A stretch of 51,327 nt of DNA from Heterotrichella gracilis (taxonomy: Eukaryota; Sar; Xanthophyceae; Tribonematales; Xanthonemataceae), in assembly GCA_032358255.1 (NCBI GenBank), contig JAULBX010026186.1:1-51327 (forward strand), given 5' to 3'. Position numbers and translations under genes: made by a program. This document shows, one piece after another, positions 1 through 51,327 of the stretch (within the stretch, counting starts at the first letter, position 1; each line of letters starts with the position of its first letter). Under the pieces are notes generated by a model. It had not been told where the DNA came from. It did not search any database and worked only from the letters and a program-made list of their open reading frames with translations.

Positions 1-293
1 AGAGCTGCGTGGCGCCGCATGTGCAAGACTGACTGCTAATCTGGCTATTTTGCTGGAATGCATGTAACTAACTAACTCCCTCGCCCCCCAAACGATATTC
101 CCCCATTCACCGGTTTGCAAACCAGTATTCAAAACCATGCCAAACAGCAGCAATAGCCTCTAAACCAGGCAATTTCCAACCCATTGCATGCAGGTATGTT
201 CCAGGCATTCACTTTGAACCCCAGCAATGCGCTGCCCATAAACACTGTAGGGTTTAGGGTCTTGACCCAAAACCCTAAATCCCGGGTCCTCAC

Positions 294-1970
294 CTTGATC
301 CCCAGCACGCCCTGGCGCAGCAGCACGTGGCGCACCGCGCTGTCGATGTACTCCCTGGTGGGATTCCCGGAGGACACCATGTAGCCATCCTTGAACTTCA
401 TGGCCTTGGCACGCTGCGCGCGCAGCTTGCCCGACACAATCACCTCGCAGCCCTTGGCGTTGCTCTCCATGATGAAGCGCAGCACACCGTAGCACGCCCT
501 GGGGTGAGGGAAGGCAGGGTTTAGGGTTTGGGTGTAGAGTTTCAGATGGTGTGCACTATTGTGAGGTGCGTGTAGGACATGGGTCTGTGGTATCCTAGGA
601 CAGATGCGTTGCCTTGCGTTCATGTAGTCTTGCAGGTTGACAAAACCCAAGATAGTAAGGAGACTGCAGAGAGAGAAGGTGGTCCAAGCTGCGCAACCAT
701 GCTTCTCTGGCTGTGCTGCTGTTTGGCAACTCGCCCGCCCTGGTTAGAAAACGACAACCACCAGGATGAACAGCTGAAAACCTTCAACCACTGGTTTAAA
801 GCCCTGTCAGAAGTTTTCCCCCATGCATGAACGTATCAACCCTGTGTATTACCCCATATGCATGATGCAACCCTGACAGATTGCGGGAGTGCACCCTGTA
901 CTCCCCCATAATGCCTAGTGCGCGCCATATCCGGCGATGCATACCCGCCGTTGTGTGCTGCACCATGTACGCATACATATGGTATGTGCAAGACTGTGTG
1001 CCACAGCCGCAACACAACTTCTTCTCCAATCGCATAGTGCAAGTCACGCCATGTTCTGCTAGTGGGCCACAGCTGGTGGTGGGACCGCAGGTGGACGGTG
1101 CGCACCTGCGGACTGGCAGCTGTCCCAGCAGCTTGAACTTGAGGGACTCCGCCTGCACTGCTGCGCAAAGGCCGCGGTTGGCCACCTTCTCAGCGTACAG
1201 CTCCACAGAGTTCTCCTGGAACTTGAACCGCTTCTGCACCACCGACGTCAACTCGCGGATGCGGCGGCCCTTCTCGCCTGTGGGGGAGAGATTGCTACGT
1301 TCATTGCTGCAACGATAACCTGATCATACCTGTGAGGGTTGTCCCTCCCTGCAAGTGCAAGCCCCTTGGGCTGGGCTCCACCCATGCACAAGGCCCCATA
1401 TGCAAGGACTGGATAGGTTATGCAGGCGTTAATAGATTGCAAGCCTGCAGCAAAGGTGTACCACAGTGGTATATGGTTTGCATGAGGGATGCTGGTAGAT
1501 ATCCCATGCAAGCGCTTCTGGTGTGTGTTTCCTTGGCAGGAATGTGCACCATTCCATGAACCAAAACTGAATGTATCAAAGCACGTCTTGCAGGTGGGCA
1601 CCAAGTAGTGGCTTCGGTGCAGGCTTGCAGCTGTAAAGCTGCCCTTGGAGCTTTGCACAGGCACTCACCAAGCACATCCTGGGTGCGGGTGGCACGGATG
1701 ATAATCTCTGTGCGCATGGGGGTCACGCGGACCTCCACGCCTGCATAGCCCTGCTCAGCCAGCTCCCGGGTGAGGAACTCGTTCAACTCGGCGTAGAACA
1801 CGCCATCGTTGACGAACTGCACAGCAATAGAGCCTGGATTAGCTCGCGCTCGGCTGCATGGGGTATAATGCTGCGTCTGGGGCTGTGTATGGCGTCGTCT
1901 CAAGCCCGCGATTCCAGCTGCAACCCGTCAGGCCACTCACCTTCCTCTTCTTGCTTATTACAGACGCCAT
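294..1970 (-). CDS. RPS3: 40S ribosomal protein S3 (partial, C-terminus outside window)
   Basis: Cytosolic small-subunit ribosomal protein uS3, at the mRNA entry channel. Four exons are visible on the minus strand: 1970-1941, 1816-1669, 1277-1106 and 498-294. They join with GT-AG borders and give 185 residues in one frame, starting [10 protein letters not shown] and ending GVLGIK. The first half holds the type-II KH domain with the [10 protein letters not shown] signature. The second half has the S3 C-terminal domain ([10 protein letters not shown], then [12 protein letters not shown] and QRAKAMKF). Eukaryotic S3 is about 230-240 residues, so the tail after 'GIK' should lie in an exon beyond position 1; bases 1-293 look intronic. 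The start is the only ATG in phase with the KH exon and matches the family N-terminus. The gene is head to head with RPF1, 590 bp apart. Identity is from recalled family sequence and is very secure. Confidence 0.96.
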
Positions 1971-2560
1971 CTTGACGTTTCCCAAAGGCTGCGTTGCCCT
2001 GACAGCCCTGAGATTGGAAGAGGGAGAGGAGAGCCGCCGTGGGGTGCTTTAGTACAGAAACTTTGGCTGCTCTCCTGTGGAGAAACGGAACATGTCACGG
2101 GGATGACTTTTGGGTTTCCCGCCAAACCCGAGCCGCCTCGACGCCGTGCGAATGGACCTTGACTGCGTCGACACAAAGCTTGCAAGCACTATACAGGGTG
2201 TCCCTGACTCCTTACCCTCTTCTCTGTCCAAGCATTGCTGTCCATTGCCAGTTGTAGTCGTTGGCAGTCGTGCTTGCCCATATGCATGCATAACGGTGGG
2301 TACAACGACAACGTTTTAGCGTTCCCTGAACGCGCGCTGCCAGACTATACAAAGTGGAGTGGTACAATACACCACGTTGGGCTTCCACCGTATCACTGTA
2401 TCGACATTGGGCACGACAAGCCGGCAATTAACAGTGGCAACGCCCGGCCCGCAAACTGTGTACCCTCCTAAATCTGCTTAAAGTACTCCACCGGTTACTC
2501 CGCTGCTAGGTTTGATACCCAGCTACTGTTGTTCCGTGCCCAACCAGCACAGCCTGCACG
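1971..2560. promoter_or_regulatory. divergent intergenic region RPS3 / RPF1
   Basis: The 590 bp between the start codons of RPS3 (minus) and RPF1 (plus) contain no supported gene. Both products serve ribosome production, so a shared bidirectional promoter is plausible. I see no canonical TATA box at a fixed distance from either start, and only loose TATAC-like strings near 2190 and 2345. Confidence 0.55.
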
Positions 2561-5500
2561 ATGGGCAAGCGAAAAGAGCGGGACCCGGATGACCAGCCCC
2601 CGCCCCAGCGGGAAAAGCCCTCCATAGGGCAGCAGACCAGTTACATCAAGAACAAGCTGGTCAGGTCGGAGAAGTACACACAACTGAAGCGCAAGCAGAA
2701 GGTGGGTGGACACTGGGGTACAGGGGTGTCACACCAACCTGGCACACCCTGCGCTGGCAGTGCGCCAAGGTGGCCCCACAAAACCCTGGCACAACCCTGC
2801 TTGCACAGATGTTCTTCCATCCACGCAGTGCTTGCAGTACGCCCAGGGGTGCCTCAACCCTATCTAGCTACTGCACCTAGTCACCCACACAACACCTTGC
2901 TGCATGTCTGGTCCAACCTACCCCATAGGTGGAAGTGTGGACGTGTAGCTGTAGCGGGCTTTACTGCGTTGTCTTGTGGCGTGTGCAGAAAGACAAGCTT
3001 GCCCGGCGCAAGCAGCAGGCCAAGGATGCCATGACAGCAGAGGAGCTGGGGGTGGCGCCGCCCCCCAAGAAGGTCTCAAAGGTGGGTGCCGTAAACCCTA
3101 ATTAAACCCTAAAGTTGAAGTGTAACAGCTGAAGAGCTTGGGCGGCGCTGGCTTCCAAGAAGGTTCCACAGGTGTGTATTGTACCTAGCCATATATACGG
3201 GTGTACGCACCCACACGCATATCAGCCGCACCCAGGCACTGCATCTCCCCTACACGCATACCGACCATCCACTGCGCCCACTGGCGAGAGTAGGTACTCC
3301 CACCGCTGGAAGTGGAGCTACAGGACAGCGCTCCAGCCACTAAATGGCGCTCAGCTAGGCCAACAGCCCATAGCCATCCATCAACAGCATTACCCACACG
3401 ATTCTGGCGTTCCAGGCCACACTCCTCACAGTGCGGTTGTGTGTGTGCAGACGTTGGAGAACACGCGAGAGAAGGATGAGACCATGGTGCAAGAAGGGGA
3501 TGAGGAGGTGGCTGCGGACGAGGAGTTTGACGAGTTTGCGGGTATGCATGTGGGCTTGTCAGTTGACTTGTAGTGGGGTCTATGAGACGTGCTTGGTAAA
3601 GAGGATGTTGGGTGCAGTGCGTTTGATTTGCTTGCCAATTCCACGTGCCTGTACATTTATGCTGCAATGTACCATAGTCATGCTGGTGCATAGGCGCAAG
3701 CGCACACGATGTGGGGGGGTAGTGACCAACATCTTTAAAATTATTGGCCTGATTTGGTGGTGGGTGCAGCATTTACCTGTGACCATGTCAAGTACAGCTG
3801 TTTGGGCGCGCGGGTGCAGTCACAGCACAAAATTCTTGAGCACATGCATGCGGTACAGGACAGTCACATGCTGCTCAACCGCATGCATGGAGACACACTG
3901 AATGCGTTCACATTTAATTGCGTGTGACCACATGCACACAAAAAGTATTGTCTTGTGGAGGTTTGGGCGGGAAACGCACCCACCAGCACTCACCCTGTGC
4001 TGCACTCCGCTGCAGAGCACTTCCAGCGCTCCCGCCCCCCCCAGGTTGCTCATCACCACCTGCTGGCCCCCTAAACCCTAAATTATAAACCCTAAACCCT
4101 CACACCGTTGCAGAGCACTTTCAGCGGTCCCGGCCTCCCAATGTGCTCATCACCACCTGCTACAAGCCGACAGCCATCATGTACCAGTTCCTGGCAGACA
4201 TGATGCAGGTGGGGACGCCGTTCCCATCGAGGGGTTGTTCGATTGCTGGCGATGGAGTCTCTATAGTCAGCAATTACCTGTGTATATAAAGTTTATAGTA
4301 GGGTTTGTATGCTGCACTGCCATCATGTGCTAGTCGTTGTGGCAGACATCATACAGCAGAGGACTGTCAATCAGATCATCTGCGGGTGTGTCATGCATAA
4401 ATGTTGGCCAACTGAGTTGTGTGCCTTGCATAAATGCTGAAAGGATTATCCTCGTCCCCCACCCCAGGTGTTCCCCTGTGCCACCTACTACAAACGCCAG
4501 GGCTACCCGCTCAAGAAGATTGTGCAGTATGCCTCAGCGCGCGATTTCACCGATCTGGTTGTGTTCAACGAGGACCGAAAAACCATCAATGGCATGCTGG
4601 TGGTACACTTGGCTGATGGCCCCACCGCGCGCTTCAGGCTGTCAAACCTGGTGCTCAGCAAGGACATCAAGGTGGGGTTACTAGTGGGGATACTTGCTTA
4701 AATGTTCAGTGGCGGCGACGGTGTTGTGTTGGTGGCATGGCATGGGGGGATGGACGGGGCAATGTCGGTTTTGGTGTAGACTAAGATGCCCATTTGTGAG
4801 GGGTGGTTGATGGTGAGGAATCGAGTCAAATCAATGACCCCACGGTTATCAAAGACACCCACACTACCACCCACCCTCCCCTCTCCCCACCCCACAGAAC
4901 CATGGGCGCCCCTCCTCCCACAAGCCCGAGCTCATCCTTAACAACTTTGGCACACGCCTGGGCCACCGGGTGGGGCGCATGTTTGCCTCCCTGTTCACGC
5001 AGGACCCCACCTTCAAGGGCAGGCGCGCGATCACATTCCACAACCAGCGGGACTTCATATTCTTCAGGTGGGGGGTGGGGTATGGTTCATGCGCTGCTGT
5101 GATGGTGGTGGTGGTGGTCGTGGGTCTCCCATCATGGTGTTCATGTGGGGTGGGGTTCTATGTTTCACGTGCTGTGGTGGTGGTGGTGGTGGTGGTGGTT
5201 CTCCCATCATATATTTCAGGCGGGTAACTGCCATGCAGTGCGGGCTAGTGTGCGCCTGTCGTCTACACCAGCCTTGCCACCTCCCCTCACAAGCCCCTTA
5301 GTGCCTCTTGCTCCCACCCAAGGCACCCCCACTGATATGCCCAAAGCCAATAAAAACCCCACATCCCCCTTCCCCGTTAACCTACCATGCAGCCACACCC
5401 CGCAGGCACCACCGGTACGTGTTTGAGCAGAAGGACAAGAAGGTCAAGGGGGAGAAGAAGGCAAAAAAGGTGGTGCAGGCGAGGCTGCAGGAGCTGGGCC

Positions 5501-5619
5501 CACGCTTCACGCTGCGCCTGGAGAGCCTCCAGAAGGGCACCTTTGACTCTAAGCACGGGGAATTCGAGTGGATACACAAGACAGACATGGACACGAGCAG
5601 GAGGAAGTTCCACTTGTGA
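2561..5619 (+). CDS. RPF1: ribosome production factor 1, Brix-domain protein
   Basis: Nucleolar Brix-domain factor needed for 60S (27S pre-rRNA) maturation. Seven exons: 2561-2701, 2989-3081, 3451-3541, 4114-4208, 4468-4671, 4898-5067 and 5406-5619. All join in phase and give 335 residues. The N-terminus is lysine-rich and charged ([15 protein letters not shown]). The Brix core follows, with [30 protein letters not shown] and the RNA-binding-like block [20 protein letters not shown] with [11 protein letters not shown]. The C-terminus [15 protein letters not shown] to [10 protein letters not shown] is the hallmark ending of RPF1 and separates it from IMP4, BRX1 and PPAN. Three introns carry decayed copies of neighbouring exons, listed separately. 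AAE14 follows on the same strand. Confidence 0.96.
3124..3178 (+). repeat. ghost copy of the end of RPF1 exon 2
   Basis: Within intron 2, 43 bp after exon 2 ends, lies a diverged copy of the last part of exon 2 with its donor. Shared landmarks are ACAGC, GAGCT, a CCAAGAAGGT block and a GGTGTGT/GGTGGGT donor. Reading frame and several codons are altered, so it is not counted as an exon. Confidence 0.6.
4005..4066 (+). repeat. ghost copy of the start of RPF1 exon 4
   Basis: About 100 bp before exon 4 the intron contains a copy of the acceptor and the first 50 bases of the exon (GCAGAGCACTTCCAGCG against GCAGAGCACTTTCAGCG, then CTCATCACCACCTGCT in both). The copy has extra cytosines that break the frame. 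It is separated from the real exon by CCCTAAA-type heptads. Confidence 0.85.
5055..5222 (+). repeat. tandem repeats spanning the RPF1 exon 6 donor
   Basis: The end of exon 6 with its donor (CATATTCTTCAGGTGGGG) recurs in weaker form near 5132 and 5209. Each copy is followed by a GGTGGT-rich stretch or a GGGTA element, and the spacing is roughly 75 bp. The GGT microsatellite expanded between the copies. Confidence 0.5.
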
Positions 5620-6704
5620 GGCGCAGGCGGTGGGGGGGATTGGTGGCTGGGCGGGGAATCGGGGCCCGCGATGGGGTTTCGGAGTGCTGGGAGACATTAT
5701 GAGTTCAATGGGTGAAGAAAAGGGCTGGAAAGTCAGTGCTGTGCAAGATCCATCATGCAAGTGCTATGCGAGGTTACGATGTGGATGATTTATTATTGCT
5801 ATATTTTGTTTTTAGCATATTGAGGGAGTGCATGCCTTTCAGCAGCCAACTGGAACGGTCCCGATAGGCTATCGGGTGTATGCGGGCTTCGGTGCGCGAT
5901 TGTGCATGCGGCTGCGGTACGTGTAGTTGTAAGGCAAACTGGATTTAACCGCTGCCTGCATGTCCCTGATCCAATCTGGGTGACGTACTGACCTGGTGCA
6001 CACGCGAGGGGCCGCCCACCGCCTGCTGCCCAGCAGTTTTTGTACGTGGCATGATTTGCAAGTCAGCAGTGGCCTATGGAAGCAAGGCATGCGGTGTAGG
6101 CCAGGCTTTGTAAGTACGTACGAAATAGCAAAGGTCATGCACGCATGACTTGGCACCTGCCCCTTATGGGCTGCCCCATGGCAGGGTTGCACTAGGGTTT
6201 GGGAACCTTGGAGCACACCTTGGGGCTGGCTGACTCCACGCGAAAAGGCTGCGTAAGCTTACTTATCGTAACACGGGGTTTGAAAGTTGCTAATAAACGT
6301 ATTAGCAGTTGTCCCTCTGCGAGTACGGGCGCTCTGGCACTCCGACGTGCAGTCTGGGATGATGCATGCATGCATGCATATGCACATGCAGCCTATCGGA
6401 GCCTATGCCTAGACGCTCCCTGCCAATTCTACCTTTCCCCAGCTCACAGTCCCTATTATATCCAAATTTGACTGGTCAAAAAGCCAGTAAGTACTTGCAA
6501 CGCCACCAGCCTCGTCAGGTCACCCTAGGCTAGGCTTCCCATGTGCCGAGGCGCTCCTTGCCAGTTTTACACAGTGTGACCAGCAGCGCATAATATCCAC
6601 ATCATCTCCACTGTATTACCCAACGTTAAGCAAGTAAGCAGATACAAGTAAGGAGCTATAAGTAAGCAGCTATAATTCCACCCATCACCCAGGGGCATGG
6701 GGCC
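5620..6704. other. intergenic, RPF1 3' flank and AAE14 5' flank
   Basis: No supported gene. It holds a TGTAA motif (5928-5932), which is the usual green-algal polyadenylation signal and fits the plus-strand RPF1 transcript. It also holds a GCATGCATGCATGCAT run near 6362-6380 and short direct repeats around AAGTAAGCAGCTATA (6628-6673) just before the AAE14 start. Confidence 0.5.
5928..5932 (+). terminator. candidate TGTAA polyadenylation signal for RPF1
   Basis: TGTAA about 310 nt after the RPF1 stop. Chlorophycean genes normally use this pentamer rather than AATAAA. A five-base match is weak on its own. Confidence 0.3.
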
Positions 6705-9700
6705 ATGGCCCACATAGGCTACTACCTGCCTGCCCTCCTCACTCGCACCCCACACCAGCCCCTTTTCATATGCGACAACACCGTCAAGACAGTCTCGCAA
6801 GTTCACAGCCGTGTGGCGTCCCTCAGCGCCGCCCTCGCCACCCAGCTTGACATACAGCCTGGGGATGTAGTGGCGCTGGCAGCACACACCACTGACGCGT
6901 TCCTAGAAGCCCTGCTGGCGGTGGTGGGCGCGGGAGTGCTGGTGGCGCCCCTCAACTGGAGGTGGAGCTTGCAGGAGGCCCAATCAGCCCTTGCCTGCTG
7001 CTCGCCCAAGCTCCTCATCGTGGATGCCAACTGCACCTCCTTCCTCAGCCTCCTGCAGCAGCCAGGCACCACCCTGCAGTCCGCCATCCTCCTGGGCGAG
7101 AAAGTTCCACTCCCCAACCTCCCCCCACCATGGCGCATCCACTCGTCAGAAGCTCTGATCCTCCAGCACCTGGCAGCACCACCCAGGGTCCATCAGGCGC
7201 CCGAGGGCCACGCCATGGTGTGCTTCACCAGCGGGAGCACAGGCAAGCCCAAGGGAGCGCTGCTCTCCCACACCGCCCTCCACGCGCAGTCCATGGCCAA
7301 GCTGCTGGTGGTGGGCTACAGGGGGAGTGACACCTACCTCCACCTGGCCCCGCTGTTCCACATTGGCGGGGTCTCGTCGGCGCTCGCTATGCTGCTGGCG
7401 GGCGCAACGCACGTTTTTCTGCCAAGGTTCACCCCTGCCAGGTGGGTGCCAATGCAGTCACATGGGATGCCTGCGATGCACAATTTCTGAGAAAATTGTA
7501 GACACATTGATATCCCCGGCATGTCGTTGGTACCAACGTGTGGGGGCAGGGATACTTCATGGGATTCCTTTGTTGCGAGATCCCTGAGTAGAAATGGGAG
7601 TTGGTAGCACCAGGGCAGATTTGAGTGGCGCATGATGTTGCAATACCAACTGGTAATCTGACTGGAATGCGTGTAATTTAAGGAACCAAGTGACTAGTTT
7701 CATCGCGGTGCCAGCCATGCTCAGCAACATGCCTGTATTTCCTGGGATGCTTGTAATTGAATACCCAACCCTGCAGGGCTCTGGAGCTCATTGAAGAGCA
7801 CCAAGTGACCAGTTTCATCGCGGTGCCTGCGATGCTCAGCGATATGCTGCGGGTGGGGGGTACGGCAACCAGCCCTGGCGCAGCGGCAGAGTACGGGTCT
7901 GTGCGCACCATCCTGCTGGGCGGGGGCGCGGCTCCCGACGGGGTGTGCGCGGCTGTGCGCCGCCTGTTCCCGCATGCCGCGGTACACACAGCCTATGGCA
8001 TGACAGAGGCGGCGTCCTCTCTCACGTTCCTTCAGCTCATGCCCGGGAGGGACGGCGCTCAGCAAAGGGAGGCGATTACTCCTGGGCAGCCTGTGCCAAG
8101 CAGCAGCAGCAGCGCGGGGGGTGGGGAGGTACAGGGAAACCCTGGTCAAAGGTCCTGTGTGGCAGGGGCACAGGCGAAACTTCCTGATGTGCCTCCCCTA
8201 AGCAAGGCCCAGGCGGAACCCTACCAAGGGTCCTGCGTGGGGCTGCCGATACCTGGATCCCAGCTGGGCGTCCTTGTGGAGGAGGGGGGAGGGGAATGCG
8301 TGGCATTTGAACCCTTTCGGGGGGGCGAGGTGGTGACCCGTGGCCCCCATGTGATGGTGGGGTACAAGGGGGATGCAGCGGCTACCAGCCAGGCCCTCAT
8401 ACCGGGGGGATGGCTGCGCACAGGTGGGTGGTGTAGGGTGTAGGGTTTAGGGTCGTGAGGATGGCTGCGCACAGGTGGGTATGGTGAGGATGGCTGTGGC
8501 ACAGGATGGCTGCCGCACACGTGGGTACCGGAGATGGTAAAAAATCTAATTTTAATCACCTGCATGTGGGTACTGGATTTGGAGTCTGCCATTGTCACCA
8601 CAGGCAACTTTGAGATGATCAAAGCCCTTCCCATGCACGACCACCATGGGTGGGAAGGCCTTCCATCATCTCAAAGTTCCCCTTGACGATGATGATCAAT
8701 TCCAAGTCCAGTAACCATGTGTGTGGCACGCTATCCCACCCACAGCGCCCCAATGCTACGGGCGGGGTGAGGTATGTTTTGGTGGTGGGTGGTGTATCAT
8801 TGGTGTGGTGTGGGTGGGCAACATCTGGCAGTGCCCTAGGTGATGCACATTGTGACCCACAACTTGTGGGCACTACCATGGCCATTCAGATTAAAACCCA
8901 TATATTATTATGCAGTGCTTGCTGTTACGTGTATAACTTGACAAAACCACTTTCAATTGTAGGTTTGGCACCAAAGGGTTTTGAAATAGAAGATAAAGTA
9001 CCACCAGGTGTGTATAGGTGACCTCGGCCCTTGGACCACTAGGACAAGCTTGTGTGATAAAACAAGCAGCAGTAACTACTTGTGAGATCAACAACGATAA
9101 AACACCTCCCAAAAAAATGAATAAAACCCATTTGGCGTGTGTTCAGGCGACCTCGGCTTCTTGGACCGCCAGGGCCGGCTGTGGCTGCAGGGGAGGAGCA
9201 AGGACACGATAAAAAGCGGGGGAGAAAACGTGTTTGCCAGCGAGGTGGAGCGCCTGCTGCTGCGCCTCCTGGGGATTGCCGAAGCAGCGGTGGTGGGGAT
9301 GCCGGACGCCAGGCTTGGTGAGGTGGTGGCTGCTGTTCTGGTTCTGGAGGGGGGGGCTGGGGGTGAGGCTGGTGCCAGCGGCAATGCAGAGACACTAGGG
9401 CAATTAGGAGACCCTCGGGGAAGCAGCACTGGTGTGGTGGAAACCCTAGTGCAGGGCGGCTCCATAGCGAAGGGTTTTGGTGGAACGCTATTGGGCGTGA
9501 CAGGGGATGGGGTGAGCTCATCTGGGGTGCAAGACCCTAGGGTCGGGTTTTCGGTGGGGGGCAGCGCGGCACAGCTGGCGGCGGTGCAGCGGTTCTGCAG
9601 GGTACAGGGCCTGTCCAGCTACAAGGTGCCTCGGGTGGTGTGGTGCCAAACCCAGCCCCTGCCGCGGAATGCGGGCGGGAAGGTGTTGAAGCATGTTGTC

Positions 9701-9751
9701 AGAGAAAAGCTGGTGGATGTGCTGCAGGATAGCCCCCAAAGTCGGTTGTGA
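6705..9751 (+). CDS. AAE14: 2-succinylbenzoate-CoA ligase, AAE14/MenE-type
   Basis: ANL-family adenylating enzyme. The closest recalled match is plant AAE14, which activates o-succinylbenzoate in phylloquinone (vitamin K1) synthesis. Three exons, 6705-7441, 7777-8423 and 9147-9751, give 662 residues. Visible motifs are the P-loop-like FTSGSTGKPKG (174-184), YLHLAPLFHIGG, AYGMTEAASS (about 318), TGDLGFLDRQG at the exon 2/3 junction (about 461), SKDTIKSGGENV, and the C-terminal Lys in NAGGKVLK (about 636). It is about 100 residues longer than Arabidopsis AAE14 because of low-complexity insertions in exons 2 and 3. The protein ends in SRL, a canonical PTS1, so peroxisomal routing is likely; no clear plastid transit peptide is seen. 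The start is chosen because the ATG nine bases upstream meets a stop at once. Substrate specificity is inferred from similarity. Confidence 0.88.
7662..7741 (+). repeat. ghost copy of the start of AAE14 exon 2
   Basis: In intron 1, a copy of exon 2 bases (ACCAAGTGAC.AGTTTCATC, then GCGGTGCC and ATGCTCAGC) lies about 117 bp upstream of the real one. The flanking intron text GATGCTTGTAATT / AATGCGTGTAATT is duplicated too, which shows a direct tandem duplication. The copied exon lacks the CTGCAG acceptor. Confidence 0.85.
8455..8526 (+). repeat. three short ghost copies of the AAE14 exon 2 donor
   Basis: The end of exon 2 plus its donor (ATGGCTGCGCACAGGTGGGT at 8410-8429) recurs at about 8460, 8489 and 8504 with growing divergence. 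The first ghost is perfect over 20 bases. A TAGGGTTTAGGG tract sits between the true donor and the first copy. Confidence 0.85.
8559..8728. repeat. imperfect inverted repeat (foldback) in AAE14 intron 2
   Basis: The left arm, about 8559-8641, reads as the imperfect reverse complement of the right arm, about 8645-8728. Paired landmarks are AACTTTGAGATGAT with ATCATCTCAAAGTT, and TACTGGATTTGGA with TCCAAGTCCAGTA. The loop is only a few bases. This could be a MITE-like foldback or an inverted duplication; I see no terminal target-site duplication. Confidence 0.6.
9005..9058 (+). repeat. ghost copy of the start of AAE14 exon 3
   Basis: About 130 bp before exon 3 the intron has AGGTGACCTCGGCCCTTGGA, against AGGCGACCTCGGCTTCTTGG at the true exon, followed by matching ACC.CCAGG and TGTG positions. 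A stop (TAG) arises inside the copy, so it is a relic. Confidence 0.8.
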
Positions 9752-10660
9752 CGCATATATGTCAATTAATCTTGTACCGTCTATTAAGCTGTGGGCATTC
9801 CCTAGTACAGTCCTTTCCTAGACAAATTTTTCTTTCTTTCAAAGGAAACGCCCAAAAATTGTTGTGAAACTCACAAAAAAATGTGTCGGCCGATCCCGGG
9901 ACGTCAACCAATTTATTTTTGGCACGTTATTCTTCATGAAGAATAACGTGCCAAAAATAAATTGTTGATCATTCGTATACTATAGCTATTAGCTGCTGTG
10001 CGTGTTGTCCTGGCAGGACAGTGCTGAAGCCATGCTTTTGCTAGTCCAGGACAAGTACTGCAGGCCCTGGGGCGGGAAAGCATCCTGTGTATATGCCATA
10101 TTATGCACATCAGTGCACAGCGCAAGCCAAGCTATGCCCTAGTTTCTCACTGTACTGCTTTAGACTGAGTAGACTTCTTACTTTACAGCAATGCAATACC
10201 TTTGTACGCTTTAGATTTTGCCCGCAGCGGGTCACACTGTACACGGTGTCACGCACAGCTGTCTCATTGAACGGCTACTTACACAGACTTGAATACTGAC
10301 GCAAACCTGAATTTTGAAGCTTTCCTCTCGTTGACAACATACACAGTACAAAGCACACTTTGACATAGCTAGCACTGACTCACTCTGGGATGCAAACTGT
10401 TGTCAATACAAAACCCCAACCAAGGGCATTGCTGGTAGACCAGCAACAAAGGAAATGCACTGCTGTACAAACGCACACCCATCCCCAAGTGACACGACAA
10501 ACAGCAGCGCTCCTCCGCGGTTCCCTACATAATACAATGCACTGGCATGCGTTCAAGGCTTCCACAAGGCTCTACACTTTGGGCCGCTGCAGGCTTCCTA
10601 TGCCAGCAACACACTGACATTAGCTGCAAGCGCCCTGGAGGCCTGTAAAGGGCAACTACA
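9752..10660. other. convergent intergenic region AAE14 / PSRP1
   Basis: No supported gene. It holds the 3' flanks of two converging genes, the 56-bp perfect palindrome listed next, and several TTACA motifs that could serve as TGTAA signals for the minus-strand PSRP1 (for example 10279-10283). Confidence 0.5.
9909..9964. repeat. 56-bp perfect palindrome
   Basis: Two 28-base arms with no spacer, centred on CTTCATGAAG. The arms include TTTATTTTTGGCACGTTATT and its exact complement. With one bulged base the pairing extends to about 9904-9968. It lies 158 bp after the AAE14 stop, between converging genes. It could act as a strong RNA hairpin in the 3' UTR, as a cruciform, or be a young foldback element. 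No coding content. Confidence 0.9.
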
Positions 10661-12502
10661 CTATGCTGAGGGGCTCTTTGGCAGGCTCTTTGGCACGATG
10701 ACGCCGTAGCCGTGCTGCCTGCGCTTGTACAGTATTTGCACCTCGTCGCTGTTTGCGTCCTTGAACACAAAGAAGTCGTGGCCCACATTCTCAATCTGCT
10801 CCAGCGCGTCGTCCAGCGTCATGGGCTCCAGGAAGAACACCTTGGTCTGCGGGCGGGGAGGGAGCAGTGGTTAGTGCGACGCTCTGTGCAGGCATCACCT
10901 CCAGTGTATATGGGGCATGGCTGGTGGCAAAGCTACATGACCCAGATTGCTGGGTGGTGCCCTGGTGTGGGTCCTTTGGCTTGCGCTTGTATCCCCTACT
11001 CCAAGATACGCGTTCCCTGCCTACTGTCAAATGCAGCCAAGCCACCCTAGAAATAGCTCCCATCAGACCCTAAGCCACGATGCACACTCTGCCCTGTCCA
11101 AACCCTAGGCAAGGGTCTGCTGGCGGCTGGTTGCGCAAGTGCCAGGCGTATTAGGGTACACCGCCCAGTGAGTGAGCCACAATACACCATATTACGCGCC
11201 CAATGCAGTCAGAATACCCAACAAAACCCTCACCATGACCCAAAGTAACCCAGACAACTTTACCCTAGCTAGGGTCTCACCTTGACCACCTCCATGGGCA
11301 GCTTTGCCACCTGGTCAGTGGGCAGCGTGTCCACCACGTCCACTGATGACAGCACCTCGCTGATCACCTGGCCGCCCTTGGGGCCGCTGCGCCCGGTCCA
11401 AGTGCCTTTGCCCATGCTGCAGCAAGGGGGGGGTCAGGGTGGGCACACGGGCCTTGGCGATGGTGCCGGCAGGAGTGGGCAGATACAGTAATAATGGTTG
11501 CAAGTGAGTGGAAACCTCAGAGAAGCTGAAGCTCCAGGTGCCCTTGGCCAGCGCTCTGATGGTGCAAGGTGGCAAGAAGAGTGGACACCAGACACTTCTT
11601 GACTGGTGTGCAGTCAAACGGGGTGGAGTTGGCAAGCAGCTGCCAGCGTTGGTTGATGGTTGCTCGAAGCATCCTGTTTGGATTTAGGGTTTAGGGTATG
11701 TACCTCTTCTCCTTGATCTTCCTCATCTTCCTGGACAGCTTGTCCGTGACAATGTCGATGGATGCGTACAGGTTGTCCTCCTGGTCAGCCACCCGCACCT
11801 GGGGGGGGAGGGGAGGGCACAGGAGTGGGTGGTGTGGCTCCGTGGTGTAGTGCAGGCTAGGGCTATGGCTGGGGGCACTGTGTGCAAGACACTGTGCAAC
11901 TGACTGCTGAAAACAGTCTGCGCCAACTTCATGCTGTGCTTTGGCAGTACCAACTGTAAGCTGTGCAATTGCAGTACGGCTATGCACGCTGGCAAGAGGT
12001 TTGCACCAACACCAACAGGAGGAAAAGCAAGGCAGCAGGGTGCACCAAAGGCAGGGTTTCACGGGTTTCAGAGCCCTACCACGCCATGCTTCTTTGTGTA
12101 GACCACTATCTCGGTGGACTGCACGTGGTGCCCCTTCTCGCGCTTGGCGCCGTCCTTGGGCCGCACGCTCAGCTTGACGTCCACCTCCTTGACGGCGGCC
12201 TCGAAGTGGGCCACCACCTTTTGCACCTTGTCCTCGATGTGCTGCTTGATGGCGGGGGTGACCTCCACGTTGATGCCCTGGATGACAACCTTCACGGTGC
12301 TTGTCTCCGAGGAGGCCACTGCGGCGGTGCGTAGGACGGCGGACCTGGCTAGCCGCGGGCTGGCGCGGGCGCTGAAGGCGGCCCTGTTGGAGGTTCGTAG
12401 TGTGGCGGTGGGTGGGGCTTGGGATGGGGAGACCCTGGGGCAGTGTTGGGTCACTGGTCTGGTAGTGCCCAGGGAGTGGAGCAGCGTGGTGGAAGACAGC
12501 AT
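10661..12502 (-). CDS. PSRP1: plastid ribosome hibernation factor PSRP1 (long HPF/YfiA family)
   Basis: Plastid homologue of long-form hibernation-promoting factor, which binds the decoding region of 70S ribosomes and dimerises or silences them. Four minus-strand exons, 12502-12080, 11798-11704, 11416-11281 and 10846-10661, give 279 residues. The first 60 or so residues are rich in Ser, Thr, Ala and Arg and look like a transit peptide. The S30AE/HPF domain follows from VKVVIQGINVEVTPAIKQHI through DVKLSVRPKDG and DQEDNLYASIDIVTDKLSRK. The C-terminal ribosome-dimerisation domain has KVFFLEPMTLDDALEQI, GHDFFVFKD and ILYKRRQHGYGVIVPK. Exon 3 carries a weaker Gly-rich linker. The gene is head to head with RAE1. 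Confidence 0.93.
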
Positions 12503-13213
12503 CGTGGGTTTCCTGTGGGGTCAAAAAGGTAGTCTGTGGGTGTGCAGCAGCAGCGTTACAACCTCAACCATGTCGTAGCAAGGGTCAAGACGCCGCATCG
12601 ATGATGGCCACATGCATGCATCGCCCAACTTGTTTGCAAAGTCTTCCATCAGAGGCCATCGGAAACTTGGGTTGTTCACGACTAACCGCTATATAATCGT
12701 TCAAGAGTGCGGCAACAACTCGCTCTAGCGTTACACCCAACAGCATGAACACCAGGTCTCGGCCCTACTCACCGGATGATGGGGTACAGTCACAAGTCAC
12801 GGCGCGGTCTGTCGCAGACGGTGACAATTGATTAGCAGCGGGAAGATGGCAGTAGATGAAGACCAACTTAAGCTTGGGTATCTTGCGTATCTATGCATCA
12901 TCAAGTGCTTACGACACGCCACTCCAAAAAAGTTTCGAGAGCGAGGTGACTGGACGGCCCGCCTGGACGGCCCGCGGCGGAGATGGGCATTTGAATGCAT
13001 CTGCAGTTTAACTTTATTGTGAAGGCTTGATACGATAAGCAAGCGCCCACGTTGACTAAAGCTCAAGAACTTAGTGCATTTTGGGCTCCTTCTGACACAT
13101 GCGGAGGGGCTTGATGATCAGTGACATTTGCATGCATGCATAAGCGCCTCCCACTCTGACAATTTGGGGTTGGATGGGGCATTACCACTTTGGCTGGTAG
13201 GGGTTCCGTCACC
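12503..13213. promoter_or_regulatory. divergent intergenic region PSRP1 / RAE1
   Basis: 711 bp between the two start codons with no supported gene. A TATATAAT string at 12690-12697 is the best TATA-like element, but it is about 190 bp from the PSRP1 ATG, so its use would require a long 5' UTR. Confidence 0.45.
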
Positions 13214-15532
13214 ATGGCCAGCTTTGGGCAAGCGTTCACCCAGGCGGTGCCCGCCGCCGCAAACCACAACCCTAACAAGGATGTCGAAGTGGTATCGCCA
13301 CCCACAGACAGCATCTCCAGCATGTGCTTTAGCCCCTCAGCCAACTATCTGGTAGCCACCTCGTGGGACAACCAAGTGCGGTGTTGGGAGATACAGAGCA
13401 ACGGCGCCTCGGCCCCCAAGGCCGCCATCAGCCACGACCAGCCGGTGCTGTGCAGCGGGTGGAGCGCGGATGGCACCACTGTGTTCTCTGGAGGCTGCGA
13501 CAAGACAGTCAAGATGTAAGCCTTGCTGCACCTGCTAATTTGGGCTCTGCAACTGCCTTTTGTGTCCTGTTGGGTGCTGTACGTGGATCAATGGATGCAA
13601 TGCAGATATGCATGACACACCCTTTGCCCTCAACCTGTGAACCAAGGGAGCGAAGAAGCGGATGCCACCAGATATACAACCACAGCAGCTGCAACTCTTG
13701 CATTCCACGGCCCAGTGTGCGCCTAATCATGGCAGTGGCTCTGTCTTTCCAGTCATCACCCACCTGTGTGGGTGACACGCACGGGGTGCACCACTGCTTG
13801 TTGCTCACCACCCTCCTGTGGGGTCCACCCCTCACAGATTGGATAAAGTGAGCTCAGTGCATCCCAGCAGTGTATCCTGGAAAGCAGGCAGCCTTGCAGA
13901 TTCGACCCCATGCAGTTTTATCATGGCATGGGTACCACGTGCTGGTCTTGCAGGAGCCAAAATCCCTGCTGGGCTCCCCACTCAGCATGAACCAGCACCC
14001 AAAAGTGCCGCCCCACCTCCACCGCTACCACACTGCTACACCACCACACTGCTTCACCAGCATAGTGCATCACCCCAGCCACAGCAATCACCACCAACAA
14101 CCTCATGCGATGCCCGATGCCCCCCACAGGTGGAACCTCCAGACCAACCAGCAGCAGGTGGTGGCCAAGCACGACGGCCCCATCATCCGCCTCAACGTCA
14201 TAGAGAAGATGAACCTGCTAGTCACCGGCTCCTGGGACAAAACCGTGCGCTACTGGGACCTGCGCCAGCCCAACCCGGTGCACACGCAGCAGCTGCCGGA
14301 GCGGGTGTACGCCATGGACGCCACCCACCCGCTGCTGGTGGTGGGCACTGCAGACCGCAACCTGCTTGTGTTCAACCTCAACAGCCCGCAGACGGTGTAC
14401 AAGCAGCTGCAGTCGCCGCTCAAGTACCAGACGCGCACGCTCACGTGCTTCCCAGGTAAACCCTAAACCCTAATTCCTACAAACGCCAGCAGCTTAAAAT
14501 ACCAGACACGCACCCTCACGTGCTTCCCAGGTACGCATACCTGCACCACAACAACATACGCTGGTCCTGAAATCGGCATTGTCGCTTGCCATGTGCTGGC
14601 AGTATCAAGCCATGCGGGGCTGCCTTCACCCAGCTGGATCTCAGATTGCGCAGGATCAGCTAGAATATAGCCAGTGCCAGCGCCGCATTTGCAAGGCTGA
14701 CTGCTCATATGCTTGTCCTGCTGGAAATGCATTTTTCCCCACAGTAACTGAGTGCATGTAACCCACTAACCCACCCTGCCCTTCTCCCCAGACACCACCG
14801 GCTACCTGATTGGGTCCATTGAGGGCCGCGTGGCGGTGCACCACGTGGAGGATGCCAACCAGAGCAAGAACTTCACGTTTAAGTGCCACCGGGATGGGAA
14901 CGACATCTACGCGGTCAACTCGATGAGCTTCCACCCGCAGTATGGCACCTTCACCACCGCAGGTACGGGGGAAAACCCTAAACCCTAAACCCTGAGCGAC
15001 CATCCGCACCCGCAAGAATGGCACCTTCACCATTGCAGTTGAGGGGCAACCTTACATCAGCGTCTACCCTAAACCCCAAACCCTATAGTACCTTCACCAT
15101 TGCTGAGATGCCCAGTGCTGGGGCAGAACTGCTTGGAGCCTACAAAGCAAACTGCTCATGGTTTAGACTCCGCGTGTAGCAAACTGCACCAGGGGCAGCA
15201 AGCCTGCGCCAAAGGCGCAATCTAGTTGCATATTATACAGCCTGCGTGTAGCTAATCCACCCACCCACCCACCACCCGCAGGCTCCGACGGGGCCTACAA
15301 CTTCTGGGACAAGGACAGCAAGCAGCGGCTCAAGGCCATGGCCAAGTGCAGCGCGCCCATCCCCTGCGGCGCCTTCAACCGCGACGGCTCCATCTACGCA
15401 TACGCGGTCAGCTACGACTGGAGCAAGGGCTACTCGGAGTACAACCCCGCCACCATGAAGCACTACATACTGCTGCACTCGCCGCAGGAGCAGGAGGTCA
15501 AGAACCGGGCCAGGGGGACGGCGCGGAGGTGA
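13214..15532 (+). CDS. RAE1: mRNA export factor RAE1 (Gle2), WD40 protein
   Basis: WD40 beta-propeller that binds NUP98 and takes part in mRNA export at the nuclear pore. Four exons, 13214-13515, 14130-14455, 14792-14962 and 15282-15532, give 349 residues. Family markers in order are DSISSMCFSPSANYLVATSW, DNQVRCWEIQ, SHDQPVLCSGW, FSGGCDKTVKMW, NLLVTGSWDKTVRYWD, NPVHTQQLPERVY, VVGTADRNLLVFNL, SPLKYQTRTLTCFP, GSIEGRVAVHH, SKNFTFKCHRDGNDIYAVNS, GSDGAYNFWDKDSKQRLKAM and SIYAYAVSYDWSKG. Length and order fit plant RAE1. The ATG lies in a good context (ACCATGG). Ghost copies of the ends of exons 2 and 3 follow their donors. Confidence 0.96.
14480..14536 (+). repeat. ghost copy of the end of RAE1 exon 2 with donor
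   Basis: Starts about 25 bp after the true donor and repeats the exon end (CAGCTTAAAATACCAGACAC then CTCACGTGCTTCCCAGGTA). The copy keeps a usable donor, GTACGC. Between exon and copy lies CCCTAAACCCTAA. Confidence 0.9.
15001..15110 (+). repeat. two ghost copies of the end of RAE1 exon 3
   Basis: GGCACCTTCACCATTGCAG at 15020-15038, preceded by a matching CCGCACCCGCA, repeats the exon end GGCACCTTCACCACCGCAG. A second, shorter copy, GTACCTTCACCATTGCTGAG, lies at 15088-15107. Each copy is preceded by a CCCTAAACCCTAAA-type tract. Confidence 0.8.
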
Positions 15533-16599
15533 CGCGGGGAGGGGGCAAGGGTGTCGAAGGGCAGGGGGCGGGGAATGGGGATATGGGGGATGCCAGTATT
15601 CTCAGCCTGGGCTCAGAGGAACAGGGCAAGAGGTGGCGTGGGTGTGGACCCTCGCCACTTTGGAGCACTATATGCGGCTGCAACCACTACATGAGGCAGA
15701 GGTAGAGCAGGGCCAGGGGACAGCGCGGAGGAAAAGAGGGGAGGTGGCCAGGGGGGTTGGAGCACAGGGCGAGGCGGGATGAAAAGGAGGTGACCGGGAG
15801 GGGGGAAGGGGGTTGAGGGCTGTCACAGGGCAATGAGGGGAGGCAACCAGGGGGTGGCGGGGGAGCGAGGAGGCGTGTTGTGGAAAACCCTGGGTACGGT
15901 TGGATGTGGTACAACGGGGTGGTGTGGGAGAAAACTTTGTACCACTTGGCGTCTTTCCCACTACCTGGCAGTCTTCACACCACCCTGCACTTTCTGTGCC
16001 TGCCCAATCACAAGGGGACACTGATCTGCTGCCTCATGTGACATGCCTTTGCATTTTGCACACTTTGCAACGCACGATGCCAAGTAAGAACGCATTGACT
16101 GTAACTCATCGCCAGCACCTGCCTCTACTTGAAAGTGCCAACAGCCGTTGCTTAATATGTTGCTATTGGTCTTTTACACAAACGGCAAGTCCAGACCTGC
16201 ATCCAGCTAGCTCGCCTGCAAACGGGTAGGTGCTGCAACCCCTTGCTGGGGCCTACGTGGTACTTGTAGGTACGCACAGGTTGGGATACTCACAAACTGG
16301 TCGTTTTGAAAGTGAAATACCACAGTGACAGTGGTCCTGCGTGGCTGGCTTTACGGCCAGAAGGCACAGTGTGTGTCGCAAGATGCATGCATACACAAGT
16401 ACAGCAAGCACGGGACCGTCGAACGGCAGGGGTACGGGCACATTGTAGCAGCAGCGCTTTGTATTTTACAGAGGTTCACCTCAACACCTATGTTTCCTCT
16501 TTGGTTGCCTTGCGCGCGCGCCTGTGCAAAACAATGTGTTGGCGATGGCGGTGACAGGGGGGGTTAGACTATATGGTCGCCAATAATTGCCAATCCTGC

Positions 16600-16705
16600 C
16601 ACGCAGGTAGACCAGACCGTGACCAGTGGTAGACCAGCAGACCTTTGGTTTAAGAAGACCAGAACCCCAGGTTCGACTCTTGCTGTTGCTGTCTTTCTTT
16701 CTTTC
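16600..16705 (+). mobile_element. possible tRNA-derived SINE relic
   Basis: A box-A-like TGACCAGTGGTAG (16620-16632) and a box-B-like GGTTCGACTC (16670-16679) are spaced about 40 bases apart, as in tRNA-headed SINEs, and are followed by a TTGCTG/TTTC-rich tail. No acceptor stem pairs, so it is not a functional tRNA. No second copy was seen in the window. Confidence 0.25.
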
Positions 16706-16755
16706 AAAAAGTTGCTCTGAAAACAAGGGAAGCACAAGATGACGAGAGGCGAGGC

Positions 16756-16875
16756 GATCAAGGGGTGCTATCCCCGGGAGGAGACCAAGCCCAGGAGTCA
16801 AGGGGCGCAGTCCCCCAGAGGAGACCAAGACCAGGAGTCAAGGGGCACAGTCCCCGGGAGGAGACCAAGACCAGG
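16756..16875 (+). repeat. 40-bp minisatellite, about three units
   Basis: Units at 16779-16818 and 16819-16858, with partial units before and after. Each unit contains AGGAGACCAAG, CCAGGAGTCAAGGGG and CAGTCCCC. It lies between the RAE1 and PRMT7 3' ends and directly follows the SINE-like segment. Confidence 0.85.
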
Positions 16876-16977
16876 CGGTGGACCAAAGGTAAGCAAAGGT
16901 AAGGTTGAAGCTTTTGTCAACACGGGTTGGCATTCGTGCCTTGGCAAGTGAGAAAGACGGCGTAGCGATTGCAAAAA

Positions 16978-16982
16978 TTACA
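16978..16982 (-). terminator. candidate TGTAA polyadenylation signal for PRMT7
   Basis: TTACA on the plus strand, hence TGTAA in the PRMT7 sense, 76 nt past its stop. The spacing is typical for green algae. A short motif, so only suggestive. Confidence 0.35.
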
Positions 16983-17057
16983 AATTCCATTTCCTTTGTG
17001 GCCTTGATGGGCGGGTTATGGTGTCGTTGCGGGTGGAACTCCCCTCCGGTCCCCCTT

Positions 17058-20000
17058 TCACACAGCTGGAACCACCTTTAACTCAAGGTCTGCAGACAGC
17101 CCATCAAAGCGCACATGCACCTCCACCCCACCCCACTCCCCACTCCCCCCGCCTCCTGGCCCCCTGCTGCCGGCGTCGCCCCCCATGTGGGCCTGTGCAT
17201 GCCCCTCTGGTGTGTCACTGCCGGTGGTGGTGGTGGTGGTGGTGGGTACCATGTGCAGGGGGGTCTGTAGCAGGTGGACGGCTTGGCTGGAGGGCGTGGG
17301 CGCACCCAGGGGGTCTGGGTCATCACTCACCTGCACATGGCGGTGGGGGGTGGGGGGTTAGGGGTGCTTTGATCCTAGACCCTAACAAAGTCAGCAGAGG
17401 CCCTGCCTGTGCATGACAAAAACACCGGCAATTGAATCCTTGAGGCATCACCATTACCCTGTCCAAGCGTCACACAAAGTGCACATGGTCCCCACCACAT
17501 GGCTTGGAGGGGTTGGGCGCACCCAGGAGGTCCGGGCCACCACTCACCTGCAGAATCCAAGGGGGGGGAGGGGGAGAGCGCTGGGGGTGTTTCAAAACCC
17601 TAAATCCTAAACATAAACCCTAAAATGTATCAGGTAGGTGTTTCACACCCCCAAACCCTAAACAGATCAGATACCTATGCCTAGGCCCTGTGCATGCCAA
17701 AACCCCCCCTGTTTCAGACCCTACAGAGATCCATGGATACCCTATCCGCTGCATCAGGGGCACATACCTCAAACCCTGGTGCCAGCTGGTACTCCATCCA
17801 CAGCACCACACCATGGCACACCCCTGCGGCCAATGCCAATGCAACTCCCCTGCCATCCTGCGCTCCCATTGGCCGACTGAAGTCAAAATCCAGCAGCGTC
17901 ACCCTCTCACTCAGCTCCTTATACCACCCCCCTGCCTGCCAAGTGGCGTAGTGTAGGAGGGGTGCAGGGCCGCAGTCGGCAGCCGCCAGGCTAGGGTTTG
18001 CTAGGGTGAGGTCGAACCCTTCTAGGGTTTTCACGGCCTGCCGCGTGCGCAACAGGTCTGGGAGGGCCACTGCCACAGCTCGGAGTGAGCCTGGGAGGCG
18101 GGTGTAGGGTTTGGGTTTAGGGTTCAGGCTTGGGGTTTTCAGCGGCGTGGCAAATGCGCCACAGGCTTGGGCATGCAGCGTTACCCCCGCCACAGTCGAC
18201 CAGGGGTATACTAATATACTAATATACTACCAGTTAGTATATTAGTATACCCCTGGGTCCACTACATATGGCGCATGGTGCCCCATGTGATATGAGACCA
18301 GTGCTCCCTAATTACGACAAGCACCTAACAGACCCATGTGGTTGACCCCATGTGATGCTATTATACACGTGGCGAGGTACAGCCGCTTACATCCCCCACC
18401 ACCATGCGCCAACTCCACCCCCCTGCGCCCCCCCACGCATCCACCCCGCCATCCACCCACCTCTACAGGGCATGACAGCGGTATCAGCTGGGATTGCGCC
18501 AGCAGCAATCAGGCGGTCTCTGTCATACCAGAACCTGCAAGATGGGGGGAAGGGGGAGGGCAATCGCTCCATGAAATTGTTTTTCTAAACGTGTTTTATT
18601 TCCTTCACAATTGTAATGGTGATATGATTACATGGGTGATCAAACCGCCTGCTACTATGCAGTCCTCATCATGCCAGAACTTGCAGGGAGGGGGGGAATG
18701 TCATTCTCTTAATTTAGTATTACTTTTTAAACTGTGCAGTGAGTGCGGTCTCAAATCCCACACCTAATCAGGCAAGGTTAGTTGACTAATGTCGCCAAGT
18801 TAGTTACTAACTCGCTTGGGTTAGTTGTGCAGTAAGTTTACCCCCTAAAGACACAATTTACCGGAATTTGTCAGTTGACTAACGTTGCTCAATTAATTAC
18901 TAACTTGCTTTGGGGTTAGTGCGCAGTAAGCTTCCCCCAAATTTCACAAACCGGGCTGTAGATACTATACATATTGAATGTATACACTGGATATCCTTGG
19001 GCAAGGGTTGCCCATACCACAAGGCCATACCAGCTGTGGCCATGGCTCGAGCCCTAAACCCGAACCCTAATCCTCCACGCGCCCAGTAGAGCCACTAGCA
19101 CATGCGACCCTTGTTATTTGCCCCACCCATTATAAACTTCTTATTATGGAGATAAGCGCATTATATGCAGCGTATTTTAGTTACTAGCAACACTGGCCGA
19201 GCCCACATCCTCTCCAGGGCATAGAACAGAAACAGCTTGGAGGCAAGGGTATTTCAAAATACCCAATGGCATATAGCTTACCTCAGATGCGCCCATGGGA
19301 GAAAGCCCTCACAAGCCCGGTAGTATGGCTCAGCTATTACCAGCACGGCTGCATCTTGCCCCCCATGTGACCCACCCACTGCCAGGTCAGCAGCACAGGC
19401 TGAGCCCAGATCGGCCCGTGGCAGGAACCTGAGCTTGGTTTCAGAGTCGCTGCAGCTGCACGCATTCGCAGCGGCTCGCTTCGCCACATCCGATTCCTGT
19501 GGGCAGGGTTGGGGACAGAGCTCATGTGGTGTGGGGACAGGATTCTACGGCTGGGACAGGATGTAAAACTGCATGCCCTGTGGTGCATATGCTTCCAGGG
19601 GAACGGTAACACATCTGGATCCTCACACTCACAACAACCCACACATCATGTGCATTTCAAAATCAATTGATACCACTCACATGAACCACCGTGACGTGCG
19701 TCACACCCGGGTGAGCTGCAGCCAGGGCGGGGAGCAACGGCCCATCTCCCAGGGCAACCACATGCACTGGCCTCTCCAGCTGCCGCAGGTGCTGATGCAG
19801 AGCTTGGGCATAGGTGCGGGTCCGGTGGAGGTCTGACAGCTGCCAGCGCCTGGTGGGGGTGGTGAGGCGGTGCACTGGGGGGTCTGGAGTGCAGAAGGAG
19901 GCCGCGCTTAAATTCTGCAAATCTTGTGATTTTGGACAAATGCAAGGTGGCCATGGAAATTCCTGGGGTTTTGAGGGCGGCCGGTCCTTCCAGGCTTGCT

Positions 20001-23000
20001 TCCCGTCAAATATAATAGGTTTTGCCATAGCACAATTACTACAACAGTCCTAGACAGGAGATGCGATTCCCAAAAGCATTGCAAGGAAGGCGCTTCACAG
20101 CTGGACTACCGCCTATGCCTTCTCCTGCTGTCACAGGGTTTACCCTGAACCCTACACTGCCCCCCGTACCTTGCGCATCCGCTGGTATGGGCACAGCATC
20201 TGGATCGAGCGCTGCTGCCAGGCTGATCGCCACGTCATCACGGTGGGCTGTCACATGGAGAACTGTGCCAGGCTCTGGTGACATGAGGGAGAGGGCACAC
20301 ATCACATGTCATTTACGTGTGGTAGGAGGATTTCGAGACATATAATCCAATCTAGTACAGGTAAAATGGTGGTGCTTGAAAGCCGTTCTTGCAATCAGAT
20401 TGCAACTGCAATTACCTGCGATTTCAGCACAATGATCAGATCAGCAGCCATTCCGCAGGCTTTGCTGAAACGCAATTTCCTATTATGGCGACTGCCCTTA
20501 CACACCCTGTTATTACTGTAAACGCTTGACCCACGCATTGCAACTCACCCACTTGAAGGCTTGGTCGAATCGGCACCCAGCACTGCTTCCAATGGTCTCG
20601 CCACTGCTGAGGCAACAACCCTTGCCTAGGGTCTGCACCAGCCTGTGCCACTTGTGCACCGGCTTTGCTTTGCTGCACAAAGGTCAAGAGTCACAGGGGG
20701 CAGATACAATGATGAAACAATATTATGCAGAATCCCACTTACATAATAATTTATGTGTCCCAAGCCACTGAGGATCAGAGCTGCTTGGATATAAAGGGCA
20801 TTTGTGCGCCCATGAAAAAAGGTATGTCTTTGATGTAGAAGATTATTTTAATAATTCAGTAGTTATATCCCCCATTGCGGGATACCCAGAAACCTCTGCA
20901 CAAACCTTGCTGTCCTTGTCCTTTGCTGGCCTTGTGCCCGACACCCACTGTGGCTGAATGCTGATACTGCTTCCTGATTGGTCCAGATCCAGGTCCCACC
21001 AAAACACGATCGCGTGCGCCTCTCCAATGGCATTGGCTTCTACCTGTGTCAGCAATTGGTTGCGAGAGCAGGCTTAGCACTTTGTGGTACAACTGGACTG
21101 CAAACACCGTCCATTGATCCCAAATATCCATTATGATCACGTGCTGTGATACCAGATGCACACTGTCAGTGCCAAGGTGCAACAAGGTCAATCAACAACC
21201 AAAAAACACATAGATTGGTGGATTGCTGTTGCTTTATGTACAGCTCTCCACAAGTTGCCCCTTACCTGGATCTGTAGTTGCTGCTCTGAAGAAATCTCAG
21301 AGCAGAAGTCAAACTCTAACAGCCGGAATGGCTGGCTGAGGGGCCTTAAATGGTGCGGGTGGAGGGGGTCCACATGCAGCGCATTTGAGGGGGACAGCAA
21401 AGGGAATGGGGAGGGGTCGCATGGGGTCAGTTTACAGGGCCGCGCATCATCCCCATCCCCATTCCCATTATTGCCCGCCACTCCACTGGCATGGTCTTGG
21501 GCATGGGGGTGAGAGAGGGCCTGGGATGGTGTGGGATTCTGTGATCCCTGTGAGGCTGCCAACCCCTGGGGTGCTGTCATATCCTGCAAGTGGGCACAAG
21601 CACCCCTATGTAAAATACAATGCAATTTGAGTACAACCAGCTGGCATTGTCGGAGGTACACAAGTGGGCCGCCCTTGGTGTGGGCTCCCCGTGTGCTACT
21701 CAGAACAAGGGTGCATGATGCCGTGGCCGATACATTCACAACCGCAAGAGAGGCTTCCACAAAAAGGCAGCTGCCATGCCTCGCCGGCAGGTGTATAACG
21801 CAATGCAGCATGGATGAAACAGATGACACTAAGCCAAAATACAACGCCCTATTTTAGGATTAAGGGTTTAGGGGTTTACAAATGCATGTAATCATGGCAT
21901 GCATGTAATCAAAAAGGCCAGGGCGCTGTGTTCCACCCACCGAGCACCTCTGCAGCACCTCTGACTGCACAAGCTGGGCCCATATGGTGGCTCCAGAAGG
22001 AATCACCCTGCCCCCTTCCTGCGCGTGGTGTGGTATTTGAAGTCAAAAGGCACTTGTGGTAAGAGAACAACAACGAATCAATTATGGGTGTCCTCCGCAG
22101 CAGTTCCAAATCTGCCGCATTTTGGTGATGCCATAGCACAACCCGAGCTTGGCATGAATGCCAACGCACTCTTGTAAATAACAGAAAAATGTGTGTAAAT
22201 GGCTCAGGTATAATACCCTACCTTGAGCAGGTGTGGTACAGCATGGCGCAGACTGGGGAGGACGCCCTCGCCAACCAGCTCCGAGTCGAAAATCTCTGTC
22301 ACTATTACATCCACCTTGCCAGTCAGGTCCCCACCAGGCCCTGCAACAACGGAGGGTGTTGCAGGGTGGAAGGAATTGGTCATGCACCCAGTTGCACCTG
22401 GATGTTTGCAGAAAACGCTGTATACCGTGTGCACCTTTTGAGACAGTGTTGGAGGTATGCACACCCTTGCATAGGGATATCGCCCATGTCTTCCTCGCAC
22501 ATAGCACGCCACCACCCGCTATGCCAGGTGGGCCATGCTGCCCCCGATCATGGTTGGAGTGTAGGGTTCAATGTGTAGGGTTCACGATATGGGTTTTAGG
22601 GCTGTTTTGGGTTGAGTATGTGCGCAAGTTGGAGCGCACCTACTGTGAGGTCGTCAGAGCGCTTGTTGACCACCCTGATGTGCCCCTGCAGGCCATTGGC
22701 TGCCACCACCCGCTGCGCCAGGTGAGCCATAGGTGGAAATACCTCGCAGGCGGTGACGGGTGGTACGGGTGGGGGGTGGGAGGGTGCGGGGGGGTCGCGG
22801 GGGGCTGCTGCTTGTGCCGCCATCATGGCCAGTAGGCCAGTCCCTGTGCCAATGTCCAGCACCGTATCGCCTGCACAGGTGAAGTAAAATAATTGAAAGT
22901 ACTTTTGCACCTTGCAAGCTTGCTCTGCCCTTTGGGTGGAGGCATGGTCGGACAGTAATTTGACTTGAAGCACTTGAAAGTAATGGACCCGGCAGGGGGG

Positions 23001-23390
23001 TGTACTGCCAAACTGAAGTAGGTTTTGCTTCCAAGTCCAGGAGTGAAAAAAAAAGTGCAATAGTAATGCTGACAAAGAGTGAGACTAGGCACTGCAACCA
23101 CCCAATTGAGCTCGGGCATGGGTGTGTACCTGGACGAACCACGTTCTGGATGGCGAGGCTGTACGCTCTGTTCCTTGCGTCGTCTGTCAGCATATCCAGG
23201 TACAGCGATGGGCCCGTCAGGCTCAAGCTTGGGTCGTCAACCCCTCCTGAAAGTGGACCGGTTTGTGATGGGCTTGCCATGCCATTTCGTACTGGGCAAG
23301 AAATTGTTGGTAGGGTTGGCACGTACCTTCTGCATCCGACACCCGCCATTCCACCTCCCCCGTCAGTGGGTTGAACTCTTGCACGAACAT
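17058..23390 (-). CDS. PRMT7: protein arginine N-methyltransferase 7
   Basis: SAM-dependent type III arginine methyltransferase with two tandem methyltransferase modules. Fourteen minus-strand exons: 23390-23327, 23246-23130, 22870-22640, 22340-22222, 22018-21941, 21583-21266, 21043-20906, 20672-20549, 20274-20170, 19832-19681, 19496-19282, 18534-18461, 18210-17768 and 17330-17058. All phases agree and give 816 residues. Module 1: MFVQEFNPLTGEVEW, motif I VLDIGTGTGLLAMMAA (about 64-79), CEVF, and the double-E loop EIFDSELVGEG. Module 2: FWWDLDLDQ, WRDHWKQC, HVTAHRDDVAISL, a degraded motif I (LGDGPLLPALAAA), EPYYRACEGFLPW, FDFSRP and VLWMEYQLAPGFE, as in human PRMT7. Low-complexity insertions (Pro-rich in exon 3, exon 6, poly-Thr in exon 14) lengthen it. 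Exon 8/9 and 12/13 borders are the least certain. Confidence 0.92.
17477..17556 (-). repeat. ghost copy of the start of PRMT7 exon 14
   Basis: In the last intron, about 220 bp upstream in gene sense, a copy of the acceptor and first 75 or so bases of exon 14 is found. On the plus strand it reads GGGCGCACCCAGGAGGTC and CCACTCACCTGCAG, against GGGCGCACCCAGGGGGTC and TCACTCACCTGCA at the exon. The intron after it (CCTGTGCATG.CAAAA) is duplicated as well, so the unit is about 200 bp. CCCTAAA heptads lie in between. Confidence 0.85.
18200..18254. repeat. AT-rich inverted repeat at PRMT7 intron 12 acceptor
   Basis: Arms CAGGGGTATACTAATATACT (18200-18219 and beyond) and the complementary GTATATTAGTATACCCCTG (18236-18254) enclose a short loop. 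In gene sense the hairpin contains TACTAAC, the ideal branch-point sequence, and three TAG trinucleotides, one of which (18212-18211) is the acceptor that keeps exon 13 in phase. So the branch point and the 3' splice site appear to sit inside one stem-loop. Confidence 0.8.
18640..18702 (-). repeat. ghost copy of PRMT7 exon 12 start
   Basis: In gene sense, TGCAAGTTCTGGCATGATGA and following bases mirror TGCAGGTTCTGGTATGACAG of exon 12. The acceptor AG has become AA. The intron context (a G-rich run, then AT-rich) is duplicated too. Confidence 0.75.
18776..18940. repeat. two tandem units of about 92 bp in PRMT7 intron 11
   Basis: Unit 1 (from about 18777) and unit 2 (from about 18869) share AGTTGACTAA, GTT.CTAACT.GCTT.GG, GTTAGT and GCAGTAAG.TT.CCCCC. 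They are intronic with no coding potential, and the divergence suggests some age. Confidence 0.75.
22487..22546 (-). repeat. ghost copy of PRMT7 exon 3 segment
   Basis: On the plus strand, GCCACCACCCGCTATGCCAG followed by GTGGGCCAT matches GCCACCACCCGCTGCGCCAG with GTGAGCCAT inside exon 3 (22699-22730). The copy sits in intron 3, about 200 bp downstream in gene sense. Confidence 0.7.
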
Positions 23391-24079
23391 CGCCCCCCTT
23401 TGCTGGCTCACTGGTTGATGTCACATGCATGCATGCATATGCAAGTTTTAAATCGTTTTCAAATTATATCTTTGTCCATGGTCTATCTCAGATAGACCAT
23501 TACCACCAAAAACCATCGTCACGCTATGTTTAAACACAAAGGTGGGTGCTTGGTGGACAAGAAAGTGGAGCTTAACACTCCCCCCTGGCCCATATCCCCA
23601 CCAACTGGGTTTTTGGCTCCCTGTCTGCATCCCCAGGATCAAGACTCTCCTGCCCCTTTCCTGTTCATGGCGGGAGCCCCCTTGCCTCGAGGCTCTAGCT
23701 CAAGGCACAGCCCATACAAAGCCGTGGTCAACGCTACGCTGGAGCCTATTCTCGCAAACCAAAGCTTCCACTGTCATCCGCCATCTCCTCTCCTACCGAT
23801 ATATCGATGCTCTGGTCCAATCAAGCCACGTTTGCCACTTACACTTCCCCACTCTCCCATCACGGCCAGTGAACACCAGCAACCTCTCACACAGCGCTTT
23901 GAAGCAAAACCTAACCGCAAAGCAAAGCAAAGCAAAGCACCCAGTGATCAGCGCTGCAAATAGTACACGGCAGCAAAGCCAAGTGCGTGGAAACTGGAAG
24001 GGAAGCAACCAGAGGCCCACAAGCAGTTCGAAAAACTACACACTGTCACCGCACGTCAGCTGCAGTGGGGTACACCCCA
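23391..24079. promoter_or_regulatory. divergent intergenic region PRMT7 / proline-rich gene
   Basis: 689 bp with no supported gene. It contains a near-perfect small palindrome, ATGGTCTATCT C AGATAGACCAT (23478-23500), a CATGCATGCATGCATATGC run (23427-23442) and a GCAAAGCAAAGCAAAGCAAAG run (23922-23937) in the probable 5' UTR of the plus-strand gene. Confidence 0.5.
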
Positions 24080-26031
24080 ATGGCGGACTCTGCCCAGTTC
24101 CTGCGGGGAGCAACGCGGTCTGTCAAAAGCGTCAAGAAGGTCACGTTCTCATCCCAGCTGGCCATGGGCCCTGCCCAGCCCAGGACCACCATGGTCACCA
24201 CCCCACCCACCTCTCAGACGGACCCAGCACAGCAGCTGGCTGCATATCGCAGCAAAGGCTACTTGCCCCCACCCAGGACATACGAGAGGCCTTTCCAGCC
24301 GGGGGAGTACGACGAGTGGAAGGGGATCCGCCGGGTGTGCGGCGGCCCAGACGTGCACGACTCCTGGTGCGTATTTGCAGTGCATGCACTTAAGCTTGCT
24401 GTACCCAATAACCCACGGTAGCCTTCGGAACCCACGGAACCCTTGTGAACACCCACGCTCACCTTGTCTTCACAGAGGCCAGCGCAACCTCCTTTGTCCT
24501 AGGATGCTTTCTGGAACCCACATCGACCACCCGTTGACCTGGTACTAGTTTCCCCCCATCCCTGCAGGAAGCAACCACGCACTGGTGGGTTTGTCAAGAC
24601 CCTCGGCTTCTTCTTGCCTTCCTGCGTCGTGCTGTCAGCAACAAAGAAGACCTACTCACGCCAGCTGGCCTGCGCCCCTTCAACCCCAATAGCTCCTCCC
24701 TCAGCCTGTGGGCCCAAGGCATCTGACCCATCAGCTGGAGCAGCCGCCCCCTCCTTCAACATCCACGTCGATGCGTTCACGCACCAACCACCAGAGGTGC
24801 GTTAACCCTTGGTTCATACGATGCAGCACAGTACTTTGCAAAGCTGTGCCAAAAACCGCTATACTGGTTTTAGTAACGTGTGCATGCATGCATATGCGTC
24901 TTGCAACCAGCCTTTTTGTGCACTCCTGCAGTGCAGCCCTGCCTATTGGACCGAATGCCTAGCTGCCTCTGATGTTCATTTGAAGCACTACTGACACCCA
25001 TTATCGCTTTGCAGCCGGCACCACAGGCGCTGTCACCAGCACGCAAGGCTTACCCACGCCAGTGTCCCTCCTCAACCCCAACCCCTCCTTCCTCAACCGA
25101 TGAGGCTTCAGAACCGCAACCAGCCTTCTACACTGTGGAAGACTTCGTGAAAGAACACTCACAGGTGCGTCAACCTTTGCTCCTGTTGTGGTGCACCCAG
25201 TCGCCTTTCCACCTTCACTCCAGCGCCCTTTACACCAGTCCCCTTTATACCTTTACACCAGTCTCTTTGCAGCTGTTGTGGTGCACCCAGTCCCCTTTAT
25301 AGGACTGCACGCATTCCCCACCCCTCCTCGCTGCACCTCCTACATGCGCACACACCATCAGGTGAACCCTACAAGATTTAAATAACTTGATAAGAACCAC
25401 GCACCCCTCCTTTTCCATAGGCTAGCCTTCCCACACACCTTTCCACCTCATCCCAAACCTTGACACCCTAAACCCAAATTAGGTTTATACACCCTAACCG
25501 CGCGCCCCCCTTTGCCCCACAGCCAGCACCCTGGGCGCACCTCCTGACCTCAAACCCGACACCCCCTCCCTCAACCGGTGAGCCATCAGGACCACCAACC
25601 GCCTACTTCGATGTGGAAGCGATCACAGACGATGATCTTTCAGAGGTGCGTTATCCCCTCAGCCTAGCACACTACTGCGCGTTTGTTGCGAGCCTGCGGC
25701 ACAATCCTCAAGGCGATTGCACACTGCTTGCTGTTGTGCCTTGCAAGCAGCCTGCATGGTGTTCAGACCATTGTGCGTTGCCCTAAACCCTGAGCCCTAA
25801 ACCCTGAACCTCACCCGTCTCCTCCCACTGCAGGATGCCCAGCATGACACCCCCCTCACCTCGGGTTCCACCGACTACCCTGCCTACATGCCGCCCTCCA
25901 CCATGCGGTGGCTGTTCAGCAAATGCGCACGGGGGCTCAAATCATCACCGGCGCCAGGCGGTCACCATCCCCGGCCACCACCCCATCCACAGCCCCAGCC
26001 CCAGCAGATCCCGAGAGCACCCTCGATCTGA
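24080..26031 (+). CDS. unrecognised proline-rich protein with repeated exons
   Basis: I do not recognise this protein. Five exons, 24080-24366, 24568-24796, 25015-25164, 25523-25645 and 25834-26031, join in phase and give 328 residues. Exon 1 is basic, then has RTYERPFQPGEYDEWKGIR and VCGGPDVHDSW. Exon 2 begins KQPRTGGFVKTLGFFLPS. Exons 2 (second half), 3 and 4 look like diverged repeats of one unit: a Pro/Ser run ending in an aromatic-acidic motif (FNIHVDAF, FYTVEDFV, YFDVEAIT). Each ends with a GTGCGT donor. Exon 5 has YMPPSTMRWLFSKCARGLK and a His/Pro-rich tail. A second frame (25908-26213) also stays open past the stop (STLDLMDACWFG), so the 3' end may be mis-set or frameshifted. No membrane span or signal peptide is visible. 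Confidence 0.6.
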
Positions 26032-27435
26032 TGGATGCCTGCTGGTTTGGAGCAGGCCCAGCACCAGCTGACACAGTCCCTGCCCCTCCCCAGCCCACCA
26101 CCTGCAACACCAGCCAGGCACCCACCCCCAGCAGGGCCAGCCGGGGTGCCAGGGGTTCACACCCGCTGGTGCTGCCTCACTGCGCCGTCCCCTGCCAGTA
26201 CTGCCGGTATTGAATGGCCAGCCAGCAACAGTGCACTGCCAGGGTGACAGGAGGAGGGCCCAAGCAGTGCTAGCAACTGCATTATATTACATTACAATTT
26301 TGATTATGACCGTGCTGGCACTGGAGTACAGCCTGCAAGTAAGACCCCGAGCTGACAAACTCTAAGCAAGCTGCAGCGCAAATCTTTAAGGGAGCAGCGT
26401 GAAACTTCAAGTAAGCAGCGCGAGATTTTCCCAGGCCAGGACCAGGTAGAGTTCAGCGCCAAGCGTCTGCAGCCTTCATTGCTACAATTTTTGAAGAAAC
26501 CAAAGAAGTAAACCCAATAGAGAGTTTCAAACCCAACCATTGGCCAAACGCATGGGACCCAAAAAGCAACAAGTTTTTTTAGCCTGCCGCAGTTACATTT
26601 TTACTCTCTTGTGAAAATGAATACATATCTGACGCAGTGATGGTAAATGCTACAGCCATGTATATCGTATAAGCGACTTTACACCTAAGGCTTATTGACA
26701 CAGGCTCTATGACAGAACGCAATGATTGTTGAGTTGTACGTGTCCTTTCTCACAGGTCGCCCTTAATGGCTGTCATATTACATAGCAATCAAAGATTCAA
26801 AGCAGCATAATTTTATTACATGAAGCGATCTTCTAGTGATTTCCCAGTTTTATTTGCTGCAGCTCTGGCCATCGCTTGGCTTCACATTTCATTTGACCAT
26901 AGTTAGCAGGTGATCGCAATTTGGTTCATTCGTTTACAGCTTAGAATATTAGCTGTCCAACCCTCACATTACGTAGCAAGTCAGGTATCAGCACATTGTT
27001 GAACCTAGCATAGACTCTTTGAATATGGAACATGGTACTGTACATGCTACCGTACATGCATGAATGCAGTGCAAAGGCACTTTTCAAAGGAATGCATTGT
27101 CCTCTAGGATGTGAGGAGTAAATAACCACTGGTTGGACGCATTCTACAGTCTCTTGATGTGCCTGTAATAATCAAAACTGGATTCAATTAGGTGACCTGG
27201 ATGCTACAACACCCGCCCTGCAAAGAGTAACGTATTTTCGTCACCTAGGTCATTGAATGCAGGCTGCAATGACCTAGGTGTCAAACCTTGAGGCCACTCG
27301 TACCAGCTGACCCACAGGACTGGTGAACGACAGCAGAGCATAGCACTATTGCGCCCACTATTAAATATGAAAATTTCTGGATGTCACCCCACCTACGCCA
27401 TGGTACTGCAGCTGTGGGCTTCCCACTCCACAGCG
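26032..27435. other. convergent intergenic region
   Basis: No supported gene apart from the open frame overlapping 26032-26213. There are three imperfect GCAGCG..GA.AT/CTT units (26371-26432) and an AT-rich stretch. The inverted repeat at 27242-27280 is listed separately. Confidence 0.45.
27242..27280. repeat. 14-bp inverted repeat hairpin
   Basis: CACCTAGGTCATTG and its exact complement CAATGACCTAGGTG are separated by 11 bases. It lies about 155 bp past the stop of the minus-strand PUB-ZZ gene, so a 3' UTR hairpin is likely. Confidence 0.85.
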
Positions 27436-30191
27436 CTATATCCCATACCGCTCCCTCAGCCTTTCCCGAGCCCGGCCCAGCCCCACCCCCGCCATGGCCT
27501 GGCCCCAAGGGTTATTAGGGTCCAGGGCATCCCGCTGGGTGTTGTGGCGCTGCGTGCGCGGGTGGTGGTGCTGGAAGGTGTGCCCAGCTGTGTGGCTCAG
27601 AGTTGCCCCTTGCAACTTGTCCCAGCACCCCTCGCACAGGTTGAAATCATCACACTGCGAGCACTGGTACCTGCGGGCCAAGGGGGGCTTCGCATGTTGT
27701 TGGTTCTCGACACGTGTGTAAGAATGCTACCCAGTGCCTGTGGTGCAACGCATGCCCCTGGGACAGCCACTTGTGCAGTGGCTGCATGGCACACAAGCTG
27801 GCTGCACTCCATGCCGCAGTGCAAACCCTAGTCAAGGGATAAATTGTCACGCACAAGGACTTATGTCAGGTCTTTGTGATTTCTGGTCCAAGCGTGTGAT
27901 TTCTGGTGCAATACCTGGACTAAGCGGGAGTCCCATCCCACGGCCATTACCTGAACTCCCCCTGGGGGGCGTCAAACTTGCCGGTCCACAGCCGCTCGCT
28001 GCCATCGTTGATTGGGTGGTCGCATACTGAGCAGTGGTGGATGACCTCCTGGTACCGGAACCCCGGCTGACCCTGGTGGGCAGCAGGCTATCAGTGTGCA
28101 CGTTTTAGGGTTAAGGGTCTACGGTTATGGTAAACACGCACAGCATGTGTGGATGACCTCCTGGTACCGGAACCCCGGCTGGCCCTGGTTGGGCAGGGAA
28201 GCTATCATGGTCAGTGCGCATGATGAAGGGTTAATAGTTTGAGTGTAGGGTCAAAACATTGAGCACCTATGAATGATCCACTGATACCTGGACCCTGGCT
28301 GATCCTAATGGGCAGGGAAGCTGTCAGTGCACGTGGCAACATCTAGGAAGGATGTACATACAGGCATGACAACATCTAAGAAGGATGTACATATAGGCAT
28401 GGCAACATCTAAGAAGAATGTACATATAGGCATGGCAACATCTAAGAAGGATGTACAAATAGGCATGGCAAGCAGCGGAGGGGCATACATGGGAACACAC
28501 TGGAACAGGGGCAGCTCAGGGTTGGTGGTTTTAGGGGTTCCCTAGTTACGATTTAGGGTGTAGGGGCTTCCCCGGCCACCATGGCATGGCCCCCACCAGG
28601 GAAGGGGCGTCGCTGTTGGTCAAGGATGGGCTGCGCACTTGCGCATTAACCTATAATTATTTATTGCATGTATTAATATTAACCTATAGTATTTATTGCA
28701 TGTATTCTCACCAGGAATGGGGAGTCCCTGCTGGTGCTTGCCCCACTGCCATCCCGCTCCTGGGACAGGCTGAAGAAGGTTGCATCCCCAGTGTGCCCCT
28801 TCCACTCGCTCAGCCGCCGGAGCCGCGACAGCAGCACCTGGCCAGGCACCAGGTTAGCATCCTCTGACAGTATAATGCACCCCTGGTTTTCAGCAAAGCC
28901 CGCTACCCGCAGCACCTGCATGTGCATGTGTGTGTTGTACAAAGTAGAAGAACAGCTCTTAAGGTAGAGAAAAAGTATTTTTTGAGACGGTGGCAACAGT
29001 GGGTTAGCCTGAGGGCATGAGATGACGGCATGGATGGCGATGGGCTTACCCTAAGGGTTTGTCAGCACTTTCGGGTGCAAGTACAACCGTGAGTTCTCCA
29101 CCGAACATGCCAGGATAGACATGGCTTGGTGTGGCATGTGCAAGCCTGCAGCCCTGGCATGTGTTTTGGCATGTGTGCACACCCTACGCACTTGGCTGCA
29201 GCCAGGTTGCGTCCAGCAGCTCTCGCTGAACTTGGGGTTGTCTAGCCGCAGCGAACGGTATTTGGGCTGTGTGTTGCCGCAGTATATGACGTTGCCCACC
29301 ACCCTCGCCAGCACTTGGACTGCCTGAGAGCGCCAACAAAGTCAGAGTCAGGTGAAAACGAACCCCTGCTAGTCTCAGGCAGACCCTAGGGTTCCCGCCT
29401 ATGCGGCAGCTGGCCAGGTGGCAAGCTGGGCAGGTTGTGACTGCTGGCAGGTTGTGAGTGCAAGCAGCTAGAAAGGTTGTGACTGCCTATGAGCATCAAA
29501 TCAGGCTTGTGATTGCCTGCGCATTAGTCAGGCAATGTTGGACTTGTTCTGGACTGGTAGAGTCTGAATTAATCAGATATTTTGGTGGGTGCCATTATGG
29601 AAACATGGGGCAGTGGGTTTGCTGGGCAACCTGTGCCAGGGTGGTGGTTACCTCTTGAGCTTCCTTGCCACCCTTTGCCACCACTGCAGCCACTGCGTCG
29701 TAGCACCGCTTGCTCTCTTCAATAGGTATGCCAAACACCTGGGAGTCTAGCAGCCATTCCTGGAACTGGAGCTCCGGCGGGGTGTCCCAGGAGGTTTCTC
29801 CGGAGGAGACGTGCGCGTAGTACAGGCGCTGGTTCTTCTCTGAAAAGTACTCCTTCCACTGGGGCTTCTCTTTGACCCCTGCAGTGAAAGCTAGGGCCTG
29901 CACACAGGCATGCCTCCGCATAAGTTTTGGACCTCTGCTGTGACCCTCTCCTGATTGACTGTAGGCAGGTCATTCGACACGAGTGGTTGTACCCAGTAAT
30001 GCCCACTATCAAGTGAGAAAGCTCGGCAAAGGCTCGCAAATATATTGCAAGGTCTTTCTGTTTTCCTTGAATTGCATTCCTTGATGCATGCATGGTACCT
30101 CGCTGAAAGTATTAGCGACCCTCGCACTTTGTCTAGCGATATCGTCTGGGACTCCAAGGGACACAAGTCGTTCAGCGGTTAGTGCTTCCAT
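27436..30191 (-). CDS. UBA-WW-PUB-ZZ domain protein, probable p97/ubiquitin adaptor
   Basis: Six minus-strand exons, 30191-30099, 29897-29652, 29323-29192, 28915-28712, 28072-27951 and 27670-27436, give 343 residues. Residues 1-31 (MEALTAERLVSLGVPDDIAR) resemble a UBA helix bundle. Residues about 43-75 form a WW domain (PQWKEYFSEKNQRLYYAHV, then GETSWDTPPE). Residues about 114-190 resemble a PUB domain, the p97/CDC48-binding fold of PNGase (AVQVLARVVGNVIYCGN, YRSLRLDNPKFSE, VLRVAGF). The C-terminus is a ZZ-type zinc finger (HHCSVCDHPI, then RYQCSQCDDFNLCEGCWDK and HTAGHTFQHH). It ends RLRERYGI. The domain mix suggests a CDC48/ubiquitin quality-control adaptor. I do not know a named orthologue, so the role is inferred. 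Confidence 0.82.
28136..28334 (-). repeat. two ghost copies of the start of PUB-ZZ exon 5
   Basis: On the plus strand GGATGACCTCCTGGTACCGG.ACCCCGGCTG.CCCTGG is repeated from the exon (28037-28078) at 28150-28194. A more decayed copy is at 28271-28314 (ATGATCCACTGATACCTGGA). Following intron text (GGGCAG..AGCTATCA, GGGTTAA) is repeated also, so units are about 115-120 bp. The older copy lies furthest from the exon. Confidence 0.9.
28335..28466. repeat. 33-bp minisatellite, four units
   Basis: Units start at 28335, 28368, 28401 and 28434, each like GGCAACATCTAAGAAGGATG plus TACATATAGGCAT, with one to three differences. The period is a multiple of three, which leaves open frames on both strands, but it lies in intron 4 directly beyond the last ghost exon and is not treated as coding. 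Confidence 0.92.
28591..28706 (-). repeat. ghost copy of the end of PUB-ZZ exon 4
   Basis: On the plus strand CCCACCAGGGAAGGGGCGTC (28592-28611) and GCTGTTGGT parallel TCACCAGGAATGGGGAGTCC and GCTGGTGCTTG at the true exon end. Two copies of an intron stretch, TAACCTATA.TATTTATTGC (28648 and 28680), lie between the ghost and the exon. Confidence 0.7.
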
Positions 30192-31120
30192 CACAGGACA
30201 ACATGCTGCTCAATCCAAGACAGCTGGTTGGCATGCCAAGATGCATGCATGTGGGTGATGGGTTTGAGCGGGCAGAGTTAACTCGCTTCAGTACGCAACG
30301 TTAGCAACCAGTATTCTACCCGTACTGAATAGCGCTTCTTTCCAGGCTTGTACTTAGCTAAGGACTTGATATGGCACTCAGAATACTGTACAGATGACCA
30401 AGTGGGGTTTTAGCCTGTTTACCCTAAAATGACCAGTGGGCTGTTGGCAGTAGGCTAGGGGATTCACCCAGCTGCGCCATTGGTCTTGCTGCATTTCCAG
30501 CTTCGCCAAGAGCTGCATCCGGCCAGATGAAAAGCAACTTAGGAGTGTAGCAGTGAACCAGATGCACCGTGACAGGCCGTAGCAATTATGCACAAGCCCA
30601 GGCTTCATGCTTCTGTGCACACAAGCGTGAACAGTTCTCCAGTACAGCTTGCACACCTGTGATGCAGATGCGGTGGCTTTTCTTGGCCCCCACACCTCAG
30701 CGCGCCGAAACTTGACCTCCACGACTGATTGACAGCAACATACCGTACTTGGATTGGGCGTACAGTAAATGCGGCCCAGTGTTGCACTGGGAAGGGAGGT
30801 TCAAGCGCGCACTATCAGGCTGACAAGCACTGCTGTACACACTGCCCAACAACCCCCAACGTCTGCCAACCCAAGATGTGATAGACAGGGGCGTGTCCTT
30901 ACAGACCGATGGCTGGATGGGTGCCTTCAGAAGGACAGTGGCAATAAGAGCAGATTTGGGCGGTAAACTTGGTTATCCAAGTCAAATAGGGTTACAGGTA
31001 ATTGTAACACATAAAGCGTGTATAGACTTGCACAGCAAAGACCCCCCTGTTTTTGCCAACTAGGCCTGTCGTATTGTTTCCCAAATAATCAATCCCAGCT
31101 GAGAGGTTCCACACAGCTGT
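30192..31120. other. intergenic, PUB-ZZ 5' flank and CP12 3' flank
   Basis: No supported gene. It holds the promoter side of the PUB-ZZ gene and, at 30992-30996, a TTACA (TGTAA in the CP12 sense) about 190 nt past the CP12 stop. Nothing else stands out. Confidence 0.45.
30992..30996 (-). terminator. candidate TGTAA polyadenylation signal for CP12
   Basis: TTACA on the plus strand about 186 nt after the VFDD stop and 125 nt after the VYED stop, so it could serve both last exons. A short motif, so only suggestive. Confidence 0.3.
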
Positions 31121-31136
31121 TTAGTCCTCGTACACA
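31121..31136 (-). CDS. CP12: alternative last exon of CP12 (VYED ending)
   Basis: In gene sense GTTGCAG is followed by T GTG TAC GAG GAC TAA. Spliced to exon 4 (ending TGC CG) this gives ...ECRVYED. That is the classic algal CP12 C-terminus as I recall it. It lies 61 bp after the VFDD exon. Acceptor, phase and stop are all intact, so the two exons could be used alternatively. Its pyrimidine tract is shorter than that of the upstream exon. Confidence 0.6.
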
Positions 31137-31181
31137 CTGCAACAGTAGAACTGGATTCAGCTGAGCGCTGCAGGTTGGCGC

Positions 31182-32792
31182 TTAGTCGTCGAACACACTG
31201 CAAGGAGGGAAAGAAGGGGGGAGTTAGCACCCAGCGCGCAACACAGGCCGCCAATAAGCAATACATCCCATGTATGCAGCATCTTAGCAAAAACCACGTT
31301 TGCCCAGATAACGTTTTCAGGTGCCCAAATTAAATTCACACCGCTACACCGCAATGGCGCATGGTGTCCAAAGGAGGTGACATATGATGCCGCCAACTGG
31401 GCATGCGTGCTGAATGTGGTATCAGGTTGGTTGCTGCCTCTAGGATGTCAACACAGGCACAAGAAAGGCAAAAGCCATACCCATGCAGCAGCCACAACAA
31501 GGCAACCACGTCTACAGCTTTCTATCTGACACCATCACAAGCTACAGCAGCAGCTTTTCGGTGTGCCACACACAGCCAGCTGCCCGACTCACCGGCACTC
31601 GGGTGTGTCAGCGTTCTCGTCGCTGGCCTCGCAGAACTCCTCCAATGGGTCGGAGGGCTGTGGAGAGCAAACCAGGTGTCAGCAGGAGGCAACAAGAAAA
31701 GCAGTTGCTGCAAAACAGGCTGGTCAGTGCTCAGGCAGGTAAAAGAGAGGGGTGTCCTACCGTCACCTTTGTGTTTGCCTTGGCATGGGCAGCTGCGGCA
31801 GAGAGCTCCTCCACCTGCAAGGAACCAACAAGGGCTGTTAGAACCCACTCCTTCCAAGGGGATGGCCAACCAGCTGTGGGTGTGGCTGCATAGACGGCAC
31901 AACGGGTGGATGCTCCTCGGACTTGACCAGCATCGCACAGCGTATTCGCACCTCATCCCAAGCGGCTGCGCACTCTCCGGTGCTGCCGTCCTTGCAGGCG
32001 TCCTTTGCTGACTCGATGGCGGACTCCACGGCCTTGGGGTCCTACACAAAGCCGGTTCAGTGGGTTAGATACCTGAACCCCCCACACACACTACCCTGTT
32101 TACCTTGACAACCTTCACCATAACCCACAGTCCCTGGCTACTGCAATTCACAGTTTCAGGCCAGAAATATTGCCAAAAGACCAAAAACCATGTGCTTTCT
32201 ACAGGACGGGCTTCCATTGGCTTCTTGTATTGGGTCTAGACAGCACACACCAAAGATATCTTAGACACACATAACCCCAAAACTACAACCAAAACGGCCC
32301 TTCACGTTGACAAACGCTGCAGGAAAACTACAAGCATTCCTTGGAGGGAACAGCACGGTGTAAACCAAAACGCCGCTTCCGATCTCGCATTGGAAACCTA
32401 GTTCACACACAAATTCAGCGCAAAGGCCTACAACCCAGCAAGTTACGACAACAGAGCCCACCATCTCTCAAATAGACGACCCAATACAGAACCGTTAGGC
32501 ACAACCGGTACCGCAACGGCAGCGATACGGTTCCAATATAGACAAGAACACGTTTCCATATGGGCAAGGTGTCCAAGCTGGGCTGATGTGGCCACCATGA
32601 GCATATGTGGATAGCACACGTAAAGGGTAGCTGGCCTACAGGCGACCTCGGCCATCAAGCTGCACTTACTGGGGCGCTGAACACCATCACGCGGCGTGTT
32701 TGGATGGCAGCGGGCCTTGCGCGGCCGAAGGCTGCCTTTGCCACCACTGGCCTGGCAACGGTGGGGCGAGCGACGGTGCACACGGAAGACAT
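31182..32792 (-). CDS. CP12: chloroplast CP12, redox regulator of GAPDH and PRK
   Basis: Small disordered plastid protein that in the dark forms disulfides and locks GAPDH and phosphoribulokinase into an inactive complex, switching off the Calvin cycle. Five minus-strand exons, 32792-32670, 32041-31952, 31814-31761, 31657-31593 and 31197-31182, give 115 residues. Residues 1-40 (MSSVCTVARPTVARPVVAKA...) look like a transit peptide. The mature part has both Cys pairs (DACKDGSTGEC and EFCEASDENADTPEC), the PRK-contact AAWDEVEELSAA motif and the GAPDH-binding tail RVFDD. Exon 2 uses a TAG acceptor. A second complete last exon coding RVYED lies 61 bp downstream. The gene is head to head with CDCA7, 369 bp apart. 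Confidence 0.96.
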
Positions 32793-33161
32793 CGTGCTGC
32801 TCTGTTGCTGCGACTGTAGAATGAGGGACGGAGTGGGGAGAGGCTGCTTATGATCTGCAAGTCACAAGGTGGGCCTGATCCTGTACACCTACTGCTTTTG
32901 TAGAGGGTGAGGTGGGCGTAGTGCACAGGGTGATCTGAAATCGACGGAGCAGATCCCAGCCACCACCAAATTCTCCCCGCACCTATCTGGATTTACCCCT
33001 TGACTCTGCACCCCTGCATTTCAAACTCGCGTTTGAAATTGGCCACTTCACTCGCGGTTTCTAGCCAAACCCTTCTGTGAAGCTCGAACTGTGGCCGTAG
33101 TCGGACAGGTAACCTGTTATTCTAGCAGGTAAGACTGCTTGCCTTCTTAGCACGCGCCGCG
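32793..33161. promoter_or_regulatory. divergent promoter region CP12 / CDCA7
   Basis: Only 369 bp separate the two start codons, the shortest divergent gap here. It contains the inverted repeat ATTTCAAAC TCGC GTTTGAAAT (33018-33039), followed by CACTTCACTCGCGG. The palindrome is a candidate binding site shared by a photosynthesis gene and a cell-cycle/chromatin gene. No clear TATA box. Confidence 0.55.
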
Positions 33162-36100
33162 ATGGCGTCGCCAAGTGCCTATGAACTGGAGAGGCAGACC
33201 AGAATCGCGGAGAACCACCGCAAGATCAAGGTACGCGCACCTCTTACCCCCCGTACCCACTGAAAGCTGCCTGCTTTACGCTGATTCTACTTGCATTCAC
33301 CCCCTCACAAGAGCCCACGAGCGCGGACGGTGCGTCCACACGCCGATGACCTGATGCGGTCTTACCCCTGCCCATCACCCACCCACTTCAACACCCATCA
33401 CCCGCGCCTGCATTCAACGGCTGACCCTCCACAACAAGAAACAAATATCTTTGTCCGTTCAAAGTCTCAGCTGTCTGCCTACTGCTTATGCAGGAGCTGG
33501 GGTTAAGCTCGACGGTGGAGGCAATCAAGGCATCCCAGCCCCGCAAGCCACCCCCCCAGCGGAAGCCCAAGGCGGAACCCGCCCCTCTGGAACAAGTCCG
33601 CCGCTCGGACCGATCCTCTGCCAAGCGGCCCGTCAACTACGACGAGAGTGCCGCTTACAGGGAGCTCTCCCACGCCACCCAGTACAGCGGTGCGGAGTAC
33701 AAGCGGGCCCGCCTGGAGGCACTGATGCAGGACTCTGCAAAGTACGAGGAGCTGAAAGCCTGCGCCCCCCGCCCTCGCGGCGGCGCCAACCCCCCCGCCA
33801 AGAGGCGCGGCCCGCAGGACTCTGGGAAGGGCGTGCGTGTGCAGGTACGGGGGCCGTGCACCCACCACCATCCCCCTGATGCATGCATGTGCCGATGTGG
33901 GGTATGCACCGCCTGGCCTCCCCCATTGATCAGCCTCGCCTTGCTCCCCTTGCTGTGTCTCATACTTCCCCCCCCTTGGTGTGCAGGGCGGGCGGGTGTA
34001 TGACTCCAAGTTTGGCGTGACCTGCCACTGGTAAGCCCCATACCCACCACCACCCCCACACCACACCACACCACACCACGCCTGCCTACAGTCTGATCCC
34101 CTTTGCAATCACCTACAACCTGCCCCTAAGCCAATTTTGACTTACCCCTCCTGACACCCATAGTGTGTGCGTGCGTGCCTGTGCATTGAGGCAAGCGTGT
34201 GTGGATAAAACCCTAGAGGACCCTAGAGGACCCTTGACGACCCATCTGCACCTGTTTAGGGCTTGGAATGTGACCTGGATTAGGGTGTCTGTGTGCAGGT
34301 GCCGCCAGAAGACCCTTGAGGACCACGCCATCTGCTCAAGCCCAAGCTGCGGCAGTGGCAGGCGCATGCCAACCTCATTCTGGTGAGAACCCCTGGCCAC
34401 CTGTGGCGCCCCACCCCCCTGTAGTTAATTTGCGTGCCTTGCCCTTGCCCTTGCACTTACCAGATATGCCCCTCAATTTGGGACCTCGCCCAAGCAGCAA
34501 ACAGTTGGAAGTTAGCACGTTGACTGGAATCCCACGAGGTAAGTAAATAAATGATCCAGACGCTTATTATCGTCCACCCTCCTGTGCCGCAAGAGGCTTC
34601 TCTGAACTGGGAGCCGACAACTGATTATAGTATTATTATTATTATTATTACAAGCATTCCGGCACAATTGGCAGTCACCAATCAGCCTTGCGCCACCTTA
34701 CCTTTCCTGGCATTGCTTGTACCATCGTTGCATGTCCTTTGCCTGCAGGCCCTTAGTAACAACGGGTGCAATTAAACGAATAAATAATAATAACAACAAC
34801 TGAACTATCATCCCTTCCCCCTTGCAGCAAGATGTGCCTGCTGAACCGGCATGGAGAGGACATGGAGCTCGCGGTGCGCAGCGACACGTGGGTGTGCCCG
34901 CCATGCAGGGGGAGCTGCGGGCGGGGGTGCATCACGTGCTGCAACTGCGGGCCATGCCGCAAAAAGGTGAGCCGTAAACCTGGGACAGGGTGCATGCTAC
35001 ACTGCTTCACATGCTGCGTGGTATATTGCACAAGCATGAAAATTCCTGGTATTTAACCCTGGATCCTTAACCCAATCCCTGTGTGTGCAGCCTGGCCTTT
35101 ACCTAAACCTTGATCTCTGTACCATGAGCCCTAGCCACACCTGGGGAACCGCTCCTAAATTCAAACCCTGAACCCTGACTAGGCTCCTGTTGTCCTGCAG
35201 CTTGGCCTGGACCCCACCCACCAGGTGATCAAGCTGGCCAAGGACGCGGGGGTGGGCAACGTGCACGACTACCTGGTGCACCTGCAAACAGGTGAGGAAT
35301 ACCCTTGACTAGGGTCTGAAATGCAGCAAAACCCTAGATTAGGTTTAAGGGGTGGGCAACGTGCACGACTTTACCTGGTGCACCTGCAGACAGGTAAGGA
35401 TCCTGTTGTTAAGGGTCTAGGGTATGCAGCAAAACCCTAGTCGGCGTGGGTACGCACCACTTCCTTGGCGCATCGAGGGAATGGTAGGGTCTACTTCGGC
35501 ACCGTGGTGATGGGTCCCAAACCTGCATCAGCTCCAACATGTGGTTGGCCAACTCCACACGTCACCCAAACCTCACCACGCACCCTGTCACATCCACAGG
35601 GGAGGGCCCCGAAGAGATTGCTGAGAGGAAGATCAAGTTCCCCTGGGGCCAGTGGCTGCTGCACGACATCGACAGCGATGAGGAAGAAATTGCAGGGGGG
35701 GAAGAGCAGGGGGGGGTGGAGGCCGAGGATCAGGGGAGCAAAGAGGAGGAAATTGCAGGGGAGGAAACTGCGCCACCAGCACCAGCACCAGAGCCGGCTG
35801 TGGTGGAGGCGAAGGGGGGTCATCGTGGGGGTGGCAAGAGGGGGGCGGGGGCGTCCCCCCACAGGAGGAGCACCCGGGGCAGGGCCGATGCACCTGTGGC
35901 AGATGACGCTGCTGAGGGGGTGGCTGAGGTGAAGCAAGCCCCTGCTGAGGTGGCGCCCAGCTCTGGCGAGGAATCAGGTGCGTGGGATCAGCAGTGATCA
36001 TTTATGATGAGAATGCCGGTTTTCGCTGGTCATTAGCATTAGCATGGTACTGAGGTGGCACAAGCACTGCCCAAAATGAGGTGCATGTGCATGTGAGCAG

Positions 36101-36911
36101 TAGTGTTGAGCACACACATCTGGGGTAAATAGCCCTGACCCAATGGGTGCACATCGGGTACATGTACATGTGTATCCAAATGTACACAGTGGATTGGATA
36201 TAACCCATCCATTATCTCCCATGAGCGTATTTGCACAAGACCCTGCACACCGGGCGTACCAGTACCCTGCCCCATGCCGCCGTGCATTGACCATCCAACC
36301 TTTGGTGGTGACCCCCTTGCATGTGTGCGGTGCAGGTGACTCTGGCAAGGAGAACCGCGGGGAGGGGCCAGTGGCGCCGCCTGCCGCTGCACCCAGCCTG
36401 GCGTCGCGCTTCAGGGTGGTCAAGGTAGGTGTCTAGGGTCTAAGAAGTAGGGTTCAGGGTTTTGCAGCCACATGCACAGAAACATTCGCCGTCACGGTGA
36501 CTTTTGCACGCTTCAGGGTGGTCAAGGTAGGTGCCCGGCTCTAGGCACACAGTTTCCAGTCATGAGGACGAAGCCCATAACCTAGACACTATACTTCCAA
36601 ATGTGGAGCGTCCTAGTGCGCCACATGCGTTGCCACATGCATGGTCTGCCACATGCACAGCCTTTGCCAAGTGCGCTGCCGCACGCACAAACACATGCGC
36701 CATCAATGCGCATCCACATGCGCATTCCTATGTGCTGCCACGTGCACAGCTACACGCCCCGTAGTCTGTTTCTGTTACCCTGGGCGCTTACCCGTTTGTT
36801 CCCTCCCCTCAGAACCCCGCCCCCGCCCATACCGTCCCCCCCTTGGACAAGAAGCTTGCTCGCAGGCAGCGCATCATGGCAGCAATGGGACTGGCACCGC
36901 TGCAGACCTAG
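33162..36911 (+). CDS. CDCA7: CDCA7-type 4CXXC zinc-finger protein
   Basis: CDCA7 family members pair with the SNF2 remodeller HELLS/DDM1 and support DNA methylation maintenance. Nine exons: 33162-33230, 33494-33844, 33987-34030, 34299-34382, 34828-34966, 35201-35291, 35600-35977, 36336-36424 and 36813-36911. They give 447 residues. The zinc-finger domain runs from GGRVYDSKFGVTCHWCRQKT through ICSSPSC, MCLLNRHGEDMELAVR, DTWVCPPCRGSCGRGCITC and CNCGPCRKK to AGVGNVHDYLVHLQ. The family CHQCRQK is CHWCRQK here. The N-terminus is basic, and an acidic Glu/Pro-rich stretch follows (exon 7). The C-terminus LARRQRIMAAMGLAPLQT is short and basic. Several introns carry copies of exon ends. Confidence 0.92.
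34204..34258 (+). repeat. possible ghost copy of CDCA7 exon 4
   Basis: GACCCTTGACGACCCATCTG within intron 3 resembles AGACCCTTGAGGACCACGCC plus ATCTG of exon 4, about 90 bp downstream. CCTAGAGGACCCTAGAGGAC just before it is a short tandem repeat of the same phrase. Confidence 0.5.
35090..35125 (+). repeat. possible ghost copy of CDCA7 exon 6 start
   Basis: GTGCAGCCTGGCCTTTACCT and the following AAACCTTGATC echo CTGCAGCTTGGCCTGGACCC and GGTGATC at the true acceptor 110 bp later. Short, and degraded. Confidence 0.45.
35347..35398 (+). repeat. ghost copy of CDCA7 exon 6 end with donor
   Basis: GGGGTGGGCAACGTGCACGA followed by CTTTACCTGGTGCACCTGCA and GACAGGTAAG repeats the last 45 bases of exon 6. 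Two inserted bases shift the frame, yet the donor GTAAGG is better than the real GTGAGG. CCCTAGATTAGG lies between exon and copy. Confidence 0.92.
36512..36533 (+). repeat. ghost copy of CDCA7 exon 8 end with donor
   Basis: CGCTTCAGGGTGGTCAAGGT of the exon end is copied, as ACGCTTCAGGGTGGTCAAGG plus TAGGTG, about 100 bp downstream. The match is exact over the exon part, so it is recent. Splicing at either donor would give the same last codons. Confidence 0.88.
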
Positions 36912-38437
36912 GGGCGCCACCCGGGTGGATGGCAATTCTTTACAGTGTTGTGTACTGATAGGAGTCCATAGCAGGGGGTGTGCGGGGTTGGGGGGACCAT
37001 CCATCGGCTATGGGGTCTAGGGGTGAGGAGTAATGGCCTGAGGGCTGGCAGTGATCTGCATATTTTCCACAAACAATCGCAAGTCAACATCATGGTGTGT
37101 CATGATGTGACCTTTTCCCCAAGTGAGACGTATCTATTAGTATTTTACTCTTGGATCAATGCATGTGACAGCCAAGCTACCATGTAGTGGGTGGTAACCA
37201 TGTTGCATGAAGATTACTGACATGGCTGCAGCAGTGGCAACATCTTTAGGGTTTCTTTTTCAGGTTTTAATTCCCAAACCCTAAACCCTAAATATCTTTG
37301 TCACTGCCTGCCATGCACCCACTTGACTTGACAATGCAGTACCACCGCAGGATGGCACCATAGGAAGTAGTCCATAGCAGCAGCACAGGGGCTGTGTTTA
37401 TTGCAGCAGGACACCTGACAATGCCTCACCTGAAGCAGGGGATAATTCCAAATGGTTTCAGCTACCTGGGTTGCGGTGATAGTGGGTGCATAGTGCCACC
37501 AGGCATGGCGCCCATGTGTGTCCCTAGGCAGCCGCTCACGTGAGCAAGGTAGCATTGCACTTGGCTGTGGTTTTGTTTTCTTAGAAGGCTAGTGGGCGAA
37601 GGTCACAACCTGAGTCTTATTGGCACCCGCATCGCATAGGTACCAAAGTTTTACTGCAGGATGGTAGGTGCACGCATACGTGAAATTGGCCAAAATATCA
37701 CCGATAGACTGCAGCTTGTCATGCCAGTCGCTGTCAGCATGTGACACAATGATTGTTGATGGGGTCTACTAGCAGTCACTATCTGCTTTGAAGCATAAAA
37801 TTAAGCTACTGATTTTGCAAAATTTCTTTTTCCACTGCTGCAGCAGGTTGCGCCAACCTTTGTGGCAAGTAGAGCATGCGTTACAAATTGTAGGACCCAG
37901 TCTATTGACCTTAAGCTAGTACTATACGCTGGGCCTAAGGCTTCTCCAGCCTGACGGCGCCACATCCAATGCCCACTGACAGTGTGTCCACAAAACCCTA
38001 AGAGTCTACACGGCAATTAATCCAACCTACCAAAAAAACAACCTTAGCAGGGCTGCGCCTGAGGCTCAAAACTCCTGCCCTGACCCACCCGCCCTGTCTG
38101 GACCTGCCGCAGTGATCCCTCAACCTCAACCGACACCCCAACCCCTCAACCTCGGCCCAAAGCAACCTCCACCCTGGGAGGTGGAAGTGCGCGCCATACC
38201 ATCATAACACCACTGAGAAAAGATTTTAACCGGCGGTTTAACCGGCACCCCTCACTCCATACCCTCAAACAGACGTGAGGGTTGAGGGTGTGAGACGTTG
38301 CGACTGTAGAACAGCGCGCACATGCCCGGGTCAAAGCCACGCACCCGCATCTCCCCACCGCAGCTTAAACCACCCAACCAGGCCCTGCACCCTCACTCCG
38401 TGCGCTCTCAAAACGCCACCCAGAAACCCGGCTCCCT
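36912..38437. other. convergent intergenic region CDCA7 / NFU
   Basis: No supported gene. It includes CCCAAACCCTAAACCCTAAA (37275-37294) and, next to the NFU stop, a decayed copy of the NFU last exon (listed). The remainder shows nothing I can name. Confidence 0.45.
38252..38372 (-). repeat. ghost copy of the NFU gene last exon
   Basis: On the plus strand CTGTAGAACAG, GGGTCAAAGC, ACCCGCATCTCCCCACCG and CTCACTCCATACCCTC match GTGTAGAACAG, GGGTCAAAGC, ACCCGCACCTCCCCGCCG and TTCACTCCATGCCCTC of exon 7, but with different spacing. It lies past the stop, so here the duplication is 3' of the gene. Confidence 0.8.
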
Positions 38438-41400
38438 TCACTCCATGCCCTCGAACACCACCTCCTTGATGTCCGGAAACCTGTCCTTGAGCGCCGCCTT
38501 GATACCCATACTCAGGGGCTTGGGGCCCGTGTAGAACAGGGTGCACAAACCCTTGGTAGGGTCAAAGCTGAGGACCCGCACCTCCCCGCCGTAGTTGGCG
38601 ATGGCGGGCCGCAGCATGTCCATGTGGGAGTCAATGGCAGGGGCGGAGGCGGCCATGTCGATCTTGTCGACCTGCGCGGGGGATTAGGGTTTAGGGTTGA
38701 GGTTAGGGAGATGGGAGGGGATGGGCCGAGGACGAATGGATAGGTCGCCATATGGCAGTATTGGTTCCCAGTGCCTGCCAATATAGCGCTGGTAAGCGCA
38801 AGCTGCACTGCTGGAACGCTTAGTGAGTGGTTGATGAAACTTCACCCTGATAAATATAATATACTTTTATTTCATAATAATGTTGTCATGAATGCAGTCA
38901 GCACTTGACAGTGGTGAATGGACGGAACCGCAAGTAAGCTACTTGTTTTCCACCCCGTACCTGTATGATGTCCTTGAGCTGCTCCCCGAAGGTTGACCTA
39001 AGGCTCCTCTCAATGCCCATGGTCATGGTGGCGGTGGATGAGGGGCAGGTGCCGCACGCACCCTGGAGGCGCAGGAAAATGGTGCCGCTGGTAACCTGCG
39101 GGGGAAAGGGGGGACGTGAGGCAGGGATGCATTGGTAGCCAAAATGCAGCGTGCGTTGCCGGGTAATCATGAACAGCACTCTATACCACCACCACCACCA
39201 CCACTCACACCTTCGCCACCACCTCTATGTTCCCATCCCCACCACCAGTCAAGGAGCAGACCTCCTCCCACAGCCATGATCAGCTCGCCACCAACCCACC
39301 ATCATACCACCATCACCACATCCCACACCCCACCGCCACCCCACGCCAACCACCACACCACATCTCACACCACCCCACACCCCACCGCACCCACCTCCAC
39401 CACCTCCACGTTGCCGCCATCCGCCACCAGGTAGGGCCTGACCTCCTCCAGCGCAGCATCCACGCTCTCCACAGTCATGTCAGGGAACGTCTCAGCCTGC
39501 TCTGCAGAGGCATTGCCCACGGAGCGGTGCACGCTCGCACGGGTGAAGGGGGAGACGATAGGTGCGGGCTCGGGGGTGGCGGGCTCGGGTGGCGGGGTGG
39601 GGAGGGTGGAGGAGGTCTGCGCGTCGATGACTGCCGACCAGTTGTCGCCCTCCACCGCCCGGATCAGGTTCTCGCGGCGCGTCTTGGCGTCCAACTGCGG
39701 GGGCAAAAAAATATCAGCAAATGTCATGAACTTCATAATTGCTGACCAGTTGTCGCCCTCCACTGCCTGGATCAGATTTTTGCGGCGCGTCTTGGCATCC
39801 AACTGCAGGGGCGATGATTTTTAGAGGATGTCACAATTTCAGTATTGCGCATCAGCCCCCCACTACCCTGATCAGGTTCTCGCGGGGCGTCTTGGTGTCC
39901 ATTTGCGGGGCGAAGAAATTCAAAATGCCGCAAAGGTATGTAGTTACTATACCCGTACCGTTTCCCCCTCCACCGCATCCCCCAGGTTCTCCCCCATTGC
40001 CTTGCGCATCTTGAGCTTCTTGTCCTCATACTCCGCCAGCTCAGCGGGTGACATCATGTGGGAGGCCGCAACCTGGCCCTCCCACAGGTCGCGCTCAGAG
40101 CCGTTGCCTGCGAGGGTTTGCGAGTTAGGGTTTAGGGTGACATCAAGACCTTAGGACGGGATAGGGTCTAAGGTTCAACATTCGGCCCTACTGCATACAA
40201 CAGTGGTGCTCATGGAAGCGCACACAGCGATGAAACCGATGCATGCAACGCCAGGATGCATGCGCCAGGCAACACCAGAGCATGGCGATCTTATTTCTGT
40301 TATTTATTTCATTCATTTTCTAAGAACTAATTTAAATTACAAATCCCAATGCTCTGGTGCTTGCCTAGCGGCGTTCTGCCTGCCTCGTCCAGCCAGTTCT
40401 GCGCCTCCCGCTCTAGGCTTATGATGCATGCAGCAGTGCTGCACATGGGAGCCTATGCACGGGCGCAACACCCTTGACGATGCATGCAGCAAATGGGAGC
40501 CCATGCAGCGGTGCAGGGTGCGTAGCAATGCATGCAGCAGTGGATCATACACCACAGATTAATCTTGGTTGTTAAGTGATTTGTTATTCGAATAAATTAA
40601 TCTGTATTAAGTCAAACCTTTGAATAACTGGAACAAAACACGTATTACATTGCTTTAGTTTGAAATAAGTTGACTTGATTGCTGGCGCAGTGTGCTTACC
40701 TGGTGGCGTTGTGCCTGCCTCATCCAGCCAGTTCTGCGCCTCCCGCTCCAGGCTGGTTTTGGTGGCCATGGCGCGGTTGGCAAACACCATCACGCGCACC
40801 CAGCTGCAGTCGTCCTCGCCCACGCGACCCAGGTGGGCCTGCAGGGTAGAACAGGGTGGTGGGAAGTGTGGTGGGATGTGTGATTTGGGGTGTAATGGGG
40901 GGTGTGATGGGGAATGTGGTGGGGAATGTGATGGGTGTCGCGGACGTTTTTACATGTGGCGTGAGGCACCCAGTGTCGCGCACATGGGTGGGCACAATGT
41001 GGCTGTACTTCCAAGGCACAATGTGGCTGTACTTCCAAGGAAGCGTGCATTGCTTCTGGTGCGGTGGCGATAGGGTTTAGGCTTTACCTTGACCGCCAGC
41101 ACCACGTTCCTTGCGTAGCCCACATACTGCAGGTTGCGCTGCGCGTCGTACAGCGCGTACACCCCCGTGGGCTTCTCGTTGTCCCTTGACTCCAGGTACT
41201 CTGGCACAGCCAGCAGCATCGAACCGTCGTCCTCGCCCTGTGGGTGGCACAAAACTAATAAATACATATCTACGCAGCCTGTCCTTGCATGCCTGTAACT
41301 CATAGACTAACTAACTAACTGTCCTTGAACAGGCGCGGTTGGTTAAGGAAGAGGAGGTAGCGAAGAGAAGGGCAGTCCACTGTTTCCCCTACCATAAAAA

Positions 41401-42030
41401 GGATGGTAAAACCAATGTGCTTATGAAGAGGGACGCAAACAGGAGGCAGGGGTCTGTTACAGGGAAGCTTTGCAGTCAAGGGTAAAAGTGTGTCCATGGG
41501 CAGTGGCCACGTTTGCCACGCGCAGTCTTGTCTTTTAACACGCTGCTGCCAAGAGTCAACTCCCTGTAAACCTCTATCAGAATCTGACTCCTGATGCAAA
41601 TATGGTAGCCACCGCCACGCTTTATGGATGGAGGGTGTGTGCAAGCCATATTCGTTTGCATGCATATGGCGGGCACCAAGAAAAGCCAACTGAATTGCTA
41701 CAGTGCCAAATATAGGCACTGACAGCTTGTAAACAGTACCTTTCTGAACCTGTAGGCGTTGGAGTCGTGTGCCTCCGCTCCCCCCTCCCCATACAGGAGC
41801 CCGTGCAGACCCTGGTGGCCTTCTGGGACTGAGGCATCGGTGACAACCCCGTTCAACCCAGCAGGCAGCGCAGGCCCTGCCGCTTTGCACTGCACTTGGA
41901 GGGAAGCCTTGTGGATGCTCCGTGGGTTGGGGCGGGAGGCCCCAACGCTGTGTCTTTGCCTGGGGACGTTTCTGGTGGTGGCAACTGCGGGACCAAGCTG
42001 TGCAGCGATGTATCCGACAGACTGCGCCAT
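38438..42030 (-). CDS. plastid-type NFU iron-sulfur scaffold with N-terminal GIY-YIG-like domain
   Basis: NFU domains carry and deliver Fe-S clusters. Seven minus-strand exons, 42030-41740, 41237-41088, 40838-40700, 40107-39959, 39694-39395, 39095-38961 and 38671-38438, give 465 residues. Residues 1-45 look like a transit peptide. Exons 2-3 encode a GIY-YIG-like fold (TGVYALYDAQRNLQYVGYAR, then VRVMVFANRAMATKTSLERE and QNWLDEAGTTPPG), like the extra domain of plant GRXS16. Exon 5 ends with EVRPYLVADGGNVEVVE. Exon 6 holds the cluster motif GACGTCPSSTATMTMGIER. Exon 7 is a second NFU-like domain without the CxxC (YGGEVRVLSFDP, MGIKAALKDRFPDI), as in plant plastid NFU1-3. The GIY-YIG/NFU fusion is unusual to me. 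Exon 5 has two extra upstream copies. Confidence 0.85.
39732..39812 (-). repeat. nearly intact extra copy of NFU exon 5 start
   Basis: In gene sense the copy has CTGCAG followed by an in-frame LDAKTRRKNLIQAVEGDNW, against LDAKTRRENLIRAVEGDNW in exon 5. The stretch from the copy through the next intron into exon 5 is open with no stop, so use of the copy's acceptor with retention would add residues in frame. It is 109 bp upstream of the real one. Confidence 0.9.
39843..39916 (-). repeat. decayed second extra copy of NFU exon 5 start
   Basis: In gene sense CGCAAATGGACACCAAGACG and CCCCGCGAGAACCTGATCAG. The acceptor AG is mutated to AA and a stop follows. It is about 105 bp upstream of the first extra copy and more diverged, so the copies form an age series away from the exon. 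Confidence 0.85.
40357..40422 (-). repeat. ghost copy of NFU exon 3 end with donor
   Basis: On the plus strand GCGGCGTTCTGCCTGCCTCG and TCCAGCCAGTTCTGCGCCTC match the exon 3 end (TGGCGTTGTGCCTGCCTCAT, then CCAGCCAGTTCTGCGCCTCC). It lies about 330 bp downstream in gene sense; the donor is altered (TGCCTAGC against CTTACC on the plus strand). Confidence 0.88.
40422..40545. repeat. short tandem repeats with GATGCATGCAGCA
   Basis: Three loose units in NFU intron 3, each with ATGCATGCAGCA, and two with GGGAGCC.ATGCA. They begin right at the end of the exon 3 ghost copy. Confidence 0.65.
40992..41042. repeat. 24-bp tandem duplication
   Basis: GCACAATGTGGCTGTACTTC plus CAAG occurs twice in a row in NFU intron 2. 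Almost identical, so recent. Confidence 0.85.
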
Positions 42031-42662
42031 GATGGCAGTGGTGGGTGGTTCAGAGAGGGAGACAAGGCTGATCAGTGGCTGTTGTAACGCACGGGGGCTT
42101 GACTAGAGACTTGTGCTCGAGGGAAAACGCTGGTGGGTGGGTTTCGGAGATGGCGCCAGTTTATCAGTCACCCTTGTTGTGCAAAGTAGTCAAATTAGCT
42201 GTCACGGAGAGAAGAAGTAGCAGTGGTCTTAGGAGGAACGTTAAGACGTTTTGCAACCCGACGAGGTGACAAGTACGGTAGTAGGCGTTCACCTATCCAT
42301 TGCGTGAGGATAAGACAACGGTGGGGATATGTTCGGGTCATATGGGATTTGTATACATTTCATTCATTTTAAAGCATCCCCAGTGACTTACTCCTGTGTA
42401 AAACCAGTTTAAACTGCGTGTTTTTCTGGCGACAGCTTTGCTGAGCAGAGTGTTTCCAGGTACCCAACGTTGTGATTATAGCGCCTGATAGACAGCGTCC
42501 TGTAGTGCATCGAAAGAAATTTTGCACAACAGCAATAGCCTGCTCATTCTGTATGGTTTCAATCGCTGTGAGCCACTCGAATTGAATATGCATGCATGTG
42601 GGAAGGCCGGTGTCAAGTGCGAATAGGCCGGCAGAAGGCCAGATTAACGACAGGTGTGAAGG
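42031..42662. promoter_or_regulatory. divergent intergenic region NFU / ATAD5
   Basis: 632 bp between start codons, no supported gene and no clear promoter element. The plus-strand frame is open upstream of the ATAD5 ATG from 42596, but its residues (MWEGRCQVRIGRQKARL...) do not look conserved. Confidence 0.4.
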
Positions 42663-45600
42663 ATGAGGGACTTCATATTGGACTCGGATATCGAGGAGAC
42701 ACCGGAGAAAGAGAACAACACCGGAAACAGGTACGACCAGGCAAACTCCTCGTTGATCAAACTTGGCCAAGCAAGCAAGCCCCAACACCATTTCCTGGCT
42801 TTCTGCTCTTCAGGTCGATACAAACGCCCCACACAGCCGTCAAGCATAGGCGCGTGACAGGCTTTGATGTCGCTGGAAGCTCCCAAGTGGACCAGCTATG
42901 CTCCTCACCACAGGTCACCCCTATACACAACCCCAGCCAGCTCCCAGGTGCCCTCCACACCCCAACCCAGCAGCCTGGATCCATACCCATCAACTCGGAC
43001 GTCACCACTGCTGGCGTTACACGTGGGACACCTGTCGAGGAGGATGGTGCGGCACTGGGGCGCAGATCCCAGGATAGCAAGGAGGGGGTTGCGCCACCAA
43101 CTCTGGACGCGCCAGAACAGCAACCAGCTGAGTTGCAAGGGGTCCTCATCCCTGGGATTGAGGGAGCCACCATTGCAGCACAGCCACCAGCACCAGCTTC
43201 TGCTGCGGCTACTGGCAGTGCGGACCCCGCAGGTGCACACGCCAGTGCGCCACCAGCACCCCAGCAACCACAACCCTCGGGGTCCGCAGCCAGTACCCTA
43301 GAGCAGGCGCACAAGAAGCGGGTGGTGCAGATGCGGCTCCCCTTCGCCCCACCCTCCCCATCACAGCCACAGCACCAACCGGAGCCCAGTGCAAAGCAGG
43401 CGCCTGGCCGCAAGAAGGGTGGCAAAGGTGGCAAGGCAAAGGCGGCAGGGGCAGCCAACCCTACCGAGGGTTTACCCAAAGAGGATGTAACCCTAGCTGG
43501 GCCATCTGGGGACGCAAAGGGCGTGGCAGAGCGAGCAAGTGGAGCTGCACCCTTGGGGGGACAGGAGGAAGGGGTGGTGTCTGGGGGGAAACCACTGGGG
43601 AGGAAACGGACCCGAAAACTCCAGCCTGCAGGGCCTGTGGGTGAGGGCCCAAATGACGGCGTCAATGTGCACACTGCACCCAAATCTGATGCGGATGACG
43701 ATGATTTCATGGACCTCAAGCCAGCCGTGCGCAAGCCCCGGAGCAGCCGCGGCAGGGGCCGCAAGCCCAAAGATGCAGCGCCAGCTCCTGCAGTGCCTGC
43801 TGCACCACAGCAGCCCCCTGGTGCCACGTGTCACCTTGCTGACGCGCAACCCCATGTGGAGGGTGCGGCGGCGGGTGGTGGTGTGGGGGAGTGGGGTGGG
43901 ACGTCCCATGTGGTGGATGGTGGGGCGGATGGTGGTGATGAGGTGGTGGTGATTGAGTCAGACAGCGATGGGGGGCTCCAGGTGGACCTGACCAACTCCA
44001 CAGAAGAGTGCATTGAAGGCCCCGCACCCACCGCATCCCGCAGAATGCAAGGAGGGAAACCGGCACAGCAGGATGAACCCATCATGGGGGAAGCAGCACC
44101 AGGGGGAAAGGCAGCGCCTGCCAAGGCCGTGCACCCTTTCTTCTCTGGCAAGGGCAGGGGAAAGGGTGCACGGGGGAGCGACGGGGAGGCCGGCCGAGGG
44201 GGCGGGACTGCTGGCGGTAGGGGGCGAGGGGGGCGAACCAGGCAGGGTGCAACTGCAGATAAGGCCCAGGGGAACAGCGGCGATGATGAAGGTAGGGGGA
44301 TATTTGCCATTGGCTTTGCACTGTGTGATTGTGCCACAGTCATGTCAAGTTGGCATGGATACGTGTCAAGAATGCTGAAAATCAAAACCTGCTGTCATAC
44401 ATATACCTGCTGCTGGTTGCACATCTTCATGCACCATCCCCATGCTCCACTGGCGCCCATGTGACCCTGTCTTGCATGTTTACACAGCTCGCACCACAGC
44501 ACATGGCCCAATCAGCACATGCACAGCAGTACTTGCCTCCATGCATTTACTTTTTCATTTTTTTTTCATTTTTGATGTACATGCACCCCTGCACTGTTAT
44601 GTGACAAGCTGATTCCACGCCACATCCTCTATCGCATGACCCCCACCCACCACCCATGCAGCCACCCCCTCATGCCCCACCACCTGCGACCCCCCACCGC
44701 CCCCAGCCACCAAGCCCCCCCCACCAGCCATGTTCCTGCCTGCTGCTGAGCGGAGGAGGCAGCGCCAGGTGGCGGCTGCTGAGGAGGCTGCGCGGCGGCA
44801 GGCAGCGGAGGAAGAGGCCCAGCTGGCGGCGCAGGCACTGCGGGAGGAGCGCAGGCGCGCATACGAGGTAATCTATGGAAATATTTGGGAGATCATGTGT
44901 TGCACAGGGGGGTAGGGTTCTAGGTAGTGACACTCGGGCCCTTTTTAGTGGGGGGGCAAAACCATGTTAAATACTCCCCTTCCACTCCAAGGGCAACACT
45001 TTTGAAAACGTATTTGGAATCAGCACACTCAACTTGCTTTTCTAGAACTGAGCCAACCATTGCCCCCTGAGCGGAAAAGGGCCATATTTAATATTGAATT
45101 TAATGCAAAACAGCCAAAATGGGCCAAAAACAGCCCAAAATAGCTCAAAACAGCCCAAAGAAGCCCCAAATAGCCCCCAAATAGCCCCGGCCCCGTTTAG
45201 AACGATATTACAGCATGTTCTCAAGCCCTGAGCACATTGAACCAAGAGCTCAACAATATGGATTTGGCTTTCTACGAGAGGCTCGGAGTGTCAGTACCTG
45301 GGGTAGGGTTGAAGGTGTAGGGTTTAGGTTAAGGGTTGGGCTGGCTGCTGCTGGTGTGCCTGGTGGGACGCAGCAGGCAGCAGGGGGGGAGCGCACGCAC
45401 ACGTAGCAGGTACCGACTGACTAGGGGTTAGTGCCCAGGTACCAACAGACTTGGGGTTAGGATCCAGAGTGAGGGTGTAGGATTAGGGTCTAGGGATTGC
45501 TGGCGGGACAGGCAGCGGGGGAGGAAGGCAGTTCGCGTAATTTTTATCGACATGTGGCCCGAATAGGTAGGGGTGGGGTTTAGGATTAGGTGGCTGCGCA

Positions 45601-48600
45601 TGGCGGTACCTGCCACAAATGAATTGATGTATAAACAATGCAAGGATTTAACTGTTTGGCGCGGCTTGTGCAAAACTGACTGCTAATCTCTCATCTTTTC
45701 TGTCTTAGTACTGGAATGCATGTGACAAAGTCACAATGACCCACGCAGGAGGCATTGCAAGCCCAGCCAAGCAGAGACCTGCACCCCTTTTTCAAGCCCG
45801 GCGCCCAGCTGGGTGCAAATCCCCAGGACTCCCCCTACCCCATCCCCGGCCCGGCACGCGTGGCGCTGCTGGGACACATGCTACCCCCAGTGCACATCAC
45901 ACAGGGTGCGGATCAGCCAGTAGGGGCCGGTTCCACAGTGCCTGACGTGGCCCGTGGTCCAATGGATGCGCGGCGTGGCGGTGACGTGGCAGTGGATGAT
46001 GCCAGGTGGCGCCAGGTCGCGTCCTATGAGGGGGTGCTGATGCGGAGGGATGGCGGTGGAGGGGCGGGGGAGATGCAAGGTGGGGAGCGTGTGCGAAATG
46101 GAAAATGGGACAGTAGGCCAAGGCCCTGTCTTTGAGGTTTGTTCTCACCTGCCAATGACATCACATGGAGGTGGATGAATGATTGCGCTGGGAGAACCCA
46201 TACTGTCACACAGGCTTATCAAAGGAGGTGGGTTACCAAGGAAACAGTGAAGTTGCCGTGATTGTGTTGCACCCTGGGGTCAATCGTATGATTTCCTCTT
46301 GGCATGCCTGCAGGTCCCTGCCCTCCCCCTCATGCCGATGATTTCCTTCTCTCCCTTGCCGCCTACCTGCACCGCCACACCACCCCCCACTCCTCCCACC
46401 AGGTGCGACCCATGAACCATGCACCGTGCAGATACTGACAAGTCGCTGGCTGTGCTTTTTGGCAAAGAACCAAAGTTCACAACTTTAACACGTCACCGCG
46501 ATCCGATCTTTACTCTTTCCACGACACATGCATCCCACCCATCCCATCCCATAATTAGTTACTTACATGCATCCCATCCCATCCTACTCCTTTATCGTAT
46601 ATTCCTGCCAGTCTTTCCACCCCACCCCATCCACCCCTGTGCAGGAGCTTGAGGACCTGCCAAGTGTCGCTGATGTGGCGGATGGCATCCGAGTGGAGGT
46701 GGACCGCCTGCGCCAGTCATGCGCGGGTGACGCCGCTGAGCTGGCGGGCTTGGAGGGGCCCAATGCCGCCATGTGGACAGCGAAATACGAGCCCAAATGC
46801 GCCGAGGAGGTGCGGGGCACAAAGTTGTGCACCAATTGATGAGAGAGGACATGGCATGCCTTTCTCTTTGGTTGGTTTGTAATTCTATGGCGATTCCTGA
46901 CAACCTGAAAAGACTAGCATGCTGAGTACAAATCCTAACCCCCGAGTATGCACGGGCACACAGCTCCACACATCCCCTTCCCCATCCCCAGGTGTGCGGC
47001 AACAGCGCCTCTGTGTCCAAGGTGCACGCCTGGCTGTGCGGGTGGAGGGAGCGCATCGAGGCCAACCAACAGCAGGCAGCGGAGGACAACAACCTCCCTG
47101 CCACCCAGGCCAGGGGGGCCACCTCACGGGGGCCCTCGCGACTGCAGAAGCGGCGCACGCGGGAGGATTCAGACTCAGATGATGACTGGTTTCAGGTGGG
47201 TGGTTGGGGTTTAGGGTCCTGGTTAGGGTTTTGGGTCCTGGCCCCGTGCTGGCTGCTGCCTGATGCAGCGTCAATGTGGGTGTATATAGACAGGCTAGTT
47301 GCTTGAATGTACCTAGGCGAGGGGGCCAACCCGTGGGCCACAATCCTTATACACAAAACCCTAGCAAGTACCCTCAAAACCCTAATTAAAGCCCTAAACC
47401 CTGCAGGACCCACAGCGCCGGCGCCAGAGCCTGGATTCTGACATGCTGGCAGACCACGACCCCCCCGCCTCTGCATCGGTAATACTCCTCCACGCCCCCC
47501 CGGGGGCAGGCAAGACCGCCGCTGTGTATGCCCTAGCCCACCAGCTAGGGTTTAGGTTGCTTGAGATCAACTCCTCGCATGACAGGAGTGGGGCGGCGGT
47601 GCGGGGGGCGGTGCTGGAGGCCACGCAGTCGGCGAGGGTGTCCAGGTGGGGTGTGTGTGTGTAGGGTAAGAGGGAGGGTGCCGGATTGAGGGTATTTCTA
47701 CTTTGCCAGAAATATTGAGAAACATGGTGAAGCTTTATGTTTAGTGATTTCACTTGGCATTCACTGCTAGGTAAGTGTAAGCTACTGTACTCGGGCGGAG
47801 CTGGAGGCCACGCAGTTAATGAGGGTGTCAAGGTGAGGGGTGTGGTGGTGGTTGGTGGGGCACTGGAGGGGTGTTTTGGGTGAGGGAGGGGGGTACCAGG
47901 GAGGAGGGGACGGGACTGGAGACAATGCATGCGGCACTGGTGGGGAGGTGGTGGCGTGGTTGGAAGGAGGGGGTGGTGGAACGTACTGTCTCAAGGTTGA
48001 CACTAAAATTGTGACAGTGAAAACTGTGTCGACCGTAATCATCAGGCGCCTTGGGCAGTGGACTGAGTTTCACTGGATGCAGGTGGTCCCAATCCCAGTC
48101 CCAGCCTGTGCTTGATCCCGGGGGTGGGCCCAGCCAACCCACTGCCCCCAGCCCATTCAACCCCAACCTGGAGGACCACCCTGGCAAAGGTACCCATGTG
48201 CACCACAGTACCTAGACATATCGCATGATGGCGCGTAGTATATATATAATTTTTATGCGCGCCTTGTGCAAATGAGTTTACATCATCGCATTGTACCCCT
48301 GCCGCATGACTGCCGCATTACAAATGCATCCCGCGATGTGATTCAGCAGCTGTACATGAGTTACCAACGGCAATGCACATGCCACTACCAGCGGTAACCA
48401 GCGGGAATTGTGTGCATCGATTCAGGTGGGAAGCGTGGCACTGCCTCCACCCCCGCCCCCAAGCGCTCCGCATTCGCAGCTCTGGGTATTGGCAAGGGGA
48501 GCGCACTGAAGAAGGGGAAACAGGTGGTAATGGAAGCAGAGGAGGGAGGTTCCCAGGCTACATCCTCGCCACCGGTAAGCAACCCTAAACCCTACTTGCC

Positions 48601-51327
48601 AAACCTTTTTTGTCCAGTACTAAAACCCTGCTGGCCATGAAGCTAAGGTGTGAGGCTCCCAGGCGACCTCCTCAGCACCGGAAAGAAACCCTAAACCCTA
48701 ATGATCTTACATTAAATCTGTGCTGTGGTCAACCTAAGAAACAACCCACGGCTTATGTGGCGTGTTCACCCAAATCCGTCCCGAGGCGTGAGTCAGAATG
48801 TCATGCCTGTTAAACCTCTCATTCCTGCTCTTGGCCCCCCAGGATACCCCTCGCCAGACGCAAGGCACCACCCTCACCGCAGTACTCTTTGATGACGTGG
48901 ACATACCCACCTTTATAGCAACGATATGTCCTTGCTTTGACATTTTTGTTCAACCAAAGAACAGCTTGTGGTTACTGTGTGGTGCCTTCACCCAAACGCA
49001 GCTTTAGACAGACCTCTTATTTCCCGCGTTCTGTGCCCCAGGACACCCCCCGCCAGACACAAGGCACCACCCTCACCGCAGTCCTCTTCGATGACGTGGA
49101 CACAATCACAGAGGAGGACCGAGGCTTCGCCACCGCCCTGGCCACGCTGATCAGCGAGTCGAAGCGCCCCCTCATCCTGGTGTCATCCACCCCCTTCCCG
49201 CCCTGCTTGCCCCCTGGACTCAGCTGCCTGACGGTGGCCATGGGGGTGCCGGGGGTGGCTGAGGTGGTGCGGCTGGTGGGGAGTGTGTGTGCGGCGGAGG
49301 GGGCGGTGGGGCTGGGGGTGGAGGGGGTGTGCGCGGTGGTGGAGGCTTGCGGTGGGGACGTGAGGTGCGCGCTGCGGGTGGTGGTTTGCAGTCATATGTG
49401 TGCGCATGCATGCATGAATTGCTGCGCCATTCCTGCCACCACACACACGGCGCGCTATAACCTCACACCCGTTGGTCCTAGGAACAAAGCAACAGAATCC
49501 CGAATAGAGGCCCTTGGGACTCCAAATGCAGTCCCAAAAGGCATCCCTTTCATACATTGCTTTTGTTGTGTTCCTTGCAGGCAAATTACCTTTTATTCAG
49601 TTTGGTGAATACACAGTAATGTTTATTATCTTTGCAATTGATTGTGACTCATCTTGTTGCAGGCAATCGCTGCTCATGGCGCAGTTCTGGTCCCGACCCT
49701 CACCCACCACCACCACCACCATCACCAGCTTCCTTCGGCAACCCTCCACCTCTGGAGCCGCCCTCCACCACCACCTGCACGCCGCCATGGCGACACACCC
49801 CACCGCCCCCACCTCGGAGGGTGGTGGGGGGCCAGGGGATGGTGGTGCTGCCCAGCCGGCGCCAGCCAGGGAGGCTGTGGTGGCTGCTGAGAAGGGGTTG
49901 CGGGTGGTTGAGGAGTATGAGCTGGCGCTGCTCATGCGGCGCTACCAGTCGCACCTGGTGAGGGTTGGGGGGTTGGGGGTGGGGCAGAGTATGCGAGGGG
50001 TTGGGTGGTGGTGGTGGTGGTCAAGGGGGTTAGGTGCATGTGAGGAAAAGGGGTGTTCATGAGCGCTTGCATTGATGCTGTTGTGGGAACACTAGGGGAG
50101 TGACAACATGTATTCTTTCAAGCGTCCCAAGGATCTTGCAACTCACCCATAACGCATCCTGCCATGGACGCATAGGGCCTTCAACCAGCTTTAATGCAGG
50201 AGAACCGCATTCTTTTCTACCAGTGCACCCTACCTGCCTGTTTAGACACTGCCACGCGAGTACTGACCCCTGAGGGTGTCTGTGGTGGGACTATTGACCC
50301 TAGGGTTTGTCTGTGGTGCACCAGGCTGCCAAGGCTGAGCGGCGGGCCAATCGGAAGCGCAGGAGGCGGTCCAGCCTGCTGCCACTTGGCGACGCCACAG
50401 GCCAGGAGGGCACCGTGGGAGCGCAGCCAGACCCCACCAGCCAATCCCCCGACCCGATCGAAACATCATCGCCCGATGATGACCCGATCGAGATGTCTGA
50501 TGACAGCGGGTCCCAGGGGGAGGGTGACAGGGAGGATGATCATTCAGAAGGGGAGGAAAATGTGTCGCCCAGGCAAGGGGTGGCGGGGAGCGATGAGGGG
50601 GAGGGGATGGTAGAGGGCAATTGTGAGGGCTGCGGTGCAGCAGGTGGGTGGTGGTGTGTGGGATGGGGAGCACTTGGGCAAATGTTAGTTGTGAGCATAT
50701 GGCGGTTTACCTGAGTGTGGTGGCAGGCTGTTGCAATTTGTGGAACGTTTACCACACACACATCACGCACACATGATGCTATCCTGGCTGTGCCATTGGA
50801 GCTCCACACACATGATGCTTTTTAGTACCGGGTGGTTCCTATAATAGCCCACATGTGCAGCTCCCTGCCAGCCCACATCCAGTATGTCACCCACATGTGA
50901 GTTATGTGAAGCCACACATCCCATGAACACCCCTTCCCCCATGCAGGTCCCCCTGGCCCAGCAACTTCGCCATCACCACCCCAGGCCACACCCGCCACAG
51001 GCAGCACCGCTCCCGCCAGCACATCACCTGGCACCTCCCCAGATCCCCGTGAAGGGAATATTGACGCCCCCCATCCCAGCACGGCGCCACCTGCCGACCA
51101 ACCCTCCTCCCCACCACCGCCCTCGATCCCAGCTGGCGATGGCTCAGGCGGCCATGGGGGTGCACCTGGGGGGCATGTGACACCGCCGCTCCCACTCCTG
51201 CCCCCATCACAGCTCCATCTCATCCCGCTCAGCCCCGTACCGATGCCGCCGCCGGCGCTGGTGACGCCGTTCGGCGCGGCGCATGCCGCGGGGACCATCC
51301 CGCTGCGCCCGCGGGTGGCGGACGCGG
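42663..51327 (+). CDS. ATAD5: ATAD5/ELG1, PCNA-unloader AAA+ clamp-loader subunit (partial, 3' end outside window)
   Basis: Large subunit of the alternative clamp loader that removes PCNA from replicated DNA. Fourteen exons visible: 42663-42730, 42814-44291, 44662-44867, 45749-46079, 46314-46402, 46645-46809, 46992-47195, 47407-47645, 48152-48189, 48426-48574, 49042-49364, 49663-49957, 50325-50643 and 50947-51327 (open at the edge), at least 1428 codons. The long exon 2 is disordered and Pro/Gly-rich with RVVQMRLPF and VHPFFSGKG; exon 4 has LHPFFKPG. Exon 6 ends MWTAKYEPKCAEEV and exon 7 continues VHAWLCGWR, as in ELG1. Walker A is APPGAGKTAAVYALA (about 877), then LGFRLLEINSSHDRSG. Walker B is AVLFDDVD, then KRPLILVSS. 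GDVR/QSLLMAQFW joins exons 11-12. Exon 9 has two in-frame acceptors (48134 or 48152). Confidence 0.9.
45100..45200. repeat. degenerate CAAAANAGCCC short tandem repeat
   Basis: About eight loose copies of an 11-13 base phrase (AAAACAGCC, AAAATAGCTC, CAAATAGCCCC) in ATAD5 intron 3. Simple repeat, no other content in this 880-bp intron. Confidence 0.75.
47796..47840 (+). repeat. ghost copy of ATAD5 exon 8 end with donor
   Basis: CTGGAGGCCACGCAGTTAAT and GAGGGTGTCAAGGTGAGG repeat CTGGAGGCCACGCAGTCGGC and GAGGGTGTCCAGGTGGGG from the exon end, 183 bp downstream. A TAA stop has arisen, but the donor GTGAGG remains good. Confidence 0.92.
48640..48708 (+). repeat. ghost copy of ATAD5 exon 10 end
   Basis: GAGGCTCCCAGGCGACCTCC and TCAGCACCGGAAAG parallel GAGGTTCCCAGGCTACATCC and TCGCCACCGGTAAG. 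The donor GT is changed to GA, and AACCCTAAACCC follows both the exon and the copy. Confidence 0.88.
48729..48912 (+). repeat. duplicate of ATAD5 exon 11 start (Walker B exon) with acceptor
   Basis: The copy starts after GCCCCCCAG at 48842 and reads in frame DTPRQTQGTTLTAVLFDDVD, identical in protein to the true exon start, with seven or so silent or near-silent base changes. It then departs (IPTFIATIC...) into a frame that stops near 49006. The intron before it is duplicated too (CAACC.AAGAA, TTCACCCAAA), unit about 200 bp. Splicing to it could give a truncated protein. Confidence 0.93.

Follow-up and report, generated by a model that had tools for sequence, protein, structure and literature searches.

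The window considered here, 51,327 nucleotides of the Heterotrichella gracilis contig JAULBX010026186.1, raises the question of whether introns that carry copies of the edges of their own exons record a standing mutational process in this genome. An earlier note, made from the sequence alone, had claimed more than twenty such intronic copies between positions 3124 and 49108. We found 24 local direct-repeat pairs, spanning positions 3125 to 49109 and having an exonic copy in 22 of 24 cases, in agreement with that claim. The total is a hand merge of 15 BLAST pairs and 17 exon-anchored matches, with 8 treated as identical; one of the 8 merges (NFU, 39647-39976) combines two differing shifts, 107 and 208.

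In self-BLAST of the window (E ≤ 1e-3) there were 17 direct matches, 15 of them less than 1 kb apart, and no inverted ones. At 17 of the 140 window borders, the exon-anchored search (score at least 16) detected the exon end a second time in the intron next to it. Since about 0.8% of unrelated introns match, the chance expectation is about 1 border of 140. The exons were predictions of our own gene finder, made without RNA support; the gene finder also called several of the copies exons. No RNA genes were detected in the window at Rfam gathering scores, and no tRNA. The pairs are listed below, where an intronic copy of an exon edge is called a ghost.

3125..3171, + strand: ghost of RPF1 exon end 3034-3081 (shift 91; score 22.5; 0 of 20 control introns as good)
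4003..4064, + strand: ghost of RPF1 intron end and exon start 4101-4161 (shift 98; 85% over 62 bp; 36 bp spacer with CCCTAAA repeats)
4316..4356, + strand: ghost of RPF1 exon end 4170-4208 (shift 146; score 22)
7662..7732, + strand: ghost of AAE14 exon start 7781-7847 (shift 114-119; 86% over 58 bp; score 41)
8454..8474, + strand: weak ghost of AAE14 exon end 8403-8423 (shift 51; score 17)
9020..9054, + strand: weak ghost of AAE14 exon start 9149-9183 (shift 129; score 17)
14478..14530, + strand: ghost of RAE1 exon end 14398-14455 (shift 80; score 28.5)
15007..15038, + strand: ghost of RAE1 exon end 14932-14962 (shift 75; score 22.5)
15641..15781, + strand: probable ghost of RAE1 last exon 15436-15577 (shift 205; 71% over 144 bp; both called exon by the gene finder)
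17500..17603, - strand: PRMT7 copy pair, partner 17284-17385 (shift 216; 73% over 104 bp)
18133..18198, - strand: ghost of PRMT7 exon start 18025-18082 (shift 108; score 22)
18733..18949, - strand: PRMT7 intron-intron pair (shift 93; 69% over 126 bp)
25029..25121, + strand: unnamed gene, intronic copy of exon 24631-24706 (shift 398) and of exon 25523-25656 (shift 478-487), from BLAST and the exon-anchored search; tallied as two pairs
34215..34249, + strand: weak ghost of CDCA7 exon start 34307-34335 (shift 92; score 18)
35349..35440, + strand: ghost of CDCA7 exon end, donor and intron 35249-35337 (shift 100; 84% over 93 bp; nearly contiguous tandem)
36509..36526, + strand: weak ghost of CDCA7 exon end 36407-36424 (shift 102; 18 bp; score 18)
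38305..38363, - strand: copy of NFU last-exon segment 38530-38594, beyond the gene (shift 225; 74% over 65 bp)
39173..39291, - strand: ghost of NFU exon end 39355-39472 (shift 182; 71% over 125 bp; score 26)
39830..39976, - strand: ghost or ghosts of NFU exon start within 39647-39801 (shifts 107 and 208; BLAST and exon-anchored search)
40305..40437, - strand: ghost of NFU exon end 40643-40777 (shift 335-338; 75% over 115 bp; score 46.5)
47793..47844, + strand: ghost of ATAD5 exon end 47606-47657 (shift 187; 85% over 52 bp; spacer 135 bp)
48533..48700, + strand: ATAD5 intron-intron pair 48533-48594 / 48639-48700 (shift 106; AACCCTAAACCCTA in both)
48814..48910, + strand: ghost of ATAD5 intron end and exon start 49012-49109 (shift 198; 83% over 98 bp; spacer 101 bp)

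The exon-anchored search assigned copies to 6 of 22 borders in RPF1/AAE14, 2 of 6 in RAE1, 3 of 12 in NFU, 3 of 16 in CDCA7, 1 of 6 in the unnamed gene at 24-26 kb, 1 of 27 in PRMT7 and 1 of 26 in ATAD5; the last count is too low because one ATAD5 ghost was called an exon. For NFU, the one protein compared, the best-scoring homologues were 55-59% identical over most of the length. RPS3 and PSRP1 had copies at 0 of 6 borders each, as expected from the absence reported for the former and the doubt expressed about the latter. The claim of copies in nine genes stood for RPF1, AAE14, RAE1, PRMT7, CDCA7, NFU and ATAD5 and was not confirmed for PUB-ZZ and CP12, with 0 of 13 borders and a single score-14 match that was equalled by 1 of 20 control introns. 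The window's BLAST pairs spanned a border in 10 of 15 cases, compared to 6.4 ± 1.9 for random placement; this excess is not strong by itself, and the wider sample bears the point.

That sample consisted of the window and 29 stretches of 10 kb, 341 kb (341327 bases) in 30 sequences. The check suggested earlier, a comparison of exon boundaries with their own introns, gave own-intron copies for 103 of the 763 tested exon ends; with the reverse complement the count was 5 of 763, and introns from other loci matched in 0.7-0.8% of cases. Within the sample, donor and acceptor edges were affected symmetrically (53 of 381 and 50 of 382, respectively). The 341 kb held 91 non-redundant near direct repeats. 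An assembly artefact is hardly credible as their source, since the copies differ by 3-38%, have gene-specific shifts and occur on 19 of 30 sequences, and the near repeats are almost all direct (133 raw direct, 6 raw inverted).

Among pairs at least 82% identical, 32 of 34 had an exon copy, while random placement gave 17.2. Ungapped pairs with shifts of 89-225 spanned a border in 49 of 99 cases versus 24.2 ± 3.9 at random; ungapped pairs with shifts below 89 showed no border enrichment (9 of 55 versus 9.5). Implanted copies were recovered at 78-95%, with about the same success in exonic, intronic and intergenic DNA (nine cells of 60 trials each). The presence of exon-edge copies in their own introns is thus well supported, and the near direct repeats, the excess at exon edges over two controls and the even detection power bear out the idea of a standing mutational process.

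We observed strong variation of ghost frequency between genes. This variation, the two preferred shifts and the telomere-like link described below had been missed in the earlier reading. As a proxy for recombination, GC3 was not significantly correlated with ghosts (rho 0.20, p 0.15). Locus L026, 10-20 kb from the telomere-repeat start of contig C140, had no events and 0 of 23 exon-anchored matches, which speaks against subtelomeric location as the driver, although this is a single locus. A mixture of two organisms in the assembly is unlikely, as event-free and event-rich loci have repeats in common. For example, event-free L030 and event-rich L013 have a common 303-bp repeat (95%), event-free L028 and L025 a common 62-bp repeat (90%), and L026 has one cross-locus match, to L003. 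Such common repeats make a single genome likely.

The displacements fell into two preferred classes, about 90-119 and 180-209 bp. In the ungapped scan (179 events), 57 shifts were below 90, 43 at 90-119, 20 at 120-179, 30 at 180-209 and 29 spread over 210-1000. BLAST pairs at 90-209 had 21 of 74 shifts within 120-179 (p 2.6e-4). When only spacer-bearing pairs were considered, 16 of 54 were at 120-179 versus 21.3 with shuffled copy and spacer lengths (P 0.06); the gap in these pairs is therefore not clearly beyond that produced by shuffled lengths.

The copies had been read earlier as direct tandem duplications across the border. That description fits the 27 of 91 pairs that are contiguous; in the other 64 the copies are set apart by a spacer of 15 bp or more, which is mostly unlike either flank. 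Flank similarity at p<0.05 was seen in 9 of 64 spacers, with 6.4 expected, in a test whose p floor is coarse (~0.01-0.05) and which is uninformative for the few longest spacers, having too few controls. Plain tandem duplication was rejected for the pairs as a whole, since for most spacers no homologue was found in the flanking sequence on either side. Later loss of a second spacer would probably be too slow, as most spacers would have to be gone while the ghost was still more than 85% identical. A hidden middle copy was indicated in 8 of 57 spacers at p<0.05; such arrays are the exception rather than the rule. Capture of the spacer from elsewhere was also rejected, since all three spacers tried matched themselves alone in the assembly, in a search that passes over very common words.

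One could suppose that short tandem duplications arise everywhere, that exon-internal ones are removed by selection, and that border-crossing ones stay recognisable longer because one copy is constrained. The contiguous pairs, the neutral decay of ghosts on average and a single border-crossing case in potato (PMC4974935) are consistent with this reading. Yet young pairs lying only in introns or intergenic DNA numbered 2 of 34 where about 17 were expected, despite similar detection power; a constrained copy, as calculated from divergence rates, gives only ~1.3-fold longer persistence; and among pairs of at least 85% identity whose spacer measures 15 bp or more, no flank homologue was seen at p<0.05 for 15 of 17 spacers. 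We consider this explanation unlikely, if the strongest of the rivals.

The copy-spacer-copy layout of most pairs, with spacers mostly unlike the flanks, could also be produced by introner-like mobile insertions, with the spacer as the element and the copies as very long target-site duplications. Dispersed repeats are few at the sensitivity applied, however: matches between loci in BLAST (E ≤ 1e-5) add up to 1932 of 341327 bases, and cross-locus similarity amounts to 0.8% of intron bases in the 30 sequences, a level at which rare families could escape. Introner families and mobile elements in general are not supported on this ground. The self-matching of the three spacers tried also argues against an element, and the copies measure 28 to >150 bp compared to 3-9 bp for the introner duplications of PMC9860276. 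Such insertions are therefore a very improbable source.

Exon-to-ghost divergence in 75 pairs was 0.134 at codon positions 1+2, 0.229 at position 3 and 0.215 in the intron part, and 78 of 95 exonic gap runs were not multiples of 3. On average, ghosts decay neutrally. Graded decay with distance from the true exon, claimed earlier for copies in one intron, was not recovered upon pooling across events (identity versus shift, rho -0.08, p 0.46, 91 pairs).

Ghosts may instead be functional, as decoy or alternative exons for splicing control. Young ghosts (at least 85% identical) had position-3 differences of 0.166 versus 0.049 at positions 1+2, above the neutral expectation; AG was kept in 19 of 20 ghost acceptors (13.4 expected) and GT in 21 of 31 donors (18.9 expected), counts biased by alignment trimming; and the gene finder accepted several ghosts as exons. 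The first two of these patterns hint that some ghosts may have been used for a time. The frame-breaking gap runs, an overall divergence like that of a neutral copy, with no coding constraint on average, the trimming bias in AG retention and the different positions of ghosts between genes all argue against function as the general explanation, which we regard as quite unlikely.

The introns also carry a telomere-like motif. CCCTAAA repeats lie within 7 bases of the start in seven contigs and at base 138 in an eighth, and the telomere of this genome is TTTAGGG. The top six intron 7-mers were rotations of this repeat, with exact tracts of up to 41 bp. Telomere-like bases made up 2.95% of introns, 0.41% of exons, 1.24% of intergenic DNA and 0.39% of Markov sequence, a roughly seven-fold intronic excess over expectation; introns without BLAST events had 2.44%. 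Between the true border and the ghost, the fraction was 13.4% versus 5.1% in matched sequence (ratio 2.64, CI 1.86-3.96, 77 ghosts), and it was equally enriched just past the ghost border (ratio 2.53). Motif density followed ghost density (rho 0.64-0.82; 0.64 at the gene level over 55 genes), compared to a gene-level rho of -0.24 for the control motif TGCATGC. Exceptions were one L030 gene with high motif content and 0 of 8 ghosts, and the L014 gene with little motif and 6 of 28.

Breaks at exon ends healed by telomerase and later rejoined would make the tracts healing scars and the duplicates a by-product. Precedents for telomeric repeats in break repair are reported in PMC2246262 and PMC7215372. 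The identity of the intron motif with the genome's telomere and its maxima 12-42 nt inside both intron ends, tracking ghosts, also favor this reading. The unsplit orientation count (386 versus 72 bases) even gave an apparent outward-healing signature, which was gone at donors (239 versus 235) after the donor/acceptor split. Acceptors retained a bias (253 versus 82), for which splicing needs account equally well. The motif is enriched as well in introns without BLAST events, and it could be a splicing element, as CTAA resembles a branch point. We give telomerase healing only a small probability, slightly below that of functional ghosts.

The best explanation as a whole, which we hold with middling confidence, is a standing mutational process at the exon edges of this alga. 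Border DNA at an exon-intron junction would now and then be re-copied in the same orientation, and the exon edge, with a few to some tens of intron bases, would be placed in the adjacent intron, usually ~100 or ~196 bp away. In most pairs the process would leave an intervening spacer unlike either flank and enriched in the telomere motif. The trigger may be a break or a stalled fork near the exon edge, with repair by backward template switching over about the length of an Okazaki fragment or nucleosome, and with telomeric or other filler sometimes added. The extra copy would be spliced out with the intron and thus tolerated; the ghost would then be largely free of constraint as it decays, in contrast to the conserved true exon. 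A more specific version is put forward tentatively, as a possibility we rate below the general process: exon edges would be repair or replication hotspots, the edge would be re-copied one or two ~98 bp steps into the intron with telomere-like filler, and introns in this lineage would grow largely from their own exons by a distinct pathway.

Intron growth and the origin of intron sequence are mostly untraceable otherwise because the sources decay. In this alga the source is still visible at about one splice border in eight, and at many ages. With the built-in clock of a conserved exon and a free copy, intron growth becomes directly datable. For annotation there is a warning, as a gene finder takes ghosts for real exons.

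Among the top results from the open-licence PMC literature we found no description of genome-wide exon-edge copies in introns. The edge targeting, the two displacement classes and the telomere link suggest a repair or replication route undescribed in the literature found. Several known systems share parts of the pattern. Intron gain by tandem duplication likewise involves a direct duplication over the intron-exon border, splice signals included. Here, by contrast, a new unit-length intron was seen in 0 of 85 cases (score at least 18, shift within 6 nt of intron length), ~13% of tested borders are affected, there are two preferred shifts, and the spacer is usually unrelated to the flanks.

Introners (PMC9860276) also add DNA to genes en masse, are common in aquatic lineages and have a nucleosome link; they form repeat families, part of them with short target duplications, whereas no family was found in our sample. 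Interstitial telomeric sequences (PMC2246262) are short chromosome-internal telomere tracts proposed to be scars of break repair. The intron tracts similarly consist of the genome's own telomere repeat; they differ in peaking at intron ends and accompanying exon-edge copies, and their insertion would be a reading of this pattern. The small inverted triplications of FEN1/rad27 (PMC13334657), with breakpoints at nucleosome midpoints, resemble our pairs in their short spacers and in the size of what is duplicated, which is that of a nucleosome or Okazaki fragment (median 148 bp); those events are inverted, while the copies here are direct and linked to exons. PMC11782384 also describes direct repeats near intron borders, but these are 4-30 bp long and relate the 5' border region of an intron to its 3' one, whereas exon-edge copies here lie deep inside it.

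In Drosophila, PMC2891723 attributes 5 of 31 novel intron positions to tandem duplication inside coding exons with a proto-splice site. There, as here, exon sequence is locally duplicated and becomes intronic. Unlike in the Drosophila case, it is existing introns that appear to grow in this alga.

Copies of exon ends in adjacent introns, which the earlier note had described for nine genes of the window, were found well above control levels in a wider sample. From the assembly (68.5 Mb, 903 contigs; small contigs left out) we took 29 stretches of 10 kb (L002-L030), 20 at 18-contig steps from contig C5 to C347 and 9 extra between C8 and C248; these make up ~0.4% of the genome and, with the window (bases 1-51,327 of C368), bring the analysed total to 341,327 bases. 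Exons were those of a purpose-written gene finder trained on the window and L002-L025 and then run on L026-L030. It recovered a clear splice consensus (AG/GTRAG and TGCAG/G, with the slash at the border) and fused RPF1 with AAE14 and CP12 with PUB-ZZ.

Among the window genes, Pfam supported RPS3, Brix (RPF1), AMP-binding (AAE14), S30AE (PSRP1), WD40 (RAE1), CP12, PUB/WW/ZZ, a CDCA7-type zinc finger and NifU; support for PRMT7 was weak, and there were zero matches for the unnamed gene and for the ATAD5 fragment, whose query was inexact at its start. The names ATAD5, RAE1, PRMT7, AAE14 and CDCA7, taken from the earlier note, fit the gene content seen. Judged from one protein, NFU, the organism looks like a green alga with no near relation among the database proteins: among the 120 of 241 matches listed, the top-scoring ones, including Myrmecia bisecta, Ostreobium and Bryopsis, had 55-59% identity over 86-94% of the query, and a few reached 65% while covering under half of it.

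The decisive comparison was anchored on exons: at most 80 bp from every exon end served as query against its own intron (at least 100 bp long), and the controls were the reverse complement of that intron and up to 20 introns from other loci. With exon queries of at least 30 bp, 763 of 806 borders were usable. At a score of at least 16, the own intron matched at 103 borders (donors 53/381, acceptors 50/382), compared to 5/763 for the reverse complement and 0.7-0.8% for unrelated introns; in the window alone the count was 17/140. The homology reached the splice border, or ended within 8 nt of it, in 36/42 donors and 36/43 acceptors (score of at least 18). An ungapped scan over lags of 15-1000 gave 298 segments scoring at least 20 versus 8 at an equal number of control lags. 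Self-BLAST of the 30 sequences yielded 91 non-redundant near direct pairs (less than 1 kb apart; 133 raw) and 6 raw near inverted matches, with no near direct pair in 11 sequences.

The pairs were concentrated at exon borders: 61/91 were border-spanning versus 37.3 ± 4.4 by random placement within the same locus (window alone, 10/15 versus 6.4 ± 1.9). The 34 pairs at least 82% identical comprised 23 border-spanning, 9 others with an exonic copy, 1 intronic and 1 intergenic, where 10.4, 5.5, 9.3 and 7.6, respectively, were expected. In the ungapped set the excess lay at shifts (displacements between the two copies) of 89-225 bp (49/99 versus 24.2 expected); it was absent below 89 (9/55 versus 9.5) and not clear above 225 (7/25 versus 4.6). 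Detection bias is an unlikely source of the exon excess, because implanted mutated copies were recovered at 78-95% in exonic, intronic and intergenic DNA.

For some pairs, 15436/15641 and 17284/17500 among them, the gene finder called both copies exon, so it is uncertain which one is the ghost (a decaying intronic copy). In the unnamed gene at 24080-26213, which has no Pfam match, a single intronic segment, 25029-25121, resembles each of the two exons, as if an exon had been multiplied.

The earlier note had read the copies as direct tandem duplications, which fits the 27 contiguous tandems but mostly not the 64/91 pairs whose copies are separated by a spacer of at least 15 bp. Under tandem duplication a spacer is expected to resemble the sequence beyond one copy; 9/64 did so at p<0.05 (6.4 expected), and 2/17 among pairs at least 85% identical. 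An extra weak copy lay inside 8/57 spacers. Three spacers searched against the assembly each matched only themselves, and the sample held no large dispersed families of spacers or introns (cross-locus similarity, 1,932/341,327 bases).

Other repeats were seen in the sample. A short dispersed repeat lies at 1-77, 14680-14732 and 45652-45734 of the window and at L025:4283-4418 and L027:8231-8366, the latter two 91-96% identical to the window start. A 303-bp repeat, 95% identical, is shared by two contigs (L013:2021-2323 and L030:3908-4210), with related pieces in L002 and L018. The window also has tandem arrays:
16758-16875, tandem array, 40 bp x 3
28334-28471, tandem array, 33 bp x 4.2
40991-41040, tandem array, 24 bp x 2.1

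The 179 ungapped events were distributed by shift as 57 below 90 bp, 43 at 90-119, 20 at 120-179 and 30 at 180-209, with 29 scattered over 210-1000. Both peaks recurred among the 103 exon-anchored matches (36 at 90-119, 17 at 120-179, 22 at 180-209), and 21 of the 74 BLAST pairs with shifts of 90-209 fell within the middle half (p 2.6e-4). In spacer-bearing pairs alone the trough did not reach significance when lengths were shuffled as a control (P 0.06), although copy length was negatively correlated with spacer length (rho -0.48). Two displacement classes are likely, not certain. The shift was 89-112 bp in 16/27 contiguous tandems. The graded decay with distance proposed earlier did not appear across pairs, identity showing no fall with shift (rho -0.08).

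Mismatch between exon and ghost (75 pairs) stood at 0.134 for codon positions 1+2, 0.229 for the third position and 0.215 for the intronic portion, as predicted for a free copy opposite a constrained exon; in 78/95 exonic gap runs the length was not divisible by three. Speaking against free decay, position 3 differed at 64/386 sites versus 38/772 for positions 1+2 in pairs at least 85% identical, an excess above the two-fold limit for a neutral ghost. Ghosts retained AG in 19/20 cases (13.4 expected) and GT in 21/31 (18.9 expected), jointly 40/51 (p 0.03, with alignment trimming biasing toward retained sites). Some ghosts may have been used for a time.

The frequency of ghosts varied strongly from gene to gene (24/55 genes ghost-free; overdispersion chi-square 131 on 54) and followed a telomere-like motif, TTTAGGG/CCCTAAA. 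The six commonest intron 7-mers were all the telomere repeat in rotated form (AAACCCT 226 and AACCCTA 224, in 154,587), and such 7-mers covered 2.95% of introns, 1.24% of intergenic DNA, 0.41% of exons and 0.39% of Markov sequence. With all introns of the window and L002-L030 pooled, the motif peaked 12-42 nt inside both intron ends; tracts at acceptors were mostly CCCTAAA, while donors had both senses. Since seven contigs carry (CCCTAAA)n no more than 7 bases from their start and an eighth has it at base 138, with 0 matches for the reversed control, this is the genome's own telomere repeat. Exact tracts of at least 38 bp, possibly contig-internal, occur in C109, C120, C187, C217, C346 and other contigs of the assembly.

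Motif and ghost densities were correlated by locus (rho 0.82; 0.76 with exon-only queries) and by gene (rho 0.64, 55 genes with enough borders). TGCATGC/GCATGCA, the second abundant intronic motif in the same sequences, did not track ghost density (TGCATGC, rho -0.24, 55 genes). Exceptions to the link were the L030 genes, with much motif and zero ghosts, and the L014 gene, with little motif and 6/28. For 77 ghosts, the motif level between true border and ghost was 13.4% versus 5.1% at matched distances from borders that lack a ghost in the same gene or locus, a ratio of 2.64 (CI 1.86-3.96); just past the ghost border the ratio was 2.53. The orientation of telomerase healing was not seen at donors.

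The best account is a recurrent re-copying targeted to exon edges, for which we infer a repair or replication step. Exon edges would be re-copied repeatedly during repair or replication, and this would be tolerated because the extra copy ends up in an intron. In the literature searched, no description was found of the recurrence, of the architecture with spacers, of the pair of displacements or of the telomere link. Partial precedents are reported: a single border-crossing tandem duplication in potato (PMC4974935), telomere-motif insertion at repaired breaks in mammals (PMC2246262; PMC7215372), template switching in rad27 mutants (PMC5677150) and, in FEN1/rad27 mutants, small inverted triplications whose duplications have a median of 148 bp and whose breakpoints lie at nucleosome midpoints (PMC13334657).
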